From positions 1 through 53,210 of the forward strand of contig JAFIGH010000027.1 of the NCBI GenBank assembly GCA_020831525.1: a stretch of 53,210 nucleotides of DNA, in the 5' to 3' direction. The notes beneath the pieces are model-generated. The model had not been told where the DNA came from and made no database searches. It was given only the letters and a program-made list of their open reading frames with translations. Positions within the stretch are counted from its first letter, which is position 1. Each line of letters starts with the position of its first letter. Shown here piece by piece: positions 1 to 53,210 of this stretch. Origin of the DNA: Opitutales bacterium (lineage in GTDB: Bacteria; Verrucomicrobiota; Verrucomicrobiia; Opitutales; Oceanipulchritudinaceae). A program made the position numbers and the translations under genes.

Positions 1-338
1 ACCCTCGTTCCCGCCGCCTGCCAAACCGCATAGACAGTGAAGTTTCATGGAAGGTTGGAGATGTTGGAACGTTCAAGCAAAAGCTGTCAGCCCTCCAGAA
101 GGCTGGATTACTTAGCGAATCCAGCCTCGAATTGCTATCCGTCGCACTTGACGTAGGGAATGCCGCTTCTCATCGGGGTTATCGCCCAAAATGGGAACAC
201 GTTCAGCACGTGATTGACATTGTTGAACATCTTTTACAAGCGACAGTCCTTCGAGAGGTTGTAGAGGAGTTAAAAGACTCTACCCCAAAGCGTCGAGGAG
301 GTAAGAAAAAGCAATCTAATGAGTTCCCTAAACCCTGA
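1..338 (+). CDS. DUF4145-like protein, 3' end only
   Basis: An open frame enters from the left edge (first full codon at base 3) and stops at 336-338, so only about the last 110 residues are visible and the start lies outside the window. The visible part has a short helical stretch, then a GNAASHRGY segment followed by an EHVQHVIDIVEHLL helix. This pattern (a 'GN.A.H' turn followed by a long helix) resembles the C-terminal half of DUF4145 domains, often found fused or next to restriction and other defence genes. The tail is very basic (KRRGGKKK). Its 3' end overlaps the darT start by 20 bases, suggesting co-transcription with the toxin-antitoxin pair. The family call is by eye; the function is unknown. 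Confidence 0.5.
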   Translation, partial: PRSRRLPNRIDSEVSWKVGDVGTFKQKLSALQKAGLLSESSLELLSVALDVGNAASHRGYRPKWEHVQHVIDIVEHLLQATVLREVVEELKDSTPKRRGGKKKQSNEFPKP

Positions 339-957
339 CAAAGCCCTTATTTTCCGGATCACCCATATTCGGAATATCCCTTGGATTTTGCAAAACGGCG
401 TCCATTGTCGAAACTCTACAGTGTTTGACCCGAATTACGTGGAAATTGGAAATCCGGAGTTGATCCGGAGGCGACAGGAGCGGCCTGTGCCCGTTGCACC
501 TGGCGGAACCTTGAGCGACTACGTCCCGTTTTATTTTACTCCCTTCTCAATAATGCTTTACAATATCAAGACGGGATATGGAGGCATCCGAAAGGTTCCA
601 AATGAAGAAATCGTGATCCTTGTGAGTTCTTTGCGCCGGGTGCATGAGCTTGGCATCCATTTCGTCTTCACCGACGGTCATGCATATTCCCTGACCGCCA
701 ATTACTTCAATGATCTAGCATCCTTGGATCGGGTGGATTGGCCCCTGTTGCAGGCGAGGGATTTCCGTCACGACCCGGATGATCCAGGTAAAAAAGAACG
801 CTATCAGGCAGAAGCTCTCGTCTATCAGAAACTTCCTATCTCGGCAGTCCTCGGCATGGGTTGTCATTCTAAATCGGCGAATGAGTGGTTGAAATCCCGC
901 CTCGTTGAAGCCAATTTGGAATTGGACATCGTAATCCGGCCCGGCTGGTATTTTTAG
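319..957 (+). CDS. darT: DarT-family DNA ADP-ribosyltransferase toxin
   Basis: A 212-residue protein with the layout of the DarT (DUF4433) family, which transfers ADP-ribose from NAD+ onto bases in single-stranded DNA and blocks replication; DarTG pairs act in phage defence. The N-terminus has the family's 'FRITHIRNIPWIL' entry (residues 12-24), followed by the YVPFYFTPFS strand (68-77) and FTDGHA (117-122). RYQAEALV (161-168) matches the segment holding the catalytic glutamate, here E165. Length is normal and no frameshift is seen. The ATG at 319 overlaps the upstream gene; an AGGAGG at 296-301 is rather far away. The antitoxin gene starts 2 bases after the stop. Base composition is more AT-rich than the core genes, consistent with transfer. 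Confidence 0.9.
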   Translation: MSSLNPDKALIFRITHIRNIPWILQNGVHCRNSTVFDPNYVEIGNPELIRRRQERPVPVAPGGTLSDYVPFYFTPFSIMLYNIKTGYGGIRKVPNEEIVILVSSLRRVHELGIHFVFTDGHAYSLTANYFNDLASLDRVDWPLLQARDFRHDPDDPGKKERYQAEALVYQKLPISAVLGMGCHSKSANEWLKSRLVEANLELDIVIRPGWYF

Positions 958-959
958 TC

Positions 960-2033
960 ATGATCACCTACCAACAAGGCAATTTGCTCGAAGCTGACGT
1001 GGAGGCCGTCGTTAATACGGTCAACACCGTCGGTGTCATGGGCAAGGGAATCGCGCTCATGTTCAAGGAGCGCTACCCGGAGGTTTTCAAGGCCTACGCC
1101 GCTGCCTGCAAATCCGGAGAGGTGCAGACCGGGCGCATGTTTGTGACTTCGACCAACGAACTGAGCGGGCCGAAGTGGGTCATCCATTTCCCGACGAAGC
1201 AGCACTGGCGTCGTCCGTCACAGATGGAGTGGATTGAGCAGGGGCTCGTCGATTTGGCGAGGGTCATCCGTGACAAGAAGATTCGCTCCGTCGCGCTCCC
1301 ACCACTGGGATGCGGCAACGGTGGCTTGGAATGGTCCGAGGTGCGGGAGCGCATCGATTCCGTTCTCGGGCCTCTTGAAGGAGTCGACATACTCGCTTTC
1401 GAACCTACGCCCAAATATCAAAATGTGGCCAAGCGCCAAGGGGTTAAGGAACTGACGATTCCCAGGGCTCTGATCACGGATATGATCCGCAGGTATTGGA
1501 TTCTCGGCATCGAATGTACCCTGCTTGAGATCCAGAAGCTGGCGTGGTTTTTGAGCCGAGGCATTGAAGATGCCGGACTGGAGGATGTTCTAGATCTACG
1601 TTTTCAAGCAGATCGCTACGGTCCGTTTTCTCCCCGGTTGAACCATCTGCTGAATGCCTTGGATGGAAGCTACCTGAAAAGTGACAAACGCATCAGTGAT
1701 TGCGGCCCTTACGATACCATCGCCTATGCCGAATCGGAAACGGATAAGGTTGCGTTATTCTTACGCGGGGCTGCCGCCCAACCCTATACCAGCGTTTTGG
1801 AAAAAACGGACGCGCTCATCGATGGGTTCCAGTCGCCGCTCGGTCTCGAACTGCTCGCCACCGTGGACTGGCTCATCGAACGTGAAGGTTGTTCCCCGCA
1901 TGTCTCCTCGGTGCGTCAGGGATTAAAGCGTTGGCCAGGGGGATCTCAAGCCGCAGAACGCAAAGAACGTTTGTTTGACGACCGGCTCTTGGGGTTGGCC
2001 GTCGAGCGGTTGGCGTTGATCGAAGAGGGATGA
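960..2033 (+). CDS. darG: DarG-family macrodomain antitoxin
   Basis: A 357-residue protein with two parts. Residues 1-155 are a macrodomain: [19 protein letters not shown] (from residue 17) is the ADP-ribose loop and [12 protein letters not shown] (114-125) the second conserved loop. A lysine at position 80 (FPTK) sits where, from memory, the catalytic lysine of characterised DarG lies. Residues from about 168 to the end form the helical C-terminal domain typical of full-length DarG, which binds and neutralises DarT. The macrodomain removes ADP-ribose from DNA. The gene follows darT by 2 bases. Its macrodomain half is duplicated at 5337-5837; the C-terminal half is not. Confidence 0.9.
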   Translation: MITYQQGNLLEADVEAVVNTVNTVGVMGKGIALMFKERYPEVFKAYAAACKSGEVQTGRMFVTSTNELSGPKWVIHFPTKQHWRRPSQMEWIEQGLVDLARVIRDKKIRSVALPPLGCGNGGLEWSEVRERIDSVLGPLEGVDILAFEPTPKYQNVAKRQGVKELTIPRALITDMIRRYWILGIECTLLEIQKLAWFLSRGIEDAGLEDVLDLRFQADRYGPFSPRLNHLLNALDGSYLKSDKRISDCGPYDTIAYAESETDKVALFLRGAAAQPYTSVLEKTDALIDGFQSPLGLELLATVDWLIEREGCSPHVSSVRQGLKRWPGGSQAAERKERLFDDRLLGLAVERLALIEEG

Positions 2034-2042
2034 GGCTCTGTT

Positions 2043-5000
2043 TTGGGCACTGTCAACAGCACGCTTTCCAGCTCCGTGCGCCGCTCAATCGCGGCATTGA
2101 TGAGAAGAACCGCTTCAGGTGGCGTGGTGAACGCCAAGGCCGGCGGGCGGGAGTCTATTGAGGGAACGGCGGCGCATGCCAAGGTCCTTCTCGCCAAAAG
2201 GATTTTGGGCCGGATCGCCACCGGAAGGCTTGGCTCGCAGGAGTCTTCATCGCCCGAGGACACGCTAAGGTTGGAAGAGGCGCTGCACCTGGTCGAACTG
2301 CGCTGCTTGGATCTGTCCCGCGCATGGCGGCGCGATGTGAAGTCCAAAGAGGGCGTGGAGTTTCGCGACTTTTGCTCGTTAGCCTTTGATATCCGCCGTG
2401 TGCTTCCGTTCAGTGAGGACGCCGACCAACGCGTCAAGGACGCGATTCGGCTGGCCGCTGTGGGGGTACTGGGAGAAAGGAGCGCTGACATCCGGCGCTT
2501 TCTCGGTGAGAATCCCTGGCCGGTGCCGTCGTGCGACGATGCGAACATGACCTGGCCGAGGCGCGTCCTTTTCACCGTTGCCGATGCCTTTCTCCGGGTG
2601 GTGCGAAAGAAGGATTGGAGCGACCTTCATGCTGCGGCGGACGCAATTCGATCCCTTCGTGAATGCCAACAAAGCTTTGAGAAGGAGTACCCGGCGGCGG
2701 AAAACGGCCAACGACAGGCGGCTGCGCCGGAACTGGTCGCCTTCTACCATTTGGCCAAGGCGGTGGAATTGCTGGGGGTGTTTGTCGGGAAAGGCACGCC
2801 GAGAACCGTTTTGGACGATGTCGATTTCCATCTGTCGAAGGCTGTCGATGCCGCGGATTCGGCGGGGATCATTGAGCTGGCTTTGCTCCTGCGGTGGATC
2901 CGGATGGCTTCCCGGTCATTGATCCGGGCGACCATCTGGCACACGATGGCGGCCTATAACAGTCAGATGACCGATTTCAAGAAGGCTCTGACAGACGAGC
3001 TTCAGACTCGCCCCCTGTTTGAGCTGCTGCCGCCGCAACGGGACGCGATTCAGGAGGTGATGAACACCGGCAACCGGGCGGTGGTCGTGGAAATGCCGAC
3101 TTCCAGCGGCAAAACCCTGCTCGCGGAATTCCGCATCATCCAGACAAAGGTCAACCTTGCCAAGAGCTGGATCGCCTACCTCGTCCCCACCCGCGCCTTG
3201 GTGAATCAAATCACGGTACGCCTTCGCCGCGACCTCGGCCCGCTCAACATCAAGGTGGAACAGGCAACCCCGGCCTATGAATTGGACCCGCTCGAAGAGG
3301 AGCTTTTACAAGCCCGCGACAGTTTCGACGTCCTCGTCACCACACCGGAAAAGCTCGACCTGATCGTCCGGAACGGCGCTCTCGGCGACGAGGAGCATCC
3401 GCTCGGTCTGGTGGTTCTCGACGAAGCCCACAATCTCGGCGACGGCGAACGCGGCCTCCGCAGCGAGTTGGTTTTGGCGACCATCAACCGTGAGTCTCCC
3501 GATACGCATTTCCTGTTGCTGACTCCCTTTATTCCCAATGCCAAAGAGTTGGCCACTTGGCTGGATGATGAACGCTCCAGCGACGTGACACCTTCCCTGG
3601 CCCTGAATTGGCAACCCAACGACCAGATGCTCGCGCTGGCCTACCCGAGCGGCCGCGGGCGCTCATGGGGACTGGAACTCAAGCCGTTGCATGTTTCGCA
3701 ACCCCATAAACACCCGATCTCGTTTGACGAGAGAGTGCCCATCGAACGGGAGCAGCAACGTCCGGTGACGCTTACGAAAGCCAAATCTTCCAAGCTGAAT
3801 GTCGCGGCCCTGACCGCCAAGGCTCTTGCCGCCCGGGGCAGCTCCATTGTCCTGGCCTATTCCCCAACGGATTGCTGGAACCTGGCGGAAAAGCTTAAAG
3901 CAATGCTCCCGGACAAATCGAGCGACAATCTCAGCCTCGTCCGGGAGTTTGTCGCGGCGGAATGCGGTGAGGACTTCGCCCTTTATTCCCTTTTGGCCAA
4001 GGGCATTGGCGTGCATCATTCGGGGATTTCGCCGGAGATTCGTTCTTTGCTGGAATGGCTGACAGAGGAAGGCGACCTCGCGGCGCTCATTTCAACAACC
4101 ACCTTGGCGCAAGGAGTTAACTTTCCGATATCCAATGTCATTCTTTCGACTTGGCAGAAGCCCGTTCCGATTGGAGGGGGGTATATCCGACAAGCGCTAC
4201 GGCCCGATGAATTCTGGAATATCGCCGGGCGTGCCGGACGGCTTTTTCAGGATACGCTGGGCTTGGTCCTCTTCGCTTCACAGACCCCGGATGATACCGC
4301 CATCGAAGGCTACGTAAACGAGCAGGTGGTGGAGTTGGCATCCGCCCTGGAAGCGATGATTAGCGAAACCATCGAGCTGGGGTGGGAACTGGATCTGCGC
4401 CGACTGGTCCGCAACGACGCCAAGTGGTCGAGCTTCGTCCAGTTCCTCGCCCACAGCTACAAGGTGACCGGGAACCATGCCCAATTTATTTCGGAAACGG
4501 AAAAGCTTCTCAAACGCACCTACGCCTACTACCGCATGAGCGAGAAGCGCCCGGACTTGGCGGAGCAATTGGTCGAAGCCACACGGAAATACGCGGAGCA
4601 ACTCGAAAAGGCGAAACCGGGGGTGATGACTTTGGTAGACCTGACCGGCTTTTCACCGGAGACGGTAACGGACCTCCTGCAAAATAAAGACACGTTTACC
4701 CTCTCCCCCGAGGATTGGAGCCCGAGCCGTTTGTTTCAGGCCAACGCGAAATCGATGCGCGGGCTTGTCGGAGCGTTATTGAAGGTCCCCGAGTTGAATA
4801 TTCCCACTTTCGGTGCCGGGCATGGCCAGGAGATCGCTTCCATGCTTCAAAAATGGGTCTCCGGAAAGTCCTTGCGGGAAATCGCCGACGCCCATTTTGC
4901 CGACATTGCAGACCTTGAGAAGCGGATGACCGAATGCTGCCGCATGGTCTATCGAACCATCACCCACCAAGGCTCCTGGGGATTCGGCGCCCTGCAAGCC

Positions 5001-5330
5001 ATGAGTGGGCTATCCGAAGCGGAGCTTTCGGACGAAGCGAGGACGGAAATCCGTTCGATCCCTTCGATGATTTATTTCGGTGTTCCCACCGTCGAGGCGG
5101 TCATCATGCGGAACCTCGGTGTTCCGCGTTCTCTCAGTCAAGCCTTTGGCTCGCAATTCAAAGCGACGAGTGCGTCTGACAAAAAGATCCCCCGGATTCA
5201 AGAGGCCCGGCAATGGCTCAACACCGCCTCCGTTGAAACATGGCAGAACATCGCAAGCCAATCCGGCGTTCGCATGAGTGGAGATAAGCTTAAAAAAGCA
5301 TGGAAAATCATCACCGGCAACAACGCCTGA
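2043..5330 (+). CDS. Large Ski2-like superfamily 2 helicase
   Basis: A 1095-residue DExH helicase. Motif I is MPTSSGKTLLAEF (near residue 350), motif II is VVLDEAHNLGDG (near 457), ISTTTLAQGVNFP lies in the second RecA lobe, and NIAGRAGR (near 725) is motif VI. About 330 residues precede motif I and about 360 follow motif VI, both without recognised motifs; the order and TLAQGVNFP/AGRAGR signature place it closest to Ski2-like/DEAD-box helicases seen in defence islands. The start is uncertain: TTG at 2043 keeps the plausible N-terminus STLSSSVRRSIAALM, while ATG at 2100 is the first ATG. It lies between darG and a second macrodomain gene, 9 and 6 bases away, so all are probably one operon. 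A direct role with DarTG is inference. Confidence 0.8.
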   Translation: MGTVNSTLSSSVRRSIAALMRRTASGGVVNAKAGGRESIEGTAAHAKVLLAKRILGRIATGRLGSQESSSPEDTLRLEEALHLVELRCLDLSRAWRRDVKSKEGVEFRDFCSLAFDIRRVLPFSEDADQRVKDAIRLAAVGVLGERSADIRRFLGENPWPVPSCDDANMTWPRRVLFTVADAFLRVVRKKDWSDLHAAADAIRSLRECQQSFEKEYPAAENGQRQAAAPELVAFYHLAKAVELLGVFVGKGTPRTVLDDVDFHLSKAVDAADSAGIIELALLLRWIRMASRSLIRATIWHTMAAYNSQMTDFKKALTDELQTRPLFELLPPQRDAIQEVMNTGNRAVVVEMPTSSGKTLLAEFRIIQTKVNLAKSWIAYLVPTRALVNQITVRLRRDLGPLNIKVEQATPAYELDPLEEELLQARDSFDVLVTTPEKLDLIVRNGALGDEEHPLGLVVLDEAHNLGDGERGLRSELVLATINRESPDTHFLLLTPFIPNAKELATWLDDERSSDVTPSLALNWQPNDQMLALAYPSGRGRSWGLELKPLHVSQPHKHPISFDERVPIEREQQRPVTLTKAKSSKLNVAALTAKALAARGSSIVLAYSPTDCWNLAEKLKAMLPDKSSDNLSLVREFVAAECGEDFALYSLLAKGIGVHHSGISPEIRSLLEWLTEEGDLAALISTTTLAQGVNFPISNVILSTWQKPVPIGGGYIRQALRPDEFWNIAGRAGRLFQDTLGLVLFASQTPDDTAIEGYVNEQVVELASALEAMISETIELGWELDLRRLVRNDAKWSSFVQFLAHSYKVTGNHAQFISETEKLLKRTYAYYRMSEKRPDLAEQLVEATRKYAEQLEKAKPGVMTLVDLTGFSPETVTDLLQNKDTFTLSPEDWSPSRLFQANAKSMRGLVGALLKVPELNIPTFGAGHGQEIASMLQKWVSGKSLREIADAHFADIADLEKRMTECCRMVYRTITHQGSWGFGALQAMSGLSEAELSDEARTEIRSIPSMIYFGVPTVEAVIMRNLGVPRSLSQAFGSQFKATSASDKKIPRIQEARQWLNTASVETWQNIASQSGVRMSGDKLKKAWKIITGNNA

Positions 5331-5336
5331 AGACTC

Positions 5337-5837
5337 ATGATCACCTACAGACAAGGCAATTTGCTCGAATCCGACGTGGAAGCAGTGGTGAACACGGTCA
5401 ACACCGTCGGGGTCATGGGCAAAGGCATCGCGCTCATGTTCAAGGAGCGGTACCCGGAGGTTTTCAAAGCCTACGCCGCTGCCTGTAAATCCGGAGAGGT
5501 GCGGACCGGGCGCATGTTTCTGACTCCGACCAACGAACTCAGTGGCCCGAAGTGGGTCATCCATTTCCCGACGAAGCGGCACTGGCGCCGTCCGTCGCAA
5601 ATGGAGTGGATTGAGAAGGTCCTCGTCGATTTGGCGAGGGTGATCCGTGAAAAAGAGATTCAATCCGTCGCCCTCCCGCCGCTGGGATGCGGCAACGGTG
5701 GCTTGGTGTGGTCCGAGGTACGGGAGCGTATCGATTCCGTTCTCGGGCCTCTTGAAGGAGTCGACATACTCGCTTTCGAACCTACGCCCAAATATCAAAA
5801 TGTGGCCAAGCGGCTGACCTCGACAGAAGGGGAATGA
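5337..5837 (+). CDS. Stand-alone macrodomain protein, DarG macrodomain paralogue
   Basis: A 166-residue protein consisting only of a macrodomain. It has the same [14 protein letters not shown] loop and FPTK lysine (residue 80) as DarG. Over the shared 158 residues I count 12 differences from DarG (about 92% identity), including E124V in the second loop. Bases 5731-5812 are identical to 1354-1435 (82 of 82), after which the sequences diverge abruptly, so the copy ends where the DarG C-terminal domain begins. It should retain ADP-ribose binding and perhaps DNA de-ADP-ribosylation, but lacks the domain that sequesters DarT. The start is six bases after the helicase stop. Confidence 0.85.
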
Positions 5838-5846
5838 ACGCCTACT

Positions 5847-6635
5847 ATGAGCATCGACAAAACTCAACTCATCAACACTCTGCGCGCCTCGTTCACGGCC
5901 TTCTGGGAGGAACAGCTTCAGGTGGAAGCCGTTGCGGACGGCGTGGTTGTGTCGCCGCCGGTGCTCTACGCGGATGGCTGGCAGGTGACGGTTCACCTTG
6001 AGCAACTGACGCCCAGACAATGGCGGATGACCGACCGGGGAGCGACCTTGGGCAAACTGCTCGACGCCGGACTCCACCCGGACCAGGGAAAGCTGGCGAC
6101 TGTGCTTCAACAACAAACCTCATTCTACGGGTTTGATCGTGATGGTCTGCAGATCGAAAAGCTGATGCGGTTTCCATTTGAAGTGGCGGAGATTCAGATT
6201 TTCGCTGAAGGGTTGGTCGCGATCTCCCACCTCCTGCCGAAGGTCCCCAAGGAGATTTTTCCCGGCACGGAGCGCATGATCGAGGATCGCATCACCTCGT
6301 TTTTTTACAACCGCCGCCTGACCCCGCTGCGGCGGCACAAACTTGCGGGACAGGTGGAACGGGAAATCACCGTCGATTTTTACCTTGAAGGTCCGAAGCC
6401 CCTCGCCCTGCAGCCTGTCACGCGGACACGGAATCTCCTTCCCTACATGGAACAATGGGGTTGGCGTTGGACCGACCTCAAGAACAGGCATCCCGATATG
6501 ATCTGCGCCATGGTCTACGATCCCGACAACCAGCAATGGGACGAGGCATCGCTGAACATCGGCAGGCAAGTCTGCACCATCTTCGCACCCCATAGTGAAA
6601 CCGATGCGGCCCTAAGTGCCGCCTTGACTGCCTGA
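5847..6635 (+). CDS. DUF1828/DUF1829-like protein
   Basis: A 262-residue soluble protein. The first ~95 residues contain VHLEQLTPRQWRMTDRGATLGKL, the 'strand-turn-strand with a D.G' arrangement typical of DUF1828 (normally 'isDdG'). The remainder contains a basic helix (FFYNRRLTPLRRHKL, near 152-166) and a strand-rich part resembling DUF1829. These domains occur together in proteins of about this size, often next to mobile or defence genes; their biochemical role is not established. It follows the orphan macrodomain by 9 bases and probably belongs to the same operon. The domain call is by eye. Confidence 0.55.
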   Translation: MSIDKTQLINTLRASFTAFWEEQLQVEAVADGVVVSPPVLYADGWQVTVHLEQLTPRQWRMTDRGATLGKLLDAGLHPDQGKLATVLQQQTSFYGFDRDGLQIEKLMRFPFEVAEIQIFAEGLVAISHLLPKVPKEIFPGTERMIEDRITSFFYNRRLTPLRRHKLAGQVEREITVDFYLEGPKPLALQPVTRTRNLLPYMEQWGWRWTDLKNRHPDMICAMVYDPDNQQWDEASLNIGRQVCTIFAPHSETDAALSAALTA

Positions 6636-6639
6636 AGCG

Positions 6640-6999
6640 ATGCGCCTGCTCACCAAGCTCCACCAACTCGCCGAAGAATGCGCCGAGGACGACTGGGACG
6701 GCTAGGGCGCCGAAGCCGTGAACCCAGCAGCTCTGGCGCGCGCGAGGGCCTTTGTTCGCGCCCTGCCCGACGGCATCCCGTTGCCGGAAGTTTCGGCGGA
6801 GCCGGATGGCGCGGTTGCATTTGACTGGATGCCGCATCCGGCCAGAACGTTCACCCTCAGCGTCAGCGGGAGCAACCGTGTGTCCTATGCATGGATCGAC
6901 GGGGCGGACCGCGGGCATGCCGCCGTAGAATTTTCGGATGCAAAAGTTCCTTCCCGCGTGCTCACCGAACTCGAGCGCCTGATCTCTCATCGACCCTGA
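6640..6999 (+). pseudogene. Small conserved-type ORF interrupted by an amber codon
   Basis: An ATG at 6640, four bases after the previous stop, opens MRLLTKLHQLAEECAEDDWDG. A TAG at 6703-6705 then stops it, but the same frame continues GAEAVNPAALARARAFVRALP to a TGA at 6997-6999. In related small proteins this position reads DWDGYGA or similar, so the TAG most simply replaces a TAC or TAT codon. The intact product would be 119 residues. Reinitiation at GTG 6718 could yield a 93-residue fragment lacking the N-terminal helix. Function unknown. The adjoining sequence to 7250 is also decayed, supporting a pseudogene over stop readthrough. Confidence 0.65.
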
Positions 7000-7177
7000 C
7001 TTCCGGCTGGCCTGAACATAGTCGACGACGTCGAGTCGATCTCCCGGTTTCTCACTTCCAGCGGGCATGGCACGCAGCGGAGTGGGTCCGGTGATCGTAG
7101 CCGACTGCCATCCCGGCGGTCGGTCCGGGGCGCGTGCGAATGCATGCAGCCTTGCGATGCCCCGCCCATACCGAGCG

Positions 7178-7233
7178 CCGCCGGGGTCACGGGAAGGGAA
7201 TCGCCTTGATATCCAAGGACGGCTATCCGGAGT
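7178..7233 (+). pseudogene. Macrodomain gene fragment
   Basis: This stretch aligns with darG bases 1028-1083 at 44 of 56 positions by eye, with one base missing in the relic. Read across that one-base shift it gives GVTG then GKGIALISKDGYPEFY, against [19 protein letters not shown] in DarG. No start, no remainder of the domain and no downstream loop are present. It could be a third, older copy of the local macrodomain or a relic of an unrelated macrodomain gene, because this loop is conserved family-wide. Confidence 0.5.
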
Positions 7234-7290
7234 TCTACACAATCCATCTCTCCCCACCGCCGGAACCGCCTCCCGGCGACGAAAAGAAAA

Positions 7291-7316
7291 AGCCCCCGCA
7301 GTATGTGGCGGGGGCT
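7291..7316. terminator. Bidirectional rho-independent terminator
   Basis: AGCCCCCGC (7291-7299) pairs with GCGGGGGCT (7308-7316) around an 8-base loop. TTTCT follows on the plus strand. The minus strand has TTTTTCTTTTC after the stem. It can therefore end transcription from the defence island and from the minus-strand NrdG-like gene. Confidence 0.75.
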
Positions 7317-7437
7317 TTCTCATTTTACGTCGCTCTCGCGACGCTCTCCTATTCCTATGCGATTGCTCTATTGATTGGTCTCTTGTTTGTCGCTGTCTGT
7401 CTCTAACTTCCGGGTGTCTCACGCCCGGAAAAGGGGT

Positions 7438-8196
7438 TTAGCCGACGGCCATGGCTTGGGGCGCGCGGCGGCGTTTGCCTACGGGCATCTGCACGGCGTC
7501 ATCGTTAGTGCGCACGACAAAGCGTTTCACCCGGCGCTCCATGTAGGGGCGCAGGTCCTCGATCGTGCGGCGTGGAAAGGCGGGGCGTCCGTTCAAGCCG
7601 GTCTGGAGGGGCGAACGGGACACAAATTCCTGGATGGCGTAGCAGTCCGCGCCGTTGATCATCTCGACGATCAGCTTTAGTTCGCGGACGGTGTGCATGC
7701 CGGGGACGGCCGTGGTGCGGAACTCGTGCTCCACACCGCTGTTGCGCAGCAGCCAGACACTTCGGCGGATGTCCTCGGCGTTTACGGGACGACCGACCAT
7801 CTGCGCATAGCCCGACAAGGGGGCTTTGAGGTCCATTGCGACGAAATCGACAAGTTCGTCGCGCAGGACTGAATGCAGTATTTCAGGGTGCGTGCCGTTG
7901 GTGTCGAGCTTGACGGCGAGCCCCAACTCGCGCAACTCGCGCAAAAAGCGTGGAAGGTCCGCCTGCGCAGTCGGCTCTCCGCCGGAAACCACAACACCTT
8001 CGAGACGGTCCTTACGGCGGGCAATCGCCCCGAGCACGTCCGCTTCCGGCAGGGGCGGTCCGAAGCACTGCGGTACCACGTATTCCTGGTCGTTGCAGTA
8101 GGGGCAGCGCAGATTGCATCCTTGGCAGTAGATAACCGCCGCGACTTTTCCGGGAAAGTCGTTGAGAGAGCATTTCTGTAATCCGCCGATTCGCAT
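7438..8196 (-). CDS. nrdG: Anaerobic ribonucleotide reductase activating protein (radical SAM)
   Basis: A 252-residue radical SAM protein opening MRIGGLQKCSLNDFPGK, the typical start of NrdG-like activases. The 4Fe-4S/SAM motif is CNLRCPYC, preceded by an extra cysteine (CQGCNLRC), followed by VVVSGGEPT and KLDTNGTHP. Such enzymes install the glycyl radical on the class III reductase NrdD. The ATG at 8196 is chosen because homologues start there; a TTG at 8205 is the alternative and an AGGAGGG lies at 8219-8225 on the coding strand. No nrdD is present in this window, so the partner must be elsewhere, or the enzyme activates another glycyl-radical protein. Confidence 0.8.
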   Translation of the reverse strand: MRIGGLQKCSLNDFPGKVAAVIYCQGCNLRCPYCNDQEYVVPQCFGPPLPEADVLGAIARRKDRLEGVVVSGGEPTAQADLPRFLRELRELGLAVKLDTNGTHPEILHSVLRDELVDFVAMDLKAPLSGYAQMVGRPVNAEDIRRSVWLLRNSGVEHEFRTTAVPGMHTVRELKLIVEMINGADCYAIQEFVSRSPLQTGLNGRPAFPRRTIEDLRPYMERRVKRFVVRTNDDAVQMPVGKRRRAPQAMAVG

Positions 8197-8344
8197 GGTT
8201 CGCAACAGTTGCCCGAAACCCTCCTATAAAACTTATAGACCCGCAAGTCTTATATTAGTTTTTGTTATGGTATTAGCCGGATCAATCGATGCTAGAATTT
8301 CCCGTCATACCCGTCGCAGCGCATTGTATCGGCCGCGGCCGCCG

Positions 8345-9343
8345 TCAGCTTCGGGCAAAGAACGCGCGGGCTTCCGTGACGTCCTCGCCGATACGGTCGC
8401 GCAAGGCGTCGACGGATGCGAAGCGTTGCTCCGGGCGGAGGAAGGCGAGCCACTCGGCAAGGAGGTGGTCGCCGGTCGAGAACGGACAGTTCCCGGTGAG
8501 GACATGGCACTCGAGGCGCGGCTCGACGCCTTCCTCGACGGTTGGGCGGATGCCGAAATTAGCTACGGCGGGCAGCCCGTCCGCGGGCGGGTCGGCGGGT
8601 CGGCGAACCCGCGCGGCGTAGACGCCGAACCGAGGCAGTAACTCCGGTGCCCACGGCAGGTTGAGCGTGGGAAAGCCCAACTGGCGTCCCAGCCGCTTGC
8701 CCCGTGTGACGGTGGAGAGTGTGGCGTAGGGACGGCCGAGCAGTTCATTGGCCTCGGCGACGGCGCCGCGCAGCAGGCACTCCCGGATCCGTGAACTGCT
8801 GATGGGCGTTTCGCCGCGCGTGAGGCGCGGCTCTCCGCGTACTTGGACGCCGAGTTTCGCCCCGCTCGCCGCAAGGGCCGCGACATCGCCTTTGCGGCCC
8901 CGCCCGAAGCGGAAGTTCTCCCCCACGTAAACACCCGTGAGCGTCGGCAGCGCGGAGCGCAGTTCCGGCAGAAAGGCGTCGGCAGAGAGTGCCGCAAAAT
9001 CAGGGCCGAATGTCTTCCACACCACGTAGTCCACGCCTGCGTTGAAGAGCCGCCGGTTCTTCATTGCGGCGGGCATGAGAAGGAGCGTGGGATCGTCCGG
9101 GCGGAAGATACGGCTCGGGTGAGGATGAAAGGTAAGCACGCCGCAGCGCCCTCCATCCCTCCGCGCGGCGTCCACGGCGGCACCAATGACGCGCAGGTGG
9201 CCGAGGTGAACACCGTCGAAAATACCCACGGCAAGGTGCAGCGGCGCAGGTGCAGCGTTCCCGAAATCCCGCAGTTCCGGACGCGGAAAGATATCGGCTT
9301 CCGGCAACTCGATAAATCCGGGGATGCGGTCCAGGGCCTCCAT
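8345..9343 (-). CDS. ribF: Bifunctional riboflavin kinase/FAD synthetase
   Basis: A 332-residue protein. The N-terminal nucleotidyltransferase half has VGIFDGVHLGH (near residue 38) and the SSSRIRECLLRGAV segment (near 181); the C-terminal flavokinase half has GRQLGFPTLNLPW and the VANFGIRPTVEEGVEPRLECHVL stretch. It phosphorylates riboflavin to FMN and adenylylates FMN to FAD in the cytoplasm. It is the last gene of the minus-strand nusA-infB-rbfA-nrnA-truB-ribF run, 21 bases after truB, an arrangement common in bacteria. Length and motifs are normal. Confidence 0.95.
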   Translation of the reverse strand: MEALDRIPGFIELPEADIFPRPELRDFGNAAPAPLHLAVGIFDGVHLGHLRVIGAAVDAARRDGGRCGVLTFHPHPSRIFRPDDPTLLLMPAAMKNRRLFNAGVDYVVWKTFGPDFAALSADAFLPELRSALPTLTGVYVGENFRFGRGRKGDVAALAASGAKLGVQVRGEPRLTRGETPISSSRIRECLLRGAVAEANELLGRPYATLSTVTRGKRLGRQLGFPTLNLPWAPELLPRFGVYAARVRRPADPPADGLPAVANFGIRPTVEEGVEPRLECHVLTGNCPFSTGDHLLAEWLAFLRPEQRFASVDALRDRIGEDVTEARAFFARS

Positions 9344-9364
9344 GGATTACGGAATCGTAACAGA

Positions 9365-10084
9365 TTAAAGCACCTTGCTCGGGACAACTTGATACGACGG
9401 GATCAGTTCGGAAAAAATCTCGGCGGGCTCCATCTCCTCGAACTCGGCCAGTTCCAGCGAGTCCTCAATCTGGAAGCGGTCAATCTCGACGCGGCGCAGC
9501 TCCTTGAGAAATGCGCCGCAACCGGTCTTTTGCCCAAGGTCGTGCGCGACGGTACGCACATAGGTGCCTTTGCTGCAAGCGAGCGTGAAATCGAATTCGG
9601 GGGGTTCCCACCGGTCGACAGTAAACCGGCTGATGCGGACGACGCGCGCCTCGCGCTCAATTTCCTTGCCCTTGCGGGCGAGTTTGTAGAGCGGCACGCC
9701 GTCGATCTTTTTGGCCGAGAACATGGGAGGCGTCTGGTACTGGTCGCCGGTAAAAGTATCCACAATGGCGCGGAGTTCGTCTACCGTCATTTCGGGCACG
9801 GGGTGCTCCTCCGTCGTTTCGCCCTCGGCGTCGTGGGTGTTGGTGGAGCGCCCGAACTCGATGCAACCCTCGTACACTTTGTCAAGGCCGATTAGGTATT
9901 GCGAGAGCTTTGTCGCCTTGCCCACGAGAATGATGACAAGCCCGGTGGCCATAGGGTCCAGCGTGCCGGCATGGCCGATACGCTTCATGCGCAGCTTGCG
10001 GCGCACACGGTCGACCACATCATGCGAGGTGATGCCCGACGGCTTGTCGATGAGAAGAACGCCTTCGTAGTCTCCCTGGCTCAT
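9365..10084 (-). CDS. truB: tRNA pseudouridine-55 synthase
   Basis: A 239-residue protein beginning [24 protein letters not shown], followed by [17 protein letters not shown], where the aspartate is the catalytic residue of TruB (near 43), and by [15 protein letters not shown]. It converts U55 to pseudouridine in the T-loop of tRNAs. The protein stops soon after the catalytic domain, so the C-terminal PUA-type domain is short or missing, as in some shorter TruB proteins. Its ATG overlaps the nrnA stop by four bases (ATGA). Confidence 0.95.
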
Positions 10085-11112
10085 GATAAATTCTCCGCCG
10101 CGGCGACACTTCCGCCGCCGTTCACTTGCCGCAGGTGCTCGCCGAGACCCTCGACAAGGACAGGGTAGAAGGCGTCCAGCTGCATTCCGGGATTGAAACC
10201 GGCGGCGCAGGCATGCCCTCCGCCGTTGTAGCGCTTGGCCACGACATCGACACGCATGCGCGGATCCTTGGCCCGGAAGCTGCCTTTGAGGGCGCCTTCA
10301 CGCTGTTCGAGGAGCACGCCGATTTCGACACCTTCGATGGCCCGCGCGTAGTCGACGAGGCCTTCGGTGTCTTCCTTGCGCGCGCCCGTGGCTTTCCAGT
10401 CGCCCTCGTCGAGGATGCCGATGCAGACGCGCCCGCCGCACTCGTAGCGGAATGAGGCGAGAAAGCGCTGGAGGAGAGCGAGCTTCGCGCGGCTCTCGCG
10501 CTCATAGAGGGTCAGCGCGGCGGCGGCGGGATCGGCCCCGCGGTCCATGAGGTCGCAGCAGATGCCGAACGTCCGTCGGGTTGTGGAGGAGAAGCGGAAC
10601 TGCCCGGTGTCGGTTGCGATGCCGATGTAGAGCGCCTGCGCGGTGACGGGGTCGATGGTCAAGGCGGCGTCGATGAAGCATCCGGCGAGGATTTCGCCCG
10701 TCGCCGCGCTCGCCCCGTCGATGAGGTTGTGCTCCGCGTAGTTTGTATTGGAAATATGGTGATCGATATTGAGGAACGGCGCAATACCGAGGGTTTTGAA
10801 GTGATCTCCCAGCCGCTTCGTGTCCGCGCAGTCGACGGTCACGATGACGTGACCGGTGAAGTCGTAGTCTTCGTCGCGGAAAAAAGGCGTGTCTCCGACA
10901 AACGGTTCGCAGGCGGGCGGAACTTCGTGGTTGTTTACCGCGGCCGCTTCCGCGCCGAGCGAGCGCAACACACGGACCACCGCCACCTGAGAGCCGATGC
11001 AGTCGCCGTCCGGGCGCACATGACCATAGACGGCGACCTTCTTGCCGGCGAGGCTGCGCAGGAGGTCGGCAAGCGCGCCGCTGAATTCCGCGTAATAGAG
11101 TTTTTCTTTCAT
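10081..11112 (-). CDS. nrnA: DHH/DHHA1 phosphoesterase, NrnA type
   Basis: A 343-residue DHH-family protein. [15 protein letters not shown] (near residue 32) is motif I, VTVDCAD motif II and [15 protein letters not shown] (near 114) the DHH motif; the C-terminal part has [13 protein letters not shown], the DHHA1 GGGH motif. NrnA proteins degrade short oligoribonucleotides (nanoRNA) and dephosphorylate pAp. The position between rbfA and truB is the usual location of this gene in many bacteria. All motif residues are present. Confidence 0.9.
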
Positions 11113-11126
11113 AAAAGTGGGCAGCG

Positions 11127-11504
11127 TCAGGATTGGTGGTTTTCGTCGGGCGGCGGAGCGTCCTCGCCGACAAGGCCGAGGTCGTCGAGAATCTCGTTCA
11201 CGCGCGTGCCGCGCTCCACTGCGTCGTCCCGCACGAACTCGAGCTGCGGGAAGTATTTCAATATAACCGCGCGGCTGACTTCACGCTGGATGGCGGCACG
11301 GTGCCCGGCAAAAAAGCGCTCCGCCTCCCAGTCCGCTCCCGGAGTATCGGTGGTGGAGTAGTAGACGCGCGCTTTGCGCAGGTTGGGCGCGGTATCGACG
11401 TCGACGACCGTCACATGCACGGCCTCCTGCTGGTAGCGCGTGTGCAGCACGTGGCTGATCTCCCGCTTGAGGAGTTCGTTGACCCGGACGACGCGTTGCG
11501 ACAT
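11127..11504 (-). CDS. rbfA: 30S ribosome-binding factor A
   Basis: A 125-residue protein with the RbfA pattern: RVNELLKREISHVL at the N-terminus, VTVVDVDTAPNLRKARVYYS in the KH-like core, and a C-terminal VERGTRVNEILDDL helix. RbfA assists late maturation of the 30S subunit, binding near 16S helix 1 and acting in cold adaptation. It sits between infB and nrnA on the same strand, the common order. Confidence 0.93.
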   Translation of the reverse strand: MSQRVVRVNELLKREISHVLHTRYQQEAVHVTVVDVDTAPNLRKARVYYSTTDTPGADWEAERFFAGHRAAIQREVSRAVILKYFPQLEFVRDDAVERGTRVNEILDDLGLVGEDAPPPDENHQS

Positions 11505-11561
11505 GGCAAAAGCTCCCTTGGTTGACTGACCGCGAAGGCGGAGGATGAAACGGGCCGCGCC

Positions 11562-14120
11562 TTAGAGCGCGGGCTTGATCTTCTTGATCTCGAACACCTC
11601 GATGGCGTCGCCCTCCTGATAGCCGTTGAATCCGTCCATCTGGATACCGCACTCGTAGCCGGCGCGCACTTCGGTGGCGTCTTCCTTGAAGCGCTTGAGG
11701 GTACCGACTTTGCTCTGGTGCAACATCTCGCCCTTGCGCATGAGCCGGGCGAGGCGGTCGCGCACGATGCGCCCTTCGGTGACCATGCAGCCCGCCACGA
11801 AGCCCTTGCCGAGGGGGAAGATCTGGCGCACTTCGGCGGCCCCGATCTTTTCTTCCACCCGCTCCGGCTCGAGGAGGTCGGCCATGCCGTCTTTCACGGC
11901 GTCGATCAACTCGTAGATGATACTGCCCGTGATGATGCGGATACCGTGGTGCTTGGCAAAAGCCGGCACACCGTTCTCCTGCGAGACATTGAAGGCGATG
12001 AGCGAGGCCGAGGAGGCGCTCGCCATAAGCACGTCGTTGCGCGTGATGTCGCCCACGCCGGCATCCACGACTTCGATATTGATCTTGTCGCTCTTGATGC
12101 CGAGCAGGCTCGTCGCGATGGCTTCAGAGGTGCCGTAGACGTCCGCTTTGACGACAACGCGGAAGACCTTCTTATGCGTCTTCTCAATGGCAGCAAAGAG
12201 ATCCTCGATGGAGGCGGCGGAGCCGTCGTCGGTCGTGCGCTGGGCTTCGAGGACGCGGCGCGCGCGTTCGTTCTCTTCCGCATCGCGTTTCGCGGTGCGC
12301 TCGTTCTTGACGGTACGGAAATCATCGCCGGAACTCGGTGTCCCCGACCAGCCGACGATCTTCACGGGGGTGCCCGGTGTAACGGATTTTACGGGTTTGC
12401 CGTTGTCGTCGATGAGCTGGCGCACGCGGCACCAGTGCTCGTTGCAGACCAAAGCCATGCCCGTCTTGAGCGTGCCCCGCGTGACGATGACGCTGGCCGT
12501 CGAACCGCGTCCGATTTCCTTCTGCGCCTCAAGGACGACGCCCTCGGGATCAGCCTTGGGATTGGCGGCGATGCCTTCGGTCACTTCAGCCTGAAGGAGG
12601 ATGGCTTCGAGGAGACCTTCGATCCCCTCACCCTTGAGGGCGGAAACCTCGGCAAACAGGGTCTCGCCGCCCCATTCCTCCGGAGCAAGCTCGCGCTCCT
12701 GCATTTGACGCTTCACGCGGTCGAGGTTGGCGCCGGGAGCGTCGATCTTGTTGATCGCCACGACCACCGGCACCTTTGCCACGCGGGCATGGCCGAGGGC
12801 TTCGTCGGTCTGCGGCATAAAGCCGTCGTCCGCCGCCACGACAAGCACGGCGATGTCGGTGACCTCGGCACCGCGCGCGCGCATGTTGGAAAACGCGGCG
12901 TGGCCCGGCGTGTCGATGAAAGTAATCTTCTTGCCGTTGTGTTCGACCTGGTAGGCACCGATGTGCTGCGTAATGCCGCCGTGCTCGCCCGCGACCACGT
13001 TGGTCTTGCGGATGGTGTCGAGAAGCGTCGTCTTGCCGTGGTCGACGTGGCCGAGGATACAGATGACAGGCGGACGCGGCTCGAGGAAGGCGCTTTCGTC
13101 GACGACCTTGGCTTCCTCTTCCTTCTTCTGCGGGCCGCCTTCGCCGCGGTGCCGGACAACCAGTTGGAGACCCTTGGAACGCGCGATGTTGGTCGCCACG
13201 TCTTCCTCGATGATAGAATTCATCGAAGCGAAGATGCCCAGCTCCATCAGCTCGGAGATAATCTGGAACGGCTTGCGCCCGATCACTCCCGCAAAGTCAC
13301 GCACAACGATGGGCGACTTTACCTGCACCGGCGTGAGCTTCGGCTCTGCAGGGGCCGCCGCGACCTCTTCCGTACCTTCCGCTTCCGGAGCGGTTTCGGC
13401 AGGTTCATCAGCCTCGGGGACCGACGGCTTGGCGGAGGGCGGCGCGACGGGCCGCGGCGCGGAGATGCGCGGCGGTGCCACAGGAGCGGGGCCGCGCGGA
13501 GGCAGTTTGGGCGGCGCGCCGACACGGGACGCGTCTTTCGCAGCGGGTGTCTCCGGCTTCGCTTGGGCTTCCGGTTCCGGCTTCGCCTCTTCGGGCTTGG
13601 CCTCTTCCTTCGCCGCCTCCGGGCGCAGGATGGCCTTGGGAAACGAGGGTTTCACGCTGCCGCCTCCACCGGGGCGCGGCGGCGGCTTGAACCCGGGGGC
13701 CGCGCCCGGACGAATTGTCACGGCGGGCCCCTTGGGCAGCGGCGGCGGCGCTTTGCCGGGCGGAGTCACCCGCGGCGGCGCCGACGGCGGGGGTGCCGCC
13801 TGCGCCTTGCGCTCGGCCTCTTCCTTTTCACGCTGAAGGCGTTCGCGCTCGATATCCTCCTTCGTGCGGATGATCGCACCGGCGAGCGGCTTGGGAGGGG
13901 CGGCTTTTTCCGGCTCAGCGACGACCGGCGGCTCTTCGCCGTCCGGTTCTCCCCCTTCTTCCCGCGCAGGGGCGAACTCTTCGCGCAGGCTCTCGGCGGA
14001 GATGTTGTCGATTGTGCTGGAGGCGCTTTTCACCTCGTAACCCCGGTCGCGCAAAAGGGCGATCAATTCGGGGTTTTCCATTCCGATTTCTTTGGAAAGC
14101 TGGTAGATTCTAACGGCCAT
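11562..14120 (-). CDS. infB: Translation initiation factor IF-2
   Basis: An 852-residue protein. The first ~50 residues are the IF2 N-terminal helical domain ([21 protein letters not shown]). Then comes a long low-complexity linker rich in Pro, Ala, Glu and Lys (to about 260). The GTPase domain has [14 protein letters not shown] (G1), DTPGHAAF (G3) and NKIDAPG (G4), followed by the usual C-terminal domains. It delivers fMet-tRNA to the 30S initiation complex. The linker is coded by repetitive GC-rich DNA that also gives a long shadow frame on the other strand. Confidence 0.96.
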
Positions 14121-14173
14121 AACGTATTATTCTCTCGGTTTGCGGACGGATGGGACGGCGGCAAAAGCGAGCT

Positions 14174-15424
14174 TCAGGACTGGGCGCTCCGGTGCTCCGC
14201 GACGATTTCCACAAGGCGCGCGGCGTCTTCTTCCCCGAAGCCCATGGCGACGAGATCCTTTGCCTCCACGCCCTCGAAAGTCTCCGGGCTGACAAGTCCC
14301 TGCTGGACAAGGAAGGCCGCCACTTCGTCGGTGATCCCTTCGACGCCCTCCCAGCCGCGGATCGCCTCGCGCATCTTCGCGTCGAAGCCGACCTCGGCGA
14401 CCTGCTCTTTCGCGATATCGAGCTTCCAGCCGATAAGGCGGGAAGTAAGCCGGGCGTTTTGTCCGCGGCGGCCGATGGCAATGGAGAGATCGTCTTCGCG
14501 GACTTCAAAATAAATGCGTCGGTTCTTCTCGTCGACGCGGATGTTGCGCGGCTCCGCCGGGCGGATCGCTTCCGCAAGCATTTCGACCGGGTCCTCGTAG
14601 TATTTCACGATGTCAATCTTCTCGCCGCCGAGTTCGCGCACGATGCTCTTCACGCGTGCCCCGCGGGCACCCACACAGGCGCCGACCGGATCGACCTTGG
14701 GATCGTTGCTGCTCACCGCGATCTTCGACCGGTAGCCCGGCTCTCGGCTGATCGCTTCAAGGACGACGGTGCCGTCGGCGATTTCCGCCACTTCCAGTTC
14801 GAAGAGGCGGCGAACAAATTTCACGCTCGCGCGGGAGAGGATCAACTCCGGCCCGCGGTTGGTCGGTTCGATATTGAGGAGGAGGCAGCGGATGCGCTCG
14901 CCGGGAGCGTAGTCTTCGCCGGGGACGCGCTCGCGCGGCGGCAGGATGGCCTCGGCCTTGCCGAGGTCGACGACGAGGTCGCCGCGTTCGCGGCGGCGCA
15001 CGATACCGGAGACGATATCGCCCACCTGATCCTTGTAATCGTCGTAGATACGCTCCTTTTCAAACTGGCGCAGGCGCTGCATAATCGCCTGGCGCGCCGT
15101 CTGCGCGGCAATGCGCCCGAGCGCCTCGGGATCGACCTCTTTTTCTATAAACACCCCGACCTCCGCCTGCGGGTTGAGCTGGCGGGCCTTTTCAAGGTGG
15201 ATCTCGCGCCGCGGATCACTCACAGAATCAACAACTTCCAGGATCGACCATGCCTTGAGCGCGCCGCTCTTCGGATTGATCTCGATCTTCAACTCCTGCC
15301 CGGCGTTCACTCCCCGCAACGCGGCACTGCGAATGGCATTGGAGATCGCCGCGATCATGTCGTCGCGCGGGATCCCCTTCTCCTTCTCCATATATTCGAG
15401 AACGGAAAGTATCTCTTGGCTCAT
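14174..15424 (-). CDS. nusA: Transcription termination/antitermination factor NusA
   Basis: A 416-residue protein starting [18 protein letters not shown]. It contains the N-terminal RNA-polymerase-binding domain, an S1 domain near residues 130-200 ([21 protein letters not shown]), tandem KH domains ([35 protein letters not shown]) and a C-terminal helix-hairpin-helix-like tail. The frame is open further upstream to 15571, but MSQE at 15424 is the canonical start. It heads the nusA-infB operon. The usual upstream rimP gene is absent; a lipoprotein-like hydrolase gene lies there instead. Confidence 0.95.
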
Positions 15425-15598
15425 CGGTCTGGGTTGAATGGTTGTGTGTCTTTTCGCCGATAAAAAAAAGCGGGCCGCGACCCACTTTTCCCCTCCGGCA
15501 CAAATGGAAAAACGACAAATACACCGCGCCGGATTCCCAGTGTCAAGCCTCCCGCCGGGCCCGCGGGACACCGTTTGACCGCGCTGACCGCGCTTTTC

Positions 15599-16462
15599 TC
15601 AACGGTCGCCGCTTCCGGCGGCACCGCGGGCTACGGCACGCGGCGGGGAACGGGGCGTTCGCAGTTGCCGCGATGGCTCAGGAAGTCCGCCGCCCACAGG
15701 CCCTGGGCGAGACAAACTCCCGAAGAAAAGATCGGATCGGCGGAGCAACTCCTTCCATCCCGCACGCCAAGTCCGCCAGTTGTGCCCGCCGTCCACCACC
15801 GCCGTGGTCTCCCTATCGAGATGTGGAAGAAGACGGTCTTGAAACGCCGCGAAGCGGTCGCGCTCGCCCCACGAAGCCCACACCTCAGGGCGACCGTCGG
15901 GATAGGGAGCGTCGTCCAGAAACCAGTCCCAGAACCTCCGGATGTGCTCCGGCTCGAGGTCCGGCGGCAACGGCCCCGACCCCGCCGTATCCAGCCGCGC
16001 CTCCGCAAAGAACGCGGCGTCGTCCCCCACATACGGGCCGAGCAGAATCATCCGGTCCCAGCGTCCGGGGCTGTCCGCCTCGAGGAGCACCGCCCCGAGC
16101 GCCCCGAGCGACGCCGCCACCACCCAGACCTCCCGGTAGCCGTCGGCAACCCGCGGCAGCACATCTTCCCGCATCCGCTCGCCGAGCGTCTCCGACACAT
16201 AGTAGCCGAGGTGGGCGTCCACGAGATAGAAATCCGCCGCAAGCCCCGCTTCCCGGAAATCCGCAGCCAATCCGCGCCGCACGAACACATCCATGCGGTC
16301 GCCGCGCCCCGGAAGGCAGACGACCGCAATGTCGGCCTCGCCTCCGGGATGCCAGTCGACCTCCACGGCCAGCGGCACGACCGGTGCCCGCGGCGCCATA
16401 CAACCCGCGACCAGGCCGCACGCACAGGCCGCCGAAAGAACGAGGAACCGCAACCTTTGCAT
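15599..16462 (-). CDS. Predicted alpha/beta-hydrolase lipoprotein
   Basis: A 287-residue protein starting MQRLRFLVLSAACACGLVAGCMAP, a lipoprotein signal with a lipobox-like LVAGC (cysteine 21). The mature part reads as an alpha/beta hydrolase: VVCLPGRGDRMDVFVRRGL around the oxyanion strand, a nucleophile elbow VVAASLGALGAV with serine at about 127, and DGGHNWRTWRAGW near residue 233 providing the histidine. Substrate unknown. It lies between nusA and the aryl-polyene cluster, divergent from the halogenase gene and sharing the palindromic region at 16601-16626, so it may be part of the cluster. Its start is set by the signal peptide. Confidence 0.65.
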   Translation of the reverse strand: MQRLRFLVLSAACACGLVAGCMAPRAPVVPLAVEVDWHPGGEADIAVVCLPGRGDRMDVFVRRGLAADFREAGLAADFYLVDAHLGYYVSETLGERMREDVLPRVADGYREVWVVAASLGALGAVLLEADSPGRWDRMILLGPYVGDDAAFFAEARLDTAGSGPLPPDLEPEHIRRFWDWFLDDAPYPDGRPEVWASWGERDRFAAFQDRLLPHLDRETTAVVDGGHNWRTWRAGWKELLRRSDLFFGSLSRPGPVGGGLPEPSRQLRTPRSPPRAVARGAAGSGDR

Positions 16463-16600
16463 GCCGCCAATTTCGCGCCCGGAACACTCGTGGCAACGCC
16501 AATCGCCGCACAGTCCGGCTCCGCGGCAAAGCCACTGGATGCCACCCCGCTCTCCCCCACTGTCCCCACCATTCGCGTCAATAATTATAACCATGAGATT

Positions 16601-16626
16601 ATTATAACTCATCGATGAGTTATAAT
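16601..16626. promoter_or_regulatory. 26-bp perfect palindrome, candidate operator/divergent promoter
   Basis: ATTATAACTCATC (16601-16613) is followed by its exact reverse complement (16614-16626). TATAAT occurs at both ends, once per strand, so -10 elements may be built into the palindrome. A TTGACA lies just beyond at 16629-16634. A related half (TTATAACCATGAG) occurs upstream at 16585-16597. The AT-rich patch stands out in GC-rich DNA between the divergent hydrolase (start 16462) and halogenase (start 16765) genes. No other feature is seen in 16463-16764. The binding regulator is unknown and not encoded nearby. Confidence 0.6.
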
Positions 16627-16764
16627 TGTTGACAGCAAAGACGGTCGGCGGGCTCGTTCCGGCGCGAAGAAGTGGTCCGGGGGCTGGTCTTCCGTGTATC
16701 CGCGCGACAGGGAAAGCTTGAAGTCGCGGGCACGGCCCGATAGAACCGTAGGACGGTTTTTACG

Positions 16765-18348
16765 ATGGATTCTGGCGGAAGGCATGCGGACGGCGCGAAA
16801 GAGAAGGAGGCAACGGCATACGATGTCATCATCCTCGGCGGTGCGCTGTCCGGTGCGTCGGCGGCCTACCTTCTGGCGCGGGGCTCCCCGGAGAAACGCA
16901 TTCTCGTGGTCGAGCGGAGTCCGTCGTTTGGGCGGCGGGTGGGCGAGGCAACGGTGGAAATCAGCACCTACTTTCTCACGCGGGTCCTCGGCCTCACGGA
17001 GTATCTGAACCACGGGCACCTCAACAAGCAGGGGCTGCGCTTCTGGTTCCACCGCTCGCGGGACGACGCGGCGGACCGCTGCAGCGAAGTCGGCCCCGGC
17101 TACAACGTGCGCTTCCCGAGCTACCAAGTGGACCGTGCCAAGCTCGACGAAGAAGTCCTTCGCCGCGCCCGTGAAGCCGGCGTGACGGTTCTGCGGCCGG
17201 CGGAAGTCAAAGCCGTGGATTGGAAGCCGGGGGACGAATCAACGGTTACCTACGCCCTCGGCGGCGAAAAGCACACCGCGACCGCCCGATGGATCATTGA
17301 CGCATCGGGCGCGGCCCGCGTCATGGCACGTGCCAACAAGTGGGTGCGGCCCAACGCCGAACACCCGATCGGCTCCATCTGGAGCCGCTGGCGCGGCGTC
17401 GACTGCCTCGACGGGCTTCCCTTCCGTGACAAGCACCCGCGCATCGCCTCGCGCGGCGTCGGCACCCGCTTCACCGCGACCAATCACCTCATCGGCAACG
17501 GCTGGTGGTCATGGTGGATCCCGTTGCACGGCGGGGATATGAGCGTGGGCATCGTATGGGACAGCCGCCTCGCCGCACCGCCGCCGGGAGACTCCCCCGC
17601 CGACCGCCTGCACGCCCACCTGCGCCAGCACCCCCTCGGGCGGGCGCTCCTCGAACATGCGGAACCGCTGCCCGACGACACCCACTACCGCAAGAACCTC
17701 GCATGGCATTCCGAACGCATGGCGGGCGACGGACTCTTCCTCGTCGGCGACGCCGCCGGCTTCATCGATCCCTTTTACAGCCCGGGAATGGACTGGATCT
17801 CCTTCAGTGTCACCTCCGCCGTCCACCTGATCCGCAGCCACTGGGAAGACGGGAGGGACACCGCGGCGCGCGCGGAGCGATTGAATACCGACTTCACCAA
17901 ATCCTACCGGCGATGGTTCGAGGCCATCTACAAGGACAAATACGTGTACATGGGCGACTACGAACTGATGCGCCTCGCCTTCCGGCTCGACCTCGGCCTC
18001 TACTACCTCGGCGTCGTCTCGCAGCCCTACAAACGCGGAGAGCCCGCCCTCACCCAACCGCCCTTCACAGGACCGCGCGCGACCCTGCCGTTTCGGCTCA
18101 TCCGCTTCTACAACCGGCGCCTCGCCCGCATCGCCCGCTCGCGCGCGGAACGCGGAACATGGGGCCGAAAGAATCTCGACGGGGTGTTTTCCTTCAACAG
18201 CTACCGCCTCGACTGGACACTCCCCGTCCGCCTCCTCTTCGCCGCCGGCAGCTACCTGAAATTGGAATTGACGGAAGGCTGGCGCACTTGGCTTTCTCCC
18301 GCTCAAAAGATCCCGCAACCCGTCCCGCAACCGTCCTCCGATGCCTGA
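16765..18348 (+). CDS. Flavin-dependent halogenase-like oxidoreductase
   Basis: A 527-residue FAD enzyme of the tryptophan-halogenase-like family. VIILGGALSGASAAYLLA (near residue 22) is the dinucleotide-binding GxGxxG-type loop, VGEATVEIS follows at about 53, GWWSWWIP (near 246) matches the WxWxIP motif of flavin halogenases, and GDAAGFIDPFYSPGMDW is the second FAD motif. Relatives occur in xanthomonadin/aryl-polyene clusters, where pigments may be brominated or chlorinated; here it may halogenate the aryl head, or act as a non-halogenating oxidoreductase. It begins the plus-strand biosynthetic operon and overlaps the ACP gene. I did not confirm the catalytic lysine. Confidence 0.8.
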   Translation: MDSGGRHADGAKEKEATAYDVIILGGALSGASAAYLLARGSPEKRILVVERSPSFGRRVGEATVEISTYFLTRVLGLTEYLNHGHLNKQGLRFWFHRSRDDAADRCSEVGPGYNVRFPSYQVDRAKLDEEVLRRAREAGVTVLRPAEVKAVDWKPGDESTVTYALGGEKHTATARWIIDASGAARVMARANKWVRPNAEHPIGSIWSRWRGVDCLDGLPFRDKHPRIASRGVGTRFTATNHLIGNGWWSWWIPLHGGDMSVGIVWDSRLAAPPPGDSPADRLHAHLRQHPLGRALLEHAEPLPDDTHYRKNLAWHSERMAGDGLFLVGDAAGFIDPFYSPGMDWISFSVTSAVHLIRSHWEDGRDTAARAERLNTDFTKSYRRWFEAIYKDKYVYMGDYELMRLAFRLDLGLYYLGVVSQPYKRGEPALTQPPFTGPRATLPFRLIRFYNRRLARIARSRAERGTWGRKNLDGVFSFNSYRLDWTLPVRLLFAAGSYLKLELTEGWRTWLSPAQKIPQPVPQPSSDA

Positions 18349-18664
18349 ACCGGCCTTAAACCACGGAGAACGCCCGTCCCGACCACTCTCACCGGACATG
18401 CTCAAAAAAGAACTCAAACAGCTCCTTGTTGAATCACTGAAACTCGAGGACGTCGACCCCGCCTCCATAGGCGACGATGAGCCGCTCTTCGGCGCGGGGC
18501 TCGACCTCGATTCCATCGACGCCCTTGAACTGGTGCTCCAGCTGGAAAAGACCTACGGGATCAAAATCGGGTCCAGCGAGGAGTCCAAACGCGCGCTCGC
18601 TTCCATCCGCGTCCTCGCCGAGTACATTGAGAGCCACCGCGCGGCCCCGGCGGGCGACCGCTGA
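18341..18664 (+). CDS. Acyl carrier protein
   Basis: A carrier protein of 107 residues from ATG 18341, or 88 from ATG 18398 (MLKKELKQLLVESLKLEDV), which matches standard ACP starts better. The phosphopantetheine site is DLDSIDALELVLQLE, with serine in the DSI motif. It should carry the aryl starter and/or growing polyene chain. The 18341 ATG overlaps the halogenase stop. A second ACP is encoded at 31840-32187, so the cluster has two carriers, as do several aryl-polyene clusters. Confidence 0.85.
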   Translation: MPEPALNHGERPSRPLSPDMLKKELKQLLVESLKLEDVDPASIGDDEPLFGAGLDLDSIDALELVLQLEKTYGIKIGSSEESKRALASIRVLAEYIESHRAAPAGDR

Positions 18665-18688
18665 ACCCTCGCTTCGCTCCGCCCCGGA

Positions 18689-19783
18689 ATGCACAGCTAC
18701 CTTGAGGCGTTTGACTGCCGCACAGCTCTCGGGGACGCCGACGCAACGGTCGCAGCTCTGCTTGAAGGCCGTGTCGCTCTCCGCCTCCTGCCCGTCAACA
18801 CCGACTCCGAAAGCGAACGGGTGCCCCTCGCCGCGCGCGGCGACATCGCGGTCACGACCCCGCCGCGCTGGTGGGACGATCTGACGGAATTTCTGGCGAC
18901 CGCTCCCGATGACGACTGGGGATCGCCGCGCAAGCCCGTCCTTCTTTCGAGCAGCAACTTCGGCATCGACCGACTCTACGCCATCGGCACGGGTGCAACG
19001 CCCGATGCGGAGGCGAACACCTGGGCGACGGCCCACGGGATCGCCCGGCGCCTGCGCAGGCAGTTCGGATGGGGCCCCAACCTGCACATCTTCTCCCACG
19101 CCTGCGTATCGGCCCACCTCGCCACCGCCGCTGCCGACACGTGGCTACGCGAAGGCGTGGCGGACAAAGCGCTTGTCGTAAGTTTTGACTACGTGGGCCC
19201 CTTCGTCAGCAGCGGATTTCATTCCCTCAAGATTCTCAACAGCGGAATGCCCGCGCCATACGCCGACCGCCCCACAGGTTCCGTCGGCCTCGGCGACGGC
19301 ACCGCTTGGGCCGTCCTCTCAAACGACCCGTCGCAATGGCGTATTGAAGGCTCGTCGCATTGGAACGAACTCCACCACTTCACCGCCAACGATCCTTCGG
19401 GCAGCGGATTCGAACAGGTCATCGCACCCCTCGCTCCGCTCCTCGAGGGGCACGGTTTCTGGATCAAAGGGCACGGCACGGGCACGCTCGACGCCGGTCG
19501 TCTGGAAGCGGAGTGCCTGCACCGTGCCTTCCCCGGCGTGCCGCTCGTGTCGTGGAAGGGCAGCATCGGGCACACCCTCGGCAGTTGCGCGCTCGTCGAG
19601 CTGGTCCTCGCCCTGCGAGCGCACGAGAGCGGAAGCATCCCGGGCACCACCGGATCCGCCGCTCCGGTGTTCGCGCCCAACGTGGCAACCGGCAACTTCG
19701 ACGCCGCTCCCGCCCGCTCCATCCTTCTCCTCTGCAACGCCTTCGGAGGTGCCCACGGCGCCCTCCTCGTGAGCCATGTTTGA
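18689..19783 (+). CDS. Beta-ketoacyl synthase, divergent
   Basis: A 364-residue ketosynthase-like protein, shorter than FabF (about 410). FSHACVSAHLATAAA (near residue 137) holds the candidate active-site cysteine, IKGHGTGTLDAGRLEAE (near 261) the first histidine, and GSIGHTLGSCALVEL (near 291) the second, so a Cys-His-His triad can be drawn. The C-terminal NAFGGAHGALLV resembles the NGFGGTNA end of ketosynthases. It is a condensing enzyme of the polyene pathway, with the next gene encoding a likely chain-length-factor partner; their frames overlap by 8 bases. Confidence 0.75.
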   Translation: MHSYLEAFDCRTALGDADATVAALLEGRVALRLLPVNTDSESERVPLAARGDIAVTTPPRWWDDLTEFLATAPDDDWGSPRKPVLLSSSNFGIDRLYAIGTGATPDAEANTWATAHGIARRLRRQFGWGPNLHIFSHACVSAHLATAAADTWLREGVADKALVVSFDYVGPFVSSGFHSLKILNSGMPAPYADRPTGSVGLGDGTAWAVLSNDPSQWRIEGSSHWNELHHFTANDPSGSGFEQVIAPLAPLLEGHGFWIKGHGTGTLDAGRLEAECLHRAFPGVPLVSWKGSIGHTLGSCALVELVLALRAHESGSIPGTTGSAAPVFAPNVATGNFDAAPARSILLLCNAFGGAHGALLVSHV

Positions 19784-20456
19784 GCGCCCCGTCCAGTCCG
19801 CCGACGCTTGTTTTCCGGATACCGCCGGGATGCCGGCGACAGACGAGATCAAGGCGGCGGTTCCGCGCAGGCACGCCCGCCGTATGAGCGATCTCGGCCG
19901 CCTTGTGTATTGGCTTTTCCGCAACGATCCGCCGGAGCCGGAGGACGCCATCGTCTACGCCACAACCTTCACCGAGGCCCGTGCACTCGAAGCCTACCTT
20001 GAGAGCCTTCCGCACGCGAGCCCGCTGGCCTTCCAGACATCGATCCATCCGGGCGCGGTGCAGCAAGCCATGATCGCCCTCGGCAGGCCCGTGCGCACGC
20101 TCCTGCCCCTCGCCGGCGAAGAAGACCTCTTCACCCGCATGTGCCTCACCGGCCTGACACAACAAAGCGGGCGTGTCTTCCTCCTGACCGGAGAAGAGCG
20201 AGGAGACCGACTACTACACCACGGACTCGCCTCCGCCACGACGTGGGCGCTTTGCCTACGTCTCGGTCCCGGCAGCGGCGAAGGCAACAAACGTGCCGGA
20301 ACGCTCCGCTGGGAGCGCACTTCCACCGCGCGGGAGAACGACACTGCAACCCCGCCGCCGAGCGCAACGGAGATTGCCCGTGCCGTCCACCGCCGCACGC
20401 CATTGAACCTCCCGACACCGATGGGCGGGACCGTGTACCTAACGTGGACGCCGTGA
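19776..20456 (+). CDS. Ketosynthase chain-length-factor-like protein
   Basis: A 226-residue protein resembling the short 'beta-ketoacyl synthase-like N-terminal' proteins (PF13723 type) of aryl-polyene clusters. RRMSDLGRLVYWLF is followed by a DAIVYATTFTEARALEAYLE strand-helix and LAFQTSIHPGAVQQAMIAL, at the place where homologues have a 'SVHNA' segment. There is no active-site cysteine in a ketosynthase context, so a non-catalytic partner is likely. It overlaps the ketosynthase before it by 8 bases and the acyltransferase after it by 4 (GTGA). Confidence 0.6.
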   Translation: MFERPVQSADACFPDTAGMPATDEIKAAVPRRHARRMSDLGRLVYWLFRNDPPEPEDAIVYATTFTEARALEAYLESLPHASPLAFQTSIHPGAVQQAMIALGRPVRTLLPLAGEEDLFTRMCLTGLTQQSGRVFLLTGEERGDRLLHHGLASATTWALCLRLGPGSGEGNKRAGTLRWERTSTARENDTATPPPSATEIARAVHRRTPLNLPTPMGGTVYLTWTP

Positions 20457-21340
20457 ACCGCAAACGACGCAACCCCGGTCCCTCATGGGGCTACGCTTTC
20501 CTGCAGACTGCCGCGCGGTGGATGCCCGCAGCGCTCTTCCGCATATGCCTCCGCGCCGGCGCCGTCGTCGGCTGGGCCTGCATGCCCCGCGCGCGGCAAT
20601 ATGAGCGCCGCTACTGGCAGGCGCTGCTCGACCGACCGCCCACTGTGCGCGAACAGTGGGCGCACTTCGGCGATTTCGCCGAAACCCTCGCGGCAAAACT
20701 CGCGCTCGCACAGGGAGTGCGCCCCCAATTCCACTTCCACAACGCGGAGACCAGCCGCGACTTTCTCGAAATTTGCCGCGCACCGGGGGCCGTCCTTTTC
20801 GGCTCGTTCCACGTGGGTGAAGCCGACCTCATGGGTGCGATGCTTTCCGACTTCGGGCGAATCGTTCACATGGTCCGGCTTCGCGTCGAGAACTCCCGTG
20901 ATACACAGGCCCTCGAGCAATCGCTCGCCGGTTCGCTTCGTTTCATCTGGGTCAACCAGCCGGAGGAGATGCTCTTCGCCCTGAAGGGCGCGCTGGAGGC
21001 CGGACAAGGAGTCGCTATGCACTGCGACCGCGAGGAGTTCGGCGCCCGCAAAGAAGCCTTTGCTTTCCTCGGACGCCGCCGCTGCTTCCCCTTCACAATC
21101 TACCACCTTTCCGCCCTTTTTCAGGTGCCGGTAGGTTTTGCCTTCGCCCTGCGCCGCGACGGCACCGGATCGATCCCTGTCGTGACGGCCCCCGTTTTCC
21201 GCCCGGCCCCCGACCGGGAGGAGACAATCACAAAAGCAAAGACACACTTCCAGGACGTCCTGCACCTCCTGGAGACACACCTGCGCCGGGATCCGGCAAT
21301 TTGGTTCAACTTCGAACCGCTCAATGAGCCCGTGTCATGA
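20453..21340 (+). CDS. LpxL/HtrB-like lipid acyltransferase
   Basis: A 295-residue protein starting at GTG 20453, whose GTGA overlaps the previous stop; the frame is open to 20141 but translational coupling favours this start. It resembles LpxL-type acyltransferases: the N-terminal hydrophobic stretch near residues 20-45, GSFHVGEADLMGAML (near 123) where the family's HxxxxD/E motif lies, and QGVAMHCDREEFGARKEAFAFLG (near 185). In aryl-polyene clusters such enzymes attach the polyene or fatty acyl chains to a lipid anchor. Substrate here is inferred only. Confidence 0.7.
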   Translation: MNRKRRNPGPSWGYAFLQTAARWMPAALFRICLRAGAVVGWACMPRARQYERRYWQALLDRPPTVREQWAHFGDFAETLAAKLALAQGVRPQFHFHNAETSRDFLEICRAPGAVLFGSFHVGEADLMGAMLSDFGRIVHMVRLRVENSRDTQALEQSLAGSLRFIWVNQPEEMLFALKGALEAGQGVAMHCDREEFGARKEAFAFLGRRRCFPFTIYHLSALFQVPVGFAFALRRDGTGSIPVVTAPVFRPAPDREETITKAKTHFQDVLHLLETHLRRDPAIWFNFEPLNEPVS

Positions 21341-22122
21341 GTCATCCACGACACACCGACTTCCCCCCCGCACACCCCCGTTTTCGACCGGGTTACTACT
21401 TTCTTCTCCTTTTTTTCGGCGCGGGGGCGCTCGCCTTCAATGTATGCGCCGCCGCCCGTATTTGTTTTCCCCACAATGAGCGGACGCAGGAGCGCACCCG
21501 CACCGTCGTCCGAACAATTTTCCGGATATACATGCGGATGCTTACCGCCTCCAAAAGCTTCCGCTACACCGTGGATGCCGAAACGCATTCGCTGGAAGAG
21601 TTGCGCGGCACACTCGTCGTCGCCAACCACCCTGGCATGCTCGACGCTCCGATGCTCTTCGCCCGCATTCCCCGTGCCATCTGCTTCTTCAAGGCCAGCA
21701 TGCATTGGGCGGTCGTCAGCGGCGCGGGCGCACGGCTTTCCGGGTACATTCCCAACAACTCCGGGATAGACGGCATCCGCGAAGCGGTCAACCACCTCGC
21801 ATCCGGTGGCAACGTGATTGTCTTTCCCGAGGGCACGCGCAGCCCCGCGCGGGCTTTGGGACCGTTCCGCGCGGGATACGGACTGATCGCAAAACAGGCG
21901 CAGTGCCCCGTCCTCTGCCTGCTGATCGAAACGAACTCCAACGTACTCGGAAAAGGACAACCGCTTTGGCAGCGGCCGCTCCTGCCCGCGCACTTCCGTA
22001 TCCGCACCATACTCGAAACCCTGCCGCGACCCGGCGAGCCCGTCTCCGCCTTTTCCGACCGTATCGAGGCAAGCTACCACCGGGAATGGCGTCCACCCGC
22101 CTATACGGAGGGCACGGCATGA
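21337..22122 (+). CDS. PlsC-type 1-acyl-glycerol-3-phosphate acyltransferase-like protein
   Basis: A 261-residue protein with an N-terminal hydrophobic segment (YYFLLLFFGAGALAF, near 20-34) and the PlsC motifs: VVANHPGMLDAP, holding the HxxxxD catalytic pair (near 97-102), and VIVFPEGTRSP (near 159). It probably acylates a glycerolipid or anchors the polyene on the inner membrane. The ATG overlaps the previous stop by four bases (ATGA), as it does for the next gene. Two distinct acyltransferases in a row are typical of aryl-polyene clusters. Confidence 0.85.
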   Translation: MSHPRHTDFPPAHPRFRPGYYFLLLFFGAGALAFNVCAAARICFPHNERTQERTRTVVRTIFRIYMRMLTASKSFRYTVDAETHSLEELRGTLVVANHPGMLDAPMLFARIPRAICFFKASMHWAVVSGAGARLSGYIPNNSGIDGIREAVNHLASGGNVIVFPEGTRSPARALGPFRAGYGLIAKQAQCPVLCLLIETNSNVLGKGQPLWQRPLLPAHFRIRTILETLPRPGEPVSAFSDRIEASYHREWRPPAYTEGTA

Positions 22123-22454
22123 CCCGCAACTGCCCTGCCTTCACTGACTGGCGCACCGCGGAGGACGGATCGGCGTCGTGCCGCGCTCAGGTCCCGGACC
22201 GTCCGAAGTGCGTGGAGGGTCATTTTCCGGATGCGCCGATCATACCCGGTGCCGTCCTCCTTGGCTGGGTGTGGACAGCGGCCCGCAGGCACGGTTGGAA
22301 CGTCCGCCCCGCCGCGGTCGCAACGCGCTTTCTTCAACCTGTCCTGCCCGGCGACACTTTGACCCTCCGTTTCTTTAGCCGTGGCGACTACCTTACCGTC
22401 ATTCTTTCGCGGGAAGACAAGCGCGCCGCCGTGTTTCAAATACCAATGGTATAG
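22119..22454 (+). CDS. FabZ/FabA-like hot-dog dehydratase
   Basis: A 111-residue single hot-dog-fold protein. VEGHFPDAPIIPGAVLLGW (near residues 32-50) matches the FabZ motif GHFPxxPIxPGV and includes the active-site histidine. The second catalytic acidic residue is not obvious. It would dehydrate beta-hydroxyacyl-ACP to the enoyl form, which builds the conjugated chain. It lies between the PlsC-like and glycosyltransferase genes. A second, more divergent hot-dog protein is encoded at 26132-26563. Confidence 0.7.
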   Translation: MTRNCPAFTDWRTAEDGSASCRAQVPDRPKCVEGHFPDAPIIPGAVLLGWVWTAARRHGWNVRPAAVATRFLQPVLPGDTLTLRFFSRGDYLTVILSREDKRAAVFQIPMV

Positions 22455-22462
22455 CCCTGCCC

Positions 22463-23230
22463 ATGGAGTTTCGCCCTGTCATTCTCATTCCTTCCTACAA
22501 CTCCGGTGCGCGCCTGCAGGCCACCGTGGAAGGCGCGATGCAACACGGTGTACCCGTGCGGGTGGTAGTCGACGGCAGCACCGACGGCAGCGACCGCACC
22601 CTTGATCCACTGGCGGAAAGCGGCGAAGGGCGACTCAGCATCCAGCGCCTCCAAAAGAACGGAGGCAAAGGGCGGGCCGTCTATGCGGGCACCCTTGCCG
22701 CACGAGACGAAGGTTGTACCCACCTTCTCACGATGGATTCCGACGGTCAGCATCCGGTGGACGCCATTCCGCGCTTCCTCGCCGACGCGGAGTGCCACCC
22801 CGGTTGCCTCATCATGGGCGACCCTCTCTTCGGCCCGGACGTACCGCCCGCCCGTCTCAAAGGGCGCCGCCTCACAATCTGGTGGACAGATCTCGAAACC
22901 CACCGCTGCGGACTCGGCGACACACTCTTCGGCATGCGCGTCTATCCGCTCGAAGGACTCCTTGAGGCATTTTCCCGCACATCATTCGCACGCGGATTTG
23001 ACTTCGACCCCGAAATCGCCGTGCGGATGACATGGGCCGGGCACCGCCCGAGACAGGTGCGGGTGCCCGTACGCTATTTCTCGAAGGACGAGGGCGGCGT
23101 ATCCCATTTCAATTACATCCGCGACAACATCAAGCTCACCTTTCTTCATTTCCGTCTTTTCCCCGAATGGTTCCTCTTGCGGCGTTTCGCGATGCATGCA
23201 AACCTCCGTCAATGGAAGGGAGAAAAATGA
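22463..23230 (+). CDS. Family 2 glycosyltransferase
   Basis: A 255-residue GT-A glycosyltransferase. VILIPSYNSGARLQATVEG starts the nucleotide-binding fold, VVDGSTDGSDRT is the typical 'DGSTDGS' loop, and TMDSDGQHPVD holds the DxD-like metal site. C-terminal residues near 210-245 include a hydrophobic segment (LTFLHFRLFPEWFLL). In several aryl-polyene clusters a glycosyltransferase, sometimes fused to an acyltransferase, builds the lipid/sugar anchor; here it is separate. Donor and acceptor are unknown. A start at 22463 follows the dehydratase stop by eight bases. Confidence 0.85.
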   Translation: MEFRPVILIPSYNSGARLQATVEGAMQHGVPVRVVVDGSTDGSDRTLDPLAESGEGRLSIQRLQKNGGKGRAVYAGTLAARDEGCTHLLTMDSDGQHPVDAIPRFLADAECHPGCLIMGDPLFGPDVPPARLKGRRLTIWWTDLETHRCGLGDTLFGMRVYPLEGLLEAFSRTSFARGFDFDPEIAVRMTWAGHRPRQVRVPVRYFSKDEGGVSHFNYIRDNIKLTFLHFRLFPEWFLLRRFAMHANLRQWKGEK

Positions 23231-23862
23231 AACGCCTCCGTGCAATTTTCATTCTCCTGTGCCTGCCCACGGCCGGCACGACTGCGGAAGAAGAGCCGCG
23301 CGGACTGGAGGCACTCCTTTGCGCGCTCGGAAATGAGCGGCGTGTCGAAGCCGCCTTCACGGAGCAGCGCCACAATCCCGTCCGCCGTGTTCCAACGCGC
23401 TTTTCCGGTATCCTCCGCCATGACCGCTCGCACGGCCTCAGCCTTGCCTATGAGAGCCCGCGCGAGTCCGTAATCCTCATCCGCGGCGACGGTGTCTGGC
23501 GCAAGCGACCGGGGCGCACGCCGGAGGCCTTGCCCGCATCCGGCGAGAGCGATTTTCTCAGCACCGCACTGCCCGCGATCTTTGCCTTCGATTTACCGCG
23601 TTGGGAAGAATCCTTTAACGTCTCCTTCGAGACACAAGACGAAGGCTCATGGACAATCGATCTGGCCCCCCGCCCGGACGTACCTTCGGATAATCTCCTC
23701 CGGTCCATTGAACTCTACGGCGAAGGACTCGACCTGCGGCGGATCCACATCCGGAGGCCCAACCGCAGCCGAATCGAGATCCACATTGAAGCGACCCGCT
23801 ACCCGGAATCATGGGAGGCCGCAACAATGCGCGAAGCGTTCTTCACTGAGGAACCGGAATGA
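23227..23862 (+). CDS. LolA-like outer-membrane lipid carrier, periplasmic
   Basis: A 211-residue secreted protein with signal peptide MKRLRAIFILLCLPTAGTTA. The mature part follows the LolA-type fold: VEAAFTEQRHNPVRRVPTRFSG early, then SLAYESPRESVILIRGDGVW, and FAFDLPRWEESFNVSFETQD. In aryl-polyene clusters a LolA-like protein pairs with the MMPL exporter to pass the pigment lipid through the periplasm to the outer membrane. It is flanked by the glycosyltransferase (4-base overlap) and the exporter (4-base overlap), in line with that role. Confidence 0.8.
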   Translation: MKRLRAIFILLCLPTAGTTAEEEPRGLEALLCALGNERRVEAAFTEQRHNPVRRVPTRFSGILRHDRSHGLSLAYESPRESVILIRGDGVWRKRPGRTPEALPASGESDFLSTALPAIFAFDLPRWEESFNVSFETQDEGSWTIDLAPRPDVPSDNLLRSIELYGEGLDLRRIHIRRPNRSRIEIHIEATRYPESWEAATMREAFFTEEPE

Positions 23863-26135
23863 GACCCTGGCTTCCGGCAGCACTGTGGTTTCCACTTCTC
23901 GTTCTCGCGGCGCTCGCACTTTTCCGCGTCCCATGGCAAGAGCGCGTTTCCACGAGCGTCGCCGACCTTCTGCCGCAAACCGACGCACACGAGGGCCGCA
24001 TCGCACGCGACTGGGTCCGCTCCCGTCGCGCCCGCCTCGTCTGGGCGATTCTCGAGAGTCCGCCGGAGTCCCGCGCCGACGCCGCCGCGTTCGTGCACGA
24101 GACACTTACGGATTCCCCTTCCGTCGAGGCCGTCTACCAACTCGACGAGACCGACTGGCTCGAACCGCAGGCGGCTTTTTGGTGGGCGCACCGTCTCGGC
24201 CTGCGCCTGCCTGCATGGTGGGAGGCGATGACCGCGGCGGGCGATGCCGACCCCGCCCGCATGGCGCGCGAAACCGTCGCGCGGCTCATTGATTTCCTTG
24301 GTGAACCCGACTCCTTCGCGTGGGAAGAGACGCTTGAAGGCGACCCGCTCATTCTCATTCCAACCGGTATGGATGCCCTTGCCCTGGACACCTACCGTGC
24401 GCGGCGCGCTACCGAGGAGTCCGCGGCGACGCCCTTAATGATCGAGCTTGGCGCCGACCCACTCGACGCAGACACACAGGATGCCTTTCTCACCGCAATC
24501 CATTCCCTTGAGGAGGGACTGAGCAGCCGCTTCGCCGACACCTCCCTCGCCTACAGCGGCGTTGTGCGCTTTGCGCATGCCAACCGCACAACGCTCGTGC
24601 GCGAGATCACTTTCATCAACATTGCCGTCGCTGCATCACTGTTTCTCCTGCTGGTAATCATTGTACGGACCTTCCGGCCGGTCTTAACGGTAGCGGCGGT
24701 TGTCGGCGGCGGAATTCTCTGCGGCCTGTCTGCCGCCCTTCTCATTTTTCCGACAGTCCATGTGCTCGCCTTTGTCATGGGATCGATCCTCATCGGCATC
24801 GCCGCGGACTATGCGATCCACACCTCGACGAGCGAAAAACCGCTCCGGCGCATACTCTTTCCACTTCTCGTCGGGTTTGTTTCCACTGTCGCGGGCTTTG
24901 CCCTTTTTCTCGCCGCGCCGCTGCCCCTGCTCCGCCAGACGGGTGTGTTTGTCGCCTGCGGACTCACCGGCGCGGTTCTCACCGCACTCACCGTCCGCCT
25001 TTGGCGGGGACCGACCGCGCCTGCACCGCTATTCCACAGTAAAGGCCTCTGGACGGGCATACGTCTCCGGGCGCCCGTCATCGCCGCGGCATCCGTTGCA
25101 GCCCTCGCCTTCGCGGCTTGGAGGATTGAATGGGTGGACGACCTTCGGACACTGGAAGTGCCGACACCGGAGCTGTACCAACTCGATGAGGACATCCGCA
25201 CAACGATATCCGGCACCGCCGACGGTGAAGTGTTTCTAGTTTCTGGCGACGATTGGCGGGACGCACGGGAAAACATTGCCCAATTGGTGGACGCCCTTCC
25301 GGAGGACGCCCTGACCGGTCCCCGTGTCTGGGAATGGATCCCGCGCCCGAGGACAGCGGAACGACTGACGGCGTGGCTGCAGACAGACGGGGAACACTTC
25401 CCCGCCGCCCTGCGGGACGCGCTGGAGGCGGACGACTTCGATGCAGGAGCATTTGAACCGTTTTTCACGGATTGGGAGCAATGGCGCACCGAGGCGCTGC
25501 ACGAAGCCTACTGGGATGACCTCATCGCCGCCGCAGGCGCACAGCTTCCGGGGCCGCTCGCGCTTCTATTCTCCAATGGCGGGGAGGGAAACCCCGCGTG
25601 GTTCAGCCTTACTGTCCATCAGGAGGCAACCGACATCACGAGGAAGCCCGGTGTCTTTGCGCTCTCCCAGCTCACGCAACTCAACCGTCTCTTCGCCGAC
25701 TACCGCAAGCACGTCACACACCTCGCCCTCGCCGGAACAGCAGCGATTATCGTTGTCCTCTTCATTCTCCTTCCCGTCCGGCTGGCTCCGCGCGTTATCC
25801 TCGTGCCGTTCGCCGCCGTCTGTCTCACCTTCGGCATCCTTGCATTCTTTCGACCGGCCCTTGGTCTCTTCGACCTCGTCGCTCTCTTTCTCGGTGCCTG
25901 CCTCGCGTTGGATTACGCGCTCTTTGCCGTGCAGGCGCAACGCTTCGGCGAGCCCGTTCCGGTATCCATTCACCTTTCGGCGGCCACAACCGCAGCCGCC
26001 TTTCTCTGGCTCACCGCGAGTTCCGTACCCGCAGTCCAGCACCTCGGCCAAACCGTCGCCCTCTGCGCCGCCGCCGCATGGACCGTCACAATGCTGCTCA
26101 AGCCGGTCTCGGCCGAACCGGGTACCCGCCCATGA
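23859..26135 (+). CDS. MMPL/RND-family exporter
   Basis: A 758-residue inner-membrane transporter with the RND half-repeat layout. An N-terminal membrane segment (LPAALWFPLLVLAALALF) is followed by a large periplasmic domain, a block of membrane helices near residues 255-385, a second periplasmic domain (about 400-615) and a second helix block near 625-750. Conserved intramembrane stretches include IGIAADYAIHTS (near 313) and CLALDYALFAVQ (near 682), with the typical D.Y pair. It probably exports the polyene lipid, with the LolA-like protein as periplasmic acceptor. The gene is tightly coupled on both sides. Confidence 0.88.
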   Translation: MRPWLPAALWFPLLVLAALALFRVPWQERVSTSVADLLPQTDAHEGRIARDWVRSRRARLVWAILESPPESRADAAAFVHETLTDSPSVEAVYQLDETDWLEPQAAFWWAHRLGLRLPAWWEAMTAAGDADPARMARETVARLIDFLGEPDSFAWEETLEGDPLILIPTGMDALALDTYRARRATEESAATPLMIELGADPLDADTQDAFLTAIHSLEEGLSSRFADTSLAYSGVVRFAHANRTTLVREITFINIAVAASLFLLLVIIVRTFRPVLTVAAVVGGGILCGLSAALLIFPTVHVLAFVMGSILIGIAADYAIHTSTSEKPLRRILFPLLVGFVSTVAGFALFLAAPLPLLRQTGVFVACGLTGAVLTALTVRLWRGPTAPAPLFHSKGLWTGIRLRAPVIAAASVAALAFAAWRIEWVDDLRTLEVPTPELYQLDEDIRTTISGTADGEVFLVSGDDWRDARENIAQLVDALPEDALTGPRVWEWIPRPRTAERLTAWLQTDGEHFPAALRDALEADDFDAGAFEPFFTDWEQWRTEALHEAYWDDLIAAAGAQLPGPLALLFSNGGEGNPAWFSLTVHQEATDITRKPGVFALSQLTQLNRLFADYRKHVTHLALAGTAAIIVVLFILLPVRLAPRVILVPFAAVCLTFGILAFFRPALGLFDLVALFLGACLALDYALFAVQAQRFGEPVPVSIHLSAATTAAAFLWLTASSVPAVQHLGQTVALCAAAAWTVTMLLKPVSAEPGTRP

Positions 26136-26563
26136 TCGATACCGCCGAAACAATCGACCGCCTGCTGCCACACCGTCCGCCCATCCGGGTCGTGCGCAGG
26201 ATAACGATTCATGCAGAGAACCGCTGGACCTGCCCGCTCCAACTCCGCACCGAAGATTGGACGGACGGCTCACCCGGGAACGGAATTCCCGCGTTCTGGG
26301 CACTCGAATGGATGGCGCAGGCCGCCGGACTCGGCCTCTCCCTCGCGGAGAACGGCGACACAACGCCCTCGGGTCGGCTCGCGCTTATCCGGAACTTCGA
26401 GGCGCAAGCTTTCTCTTTTCCATGCCGGGAGTTGTGGTCGGTTTATGTCGAAAGGCGCCGCGAGGGAACCGACGGACTCTGGCTCTTCCACGCGGAACTG
26501 ACCGATGCTGAGGCTGCAAGAACATGGGCTTGCGCTGAATTCTGCCTGTGGGTGCAATCCTGA
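26132..26563 (+). CDS. ApeP-like hot-dog dehydratase
   Basis: A 143-residue hot-dog-fold protein starting MIDTAETIDRLLPHRPPIRVV, which matches the LLPHRxPxxxVD opening of ApeP/FabZ-like dehydratases. IPAFWALEWMAQAAGL (near 49-64) is the central helix, with E in the position of the active-site glutamate in homologues; no GHF motif is present. It presumably works with the 22119-22454 protein in the dehydration step. The ATG overlaps the exporter stop by 4 bases. Confidence 0.7.
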   Translation: MIDTAETIDRLLPHRPPIRVVRRITIHAENRWTCPLQLRTEDWTDGSPGNGIPAFWALEWMAQAAGLGLSLAENGDTTPSGRLALIRNFEAQAFSFPCRELWSVYVERRREGTDGLWLFHAELTDAEAARTWACAEFCLWVQS

Positions 26564-26573
26564 TCGTTGCGGT

Positions 26574-27941
26574 ATGGCTACGACGGTTTGGAAGCACTGG
26601 AAATCAACGGTCGCCCGCCGCGCGGACGCAACGGCGGTGACCGACGCAAGAGCGCGGGAGCTTTGGTCGTATACGCAGCTTCACGCCGAGGCAGCGGCCC
26701 GCGCCGAAACCATGCACGGACTCGGCATACGGTCAGGCCATGTCGTCGTGCTTGCGAGGGAGAATGGCGCGCGGTGGCTCGCGGATTTCCTCGCCGCGCA
26801 GGCGCTCGGCGCTGTCGCCGTGCCGGTCGACCCGCAAGCGGGCCGGGCTGCTGCCGTGGCCGCCGGGACGAGCGCCGAAGCCGCTCTCCTCATCGGCGGC
26901 GACGGAGCGACAACCATGGAGGGAACGCGCCGTCACCGGGGCGAACTCTGTCTCATAAAGACAACCTCCGGCAGCACAGGCGTACCCCGATTATACTACT
27001 TCACGGACGCCCAGATGCTTGCCGATGCCCGCCAGATCGTGCGCGGAATGGATCTGCACCCCGACGACGTCAATTACGCTGTCATTCCCCTCGGCCATTC
27101 CTACGGTTTGGGCAATCTCGTCTTTCCACTCATCGCGCACGGCATTTCCCTCGTCATTGGACGCGGCTTCTTTCCCGCGGATATCCTCAATGACCTACGC
27201 GAGCACCGTCCCACGGTCTTTCCCGCCGTGCCTCCGCTGCTGCGCGTGCTGTCCGAAACCGAATGTCCCGGACCCCCGGCCCTGCGCAAGGTGATCTCGG
27301 CGGGCGGCAAGCTCGATTCCGCCGTTCGCGACCGCTTCAGGGCGAAGCTCAACGTGCCGGTACACAATTTCTATGGATCCACCGAAACCGGGGGTATCTG
27401 CTACACCCGGCGGATCCCGCAGCCCGGTGAACCCGCCACTGTCGGCGAACCGCTGCCCGGCGTGAGGGTCACGATCAACCGGCGCGGGGCGGTAACGGTG
27501 ACTGGCGCAGCTGTCTATACACGCGGCAACCGCCGCCGCGACGGCGGGCACGGGGTCGTGACCATGTCCGACCTCGGTTCGTTCAACCCGCGGGGCGAGC
27601 TTGTTCTTGGCGGGCGGACAGACCGCGAAGTAAAGGTCGCCGGGCGCCGCCTGCGTCTTGCCGAAATCGAGAGCGCTGCTCTCCGGGAAAGCGGCGTGGA
27701 CGAGTGCTTCGCCCACGCCTTGAGCGCGGACGGTGCGGACAGCCGGATCGGAATCGTCGCCGCAGGCCGGACCGGTCCGGAAATCTTGCGCAAGGCACTC
27801 GCCGCCGCCCTGCCGCCATGGGCGCGGCCAAGGAGGATTGTCGTCGTGCCCGAAATGCCCCTGACCGCCCGCGGCAAATGGTGCCGGGCCTCACTCCTGC
27901 GCCTCCTCGACGGCGAATCCCGCGGCGTGAGCAAGGATTAA
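26574..27941 (+). CDS. AMP-dependent acyl/aryl-CoA or -ACP ligase
   Basis: A 455-residue ANL-superfamily adenylating enzyme. The P-loop is LIKTTSGSTGVPR (near residue 124), with NFYGSTETGGICY (near 263) as the A5 motif, MSDLG as the A7 region and a C-terminal TARGKW with the catalytic lysine. It would activate a hydroxybenzoate starter (from the chorismatase) and load it onto an ACP, the role of XanA2 or ApeH in related pathways. The ATG at 26574 is used because it gives a canonical start; an upstream in-frame start at 26505 exists. It ends convergently, overlapping the minus-strand gene stop by 4 bases. Confidence 0.85.
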   Translation: MATTVWKHWKSTVARRADATAVTDARARELWSYTQLHAEAAARAETMHGLGIRSGHVVVLARENGARWLADFLAAQALGAVAVPVDPQAGRAAAVAAGTSAEAALLIGGDGATTMEGTRRHRGELCLIKTTSGSTGVPRLYYFTDAQMLADARQIVRGMDLHPDDVNYAVIPLGHSYGLGNLVFPLIAHGISLVIGRGFFPADILNDLREHRPTVFPAVPPLLRVLSETECPGPPALRKVISAGGKLDSAVRDRFRAKLNVPVHNFYGSTETGGICYTRRIPQPGEPATVGEPLPGVRVTINRRGAVTVTGAAVYTRGNRRRDGGHGVVTMSDLGSFNPRGELVLGGRTDREVKVAGRRLRLAEIESAALRESGVDECFAHALSADGADSRIGIVAAGRTGPEILRKALAAALPPWARPRRIVVVPEMPLTARGKWCRASLLRLLDGESRGVSKD

Positions 27942-28744
27942 GGATCGATCCCGAAATCGAAACAGCTCAGCCCGCCGTGGGCAAAGTAGCCGGACACCCG
28001 GATCTCCTGATTATTGAGGACAAGGGCGTATTCACCCGGCTCAAGAGGTGCTTTAGGGGAGATGCGGTAAAGCACGAACTCATCCGGGGCCATGCTCTGG
28101 TCTTCGATACGGTTTATATCGATTTCGACAATGCGGTCCGGGTGAATCCCGGTGGAATAACTCATGTAGCCACCGCCGATAAGGACCTCCCTCGAATTGT
28201 TGCGCCGCACCGCGAAGCTGGCCAGATTCATGTAACTCTCCGGCTGAGCCCGCCGGGGAATCGCCAGCGTGAACTCGGGGCTCCGGTCGGATAAACGCAA
28301 ACGCGCCGCCGCGCCATTCAACACAGAATAGGACGCGACCCCACCAAAGCCGAGAGCACGGGCTGCCGTACGGGATTGGGGAATCAGGTAGTTCATCTCA
28401 CTTGTCTCACCATCGTGATGGATGAGAATGACTTCGGGATTGTATTTCTCAACTGCCGACTCAGCCGGGCGGGCGGCTGGCGACTCGGCCGCCGGAGGAT
28501 CCTTGCGGCCGCGGATCATGGCCTGGATCACCGACTCGGGCACATCTGCCTGCATTAGTTCGGAAAGCGCGCCCGCCGAGGTGTCAAACTCCGACTCACT
28601 GTTCTGAATGAGCATCACGACCGTCTCTTCTCCCAGCCCGGAAGAGAGCAAACGAAGGATATCTTCGTTCGTCAGAGGATTCGACTGGAGGGCCACAGGG
28701 GCCGCAATAACCAGCAACGAAAGGATAGAGAGTAGCTTTTTCAT
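27938..28744 (-). CDS. Secreted protein of unknown function
   Basis: A 268-residue protein. MKKLLSILSLLVIAAPVALQS is a signal peptide, followed by a short helical repeat-like unit (NEDILRLLSSGLGEETVVMLIQNS; DTSAGALSELMQADVPESVIQAMI) that often follows signal peptides in verrucomicrobial and acidobacterial proteins. A Pro/Ala/Glu-rich linker and a strand-rich C-terminal domain of about 160 residues follow. The GGVASYSVLNGAAARLR and VLYRISPKAPLEPGEYALVL segments suggest a beta-sandwich. I recognise no named family. It lies downstream of the chorismatase, 110 bases away, inside the pigment cluster. Confidence 0.65.
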   Translation of the reverse strand: MKKLLSILSLLVIAAPVALQSNPLTNEDILRLLSSGLGEETVVMLIQNSESEFDTSAGALSELMQADVPESVIQAMIRGRKDPPAAESPAARPAESAVEKYNPEVILIHHDGETSEMNYLIPQSRTAARALGFGGVASYSVLNGAAARLRLSDRSPEFTLAIPRRAQPESYMNLASFAVRRNNSREVLIGGGYMSYSTGIHPDRIVEIDINRIEDQSMAPDEFVLYRISPKAPLEPGEYALVLNNQEIRVSGYFAHGGLSCFDFGIDP

Positions 28745-28854
28745 CGAAACGAAGAAATCAAATTCGCCCTCGACGGTCAACCGAAAAGTAAACGAGTCCG
28801 CCCGTGGAACACTGTTGCGCCCGGCCGCAGAAATCCGGGTTCTCCACCGCTTCC

Positions 28855-29877
28855 TCAGAGAGCCCCGGCGGGCGTGAAGAGCGTGGCTTCAACTTCCACG
28901 AGGAGTTCCTTCCGGCAGATGTCGGCGTGGACATACACCACACGGTCCTTCCCGCGCAGCAGCGAGTCCTCCAACACGGAACGCACTGCCGCACAGTCCT
29001 CCCAACGCCGGATATACACCCGGAAGTGGCGGCGCGCGGCCTCTGCCGCGGAGGACGTCCCCTCCACCCCCATGAGGCGCAGGTTTTCGACGGTGACACG
29101 GAGCTGCCCGGCGAGGTCTTCCGGAAACCGGCTCTCGCTCGCGATGATCGATGCCGTGCCGGAGACAAGGAGGCAGTCACAGTCTTCGGCAGCCGAGGCA
29201 CGGACCATCGTGGCACGCGCAAAACTTGGCGGACGCGGGCCGTAGCGGGCGGGATAGCGGTAGGCCGGCACCTGGCGCGGATTTTCGCGGTGCTCCACCG
29301 GTGCCCGCACCGCCGTGAAGAGGACGGCAAGCGTATCCCCGCGCAGGCCCACAGCCGTGCCCGCCGGCATCCAGCGTTCAGGCTCATCGCCGAAAGCCGC
29401 GGCGAAGGCCGCCGAACGACCGAGACAGAACTCCCGGTAGTTTTCGCGCGGCGGATCGCCCGGACCACATTCATTTATATCCGGAACCCAGTTCCATATA
29501 CGGCAAAGGTTGTAGCCGCGCGCGACCGTGAAGAGATGCGCGTAGACGTCGTGCGCCGCCCGCGCAAGGCTCTCCGCCGAAGCGGGCACCAGACCCACGC
29601 CAGCCAGCGTATCGTCGTTCGCCCAAACACGGAAAGGGCCGCACTGCCGGAAGGCGGCGCCCGGCACGGCGAGGAAGAGGGGATCCGCCGCAGGCAAACT
29701 ACTTTCCGCGGGCAGCCACAGTGTTCCGCTGCCGTCGGCGCTCTCCTCGAAACTCAGTGGACCGTCCGTGCGGTAACCGAGGCGCAGGAAGGGACCATGC
29801 TCGGCGTTGCCGTCCAAACCAACCGCTCCCGTCTTCACGGGAAGACCCGCCGCCGGTTCCTTCGCAGCGGAGATCAC
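28855..29877 (-). CDS. Chorismatase (FkbO/Hyg5/XanB2-type)
   Basis: A 340-residue protein matching the chorismatase family that cleaves chorismate to a dihydroxycyclohexadienoate, 3-hydroxybenzoate or 4-hydroxybenzoate. Signatures are NLCRIWNWVPDIN (near residues 144-156) then ENYREFCLGRSAAFA, and VSGTASIIASESRFPEDL (near 241), where the family has GTASI-x-ES-x-H; the expected histidine is F here. Its C-terminal half is RidA-like. In Xanthomonas the related XanB2 supplies hydroxybenzoates for xanthomonadin, so this is the likely source of the aryl starter. The exact product cannot be read from the sequence. It overlaps the gene before it by 4 bases. Confidence 0.8.
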   Translation of the reverse strand: MISAAKEPAAGLPVKTGAVGLDGNAEHGPFLRLGYRTDGPLSFEESADGSGTLWLPAESSLPAADPLFLAVPGAAFRQCGPFRVWANDDTLAGVGLVPASAESLARAAHDVYAHLFTVARGYNLCRIWNWVPDINECGPGDPPRENYREFCLGRSAAFAAAFGDEPERWMPAGTAVGLRGDTLAVLFTAVRAPVEHRENPRQVPAYRYPARYGPRPPSFARATMVRASAAEDCDCLLVSGTASIIASESRFPEDLAGQLRVTVENLRLMGVEGTSSAAEAARRHFRVYIRRWEDCAAVRSVLEDSLLRGKDRVVYVHADICRKELLVEVEATLFTPAGAL

Positions 29878-30311
29878 AGGCCCAGCGCCGCTTCGTTGAT
29901 GCTTCTTTTGAGGTCGCCCTCCAGATTTCCCAGCCAGCCCGTAGGCTCGTCGCGCCGGACGCGGTCACCACGGCGGTTGAGGCGCCAAGAATCCGAGTAA
30001 TACCGCGCCCGTTCGGCATCATAGACGATGTAGAGGGTAGAGTCGTTGCGACGGTGCACCAGATTGATCACGACAAGGTTCTTCTCCCGGTCGTCATCGA
30101 CGACATTCCATTCGCGGTTGATCGCCGTGCGGAGAATGTGCTCCCGCATCTCACCGGCGGAACCCAGCGGCTTTGCCGGAGTCACAGTGAGGACAAGATT
30201 CTCCTTGGCATACGATGAAATCTTGTCGGGGAGCGATCCTGCCGAGAGCACCGGGAGAGCCAGAGCAGCGGACAGAAGGAGAGCGACGAGGATGTGGTTT
30301 TTGATTTCCAT
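29874..30311 (-). CDS. Small secreted protein in pigment cluster
   Basis: A 145-residue protein starting MEIKNHILVALLLSAALALPVLSA, a clear signal peptide. The mature part is compact: ENLVLTVTPAKPLGSAGEMREHILRTAI, an EKNLVVINLVHR strand, and a final helix LEGDLKRSINEAAL. The fold is probably periplasmic alpha/beta; I recognise no named family. It is translationally coupled to the chorismatase by a 4-base overlap. It starts 113 bases from the divergent radical SAM gene, so this gap may hold promoters for both directions. Confidence 0.7.
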   Translation of the reverse strand: MEIKNHILVALLLSAALALPVLSAGSLPDKISSYAKENLVLTVTPAKPLGSAGEMREHILRTAINREWNVVDDDREKNLVVINLVHRRNDSTLYIVYDAERARYYSDSWRLNRRGDRVRRDEPTGWLGNLEGDLKRSINEAALGL

Positions 30312-30424
30312 AGAGGCGTTTAACAAGAATGTCCTGTGTCTTAGAAACACCGCCTTTTGTCAAGATCCGAAGAGCCCAATTCTTCTTGAGCCAAATCGTA
30401 AACTCCCGCAGTTTCTCGCCCCGG

Positions 30425-31807
30425 ATGCGCATTCTCCTCGTCAACCTCAACACGGTGGCCGATCCGTTTCCGGTCTTTCCGCTCGGGCTGGCCTACGTGA
30501 GAGAAGCGCTGGAAGCCGAAGGCCACGCCGTGGACGTGTTCGACGACCTCCTTGAAGACGTCGACGCATTTCCCGGCCGCGTCCGCGACTTCGTGCCCGA
30601 TGTCATCGGCTTCTCTTTGCGAAACATCGACAACGTGCGGGCGGACGACGCCGTATCCTACATTGAAGGACTGCGCGCACGGGTGCTCACCGCACGCGCG
30701 GCCGTCCCCGCGAAGATTGTTTTCGGCGGGGCAGGTTTTTCGATTTTTCCGGAGGAGATCCTCCGCCTCACCGGCGCGGACTACGGGATCAGCGGTGAGG
30801 GCGAGGCGGCCTTTCCCGCGCTCGCGCGCATCCTCGCGGGAGACGGGGGCGACCCCGCGGACGTGCCCGGGTTGCTCCACCGCCGGGACGGCCGGATCCA
30901 CCGCGTCCCGCCGCAACCCGCCGTCCGGCACGCATGTCCGCCATTCAACCCTGGCCCGGCGTGGGTCGAGGCCTACCGCGAACGGGGCGCGATCTTCAAC
31001 GTGCAAACGCAACGGGGATGCCCGCTGCATTGCAGCTACTGCACCTACCCGCTCATCGAGGGTTCGCGCCGGCGTCTCCGCGACTACGGTCGCGTCGTGG
31101 AGGAGATGCGGCGATGGCGGGAACTCGGCGTGCGGTATGTCTTCGTCGTCGATTCGGTCCTCAACACCACCGCTGAGCACATGCGGGGTCTGGGCGAAGC
31201 CATCCTTGCCGCGGGCGTGGAAATTCAGTGGGGGTGCTTTCTGCGCCCGCACCGCATCAACGCCGACGATCTCCGCCGCCTACGCGAAGCGGGCCTGCGT
31301 CACATTGAATTCGGGTCGGACAGTTTTTCCGACACGATGCTCAAGGCTTACGGCAAGTCATTCACGTTTTCCATGATCGCCGATGCGAGCGCGGCGGCCG
31401 AGGCTGCGGGCGTCCACTACTGCCACTTCCTCATTCCCGGCGGCCCCGGTGAAACCCGCAAAACGCTCGACGAAACCTTCGAGCGCGCGGAGAGCCTGCC
31501 CGGCGGCGTGTTTTTCGCCTTTCCCGGTGTGCGGGTCTATCCGGGCACTCCGCTCTGGCACCAACTGCGCGCACACGGCACCGGGCTGCCCGACAACCTC
31601 CTCGCTCCGTGGTTCTACATCGAAGAAGGACTCACCGTGGAGGAAATCAACGGTCTTCTGCGCCAGCAGTCACGACGCGACCCGCGCTGGGTCCCGTCCG
31701 AACTGCCCGCCCAGTTCGGAGCCCTCGCAGCCCGCTTCCGCAAGCGCGGGATCGAGGGGCCGCTCTGGGAATACTTCCCCCTCATGAACCGATTCGCCGG
31801 AAGTTGA
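30425..31807 (+). CDS. B12-binding-domain radical SAM enzyme
   Basis: A 460-residue protein. MRILLVNLNTVADPFPVFPLG and DVFDDLLEDVDAFPGRVRDF form a Rossmann-like B12-binding domain (1-150). The radical SAM motif is RGCPLHCSYCTYPLI (near residue 200), with CxxxCxxC intact. GLRHIEFGSDSF and HYCHFLIPGGPGET lie in the barrel. Such enzymes do methylations, rearrangements or ring chemistry, and the B12 domain may or may not hold cobalamin. The family is too broad to give a reaction. It is upstream of an ACP and a ketosynthase in the same operon, so it probably tailors the polyene or head group. ATG 30425 is chosen; an upstream in-frame start at 30329 looks spurious. Confidence 0.75.
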   Translation: MRILLVNLNTVADPFPVFPLGLAYVREALEAEGHAVDVFDDLLEDVDAFPGRVRDFVPDVIGFSLRNIDNVRADDAVSYIEGLRARVLTARAAVPAKIVFGGAGFSIFPEEILRLTGADYGISGEGEAAFPALARILAGDGGDPADVPGLLHRRDGRIHRVPPQPAVRHACPPFNPGPAWVEAYRERGAIFNVQTQRGCPLHCSYCTYPLIEGSRRRLRDYGRVVEEMRRWRELGVRYVFVVDSVLNTTAEHMRGLGEAILAAGVEIQWGCFLRPHRINADDLRRLREAGLRHIEFGSDSFSDTMLKAYGKSFTFSMIADASAAAEAAGVHYCHFLIPGGPGETRKTLDETFERAESLPGGVFFAFPGVRVYPGTPLWHQLRAHGTGLPDNLLAPWFYIEEGLTVEEINGLLRQQSRRDPRWVPSELPAQFGALAARFRKRGIEGPLWEYFPLMNRFAGS

Positions 31808-31839
31808 CTTGACTCTCCTCCAAAATCAATGCCTTGCCT

Positions 31840-32187
31840 ATGCCCATGATCCCGCCTTCCGAAGCCGCTGAAAAGCTTCCCGGATACCCCGAAGAGGTTC
31901 TCCAAGCATACGCCGACTACTACCGCGAACGGCGCTCGCACGACCTCGACCGCGTTGTCTTCGGTCTCATCGCTTTTCTCCTCCCCGAGCCTCCCGAAAG
32001 GCCACTCCATGAGCTGCCGGACTCAACCGACCTGCGCGCCGACCTCCAGATCGACTCCATCACGATCGCCGAAGTCGTCTTTATCATCGAAGACCTCTTC
32101 GACCTCAAGATCAGCAACGATACGCTCATGAGCCTTCAGACCACGGGCGACCTCAAAAACCACCTGCGCAAAGAGCTGGCGGGTTGA
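31840..32187 (+). CDS. Acyl carrier protein, second
   Basis: A 115-residue protein from ATG 31840 (a second ATG follows at 31846). The first ~60 residues are a helical extension (YPEEVLQAYADYYRERRSH) not present in ordinary ACPs. The carrier site is DLQIDSITIAEVVFIIEDL, with serine in the DSI motif, and the protein ends with a typical ACP helix (LKNHLRKELAG). It lies 32 bases after the radical SAM gene and 5 before the second ketosynthase, suggesting a dedicated carrier for that enzyme. Confidence 0.75.
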   Translation: MPMIPPSEAAEKLPGYPEEVLQAYADYYRERRSHDLDRVVFGLIAFLLPEPPERPLHELPDSTDLRADLQIDSITIAEVVFIIEDLFDLKISNDTLMSLQTTGDLKNHLRKELAG

Positions 32188-32192
32188 GTGCC

Positions 32193-33458
32193 ATGCAGAG
32201 AGAGGTTGCTGTTACCGGCCTCGGATGGGTCACAAGCATCGGCTGTGACGGCGCCAGCGTCCTCCACAGCCTCCGGCACTCCCGCTCCGGCATACGCCCG
32301 GTCGACTGGTTTCCCGGCGCGGAAGACAATCCCGTGAAGGTCGCCGGCACGGTCCCGGAGTTCGACGTTTCCAGCCATGCATGGCCCCTCTGGAAGTATC
32401 CCGGGCAATACACCCTCCGCCGCGACGCCCTCCGCTCCCTCCCGCCGCACGGCATCTACGCGCTCTGTGCCACCCTCCAGGCCCTCGAAGACGCCGGTCT
32501 CGCCGAGTCGGAGATCTCCTCGCCGCGCACCGGCCTCTTCTGCGCCTCCGCCGGCTCTCCCATGCTCATGCGCCGACACCTTTCGCAGATCGACGCCTCC
32601 AGCGGCGCGCGCGGCCACCCGCTCGGCGTCGTCAGTTCCATCTCCGGGACGCTCAACTTCAATCTCGGTGCCTACTTCAAAATCAAAGGCGCCAACATGG
32701 GTGTCGTCTCCGCCTGCGCCTCCTCCAGCCATGCCGTCGCCTACGCCATGGAGGAGATCCGCTCCGGGCGTCAGGAACGCATGATCGTCGTCGGTGCCGA
32801 AGAGGTCAACGCCGAGACCCTCGTGCCCTTCGCCGCCATGCGAGCGCTCAGCCCTTCCGCCGGCCCCGATGCCTCCTGCCCGTTCGACCGCCGCCGCGAC
32901 GGATTTGTCGGCACCGGCGGCGCCGTCACCCTCATCCTCGAGAGCACCGCCCTCGCCCACTCGCGCAGTGCCCGCCTTCGCGCCCTCGCACGCGGCTGGG
33001 GGCAAGCCTCCGACGGCCACAACATCGCCATTTCCCGTGAAGACGGCGACGGCCTCGCCCGCGCCATGGAAAACGCCCTTGCCGATGCCGCTCTCGCCCC
33101 GCGCGACATCGCCTACATCAACGCCCACGCCACCTCCACCCCCGTCGGCGATCTCTCCGAAACCCGCGCCCTCGCCCGCGTCTTCGCCGACCATCCGGAC
33201 GTCCCCGTGAGCAGCACCAAAGCCCTCACCGGACACGCCCTTTCCATGGCCGGCGCCCTCGAAGCCGCCGTCACATGCCTTTGCCTCGAAGACAGCTTCA
33301 TCCCGCCCCAGGCGCACCTCCGCGAACCCGACCCCGGCTGCGCAAAGCTTCACCTTCCCACCGCTCCCCTCGCCCTCGGGGGCGAATATGCCCTCTCCAA
33401 CAGCAGCGGCTTCGGCGGCAGCAACGTCACCCTCGTCTTCCGCCGGGCGGACGCCTGA
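32193..33458 (+). CDS. Beta-ketoacyl-ACP synthase (FabF-like)
   Basis: A 421-residue ketosynthase starting at ATG 32193 (MQREVAVTGLGWVTSIG); an in-frame TTG at 32184 overlaps the ACP stop. The catalytic cysteine is in VVSACASSSHAVAYA (near residue 174), the first histidine in NAHATSTPVGDLSE (near 311), and the second in TKALTGHALSMAGALE (near 347). NSSGFGGSNVTLVF closes the fold. This is a complete FabF-type condensing enzyme and the most likely chain-elongating ketosynthase of the cluster, alongside the more divergent one at 18689-19783. It ends the plus-strand biosynthetic block. Confidence 0.92.
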   Translation: MQREVAVTGLGWVTSIGCDGASVLHSLRHSRSGIRPVDWFPGAEDNPVKVAGTVPEFDVSSHAWPLWKYPGQYTLRRDALRSLPPHGIYALCATLQALEDAGLAESEISSPRTGLFCASAGSPMLMRRHLSQIDASSGARGHPLGVVSSISGTLNFNLGAYFKIKGANMGVVSACASSSHAVAYAMEEIRSGRQERMIVVGAEEVNAETLVPFAAMRALSPSAGPDASCPFDRRRDGFVGTGGAVTLILESTALAHSRSARLRALARGWGQASDGHNIAISREDGDGLARAMENALADAALAPRDIAYINAHATSTPVGDLSETRALARVFADHPDVPVSSTKALTGHALSMAGALEAAVTCLCLEDSFIPPQAHLREPDPGCAKLHLPTAPLALGGEYALSNSSGFGGSNVTLVFRRADA

Positions 33459-33537
33459 CCGCCCGGCAGGATGCGGGTTCCGCCAAAAGCGCACCCCATC
33501 GAAAGCCCGGAGCGCAAAAAGCTGCATGGGCCATGTT

Positions 33538-33987
33538 TCAGGCCTCCGTGGACACCCGCTTGGTACCCGCGACAGCGGCCTCGAAGGCGTGCCACGGCAA
33601 AGTCGCGCACTTGATGCGGGCGGGAAAACGACGGACCCCCTGGAGGGCGGCCAGCTCGCCGATCTCGTCCATGCCCGCCTCCGGGGCATTGCCGGTGAGG
33701 GCGTCTTTCACGCCGGCGAATACCTTGCGGGCCTCGTCGATGCGCTTGCCCGTGAGCGCCTCTGTCATGAGCGAGGCGGAGGCGCGCGAAATCGCGCAGC
33801 CCTGCCCTTGGAAAGTCACTTCGGCGATCCGCCCGTCCCGCACCGTGAGGTAGACCTCGACCTCGTCCCCGCAAAGAGGGTTATGCCCGGCGGCGCGGTG
33901 GGTCGACTGCGGGAGCGCCCGGAAATTGCGCGGACGCTTGTGATGCTCAAGGATCACCTCCTGATACAACTCGTGCAGGTCGTCCAT
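33538..33987 (-). CDS. sufU: SUF Fe-S cluster assembly scaffold/sulfur-transfer protein
   Basis: A 149-residue IscU/SufU protein. MDDLHELYQEVILEHHKRPRN is the classic SufU start, GHNPLCGDEVEVYL holds the first cysteine, FQGQGCAISRASASLM the second, and RIKCATLPWHAFE (near 124) the third. SufU accepts sulfur from SufS and supplies the SUF scaffold. It lies 8 bases downstream of sufS on the same strand, as in Gram-positive and other SUF operons. No sufBCD is present in the window. Confidence 0.92.
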   Translation of the reverse strand: MDDLHELYQEVILEHHKRPRNFRALPQSTHRAAGHNPLCGDEVEVYLTVRDGRIAEVTFQGQGCAISRASASLMTEALTGKRIDEARKVFAGVKDALTGNAPEAGMDEIGELAALQGVRRFPARIKCATLPWHAFEAAVAGTKRVSTEA

Positions 33988-33995
33988 TAAGCCGC

Positions 33996-35246
33996 TCAGG
34001 AGAAAAACCGGGCCACGCGGGCGACCGCCTTCACAAAACGGTCGGCTTCCTCCATGGTATTGTAGATGGAGAAGCTGGCGCGCGCCGTGCCGGGGATGCC
34101 GTAGCGCGTCATCAGGGGCTGGCAGCAATGGTGTCCGGCCCGGATGGCAATGCCCTCGGCGTCGAGAAACGTGCCGATGTCGTGCGGATGGGCCTCCGCG
34201 AGAAGAAAGGAAACGACACTTGCCTTGTCCTTCGCCGTGCCGACGATGCGCACGCCGTCGATTTCGGAGAGCCCCTCGGTCGCGCGCCGGACCAATGCGT
34301 CCTCGTGCGCCCACAGCCGCTCGCGCGGCTGCTCCGCAAACCATTCCACCGCCGCGCCGAGGCCGACAACGCCGGCGATATTGGGCGTTCCCGCCTCAAA
34401 GCGCTCGGGCGGTCCCTTGAAGGTCGTGCCCGCAAAGCTCACATTCGCGATCATGTCGCCCCCGCCTTGGTAGGGCGGCATTGCCTCCAAGTGTTTTCGC
34501 TTGCCGTAGAGGACACCGATACCCGTGGGGCCGAACAACTTGTGCCCGCTGAAGGCGAGGAAATCACAGTCCAGCGCAACCACGTCGATAGGCCGCTGCG
34601 ACACCGCCTGCGCCGCGTCGACGAGGGTCGGAACGCCCGCCGCACGGGCCGCCGCGAGCATCGTCTCCACCGGATTCACCGTCCCGAGGCTGTTGGAGAT
34701 ATAGACAAACGCTGCCAGCGCCACCGGCTCGTGCTCCAGCAGGGAGCGGAAGGCCTCCAGATCCACCTCGCCGGAGTCCGTCACCGGGGCGGGCACCACC
34801 CGTGCGCCGGTCGCTTCCGCGACGAGCTGCCACGGCACAATGTTGGCATGGTGTTCCATCTCCGTGAGGAGGATCACATCGCCCTTCTTCAGGCGCGGGC
34901 GGGCGAACGACCACGCCACGAGATTGATCGCCTCCGTCGTGCCGCGGGTGAAGACGATTTGCTCTGGACCGGGCGCACCGATAAAGCGCGCCACCACCGC
35001 CCGCGCGTCCTCGTAGGCCGAGGTCGCCCGCTGGCTCAGGGCATGCACGCCGCGGTGGATGTTGGCGTTGTCCTCACGGTAGTAGCGCGTCACCGCGTCG
35101 ATCACGGCATCCGGCTTCTGCGTCGTCGCCGAGTTGTCGAGATAGACCAACGGGTGGTCGCCGATCTTCTGCCCTAGGATCGGAAACGCCCCGCGCACCT
35201 CGGCGAGCACTTCCGGTGCGATCTCTTGCGCCCTGTCCAATAACAT
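33996..35246 (-). CDS. sufS: Cysteine desulfurase (SufS family)
   Basis: A 416-residue PLP enzyme. HPLVYLDNSATTQKP is the SufS opening, TRGTTEAINLVAWS the cofactor region, FSGHKLFGPTGIGVLYG contains the PLP lysine (near 229), and AGHHCCQPLMTRYG (near 366) contains the catalytic cysteine loop. It removes sulfur from cysteine for Fe-S assembly. The frame is open upstream to 35411, but the MLLDRAQEI start at 35246 precedes the conserved body. Upstream (35247-35445) no gene is seen. Confidence 0.95.
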   Translation of the reverse strand: MLLDRAQEIAPEVLAEVRGAFPILGQKIGDHPLVYLDNSATTQKPDAVIDAVTRYYREDNANIHRGVHALSQRATSAYEDARAVVARFIGAPGPEQIVFTRGTTEAINLVAWSFARPRLKKGDVILLTEMEHHANIVPWQLVAEATGARVVPAPVTDSGEVDLEAFRSLLEHEPVALAAFVYISNSLGTVNPVETMLAAARAAGVPTLVDAAQAVSQRPIDVVALDCDFLAFSGHKLFGPTGIGVLYGKRKHLEAMPPYQGGGDMIANVSFAGTTFKGPPERFEAGTPNIAGVVGLGAAVEWFAEQPRERLWAHEDALVRRATEGLSEIDGVRIVGTAKDKASVVSFLLAEAHPHDIGTFLDAEGIAIRAGHHCCQPLMTRYGIPGTARASFSIYNTMEEADRFVKAVARVARFFS

Positions 35247-35389
35247 CTCGCCCCAAACAAACCACCTTCTGCCCCTCCCGACAAGCCGCCATGTACGATC
35301 ATCCCGACGATTTCGTGCCGACACAGCCAGCAGCGTATCCTGACACTTGCCTCCGCGTCCCGGTAAAGCCCCCGACTGTACAGAAAAGA

Positions 35390-35417
35390 AGCCCCGTGGA
35401 CGCGCGTCCACGGGGCT
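35390..35417 (-). terminator. Strong rho-independent terminator
   Basis: AGCCCCGTGGACGC (35404-35417, minus strand) and its exact complement (35390-35403) form a 28-base perfect palindrome. On the minus strand TTCTTTTCTG follows. It lies 28 bases past the stop of the PEP-CTERM gene and would separate it from sufS. Confidence 0.8.
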
Positions 35418-35445
35418 CGAAAGAAAAACAACTTACCTTGAACAC

Positions 35446-36084
35446 TCAGCGGTTGCGGCGGCGCCACACAACAAAGCCGAGGGCAAAGAGGCCGAACAGT
35501 GCCGCGTAAACGCGGGGCTCGGGGATGGCGACGAGGCCAACACTGCCGGACTGTCCGATGATAATACGATCAACTTCAACATTGCCGGTGATCACCCGTA
35601 CTGGCTTTACGATCGCAGCCGGATTTGTGACAAGGTTCATACCCGACTGGCCCCAAAGTGCTGCGTGGTCATTTGTCGTTAACTGGTCCAGAGGTGAGGT
35701 TGTAACCAAACCCCAAACCAAGCGTCCTGCGTCCTCATCCGAATGAGAGACACTCGCTTCGGCAAAAAACCGGCTGGAGTCGGCTCCGTCGCCGAAAGTA
35801 AACTCTTGCGAAAGCAAGACCCGAAAACTGTCGGAAGCGGCTACGGAGGTCAGCAGTTCGAAAGCACCTGCGCCCGAGAGCGGTGCATCACCTCGAAGAG
35901 CTAACGCGTCGTCAAACGACGGTCCGAGAACAGCGTGAAAGTAAAAGCTGTCTGTCTCGGCTTGCCCGGGTCGGATCCACGATTGTGTATCGTCAAGCCG
36001 GATTCCCTGAGTGAAGGATTGGGCTCCGGCTACAGCACAAAGGACTGAAGCGGCGAGGCAGGATGTAATCAATTTCGTTTTCAT
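35446..36084 (-). CDS. PEP-CTERM sorting-signal protein
   Basis: A 212-residue exported protein with an N-terminal signal peptide (MKTKLITSCLAASVLCAVAGA) and a C-terminal IPEPRVYAALFGLFALGFVVWRRRNR-type tail: a PEP motif, a hydrophobic segment and a basic end. This is the signal recognised by exosortase/archaeosortase systems that anchor or export proteins in exopolysaccharide-producing bacteria. The body has no named domain. It follows the TIGR02597-like gene by 51 bases and is closed by the terminator at 35390-35417. Confidence 0.8.
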   Translation of the reverse strand: MKTKLITSCLAASVLCAVAGAQSFTQGIRLDDTQSWIRPGQAETDSFYFHAVLGPSFDDALALRGDAPLSGAGAFELLTSVAASDSFRVLLSQEFTFGDGADSSRFFAEASVSHSDEDAGRLVWGLVTTSPLDQLTTNDHAALWGQSGMNLVTNPAAIVKPVRVITGNVEVDRIIIGQSGSVGLVAIPEPRVYAALFGLFALGFVVWRRRNR

Positions 36085-36135
36085 GTCTGTATTTTAATAT
36101 GTATTTAAGGCAGGGTTTCTTTGTGATGTTAACTC

Positions 36136-37065
36136 TCAGTAAGCTGCGGGAACGTCCCAGTAAATTGAGTCACCGGAGAAAACAAAAACTCCAGAACCAG
36201 GCCCGATTTCTGATGAGTCCAGGTTCTCACTTGTAATCGCATCAATGAAATTTCCGCTCGCGGAAGAATAGACCACCTGAGTCTCTGAACCGTCGACACC
36301 GAGAAACACAACTACATCCTGATCTGCGGTAATCGCTTCCGAAAGATTGGATGAAGCAAGAGTGAGACCCGAGGCAGGATTCAATGTACCGACAATATTC
36401 GGAGCGAAGTCACCATTCAGCTCGACTAGAGAACGACCTACTTTCACCGAACCAACACTAGTCATTGAAGAGGCTTCACCCAAGAAAAGCGCAAAACCCA
36501 TTCCCGGACGAACTACTGGATTGGCAGGGACACCAGAAAAAGCATCGGCCCAATCACCGGACGGAGAATTATTCACAAGCTGTGTCTCATTACCCTCGAC
36601 GTCGTAGAATATTGCAACCGCTGAAGCAGCGGAACCGAAATCAGCTGAAGCAAAGAGATCTTCAAGCGTCTGGTGCTGCCGAATCGCAATTGAATCTCCC
36701 GAGTCGATATCGCCGAGCAGGCTCGAAAAACGTGATTCAACGGTAATCGAGTCGGCAGTGGAAGAAACAATGTCCATCATAAGCCCTTCCAGATCACCCG
36801 AGACAACCTCGACGAAGTAGTCACCCCCGCCATAAGCGGAAAGATCCCCGTTGGAAACGGAAAGCGTCACTCCGTTGATTCCGGAGAGAGCACCTTGAAA
36901 CTGCTTCTCCTTAACGAAAAGTCCGGAAACAACATGGAGACCGGGTTCGAGTTCGGATACCACCGCCCCGACGGGGTCGGTGTAGACGGAGGTTGCGTGG
37001 AGGGGGAGGGCCACGGAGGCGAGAAGGCTTCCGAGGAGGGCGGGTTTTAGGGATCTCATATTCAT
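36136..37065 (-). CDS. Secreted TIGR02597-like protein
   Basis: A 309-residue protein starting MNMRSLKPALLGSLLASVALPLHA, a signal peptide. The mature protein is Gly/Ser/Asp-rich, with repeated beta-type segments (VVSELEPGLHVVSGLF; SITVESRFSSLLGDIDSGDSIAIRQHQTLEDLF; and two copies of the pattern 'G.E.Q.V..S.SG.....A', near 155-172 and 258-276). The layout matches the verrucomicrobial TIGR02597 family in outline, of unknown function. No PEP-CTERM tail is present. Alternative ATG at 37059. The gene is upstream of the PEP-CTERM gene on the same strand. Confidence 0.65.
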   Translation of the reverse strand: MNMRSLKPALLGSLLASVALPLHATSVYTDPVGAVVSELEPGLHVVSGLFVKEKQFQGALSGINGVTLSVSNGDLSAYGGGDYFVEVVSGDLEGLMMDIVSSTADSITVESRFSSLLGDIDSGDSIAIRQHQTLEDLFASADFGSAASAVAIFYDVEGNETQLVNNSPSGDWADAFSGVPANPVVRPGMGFALFLGEASSMTSVGSVKVGRSLVELNGDFAPNIVGTLNPASGLTLASSNLSEAITADQDVVVFLGVDGSETQVVYSSASGNFIDAITSENLDSSEIGPGSGVFVFSGDSIYWDVPAAY

Positions 37066-37376
37066 TGGTTGTTAAGGTAAGTGTTTTAAGCGATGATTGT
37101 TTGTGGAGACTACGACGACCGTGGGATCAACCGTAGAGTTTGCGTCGGCGGGTGCAAGGCTTTTTTTCGCCCTATCCGCCGCCGGTGCGGACCGCTTTCC
37201 GTAAATTCAACAAAACCTGACGGAATCCGGCGAAAAACGGGGAATCAGGACCGGAATGCATCAGCGGGGGGTTCTGGTGTCTGGGGAAATGAGCCAACAC
37301 ATGGAGGAGAATAGTTGAAGACGGGGCGTGCATCTATACTGATTCGCGCCGATTTCGGGCAAAAATGCGACAATCG
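37066..37376. other. Intergenic region upstream of the TIGR02597-like gene
   Basis: Nothing convincing is coded in this 311-base stretch. It would hold the minus-strand promoter of the gene starting at 37065; no consensus -35/-10 pair was recognised. It also contains the downstream end of the DUF3127 gene (37377-37721), with no clear terminator hairpin. Confidence 0.5.
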
Positions 37377-37721
37377 TCAAAAAGGCGGTTCGCCGTCGGG
37401 CTCGGAGTAGTCCGTCGTGTCCTCGACAGCGTCGACGGGGGCGGCCGCACCGTCGGCCCCGGCAGCGTCGATTCGCCATGCGGCGAGGTTGACGAAGTAG
37501 CGCCCGTTGTATTCGCGCCCGTTGATGTCGAAATGGACGGTGACGCGCTGGCCCTCGGCGACGCTGTCGAGGAGGGCAGCTTTCTCCTTGAGGCACTCGA
37601 AAGCGACGTCCTGCGGGAACTTGTCCTCGCTGGTGACGACGAATTCGCGCTTGGAGAAGCCGCTGGCGAAGGTGCGGGTGTCGAAGACGGCTTTGACGGT
37701 TCCGGTTAGCTGGTAGGCCAT
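37377..37721 (-). CDS. DUF3127 OB-fold protein, ssDNA-binding-like
   Basis: A 114-residue protein matching the DUF3127 pattern: [21 protein letters not shown], then [44 protein letters not shown] and LAAWRI. These proteins have an OB fold similar to single-stranded-DNA-binding proteins and are often found in Bacteroidetes and related phyla. The C-terminus is acidic (about 20 residues, rich in D/E), like SSB tails. Function unknown. It is divergent from the Hsp70-family gene pair. Confidence 0.75.
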
Positions 37722-37891
37722 GACGCAAACGCTCGCAGGGAAGAGACCGCCGTGTCCATCCCGGATTTCACGAATTCACGCAAATGGGATTGAGAGGCCT
37801 CGGGAAAGGCGCTTTGTATGGCCGGTTTGGGAAGTCGCGGGCCGACGGGGCAGTGAGTGCGCGCGGTTCGTGCTTCAGGAGAGGCCATACT

Positions 37892-39745
37892 ATGGAAAAA
37901 ACATTTACTCTGGGAATCGACTTGGGCACGAGCAACAGCGCGGTGGCGCTGGAGGATCTCGCGGCGGGGGAATCCCGCGTGAGCGGCGTGACGCAAATCC
38001 TCGCCCCCGGGCAGGTCGGCGAACGCGACACTCTGCCCTCCGCACTGTATATTCCGCGGACGGGCGAATTCGCGTCGGAGAGCCTGCGCCTGCCGTGGGA
38101 GCGGGACGGCGGGGGCGGGACGGGGACGGTCGTGGGAGCGTTCGCGCGCAGCCACGGCGCGGTGGTGCCGGACCGGCTCGTGACCTCGGCGAAGTCGTGG
38201 CTTTCCAACCCGCATGTGGATCCCCGCTCGCCCGTCCTTCCGTGGGGATCGGACATCACGGAAGGCAAGCTCTCCGCGGCGGAGTGCGCGCGGCGCTGCC
38301 TTGAGCACCTGCGCGAGGGCGCGCTCCACGCCGAAGCGCTCGAGGGCCGGGAACGGGATCCGGCCGCCGCGCAGGTCGTCGTGACGGTGCCGGCCTCGTT
38401 CGATGAAGTGGCGCGGCGGCTCACGGCAGAGGCGGCGGAGGCCGCCGGATTCCGAGACGTCGTTCTCCTCGAGGAACCGCAGGCGGCCTTCTACGCATGG
38501 GCGGAGCAGGCGGGGCCGGGGTGGCGCTCGCAAGTCGGGGCGGGCGACATCGTCCTCGTCTGCGACGTGGGCGGGGGCACGGCGGATTTCAGTCTTATCG
38601 CTGTCGCGGAGGAGGACGGCAACCTCGCCCTCGAGCGCATCAGCGTGGGCGAACACATCCTCCTCGGCGGCGACAACATGGACCTCGCCCTCGCCTACAC
38701 GCTCCAGGCCAAATTGGAGGAGGAAGGCCATGCCCTCGACGATTGGCAGTTTCTCGCCCTCACACATGCCGCCGGGCTGGCCAAAGTGGCCCTCTTCACC
38801 GACGAGAGCCTCGCGGAAGCGCCGGTGGCCGTGCCCTCGCGCGGTTCGGGCCTCCTCGCGGGCACGCTCTCCACCCGGCTGAGCCGCGCCGAGCTGGAGG
38901 CGGTCGTCCTCGAAGGCTTTTTCGCGCGCACCGCCGCGGACGACATGCCCACCGAAGACGGCGGCGCGGCCCTGCGCGAATTCGGACTCCCTTACGCGGC
39001 GGACGCAGTCGTGAGCAAACACCTCGCGCGCTTCCTCACCCGCAGCCTCGCCAACGTGCGCGGCAGCGAGGCGCTCTCCGGCCTCGTGGGCAGGCGACCG
39101 GAAGCACTGGAGGGACCGTTCCTGCGGCCCACCGCCGTGCTCTTCAACGGCGGGGTATTCAAGGCCGCGCCCCTGCGCCGCCGCGTCCTTGAACTGCTCG
39201 CCGGATGGAGCGGGGGTACGGCACCGCGCGAGCTGGAGGGTTTTCAACCGGACCTCGCCGTCGCCAAGGGGGCCGCCGTCTATGCACGCAACCGGGTCAC
39301 GGGCGCAGGCCTGCGCATCAAAGCGGGCACAGCGCGCTCCTACTATATCGGGCTGGAGTCGTCGCGCCCCGCCGTGCCCGGCTTCAAGCCGCCCGTGCGC
39401 GCCCTGTGCGTCGTCCCGCAGGGGATGGAGGAAGGCACCGAACACCTCATCGACGGCAAAACCTTCGGTCTCGTCACGGGCCGTCCCGCCGTCTTCCGCT
39501 TCTTTTCCTCCGAAATCCGCGGCGGCGACGAACCCGGCGCCCTCGTCCCAAACGCCGAAAAGACCCTCGACGAGAGCGACCGCCTCGAAATCACCCTCCC
39601 GCCCATGGAAGAATTTCCCGACGGGCAGCCGATCCCCGTGCATTTGAATCCGGTCGTCACCGAACTGGGCAACCTCGAGCTGTGGATGAAGCACACCGCC
39701 TCCGACCGTCGTTGGAAGGTGGAGTTTCAGGTGCGCATGGAGTGA
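37892..39745 (+). CDS. Hsp70-family chaperone, short form
   Basis: A 617-residue actin-like ATPase. FTLGIDLGTSNSAVALE is phosphate-1, VCDVGGGTADFSLIAV (near 227) phosphate-2 and AVLFNGGVFKAAPLRRR (near 419) the adenosine loop. A substrate-binding-like region follows from about residue 480, but it is short and lacks the typical DnaK lid. It belongs to the YegD-like/Hsp70 relatives found paired in many Gram-negatives. The gene is three bases upstream of a larger paralogue, and the two probably act together. No nucleotide-exchange or J-domain gene is nearby. Confidence 0.85.
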   Translation: MEKTFTLGIDLGTSNSAVALEDLAAGESRVSGVTQILAPGQVGERDTLPSALYIPRTGEFASESLRLPWERDGGGGTGTVVGAFARSHGAVVPDRLVTSAKSWLSNPHVDPRSPVLPWGSDITEGKLSAAECARRCLEHLREGALHAEALEGRERDPAAAQVVVTVPASFDEVARRLTAEAAEAAGFRDVVLLEEPQAAFYAWAEQAGPGWRSQVGAGDIVLVCDVGGGTADFSLIAVAEEDGNLALERISVGEHILLGGDNMDLALAYTLQAKLEEEGHALDDWQFLALTHAAGLAKVALFTDESLAEAPVAVPSRGSGLLAGTLSTRLSRAELEAVVLEGFFARTAADDMPTEDGGAALREFGLPYAADAVVSKHLARFLTRSLANVRGSEALSGLVGRRPEALEGPFLRPTAVLFNGGVFKAAPLRRRVLELLAGWSGGTAPRELEGFQPDLAVAKGAAVYARNRVTGAGLRIKAGTARSYYIGLESSRPAVPGFKPPVRALCVVPQGMEEGTEHLIDGKTFGLVTGRPAVFRFFSSEIRGGDEPGALVPNAEKTLDESDRLEITLPPMEEFPDGQPIPVHLNPVVTELGNLELWMKHTASDRRWKVEFQVRME

Positions 39746-39748
39746 GGC

Positions 39749-42571
39749 ATGTCCGCGCGCCCCGCATTCAGCGTCGGCATTGACCTCGGCACGACGCATT
39801 GCGCCCTCGCCTGCGTGCCGCTCGACGGGAGCGGGACGCCGTCCGCGGTGGTCGCCGTGCCGCAGCTCGACTCCCTCGACACGGTCATCCGCGACACCGT
39901 GCTGCCCTCCGTTCTCTACCTGCCGACGGAGGCGGAGCGCGCCCGCCTGCCCGGACGGGCCGCCGCCCCGGATGCCGGAAGGTGGATTGCCGGCCGGATC
40001 GCGCACCGCCGGGCGGCGGAGGCGCCGGGGCGCGTCGTCCACTCCTCCAAGTCATGGCTCGCCAATCCCGCCGTCGCTCCCGGCGACCGGATCCTGCCCG
40101 CGGATTCGCCCGATCTTCCGGCGGAAGTTCGGATTTCGCCGGTCGACGCCGCCGCCGCTCTCCTTGCCCACCTGCGCGCGGCATGGGAGGCGGCGTATGC
40201 GGACCACCCCGCCTCGCCCCGCTTTGCCGACCAGTCCGTCACCGTCACCGTCCCCGCCTCCTTCACCGCCGCTGCCCAGCGCGCCACCCTCGACGCCGCC
40301 GTCCGCGCCGGATTCCCCACCGCCACCCGCCTGCTCGAAGAGCCGCAGGCCGCCTTCTACCGCTACCTTGAAGCGCGCGCGGGGGGCGCTGGGAACGCCC
40401 CCGCCCTGCCCAACGGGGTCCGGCACGTGCTCGTCGTCGATGTCGGCGGCGGCACTTCGGACTTCAGCCTCTTCCGCGCGCAGGACGAGCGTAGCCAAAC
40501 CGGCAATCCGGCCCTCGAACGCGTCGCCGTCAGCGAGCACATCCTTCTCGGCGGCGACAACATCGACCTCGCCGCCGCGCATGTCCTCGAGAGCGTCCTC
40601 GCCCCGGACGGCGGCAGCCTCGGCGGCACTTCATGGGACCACCTCGTCGCCCGCGCCCGCGACCTCAAAGAAAAGTCCCTCGGAGGAAACCACGCCGACG
40701 CGGCAGACGGCGCACTCCGCGTCTCTGTGCCGGGAACGGGCTCGGGTCTGCTCGCAGGCACCCTCTCCGCCGAAATCCCCGGCGCGCAGCTCCGCGAGAT
40801 CCTGCTCGAAGGTTTCTTTCCGCTCGTCGCGGGCGACGCCGTGGCCGAACGCGACCGCAGCGCCCTGCGCGAATGGGGCCTGCCGTATGCCTCCGACTTC
40901 GCCGTCACCCGCTACCTTGCCGAGTTCCTCCGCGGGCAGCCGCCGGTCGACGCCGTCCTCTTCAACGGGGGCAGCCTCGCCTCCCCGCTCATCCGGCAAC
41001 GGCTGCTCGAACAGATCGCCCGGTGGCAAGAGGGACGCCGCCCTACCGTCCTCGACAACCCCGAGCCAGGCCTCGCCGTCGCGCGCGGTGCGGCGCACTA
41101 CGGCCGCGTCCTCTTTGGACCGGTCGCCGCTCGCATCGCCGCGGGGGCGGGGCACGCCGTCTTTCTCGAAATCGAAGGAAAAGGCAAGGCAGACGGAACA
41201 CGGCGCGTGTGCCTTCTCCCGCGCGGAACGCCCCCGGACGAAACCGTCACATTACGGCTTCCGGGCCTCCGCGTACGCGTCAACCGCCCCGTGCGCTTCC
41301 AAGCCCTGCAGAGCCACCGCCACACCGCCCGGCCCGGCGAAGCCGTGGAAAGCAGGGTTGAGGATGACGCCGGATGGGTCCGCCTGCCTGCCCTGGAGAG
41401 TGAAATCCGCCTCGCCGACGCAGGGTCCGGCGAAACCGTCTGTGTCCACCTCGAATCCCGCATCAACGAACTGGGGCTGCTCCGGGTCGAGGTTGTCGCC
41501 GACGACGCATCCGTCCACGAGCGCTGGCCGCTCGAATTCAACCTGCGTGCGACCGAAGAGGCTCCCGCGCCGACGCGCAATGCGGTCGACGATGCACAGA
41601 TCCCGTCTCCGCGTGAATCCGCCGAAGACGCCGCGTGGGCGCAAGCGCGTGACACCATGCTGCGCGCATTCGAGCGGGCCCGCGCTCCACGCGATCAGAT
41701 CACGCCCGCACGCGTTCTCAAGCGCATCTCCGCCGCCATGGGCACCCCGCCCCGCGACTGGCCGCTGCCCGCCATCCGCCTCCTCGCCGACACCCTTCTC
41801 GCCTCCCCGCCGGTTCCAGATGTCGACCCCGCGCATCTCGAAACATGGCTCCACCTCACCGGATTTTTTCTGCGCCCCGGATTCGGAGACCCCCGCGACC
41901 CGGAACGCCTCGATGCCCTCTGGGAGGGTTTCGGCAATCCCTCCGCCCTCACCTCCAAGCGCGTCCGCTTGCAGGTGCTCATCCTTTGGCGGCGCCTTGC
42001 CGCCGGATTGCCCCCGGACCGGCAATCCGCCCTCCTCCGTGCCATCGAACCCGCCGCCATGGAACCAGCTGCGGCCTCCGAAGAACACATCCGTCTCGCC
42101 GGCGCGCTGGAACGCATCCCGCCCGACCGGAAGACCGCCCTCGCGGAGCGCTGCACCGCCTTCATCGCCCGCGCCGCCCGCGACGGAACCACAAAAAACG
42201 TCGCCGCCGCCGTCGATACCGTCGGACGCCTCCTCAACCGCGCGCCCTTCCATGCCCCGGACGCCTACGTCACTCCCCCGGACACCGTCCGCGCCGCCTT
42301 TGCAGCGCTTCCCCCCTTCGACAACGCCCGCCCGGAGCTGCGGGACCTGCCCACGGTTTTTCTCCGGGCCGCCCGCAAAGTGCGCGATCCCGCCCTCAAC
42401 CTTCCGCCGAAGGTATCCCGCGCAGTCATCGCCCGCCTCGCCAAAGCGGGCATCCCCGAAACCCGCCTCGCCCCGCTGCGCGATTACATCCTCCTCCCGC
42501 AGGAGGAACGTGCCGAACTCTACAGCGAATCCCTCCCCCCCGGACTCGTCCTCGTCCCGGCGGTAACATAA
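39749..42571 (+). CDS. Hsp70-family chaperone with long C-terminal domain (DUF3731-like)
   Basis: A 940-residue protein. The ATPase part has FSVGIDLGTTHCALAC, VVDVGGGTSDFSLFRA (near residue 231) and AVLFNGGSLASPLIRQR (near 401). The rest, from about residue 590, is an additional ~350-residue helical domain (FERARAPRDQITPARVLKRISAAMG; LRPGFGDPRDPERLDALWEGFG), as in Hsp70 relatives that carry DUF3731. It follows the shorter paralogue by three bases. In Pseudomonas such pairs often come with a DUF2760 gene, missing here. Substrates and co-chaperones are unknown. Confidence 0.8.
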   Translation: MSARPAFSVGIDLGTTHCALACVPLDGSGTPSAVVAVPQLDSLDTVIRDTVLPSVLYLPTEAERARLPGRAAAPDAGRWIAGRIAHRRAAEAPGRVVHSSKSWLANPAVAPGDRILPADSPDLPAEVRISPVDAAAALLAHLRAAWEAAYADHPASPRFADQSVTVTVPASFTAAAQRATLDAAVRAGFPTATRLLEEPQAAFYRYLEARAGGAGNAPALPNGVRHVLVVDVGGGTSDFSLFRAQDERSQTGNPALERVAVSEHILLGGDNIDLAAAHVLESVLAPDGGSLGGTSWDHLVARARDLKEKSLGGNHADAADGALRVSVPGTGSGLLAGTLSAEIPGAQLREILLEGFFPLVAGDAVAERDRSALREWGLPYASDFAVTRYLAEFLRGQPPVDAVLFNGGSLASPLIRQRLLEQIARWQEGRRPTVLDNPEPGLAVARGAAHYGRVLFGPVAARIAAGAGHAVFLEIEGKGKADGTRRVCLLPRGTPPDETVTLRLPGLRVRVNRPVRFQALQSHRHTARPGEAVESRVEDDAGWVRLPALESEIRLADAGSGETVCVHLESRINELGLLRVEVVADDASVHERWPLEFNLRATEEAPAPTRNAVDDAQIPSPRESAEDAAWAQARDTMLRAFERARAPRDQITPARVLKRISAAMGTPPRDWPLPAIRLLADTLLASPPVPDVDPAHLETWLHLTGFFLRPGFGDPRDPERLDALWEGFGNPSALTSKRVRLQVLILWRRLAAGLPPDRQSALLRAIEPAAMEPAAASEEHIRLAGALERIPPDRKTALAERCTAFIARAARDGTTKNVAAAVDTVGRLLNRAPFHAPDAYVTPPDTVRAAFAALPPFDNARPELRDLPTVFLRAARKVRDPALNLPPKVSRAVIARLAKAGIPETRLAPLRDYILLPQEERAELYSESLPPGLVLVPAVT

Positions 42572-42708
42572 TCCCCCCGACCGCATGCAGAAAGAGCCGC
42601 GCCGGGAGATGCCACACAAATTCTCAAACCAACGATACCGGTAAATCTAATTTCTTGAAGAAAATAATGCTTGTGTTGCGCCTCCGAGAATTCCATGGTG
42701 CCCCAATC

Positions 42709-43716
42709 ATGGGCGAAATTCGTATCAAGAATGAAGACGGTCCGGCGGTGTATCATGTGACCTCGCGGGTTATTCAGAAGCGGCGGTTGCTGGCAGATAC
42801 GCAGCGGGAGGTGTGGGTCGCGGCGCTACGGCGAGCGGCGGAGTTCAGCGGAGTAGAGGTGATCACTTACTGTGTGCTGGAGACACATTTCCACATCCTC
42901 GTGCGCATCGATCCGGCGGCGCGGATGTGCGCCGACGCCACCCTCGTGCGGCGCTACCGCGCCCTCTACGGAGAGGCCCGCGCGCAGTGGAGCGGGATCA
43001 ATGCCGATGAGTTGGCGCACGCCCTCGAAAAAGGTCCGCCGGAGACGGGGGAGCGGCTGCGCGCGCGGTTGCGTCGACGCATGGGCGACATCTCGGAGTT
43101 CATGCGAACGCTGCGCCAGCGCTACACGCGCTGGTTCAACCGTGCGCACGAGACGGCGGGCACGCTGTGGGCGGAGCGTTTCGGCAGCGTGCTGGTACAG
43201 GACACGCCGTGGCTTGTCGGCCTGATCGCGGCCTACATCGACCTGAACGCGGTGCGCGCCGGTTTGGCGGACCTGCCGGAGAACTACCGCTGGTGCGGCT
43301 ACACGGAGGCGCTCGCGGGAAACGAAGAGCTTTGCCGCGCGCTCTGTGCCTGTTTTCCGGCGGCGAAGGACACAAAAGAAGCGCTCGCGTGCTACCGACT
43401 GCTGATGCTCGGGAAGGGAGCGGCGGCGAAAGGTGACGGCATGGGAACGCGCATTGACCCAGCGGCGCTGATAGAAGCGGTGAAGAACGGCGGCGAGCTG
43501 CAGCCGCACGAGCTGCTGCGTCTGCGTGTGCGGTATTTCACGGAAGGGCGGGCGCTGGGATCGCAGGACTGGCTAGAGCGCGGCGGAGGCGCACGCGTTC
43601 TTGCAAAGCTGAACCGTCCTCCACCGAGCCGGCCCGTCGAACTGCTGGACAACGCTGACCTCGCGGTGGCGCGCTCGCGTGCGCGATACCGTGCCGTCGA
43701 GGATCCGCGCGGGTGA
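42709..43716 (+). CDS. HUH (Y1/REP-associated) transposase
   Basis: A 335-residue protein of the IS200-like/REP-associated tyrosine transposase family. VYHVTSRVIQKRRLLADTQRE starts the fold, THFHILVRI (near residue 62) is the HUH metal-binding motif, and FMRTLRQRYTRWFN (near 131) contains the catalytic tyrosine. GTLWAERFGSVLVQD (near 153) is the usual GxLWxxRF end of the core. About 140 further residues are not part of the core. ATG 42709 is used; ATG 42667 is in frame and possible. No terminal repeats or REP palindromes were seen, so it may be a domesticated single-copy RAYT. Confidence 0.8.
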   Translation: MGEIRIKNEDGPAVYHVTSRVIQKRRLLADTQREVWVAALRRAAEFSGVEVITYCVLETHFHILVRIDPAARMCADATLVRRYRALYGEARAQWSGINADELAHALEKGPPETGERLRARLRRRMGDISEFMRTLRQRYTRWFNRAHETAGTLWAERFGSVLVQDTPWLVGLIAAYIDLNAVRAGLADLPENYRWCGYTEALAGNEELCRALCACFPAAKDTKEALACYRLLMLGKGAAAKGDGMGTRIDPAALIEAVKNGGELQPHELLRLRVRYFTEGRALGSQDWLERGGGARVLAKLNRPPPSRPVELLDNADLAVARSRARYRAVEDPRG

Positions 43717-43894
43717 CATCCGAGGCGGGCGGGCTTGGGCGCACGTTATGGCGGCAGGAGTTTTCCCGGTCCGCCGGACTTTTCCGCCGCAGGCCCGACA
43801 AAGCGCGGACGCCACGGTTTTCCGATTACGGTGCGCGGGTTTGCTCCATCGAAGAATCTTCCAACAGGGCTCCGGCAGCGGGCGCAGGCGGCGT

Positions 43895-44839
43895 TCAGGG
43901 TAGAAGCGCAGCCATGGGGGTGCCCATGCGGGCGTAGAGTTCGTTGCCTTCGGCGGAGTGCCGGAGGAGGTCGGCGGCGAGGGCAACGCGCTCAGCGGGG
44001 AGGACGGTGACAACACAGGAACCGCCGAAGGCGAAGTATCCTTTTTCCGCGCCTTTCGAGGCATCGCCGCCGGGTTTGTAGGTCTGCACGATGCTCCCGA
44101 CGTTGGTCGCGCCGATTTCGACCTGCCAGTGCCGTCCGAGTACGGGGTGCTCGATTTCGGTGACAACCCGCTTGTTGTCGAGGAGGTAGTCGAGGCTGCG
44201 GCGCAGCGCGATGGGGCTGACACTGAAGAGGTCACCGGAGATGAAACGCGCCTCTCCGGTGAACCCGCCCGCGGCAAAGTGAAAGCGGTGGTAGTCAACG
44301 GGGCACAGCCGCGAGATAACCACAGCGGCCCGGCCCGGCGCTTCGCCAGAGACCGCGCCCAAGAGGGCGGCGATGTCGAGGCGCTGCCCCTTCGCGTAGA
44401 CCCCGTCGGCGGCAGCAATATCCTGAAACCCGAGGTGGCGGGCGTCGGCGGGAAAGACGAACGCGCGGGGATTCGGATCGACGGGTCGGCACTCCGGCTT
44501 GAGGGAACGGGTGAAAAAGTCATTGAAGCTGCTATATTCACCGGGCGACTTGGCGAATTCGGCGGCGTCGACGCCGTAGCGCTCGATAAACGGCGCGATC
44601 CGCTCGCGCGACCGCAGGGTGGACATACGCAGTCCGTACCAACGGGAAAACCACGCCCGCTTGGCAATGGCCCACACGGAGAGCCGCCCCGGCGCGGCAC
44701 CGTAGGCCCATCGCAGCCATCCCTCGCCGTAGACGACTTCCGTCTCGTATTGGCCGGTTTCGCGGTTGAAGACGATGATTGGCTCGCGGCTTGACCTTGG
44801 CGGAGCGCTTTCGCACGGTTTGTTTTTCCCCGTATCCAT
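43895..44839 (-). CDS. psd: Phosphatidylserine decarboxylase proenzyme
   Basis: A 314-residue protein of the larger Psd type. VFNRETGQYETEVVYG, FNDFFTRSLKPECRP (near 121) and RLCPVDYHRFHF (near 191) are characteristic. The self-cleavage site is EKGYFAFGGSCVVTV (near 278), with GGS and the serine that becomes the pyruvoyl group; the following residue is C where T is usual. It makes phosphatidylethanolamine in the inner membrane. The start at 44839 is only 15 bases from the divergent isomerase gene, so the two promoters must overlap or lie inside the genes. Confidence 0.9.
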   Translation of the reverse strand: MDTGKNKPCESAPPRSSREPIIVFNRETGQYETEVVYGEGWLRWAYGAAPGRLSVWAIAKRAWFSRWYGLRMSTLRSRERIAPFIERYGVDAAEFAKSPGEYSSFNDFFTRSLKPECRPVDPNPRAFVFPADARHLGFQDIAAADGVYAKGQRLDIAALLGAVSGEAPGRAAVVISRLCPVDYHRFHFAAGGFTGEARFISGDLFSVSPIALRRSLDYLLDNKRVVTEIEHPVLGRHWQVEIGATNVGSIVQTYKPGGDASKGAEKGYFAFGGSCVVTVLPAERVALAADLLRHSAEGNELYARMGTPMAALLP

Positions 44840-44854
44840 CCCCTCACAGAACGC

Positions 44855-45427
44855 ATGAAACGCTCGGAAATCAACGCGGCTATCCACCTCGCCCAAGAAA
44901 CTTTCGCCCGGCACGGCTGGGCGCTTCCGCCGAATCCCCGCTGGGACGTTACCGATCTCGGTCTCGGCCGCTTCGAGAAGAGCGGTCTCGTCCTCGTCAA
45001 TCTCGCGGAAGAACCGGAGTATTGCGAAAAGCTAATGCTCTCGTGCCGGGATCAGGTCACCCCGATGCACTGCCACAAAAAGAAGAAGGAGGACATCATC
45101 TGCCGCGCGGGCAAACTGGCCTGCGAAGTCTGGGCGGGCCACCCGGAGAAGACGGAGAAGGGCGCGCGCTTTACCATGAAACGCAACGGCGAGGCCGCGG
45201 AGGTCGCGTCGGGAGAGATCCTGCGCCTTGAAGCGGGCGAGCGTGTCACCCTCGAGCCGGGCGTCTACCACGCCTTCTGGGCGGAAACGGACACTTGCGT
45301 GATTGGCGAGGTGTCTACGGCCAACGACGACTTGCACGACAACTTCTTCGTCGACCCCGACATCGGGCGCTTTCCGGGCATCGAGGAAGACGAACCCGCG
45401 ACCGTTCGCCTCGTGAGCGAAAACTGA
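44855..45427 (+). CDS. D-lyxose/D-mannose isomerase-like cupin
   Basis: A 190-residue cupin. CRDQVTPMHCHKKKKEDIICRAG (near residue 64) holds the two-histidine/glutamate metal triad (PMHCHKKKKED), and ERVTLEPGVYHAFWAE (near 129) supplies the second cupin motif with its histidine. This matches the D-lyxose ketol-isomerase family (YdaE in Bacillus subtilis), which interconverts D-lyxose/D-xylulose and D-mannose/D-fructose. It is about 100 bases upstream of the aldolase-like barrel gene on the same strand; a shared sugar pathway is plausible. Confidence 0.8.
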   Translation: MKRSEINAAIHLAQETFARHGWALPPNPRWDVTDLGLGRFEKSGLVLVNLAEEPEYCEKLMLSCRDQVTPMHCHKKKKEDIICRAGKLACEVWAGHPEKTEKGARFTMKRNGEAAEVASGEILRLEAGERVTLEPGVYHAFWAETDTCVIGEVSTANDDLHDNFFVDPDIGRFPGIEEDEPATVRLVSEN

Positions 45428-45529
45428 TCCGGACGGCGCATCTGCCGATTGGGCGCAAAGTCTCACGGCATTCCAGTCCCCCCGCCCTCACCCTGCCGCG
45501 CAAAACGCGGATAAACGAACCGAACCAAC

Positions 45530-46573
45530 ATGGAAAAGTCACTTGACCGCAAACTGGCGGCCATCCACGCCGACCCGCACGGCTGCAGCGAGTTCATTAT
45601 CGCCGACGCCAAGGACGCCGACATGGGCTTCGGCATCGCCGCGCCGGGCCCCCAACGCGACGCCTGCCCACACGGCTATGACAAATCGGAGGGGTGCTAC
45701 AAGACCCTCGAAGACTACCGCCGCCAGATTCGCGACGTCGTTGCCCAAGGCATCGTGGACATCGTTCTCCTCTCGGCTTCAAACCTCGAAAAAATGGCCA
45801 TCGAGGAACGCATCTTCGAGGATTCGCCCATAACCCCGGCGGCCCGCGCCAACGACACCTCGGACATCTGGATCGTGCGCGGCGGGCGCTACACCCGCCT
45901 GCCCTCGCGTCCCTTCCGCAGCGCAACCCTCGACCACATCAAATACGGACGCATCACCGACGACCACTCGCAACCGGTGATCGGCGCGGACCTCGGGCTC
46001 TACTCTGTGACCTTTTCCAACGACCTCGACGCCGACTGGAAGATCCTGCAGGAATACCATGACTTCCGCATCGAGGCCGAGTGCAAGGGCTTCCGCCACT
46101 TCCTCGAGTGCTTCAACCCGAACGTGGATCCCGGTTTCGACCGGCGCAAAGTCGGCGGATTTCTCAATGACCACATTATCCGCACCCTCGCCGGCATCAC
46201 CTCGCGGGGCCGTCCGGTCTTCCTCAAAATCCCTTACAACGGCCCGGGGCCGCTCGAAGAGCTGGCGGCCTACGACCCGCAGTTGATCATCGGCATCCTC
46301 GGTGGCGGCGCGGGCACAACCCTCGATGCCTTCCAGCTCATTCACGACGCGAAAAAATACGGCGCGCGCGTGGCCCTCTACGGGCGCAAAATCAACCTGT
46401 CGGAGCATCCCCTCGCCTTTATTGAAATGCTGCGCCGCATCGTCGACGGCCAGCTCAGCCCCAAGGAAGCCGTCAAGGCCTATCACGACATCCTGCAGCG
46501 CGAAGGCATTAAACCCATCCGTCCGCTGCGCTCCGATCTGAACCTCACGGACAACCTCCTCAGCTACGGTTGA
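45530..46573 (+). CDS. Aldolase-like (beta/alpha)8 barrel protein
   Basis: A 347-residue soluble protein. FIIADAKDADMGFG opens it, DIVLLSASNLEKMAIEERIF follows, FLKIPYNGPGPLEELAAYDP (near 224) has a lysine in a position like the Schiff-base lysine of class I aldolases, and ILGGGAGTTLDAFQL then ALYGRKINLSEHPLAFIEML (near 282) resembles the end of DeoC/FbaB barrels. The exact family is not recognised; I would call it a class-I-aldolase-like protein. It lies near the sugar isomerase gene in the same orientation. The enzymatic activity is inference. Confidence 0.6.
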   Translation: MEKSLDRKLAAIHADPHGCSEFIIADAKDADMGFGIAAPGPQRDACPHGYDKSEGCYKTLEDYRRQIRDVVAQGIVDIVLLSASNLEKMAIEERIFEDSPITPAARANDTSDIWIVRGGRYTRLPSRPFRSATLDHIKYGRITDDHSQPVIGADLGLYSVTFSNDLDADWKILQEYHDFRIEAECKGFRHFLECFNPNVDPGFDRRKVGGFLNDHIIRTLAGITSRGRPVFLKIPYNGPGPLEELAAYDPQLIIGILGGGAGTTLDAFQLIHDAKKYGARVALYGRKINLSEHPLAFIEMLRRIVDGQLSPKEAVKAYHDILQREGIKPIRPLRSDLNLTDNLLSYG

Positions 46574-46626
46574 GAAGCGGGTCGCGCGGCAGTGGCGAGC
46601 TTATCCGAGCGCCACGGGAAGCAGGC

Positions 46627-46800
46627 CTACACCTCGGCGGACTGCGCTTTGCGCTCCTCGCGCCGCGCGTGGAGACCGCTGGAGAGGTGTTTCTTGCGGC
46701 GCTTCGCGAGTTCCCGCTGGCGGCGGGCATTCGGCTTGGCGCCGGGCTGCTTGGTCTTGGCACGGCGCTTGCCGTAGAAGGGTTGGGATCGTCCGGACAT
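46627..46800 (-). CDS. Small highly basic protein, predicted
   Basis: A 57-residue ORF starting MSGRSQPFYGKRRAKTKQ and rich in Arg and Lys (KRRKKHLSSGLHARREERK), resembling small ribosome-associated or nucleic-acid-binding proteins. It is on the opposite strand between the aldolase-like gene and trpE. The ATG is the first in this frame with a compact body, though the frame is open further upstream inside the trpE shadow. No family is recognised. Medium-low confidence that it is expressed. Confidence 0.4.
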   Translation of the reverse strand: MSGRSQPFYGKRRAKTKQPGAKPNARRQRELAKRRKKHLSSGLHARREERKAQSAEV

Positions 46801-46929
46801 GGTGCTGGATTGAATGGATGAAAACCGGGGAGACTGCCTGCCGCGTCCCGCCCGTGGCGAGAAAAAAAGCGGGGCGGCGGCGCAAGTTTTGGCGTTGCGC
46901 GCCCGCAGGCGATGCGCACGCTCCCGCCA

Positions 46930-48441
46930 ATGCGATTTTCGCCGTCCAAAGAAGCGTTCCGCGCTCTCGCCCGCGAAGGGAACCTCATCCCCGTGACGAC
47001 CGACCTCATGGCCGATTTCGAGACGCCTGTCTCCGTCTACTCCAAGCTCAAGGCGTCGGGTCCGGCCTTCCTCCTTGAATCCATCGAGGGCGGCGCCAAA
47101 GTAAACCGCTACTCCTTCATCGGCTGCAACCCGCGCGTTACCATCGAAGCGCGCACCGGAGGCGAGACAACGATCACACGGCGCGACGGCAGCCGCGAAA
47201 CCCTCCCCACCCCACCCGATCCGCTCACCCTCGTGGAACGCGAGATGGCGCCCTTCCGCCCCGTGCACCTGCCCGACATGCCCCGTTTTATCGGCGGTGC
47301 CGTCGGCTTTCTGGGCTACGACTACATCCACTGCGTCGAGCCCACCGTCCCCCTCGCGGAACGTGATGTCCTCGGCATGCCCACCCTCCACTTTGTCATC
47401 TCCGACACGCTCGTCATTTTTGACCGCGCCCGCCAGACCCTCCGCCTCCTCGTCAACGCCCGCGTCGACGACCCGGCGAAAGCGGACGAAGCCTACGAAA
47501 CCGCCCTCGACGCCCTCCGCGGTCTCTCCGCCACCCTCGCGAAGGGGCGCGAGGTTCCCACCATCCCCGTCGATAACGCGCCGCCCATCGATCCGCCGGG
47601 CGGGAATTTCACTCAACCCGACTTCGAAGGCATGGTGGACCGCTGCAAAGAGTACATCCGCGCCGGCGATGTCATCCAGGTCGTGGGCAGCCAACGCTTC
47701 GAAAAGGACTTCGCGCGCTCCCCGCTCGACCTCTACCGTGCGCTGCGCGTCGTCAATCCCTCGCCCTACATGTTTCTCTACGATCCGGGGTCTTTTGCCC
47801 TCGTCGGTGCCTCGCCCGAGGTCCATGTGCGGCTCACCGACGGACTCGCGGAGATGCGGCCCATCGCCGGCACCCGCCCCCGTGGCGCCACCGCGGCAGA
47901 GGATCTCGCCCACGAAAAGGATCTTCTCGCCGACGAAAAAGAACGCGCCGAACACCTCATGCTCGTCGATCTCGCGCGCAACGACCTCGGCCGCGTCTGC
48001 CGCTACGGCAGCGTCACGGTGCCCGAATACATGATCGTCGAGCGCTACTCCCATGTCATGCACATCGTCTCCCAGGTGGAGGGACGCATCGACCCGGACC
48101 GCAGCGCCTACGACCTCATGCGCGCCACCTTTCCCGCCGGCACCGTGAGCGGCGCGCCCAAAATCCGCGCCATGCAGATTATCGCCGAACAGGAGCGCGA
48201 ACTGCGCGGCCCCTACGCCGGAGCGCTCTGCTATTTCAGCTACGACGGCAACGTCGACAGTTGCATCGCCATCCGCACCGCTCTCCTCAAGGACGGGCGC
48301 ATCTACATACAGAGCGGGGCGGGTCTCGTGGCCGACTCCGTGCCCGCCAGCGAATATCTGGAGACCGTCAACAAAGCGCGCGCCATGTTCAAGGCCGTCG
48401 CCCTCGCGGAGGCGATGCCCGCCCACGGCCTTCCCGGCTGA
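46930..48441 (+). CDS. trpE: Anthranilate synthase component I
   Basis: A 503-residue chorismate-binding enzyme. The N-terminal lobe has SVYSKLKASGPAFLLESIEGG (near 35), and the C-terminal lobe has GSQRFEKDF, PSPYMFLYDPG, GASPEVHVR, PIAGTRPRG, HLMLVDLARNDLGRVC, FPAGTVSGAPKIRAM and IQSGAGLVADS, all typical of TrpE. It makes anthranilate from chorismate using ammonia from TrpG; trpG is not in the window. ATG 46930 (MRFSPSKEAF) is chosen over ATG 46912. TrpE and the chorismatase at 28855-29877 use the same substrate but belong to different folds. Confidence 0.95.
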   Translation: MRFSPSKEAFRALAREGNLIPVTTDLMADFETPVSVYSKLKASGPAFLLESIEGGAKVNRYSFIGCNPRVTIEARTGGETTITRRDGSRETLPTPPDPLTLVEREMAPFRPVHLPDMPRFIGGAVGFLGYDYIHCVEPTVPLAERDVLGMPTLHFVISDTLVIFDRARQTLRLLVNARVDDPAKADEAYETALDALRGLSATLAKGREVPTIPVDNAPPIDPPGGNFTQPDFEGMVDRCKEYIRAGDVIQVVGSQRFEKDFARSPLDLYRALRVVNPSPYMFLYDPGSFALVGASPEVHVRLTDGLAEMRPIAGTRPRGATAAEDLAHEKDLLADEKERAEHLMLVDLARNDLGRVCRYGSVTVPEYMIVERYSHVMHIVSQVEGRIDPDRSAYDLMRATFPAGTVSGAPKIRAMQIIAEQERELRGPYAGALCYFSYDGNVDSCIAIRTALLKDGRIYIQSGAGLVADSVPASEYLETVNKARAMFKAVALAEAMPAHGLPG

Positions 48442-48815
48442 GGACCGGCCTGCCCGAACACTAAGGGAATCCGCCTGCGCGGCGCGCAGGGTGCTGGCAT
48501 CAGCCGATAGACGAAAGCGGTTTTTCCCCAATAATTGGAATAATTCTAATTCCGGGCCGCTCTTAGACGGCGTGCAAAGCGCAAGCCGTCAAAACCCGAA
48601 CATCCCGCGGAATGTCCCGACCGGTGGCACGTTCACCGAAGCGGCGGGCAAGAAGATATTGCCCGCGAATACCGCCCACCGCTCCGGAGAACCGTCCAAC
48701 CTGTCCGCAAAGAGCCCGGCCCATCTTCTGTCGCCCGCTGCCGTCCCACTTTCGTAGTCTCCAACCGAAACTGAACGAACGGTTCCGCATCACCATCAAA
48801 CGCAAGAGATACCTT
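48442..48815 (+). other. Leader/upstream region of the sigma factor gene
   Basis: No gene is convincing here, although the sigma frame is open back to 48612. An AT-rich patch (48530-48553) contains the interrupted palindrome GGAAT(48537-48541)...ATTCC(48549-48553), standing out from GC-rich flanks. It may include the sigma gene promoter or a regulatory site; no clear -35/-10 pair was assigned. Confidence 0.4.
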
Positions 48816-49841
48816 ATGAGTACTGTCACCGCCACACGAAACCGCCATACCGAAATCCGCGTGAACCGCGGAACCGCGCCGTCATTCGACGAAACCGTAG
48901 AGGATGTGCGGAACCTTCCGGCCTCGGAAAAGAGCGCCATCAAGATCTATCTCCAGGAAATCGGCAAAACGCCTCTTCTCAAGCCGTCCGAGGAGGTCGA
49001 ACTCGCCGCCCTCATCCAGAGCGGCGACCGCCGGGCGCGGGAGAAAATGATCAAGGCAAACCTTCGCCTCGTGGTGAAGATCGCTCACGACTACGCCAAT
49101 TTCGGCCTGCCTCTCCTCGACCTCATCAGCGAGGGTAACATCGGTCTGATCAAGGCAGTCGAGCGCTTTGACCCGCAGAAGGGCGGCAAGCTTTCCACCT
49201 ACGCCGCATGGTGGATCAAGCAATCCATCAAGCGCGCGCTCGCCAACCAGAGCAAAACGATCCGCCTCCCCGTGCACATGGTCGACAAAATCGCCCGCAT
49301 CCGGCGCACGGCCAACGAACTGGAGGAAGAACTCGGACGCGCCCCCACGGACGACGAGCTGGCGCACGTTCTTGGAATGTCGGTCAACAAAATCGCCCAC
49401 CTCAAGTCGGTATCGGTTCGCCCGACCAGCCTCGATGCGCCCGTCGGCGAAGACGAATCGACCCATTTCGGCGACCTCATCGGCGATGAAAACAGCATTT
49501 CGCCCTTTGACTCCCTGCAGGACAAGAATCTCCTCAATGAACTCAACCGCATGCTCGACCAGCTAGACCCGCGCGAAGCGGAGATCATCCGCCTGCGCTT
49601 CGGGCTCAACGGCCACACGCCCAAAACGCTCGAGGAAGTAGGCGACATGTTCAACGTCACCCGTGAGCGCGTCCGCCAATTGCAGAACATCGCGCTCACC
49701 CGCATGCGCCGCGCCCTTACCGAAAAGGAACGCCAGCGCTCCAAAGAAGAAATCCGCGAAGAGCGCATCCAGCAGGAACGCATGGCCGTCATGCGCGAGT
49801 TCTACGAAACCAACGTAGCCGCGTCCAAAGACGCCAACTGA
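48816..49841 (+). CDS. rpoD: Sigma-70-family RNA polymerase sigma factor (RpoD/SigA type)
   Basis: A 341-residue sigma factor. Region 1.2 begins KSAIKIYLQEIGKTPLL (near 44). Region 2 contains NLRLVVKIAHDYANFGLPLLDLISEGNIGLIKAVERFD and TYAAWWIKQSIKRALANQSKTIRLPVHM, the core-binding and -10 recognition parts. Region 4 contains LEEVGDMFNVTRERVRQLQNIALTRMRR, with the -35 recognition helix-turn-helix. Region 1.1 is short or missing, so this is a compact primary sigma or a group 2 sigma. ATG 48816 is chosen as it follows AT-rich leader sequence. The C-terminal ~40 residues are an acidic/basic helix extension. Confidence 0.9.
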   Translation: MSTVTATRNRHTEIRVNRGTAPSFDETVEDVRNLPASEKSAIKIYLQEIGKTPLLKPSEEVELAALIQSGDRRAREKMIKANLRLVVKIAHDYANFGLPLLDLISEGNIGLIKAVERFDPQKGGKLSTYAAWWIKQSIKRALANQSKTIRLPVHMVDKIARIRRTANELEEELGRAPTDDELAHVLGMSVNKIAHLKSVSVRPTSLDAPVGEDESTHFGDLIGDENSISPFDSLQDKNLLNELNRMLDQLDPREAEIIRLRFGLNGHTPKTLEEVGDMFNVTRERVRQLQNIALTRMRRALTEKERQRSKEEIREERIQQERMAVMREFYETNVAASKDAN

Positions 49842-49886
49842 ACTTTCCCTGGCAGCAAGCACAGCATAGCATAGCAAGCAGTAGCG

Positions 49887-49914
49887 GAGCCCGTCGGCGC
49901 AAGTCGGCGGGCTC
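49887..49914 (+). terminator. Hairpin after the sigma factor gene
   Basis: GAGCCCG (49887-49893) pairs with CGGGCTC (49908-49914) around a 14-base loop that can partly pair itself. It lies 45 bases past the sigma stop. The following bases (TTGCGTG) are not a strong T-tract, so efficiency is uncertain. The remaining stretch to 50003 separates this convergently from aroB. Confidence 0.5.
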
Positions 49915-50003
49915 TTGCGTGCCAGACCGGCAAAAGGGAAACAGAGAAGGACAAGACGCGGTCTTCGCAGACGGAGAGACCCAAAAAAGAATTCGCGGGC
50001 TAC

Positions 50004-51110
50004 CTACCGTGCGCCGCGGGCGAGCCAGAGGTCGCGGATGACGGCTTCATCGATTCCGGACCGGGTGACGGCGCGGCCGGGTGCTTCGAGCACGATGAAG
50101 GTGAGGCGGCCGCCGCGGTTCTTTTTGTCGCTGCGCATGGCTTCGAGGAGCGCGTCGGCGGAGAGCGCCCTGGCCAGCCGGGCAGGCAGGCCGATGGCGC
50201 CGAGCAAGGCTTCCACCCGCTCCGCATACGTGTTCTCTATGAGCCCCAAATGAACCGAAAGCTCCGCCGCGAGCATGAGCCCGACGGCCACGGCTTCGCC
50301 GTGGAGGTAGCTGCCGTACCCAGCCACCGCCTCAATGGCGTGCCCGAAGGTGTGGCCGAGGTTGAGGAGGGCGCGCCCGCCCGAAGCAGCCTGCTCCGTC
50401 TCGTCGGCGCGGACAATCTCCGCCTTGAGGGCGCAGTTGCGCCGGATAATGGAAGGGAGGGCGGGATGCTCCGGACCGAGGCTGCCGCCGAGCGCCTCCA
50501 GTTCGTCGAAGAGCGCGGCGTCGCCGAGCATACCGTATTTCACGACCTCTGCCATGCCTGCGCGGAACTCGCGCTCCGGCAAAGAGCGGAGAAAAGCGGT
50601 GTCGATAGAGACCGCCGAAGGCTGGTGAAAGGCACCGACAAGGTTCTTGCCCGCGCGCAGGTTGATACCCGTCTTGCCGCCGACGGAACTGTCGACCATG
50701 GCAAGCAGCGTCGTGGGCACCTGATACAACCGGACCCCGCGAAGGTAGGCGGCGGCGGCGAACCCGGCGAGATCTCCGATCACGCCCCCGCCGACGGCGT
50801 AGAGCGCGCCCGAACGGTCCACCCGCTCGGTGGCGAGAAAATCGCACACCGCTTCAAAGGTGGCAAAGTCCTTTGAAGGCTCGCCGCCGAGAACTTCCAG
50901 CACGGGAAGTCCTCGGAAAACGCGCTCAAGGACCTCTCCGTGCGCGCCCGCCACGGCGGCGTCGAGGACGACCGCGTCGCGTTGTCCCGCCTCCGCGCGC
51001 CGCGCCGCATCGGCGGCGAGCGCACCACCTTCGATTGGGCCAAAGTGAATTGGATAGGCGCGCGCGCCCAGCTCCACCCGCAGCAACTCGGCATCCGCGC
51101 CGCCGCTCAT
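50004..51110 (-). CDS. aroB: 3-dehydroquinate synthase
   Basis: A 368-residue shikimate-pathway enzyme that makes 3-dehydroquinate from DAHP. ALYAVGGGVIGDLAGFAAAAYLRG (near 99) is the NAD-binding loop, VPTTLLAMVDSSVGGKTGIN (near 125) the DHQS signature, EVVKYGML, RALLNLGHTFGHAIEA (near 248) the zinc-binding motif, and GEAVAVGLMLA. The start at 51110 overlaps the ftsY stop by four bases (ATGA). The shikimate pathway feeds chorismate, used by trpE and by the chorismatase elsewhere in this window. Confidence 0.95.
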   Translation of the reverse strand: MSGGADAELLRVELGARAYPIHFGPIEGGALAADAARRAEAGQRDAVVLDAAVAGAHGEVLERVFRGLPVLEVLGGEPSKDFATFEAVCDFLATERVDRSGALYAVGGGVIGDLAGFAAAAYLRGVRLYQVPTTLLAMVDSSVGGKTGINLRAGKNLVGAFHQPSAVSIDTAFLRSLPEREFRAGMAEVVKYGMLGDAALFDELEALGGSLGPEHPALPSIIRRNCALKAEIVRADETEQAASGGRALLNLGHTFGHAIEAVAGYGSYLHGEAVAVGLMLAAELSVHLGLIENTYAERVEALLGAIGLPARLARALSADALLEAMRSDKKNRGGRLTFIVLEAPGRAVTRSGIDEAVIRDLWLARGAR

Positions 51111-52060
51111 TGGGCCTGCGCCTCCGCTTCGCTGGTTTCGAGGCCGAAGACGGCGTTCGCGTAGTACTCCACGCTGAACGGCTGGAGGTCTTCCACCTTT
51201 TCGCCAAGACCAACGAAGTAAACGGGCAGTCCCAGCTCGCGGAAAATGCCCACGAGCGCCCCGCCCCGGCTGGATCCGTCGAGCTTGGTCACGATCACGC
51301 CGGTCAACCCAAACTCGCGGTGGAATACGCGCGCCTGTTCGATGGAGTTGCTGCCGATGCTCCCGTCGACGACGAGCCATGCATGGTGCGGGCTCTCCGC
51401 CTCGTGCTTTTGCAGCACACGGCGAATCTTCTGCAACTCGCGCATGAGCCCCTCCTTGTTGTGCAGGCGGCCCGCCGTGTCGAGGAGGAGCACATCCGCG
51501 CCGCGGCGCGCCGCGGCGGCGCCGGCCGCGTGGGCGCCGGCGGCGGATTCGGCGCCGTGCTGGCGGGGGGCAAGCGGCCCGCCCCGTCGGGCGCCCCCAA
51601 CCTTAATCTGCTCGTTGGCCGCCGCGCGGAAGGTATCGCAGGCACCGACAATGGCGCTGTGGCCGGCGTCGGTGTAGAGTTTGGCGAGCTTGGCCGCTGT
51701 CGTGGTTTTCCCGCTACCATTGACGCCGACGAGAACGATGACTTCCGGCTTGTGCGCAAAGGATGCAATTTGGCCTTCCGCCCCGTCGAGGACGTTTTTG
51801 AGCACCCGCGCCCCGATCTGCGCCGCCTCGAGCCCGCGCAGCTCCTTGCGTTCCTTGAAGGCCGCGCGGATTTCGCCGATGATCTCCTCCGCCGTCTCCA
51901 CCCCGAAGTCCGCCCCGTAGAGCGCTTCCTCCAGTTCGTCGATGGAGCCGGCGTCGAGCGTGCGGCTGCCGAAGAGTCCGCCGACCTTTCCGAAGATCTT
52001 CTGAAAGGTCGGCGTCGTGCGCTTCAGACCCTCCTTGAATTTCGCGAAAAACGACCGCAT
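51107..52060 (-). CDS. ftsY: Signal recognition particle receptor FtsY
   Basis: A 317-residue SRP GTPase. The N-terminal NG helices contain DELEEALYGADFGVETAEEII. The GTPase motifs are LVGVNGSGKTTTAAKLA (G1, near 113), DTFRAAANEQIKV (G2), LLLDTAGRLHNKEGL (G3) and VIVTKLDGSSRGGALVG (G4). It docks SRP-bound ribosomes to the membrane with Ffh. The A domain is short, and MRSFFAKFKEGLKRTTPTF may be the membrane-binding helix. The segment around residues 153-190 departs from the usual FtsY pattern (the conserved W after IKV is G), possibly from base-call errors. Confidence 0.93.
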   Translation of the reverse strand: MRSFFAKFKEGLKRTTPTFQKIFGKVGGLFGSRTLDAGSIDELEEALYGADFGVETAEEIIGEIRAAFKERKELRGLEAAQIGARVLKNVLDGAEGQIASFAHKPEVIVLVGVNGSGKTTTAAKLAKLYTDAGHSAIVGACDTFRAAANEQIKVGGARRGGPLAPRQHGAESAAGAHAAGAAAARRGADVLLLDTAGRLHNKEGLMRELQKIRRVLQKHEAESPHHAWLVVDGSIGSNSIEQARVFHREFGLTGVIVTKLDGSSRGGALVGIFRELGLPVYFVGLGEKVEDLQPFSVEYYANAVFGLETSEAEAQAQ

Positions 52061-52067
52061 GGCCTCG

Positions 52068-52502
52068 TCAGAGCGTTCCCGCCGACCGCAGCGGACGGTC
52101 AAGCGTCAGTTTGAACTGGTCGAGAATTCCGTTGATGAAGCGCTTGGCGTCGGGATTGGAATACTCTTTCGAAAGATCAATCGCCTCGTTGATGGACACA
52201 ACGGGCGGGATGTCCCGCCGGAACAGCATCTCGTATATGGCAAGCCGCAGAATAGCGAGGTCGATACGCGCCACACGCTGAAAATCCCAGTTCTGCGTGT
52301 ACTGACGGATTACGGCATCGACTTCATCGACTTTTTCCAACGCACCGAAAATCAGTTCCTCGGCAAACGGGTAGTAATCCCGCGGGCGCTCCTTGTTGGC
52401 GAAGAAATCGCGCAGATCGGCGCGAAGGTCTTCGGGGCGGTTGATCGACCACTGATACAAATACTGCATCGCGGCGATCCGGTTGTCGCGTCGCTGGCTC
52501 AT
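52068..52502 (-). CDS. nusB: Transcription antitermination protein NusB
   Basis: A 144-residue all-helical protein starting MSQRRDNRIAAMQYLYQW, then LILDRLRR-like core replaced by DAVIRQYTQNWDFQRVARIDLAILRLAIYEML (near 62), the most conserved NusB segment, and SINEAIDLSKEYSNPDAKRFINGILD (near 104). NusB works with NusE/S10 in rRNA antitermination. It starts one base after the ribH stop, as in the common ribH-nusB pair. ftsY follows 7 bases downstream. Confidence 0.93.
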   Translation of the reverse strand: MSQRRDNRIAAMQYLYQWSINRPEDLRADLRDFFANKERPRDYYPFAEELIFGALEKVDEVDAVIRQYTQNWDFQRVARIDLAILRLAIYEMLFRRDIPPVVSINEAIDLSKEYSNPDAKRFINGILDQFKLTLDRPLRSAGTL

Positions 52503-52503
52503 T

Positions 52504-53079
52504 TCAAAGCTTCCAAGGGTTCTTTCCCGGATCATCGCCGGAAAGCCCCGTCCAATCGTCATCATCGCTTTTCGACTCCGCGTTCATCGCCTCGATCTCG
52601 TCGAGACGCTGGATGAGTCTGCGTTTGATTTCCGCCATCTCAAGGGCACCGAGGGCGAACTCCCGCCCCCGGTTGTGCTTGCCCGAACAACGCGCCTCCG
52701 CCTGCTCGCGCGTCTGCGTCGTGATGATGCCGTTGATGACCGGAATCTCGGTGTCGATGGCCACGCGCTGCAGGGCCGTGCTCGTGCTCTCGGCGATCAC
52801 TTCGTGGTGGCTCGTGTCGCCGCCGACGACAACGCCCAGCGCAATGACCGCGTCAAACTCCCAGCCCTTCGCCAGCATAGCCGCGACATAGGGGATCTCG
52901 TGCGCCCCGGGCACGCGTACCGTCTCGATGTCCTCCTCGTGTACACCCGCCTCGTCGAGCGTGCGCAGGCAGCGCTCCAGCAGGTCGTCGACCAGCCGTT
53001 GGTTGAAGCGCGAGGCGACAATCCCGAAACGGTAGCCGGTGCCCTCGAAATCGGTGGGATGCGGAAGGTCTTCACTCAT
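52504..53079 (-). CDS. ribH: 6,7-dimethyl-8-ribityllumazine synthase
   Basis: A 191-residue lumazine synthase, which condenses ArP and DHBP to lumazine in riboflavin synthesis. FGIVASRFNQRLVDDLLERCL (near 18), VRVPGAHEIPYVAAML (near 54), FDAVIALGVVVGGDTSHHEVIAEST (near 75) and VINGIITTQTREQAEARC (near 113) cover the active site, with the histidines at 'SHHEV'. A ~40-residue acidic, helical C-terminal extension follows the core. It is the first gene seen of ribH-nusB-ftsY-aroB; no FMN riboswitch was recognised in the 131 bases upstream. Confidence 0.95.
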   Translation of the reverse strand: MSEDLPHPTDFEGTGYRFGIVASRFNQRLVDDLLERCLRTLDEAGVHEEDIETVRVPGAHEIPYVAAMLAKGWEFDAVIALGVVVGGDTSHHEVIAESTSTALQRVAIDTEIPVINGIITTQTREQAEARCSGKHNRGREFALGALEMAEIKRRLIQRLDEIEAMNAESKSDDDDWTGLSGDDPGKNPWKL

Positions 53080-53124
53080 GTGGAAAAACCGCCACCATGC
53101 GTCCCCGCTCCAGTCAAGTCAAGG

Positions 53125-53161
53125 CCCCCGCCGCCCCCCCCCCCCGCCCCCGCCCCCCCCC
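53125..53161. repeat. C-rich low-complexity tract, G-rich on the ribH coding strand
   Basis: Bases 53125-53161 are C apart from four G's, with runs of 5, 12, 5 and 9 C. On the minus strand this is a series of G-runs directly upstream of ribH, capable of forming a G-quadruplex. It lies near the window end, so sequencing or assembly slippage is also possible. Confidence 0.55.
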
Positions 53162-53210
53162 GCAGACAAAGGTGCAACCACCCGCCCCGCGGCGGCACGC
53201 GCCCCCGCCC

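Follow-up and report, generated by a model that had tools for sequence, protein, structure and literature searches.

A probable xanthomonadin-like aryl-polyene gene cluster in Opitutales with a B12-binding radical SAM gene and no ketoreductase of its own

The analyzed window, a stretch of 53,210 nucleotides from an Opitutales genome, very likely carries a xanthomonadin-flavored aryl-polyene (APE) gene cluster, which spans positions 16765 to 33458 and consists of an operon of 12 genes plus two additional blocks, all matching APE proteins of E. coli to a large extent (Table 1). Clusters of this kind have already been reported in the group, and what distinguishes this one is the lack of a ketoreductase within the cluster and the inclusion of a B12-binding radical SAM enzyme gene (B12SAM), two features omitted from the first-pass annotation of this DNA. 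The operon (HAL to LIG, 16765 to 27941) shows gaps of −8 to +24 bases, with overlaps at 8 of its 11 junctions, and the open reading frames of all cluster genes in the window are intact. The first-pass annotation had started the cluster at position 15599; its span holds from 16765 onward, whereas 15599 to 16510 is occupied by a divergent hydrolase-like gene (hyd) that does not belong to the core. This gene is an optional neighbor: of the 32 distinct stretches with the cluster, six have it (the window among them), and all six belong to family f1. By reading of the sequence, its N-terminus is lipobox-like.

Table 1. Genes of the aryl-polyene cluster and its flank in the window
Feature	Position	Strand	Matches and remarks
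hyd, alpha/beta-hydrolase-like	15599..16510	-	Divergent from operon; Esterase/Hydrolase_4 matches weak, below cut-off
HAL, flavin-dependent halogenase-like enzyme	16765..18348	+	Trp_halogenase PF04820, 61 bits
ACP1, ApeE-like acyl carrier protein	18341..18664	+	PF00550; NF006617 85 bits (cut-off 70); hhalign ApeE 99.5%
KS1, ApeO-like ketosynthase, Cys139/His262/His295	18689..19783	+	hhalign ApeO 99.9%
CLF, ApeC-like chain-length factor	19776..20456	+	Ketoacyl-synt_2 E 3.2e-4, below cut-off; hhalign ApeC 59-69%
LpxL-like acyltransferase (C-terminal half of ApeJ)	20453..21340	+	No Pfam match; hhalign ApeJ residues 259-547, 97.7%
PlsC-like acyltransferase, ApeD-like	21337..22122	+	PF01553 2.6e-15; hhalign ApeD 99.9%
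DH1, ApeI-like hot-dog dehydratase	22119..22454	+	FabZ model E 3.1e-5, below cut-off; hhalign ApeI 93.1%
Family 2 glycosyltransferase (N-terminal half of ApeJ)	22463..23230	+	PF00535 1.6e-14; hhalign ApeJ residues 4-233, 100%
LolA-like periplasmic carrier, ApeL-like	23227..23862	+	PF19574 LolA_3 32.5 bits (cut-off 23); hhalign ApeL 97.6%
MMPL/RND-type exporter, ApeM-like	23859..26135	+	No Pfam match; BstA/HpnN weak; hhalign ApeM 100%, 724 columns
DH2, ApeP-like dehydratase, His14/Glu59	26132..26563	+	PF22817 (ApeP-like) E 0.026, below cut-off; hhalign ApeP 69.2%, weak
LIG, AMP-dependent aryl-acid ligase, ApeH-like (predicted substrate)	26574..27941	+	PF00501 1.2e-46; hhalign ApeH 99.5%
U269, probably exported protein, optional	27938..28747	-	No Pfam family
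CHOR, chorismatase, 3-hydroxybenzoate-forming residue pattern	28855..29877	-	PF21168 5.7e-18; TIGR04444 189 bits, below cut-off 325
U158, ApeA-like small exported protein	29874..30350	-	hhalign ApeA 86.7%
B12SAM, B12-binding radical SAM enzyme	30425..31807	+	PF02310 1.1e-17; PF04055 2.3e-19; TIGR04072 356 bits (cut-off 360)
ACP2, ApeF-like acyl carrier protein	31834..32187	+	PF00550 1.5e-7; hhalign ApeF 92.5%
KSF, FabF/ApeR-like ketosynthase, Cys178/His315/His351	32184..33458	+	TIGR03150 320 bits, below cut-off 494; hhalign ApeR 100%

Profile comparison (hhalign) against 18 proteins of the APE region of E. coli CFT073, whose genes were lettered A to R by gene order because the record names none, paired 14 window proteins with 13 Ape proteins and thus supported the APE/xanthomonadin-type assignment proposed earlier. 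The weakest pairs were those with ApeC (59%), ApeP (69%) and ApeA (87%), and the top non-homologous pair shown reached 4.6%. For ApeA, a tblastn search found U158 orthologs in L045 (6.9e-7) and L047 (1.6e-4) but missed the window copy. The gene types named in the first-pass annotation (acyl carrier proteins, ketosynthases, dehydratases, ligase, acyltransferases, LolA-like and MMPL-like proteins) were all confirmed by domain and profile matches, position included, as was the presence of a halogenase-like enzyme and a chorismatase, as in xanthomonadin pathways (PF04820, PF21168 and the HAL motif residues). The cluster thus combines a catalytic-Cys ketosynthase with an ApeC-type chain-length factor, an AMP-ligase with a dedicated acyl carrier protein for a predicted aryl acid starter, ApeI- and ApeP-type dehydratases (the latter by a weak match), and LolA/MMPL export genes with acyltransferase and glycosyltransferase genes for anchoring, in line with the outer-membrane product that had been anticipated. 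Many domain matches of the cluster proteins fall below curated cut-offs. A chance assembly or mis-called domains were rejected on the basis of the tight gene packing, the recurrence of similar gene sets in relatives and the profile matches.

The catalytic residues of these enzymes are well conserved. C139, H262 and H295 of KS1 were each present in 37 of 37 aligned sequences, and C178, H315 and H351 of KSF in 26 of 26; D57 and S58 of ACP1 were kept in 41 of 41, and H14 and E59 of DH2 in 3 of 3. When its profile was compared with the PDB, KS1 retrieved 7f28_B first and 6qsp_A (ApeO) fifth. Since phmmer searches with CLF alone returned chance-level matches only, this protein was modeled with AlphaFold2 (pLDDT 91), and the best PDB match of the model was 6qsp_B, i.e., ApeC (E 3.3e-8).

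From these genes, their homology, their conserved catalytic residues and their linkage, we infer each reaction of the following pathway, the order of the steps and the pigment itself. CHOR would convert chorismate to 3-hydroxybenzoate (3-HBA), which LIG would activate and load onto ACP1. KS1/CLF, with help from KSF, would then extend this starter by malonyl units delivered by ACP2, while a ketoreductase encoded elsewhere in the genome, together with DH1 and DH2, would produce the conjugated chain. Attachment of the polyene to a lipid anchor is predicted to involve both acyltransferases and the glycosyltransferase, and its transport the MMPL and LolA proteins; once in the outer membrane, it could screen light and quench oxidants. 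The product is thus probably a 3-HBA-primed outer-membrane polyene lipid, i.e., a yellow, membrane-anchored aryl-polyene pigment.

The predicted starter is consistent with some of the residues of CHOR, whose profile retrieved 5ag3 (9.2e-41) and FkbO 4bps (6.7e-32) from the PDB. Of the three residues that mark the CH-II subfamily of chorismatases (PMC7170507), two, Gly in VSGTA and Cys in DICR, were invariant across the 14 sequences aligned, as was the catalytic Glu that ends LLVE; CHOR has Gly and Cys at positions where FkbO has Ala. The third CH-II position holds Ala instead of Gly in 12 of the 14 chorismatases, the window copy included. In the sample of 177 genomes from the order, none passed the curated cut-off of TIGR04444. 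A plasmid search returned nine records with chorismatases, and in the one inspected the gene did not lie in an APE cluster.

HAL probably halogenates the aryl ring, as judged from its sequence relatives. By profile, its best PDB relatives carry halogenase names (3e1t ‘Halogenase’, 1.4e-32; CmlS 3i3l, 1.1e-29; and PltA), and its halogenase motif residues K88, W248, W250, I252, F333, P336, S339 and G341 are invariant in 16 aligned orthologs. These two observations argue against the rather unlikely alternative in which HAL, within an otherwise unchanged APE pathway, hydroxylates its substrate or oxidizes it in another way, a reading that draws on the related-family flavin monooxygenases among its weaker matches (QhpG and the Lsd18/LasC epoxidase) and on the fact that halogenation is not fixed by the HAL sequence alone. 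A long HAL occurs in 17 of the 177 genomes of the order, all with KS1, and is missing from 21 of the 38 KS1 genomes; one of the 17 (G175) contains an internal stop. KS1 was found in 19 of 80 named stretches with HAL, many of them short, so that the substrate of HAL need not be a polyene. Among plasmids, 50 records contained distant halogenases, whose matches all covered less than 80% of HAL; in the one inspected, the gene was not part of an APE cluster.

The first-pass annotation had suggested that a verrucomicrobial cluster of this type may be undescribed. The assignment of the genome holds, the nearest named records to the window being Opitutales metagenome-assembled genomes, but novelty is not supported as it was worded, since antiSMASH has called arylpolyene clusters in the order and the phylum and many genomes of the order carry the cluster. 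Such calls were made in the Opitutales strain ASA1, i.e., Congregicoccus parvus (PMC10927696, PMC12193912), and in another member of the phylum, Oceaniferula flavus (PMC9865893). In Antarctic soil, arylpolyene ranked second in frequency among the antiSMASH cluster types of Verrucomicrobiota (PMC8692599). As far as their accounts of these clusters go, these reports give the cluster type and do not discuss gene content, ketoreductase absence or radical SAM linkage. More broadly, aryl polyenes have been described as being among the most widespread secondary metabolite classes in Gram-negative bacteria (PMC8253772, PMC8358021), and the characterized type II APE pathways that we encountered in the literature are from Pseudomonadota and Bacteroidota.

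Compared with the ape cluster of E. coli CFT073 and Xenorhabdus doucetiae, the window shares two acyl carrier proteins, an ApeO/ApeC-type ketosynthase-chain-length factor pair, an ApeR-type ketosynthase, two dehydratases, the ApeH ligase, ApeD, both ApeJ halves, LolA, MMPL and the ApeA-like protein. However, its gene order differs, ApeJ is split into two genes, and a chorismatase, a halogenase-like enzyme and a B12-radical SAM enzyme are added. By published annotation, as far as it goes (PMC3949708, PMC3691225), the xanthomonadin (xan), arcuflavin (arc) and Lysobacter xanthomonadin-like clusters share with the window a chorismatase (XanB2-type in those clusters), a ketosynthase with a small ketosynthase-like partner, a ligase, dehydratases, LolA, an exporter, a glycosyltransferase and acyltransferases. 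The same annotation places a halogenase in xan (Xanthomonas) and arc (Azoarcus), like the halogenase-like enzyme of the window, but not in Lysobacter, and a ketoreductase in these clusters (arcH; Lysobacter ORF13), whereas the window has none. Mutation of the Lysobacter ORF13 ketoreductase reportedly led to loss of the pigment (PMC3949708, PMC3691225).

Indeed, tblastn detected no homolog of the ApeQ ketoreductase, the ApeK thioesterase, the ApeB methyltransferase, ApeN or ApeG in the 53-kb window. These absences could mean that the pathway is broken or truncated and yields no polyene, the more so as FabG of A. baumannii was unable to replace ApeQ in vitro (PMC8041823). We nevertheless consider this highly improbable, given that the cluster genes are all open and that a ketoreductase was detected in only 1 of 35 cluster stretches (1 of 32 distinct ones, some being incomplete at their ends), while the other 31 keep ACP1, KS1, CLF and the acyltransferase genes. 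The retention of these core genes without a detectable ketoreductase, together with ketosynthase active sites that are invariant across wide divergence, suggests that the clusters are under selection. Moreover, an SDR profile has 23 matches in the genome itself, where the best ApeQ match (43% identical) is a FabG adjoining a ketoacyl-synthase gene. A conserved verrucomicrobial variant of the APE pathway without its own ketoreductase would provide a clear test of the source of that step, since FabG failed in another species.

The second distinctive feature, B12SAM, adjoins the ACP2-KSF pair and has a CxxxCxxC motif at position 199. Its best NCBIfam match is TIGR04072 ‘rSAM_ladder_B12’, whose domain layout it shares, at a score just below the cut-off. 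This match, along with the FabF-type ketosynthase, raises the alternative of a ladderane-like or polyunsaturated-lipid cluster making a cyclized or polyunsaturated fatty acid instead of an aryl polyene; the B12-radical SAM protein Kuste2803 has been discussed as a candidate cyclase of ladderane-type FASII clusters (PMC2649909), a likeness in enzyme type. We regard this alternative as very unlikely, since the chorismatase, the aryl ligase and the ApeO/ApeC-type pair indicate an aryl starter and a TIGR04072-type gene is missing from 29 of the 42 genomes in which KS1 or chorismatase occurs. Furthermore, 13 Opitutales copies form a clade (support 100/100) apart from the other Verrucomicrobiota copies found, and B12SAM is 29 to 38% identical to 31 copies outside it. 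From outside the order, the first tree included the 20 copies with the highest scores; adding the other 10 listed, of which five were long-branched, left the clade at 100/100. Every Opitutales copy was labeled ‘ape’ in the tree except a second gene of relative G130 (contig C54, 645 bits), which was set aside as probably misbinned because the GC content of its contig is 49.5%, against 65% in two further contigs from that assembly. A ladderane-type cluster would be expected to combine several radical SAM enzymes and desaturase-like genes with FabF paralogs, but scanning of 19 cluster proteins identified a single radical SAM enzyme and no phytoene-desaturase-like gene. A plain ladderane cluster was rejected on the basis of the separate clade and the aryl-starter genes.

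Within the aryl-polyene pathway, B12SAM is probably a tailoring enzyme whose substrate is an aryl or polyenyl intermediate carried by an ACP, and its candidate reaction is most likely a C-methylation standing in for the missing ApeB. The fuller proposal, to which we give rather less than an even chance, is that the Opitutales enzyme performs a genuine aryl-polyene step (C-methylation or ring formation on an ACP-bound chain) as the partner of ACP2-KSF, with the ketoreductase supplied from outside the cluster. As far as literature searches show, no aryl-polyene pathway with a radical SAM enzyme would have been described before it. It would also give a handle on the function of ladderane-type enzymes; the formation of ladderane lipids has been described as unknown (PMC9902471). 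Its linkage to a well-guessed substrate class, i.e., aryl- and polyenyl-ACPs, offers a tractable route into TIGR04072-type chemistry.

Across the 177 genomes of the order, KS1 was present in 38 and chorismatase in 40 (weak matches such as G023, 59 bits, included), with 36 having both. By genus (76 in total), each was found in 27 and both in 26, the co-occurrence tests ignoring phylogeny. The 13 genomes with a TIGR04072-type gene, 10 of which pass the cut-off, all have KS1 or chorismatase, and in 10 of the 13 other cluster genes lie on the same fetched stretch as this gene, although the matches behind this link are weak in G046 and G091. The stretches fetched from G118, G146 and G105 yielded no further cluster gene; the contig of G118 ends just beyond the TIGR04072-type gene. 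By tblastn under the same cluster criteria, DH1 was detected in 10, DH2 in 5, CHOR in 19 and LIG in 24 of the 35 stretches, low counts that may reflect incomplete stretches and fast-diverging proteins or true gene loss. One cluster-bearing relative, Pelagicoccus sp. SDUM812002 (L127), is cultivable. A visible recent island was rejected, the GC content being 64.6% inside the cluster and 62.9% in the rest of the window; the scan of the cluster proteins revealed no mobile gene. Finally, U269 is present in 2 of the 35 stretches, and its homolog in L195, 48% identical, lies directly after LIG.

The twelve consecutive genes from the halogenase-like gene HAL to the AMP-ligase gene LIG are separated by gaps of −8 to +24 bases and, given this spacing, very likely form one operon. 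Downstream of LIG lies an opposite-strand trio (U269, the chorismatase gene CHOR, and U158), followed by a B12-binding radical SAM gene (B12SAM), ACP2, and the FabF/ApeR-type ketosynthase gene KSF. Housekeeping genes, one coding for a NifU-like protein, flank the cluster on both sides; from their translations, we take the others to include sufS at one end and, at the opposite end, nusA and infB. The assembly holding the window comprises 5.3 Mb in 184 contigs. Among the matches listed, the nearest named relatives of HAL were Opitutales MAGs (SLLG01000240.1, 89%; JAFIGE010000125.1, 72%), which places the genome in Verrucomicrobiota, as the first-pass annotation had proposed, and every gene type it named was recovered by gene calling with Pfam and NCBIfam.

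Its suggestion that a verrucomicrobial version with this gene order might be undescribed is weakened, since arylpolyene clusters have already been reported in the phylum and in Opitutales (PMC10927696, PMC12193912, PMC9865893, PMC8692599). antiSMASH detected such clusters in Opitutales strain ASA1 (PMC10927696, PMC12193912) and in the yellow Oceaniferula flavus (PMC9865893). Arylpolyenes were the second most common cluster type in Antarctic soil Verrucomicrobiota, where Opitutales was one of the orders richest in clusters overall (PMC8692599); 'Ca. Udaeobacter' carries one too (PMC7343977). No chemically characterised verrucomicrobial aryl polyene was found in the parts of the literature searched. 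As antiSMASH-based papers already report such clusters, presence in Verrucomicrobiota is less notable, and the chief interest of this cluster is its absent ketoreductase (KR) and its radical SAM gene rather than its occurrence in the phylum.

Single-protein Pfam searches gave several weak results: CLF (chain-length factor), DH1, and DH2 fell below the cut-off, KS1 passed it by its C-terminal domain only, and the LpxL-like acyltransferase (AT) and MMPL had no match. We therefore compared alignments of the window proteins and their relatives with all 18 proteins of the E. coli CFT073 aryl-polyene (APE) region, where non-homologous pairs reached at most 4.6%. The hydrolase-like protein (hyd), HAL, CHOR, B12SAM, and U269 had no match among these 18 proteins (≤1.2%). 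A CLF structure model built from 33 sequences (pLDDT 91) had Xenorhabdus ApeC (6qsp_B) as its top PDB match, and the active sites of KS1 (Cys/His/His) and KSF were kept in 37/37 and 26/26 aligned sequences, respectively.

Features of the window and their counterparts in the E. coli CFT073 APE region by profile comparison (Ape letters assigned by gene order)
Feature	Position (strand)	CFT073 counterpart
DarT toxin	319-957	
DarG antitoxin	960-2033	
Large PDC-M23B-type helicase	2043-5330	
Second, short DarG copy	5337-5837	
hyd	15599-16510 (-)	
HAL to LIG, twelve genes	16765-27941 (+)	
ACP1		ApeE, 99.5%
KS1		ApeO, 99.9%
CLF		ApeC, 59% (weakest core pair)
LpxL-like AT		ApeJ second half, 97.7%
PlsC		ApeD, 99.9%
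DH1		ApeI, 93%
GT2		ApeJ first half, 100%
LolA		ApeL, 97.6%
MMPL		ApeM, 100%
DH2		ApeP, 69%
LIG		ApeH, 99.5%
U158	(-)	ApeA, 87%
B12SAM-ACP2-KSF	30425-33458	
B12SAM	30425-31807 (+)	
ACP2		ApeF, 92.5%
KSF		ApeR, 100%
Two probably exported proteins	35446-37065	
Tandem HSP70-like pair	37784-42571	
IS200-like (Y1) transposase-family gene	42805-43716	

With ApeQ and the genome's own FabG as queries, no match was found within the 53-kb window. Among cluster stretches, defined by KS1, CLF, the LpxL-like AT, and MMPL (35, of which 32 were distinct), an SDR was found in 1/32 (L209, on the strand opposite to the cluster); since those other than the window span at most 21.6 kb, and contig ends cut some of them off, a KR may lie farther away. 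Some other Verrucomicrobiota (e.g., stretches L074, L096, and L111) have a KR between ACP and KS, near HAL. The genome itself holds 23 SDR-profile matches, and its best ApeQ match (43% identical; FabG, judging by the neighbour gene) carries Phe at the variable position of the motif APG(F/L)I, against Leu in E. coli ApeQ. FabG of A. baumannii is reported to be unable to stand in for ApeQ, the gate being Leu185/Phe183 (PMC8041823), and a Lysobacter KR mutant reportedly lost its pigment (PMC3691225).

B12SAM combines B12-binding and radical SAM domains, contains a CxxxCxxC motif, and scored 356 bits against TIGR04072 (cut-off 360). Such genes occurred in 13 of 177 genomes of the order (E ≤ 1e-60), all 13 with KS1 or chorismatase, a union present in 42/177. 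B12SAM shared a fetched stretch with other cluster genes in ten of the 13 (the window, G130, G040, G084, G157, G003, G013, G139, G046, and G091), linkage being weaker in G046 and G091 than in the other eight; no other cluster gene was found in the fetched B12SAM stretches of G118, G146, and G105. The order B12SAM-ACP2-KSF, with CHOR adjoining, was kept in the window, G130, G040, G084, and G139. Across the phylum sample, TIGR04072 was found in 33/288 genomes, 29 of them outside the order, and only four of these 29 had a chorismatase match (E ≤ 1e-15), all weak (≤68.3 bits). In trees of 34 and 44 copies, the larger including all 30 listed places outside the order, the 13 Opitutales copies split off together at a branch supported at 100/100. 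Rattray et al. (PMC2649909) consider that a B12-radical SAM enzyme may be the cyclase for ladderanes, and PMC9902471 mentions that Verrucomicrobiota carry 'ladderane' clusters whose function is unknown; a link between radical SAM and aryl polyenes was not found in the literature excerpts searched. A ladderane-type gene set also occupies L191 (G130:C54, 1-13722), a 49.5% GC contig within a 65% GC assembly, probably misbinned. Its content (two or more B12-radical SAM proteins, KS-like genes, GT/AT, an ApeK-like thioesterase, and, by eye, an RND-like exporter) suggests that ladderane-type clusters have many APE-like parts in common.

KS1 was present in 38/177 genomes of the order, chorismatase in 40/177, and both in 36/177. 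CHOR matched 5ag3, presumably Hyg5, (9e-41) and FkbO (4bps, 7e-32) in the PDB. Numbering its remaining residues with a single offset of 9, the Gly-231, Cys-318, and Glu equivalents were present in 14/14 aligned chorismatases, including that of the window, whereas in FkbO both the Gly and the Cys are replaced by Ala; from these residues, 3-HBA is the likely predicted product, as in xanthomonadin. The Gly-164 equivalent is Ala in 12/14, again including the window.

The HAL profile retrieved halogenases first from the PDB (3e1t, CmlS, PltA, and others). A lysine and the WxWxI and FxxPxxSxG motifs are marks of halogenases; lysine 88 and the residues of both motifs were invariant in 16 HAL orthologues, and the proline following WxWxI nearly so. 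HAL matches (E ≤ 1e-20) occurred in 25/177 genomes of the order, 17 with the long form, every one with KS1, and eight with a shorter paralogue only. The best 80 HAL loci in named genomes carried 77 verrucomicrobial titles, the other three being titled Betaproteobacteria, Phycisphaerae, and Binatia; KS1 was found in 19 of these 80 stretches, many of which are short. In Luteolibacter pohnpeiensis, HAL lies amid unrelated-looking genes. Halogenation of the polyene is thus a plausible but putative step. In Luteolibacter and Brevifollis (L089, L102), the long halogenase gene stands apart from APE genes, in Brevifollis close to two further halogenase-like genes, and the shorter paralogue (about 420-480 aa) adjoins the cluster or chorismatase in many Opitutales, sometimes replacing the long form (L031-L035, L054-L056).

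Elsewhere in the window, the helicase gene follows the DarT/DarG pair, and the short DarG copy, a macro domain alone, is 92% identical to the first over 159 residues; within a defence element (319-5837), it may act as a spare antitoxin or as a decoy. The second HSP70-like protein has a DUF3731 C-terminus, and the transposase match is weak, barely over the cut-off. The two probably exported proteins have no Pfam family, and the first, read by eye, ends in a PEP-CTERM-like tail.
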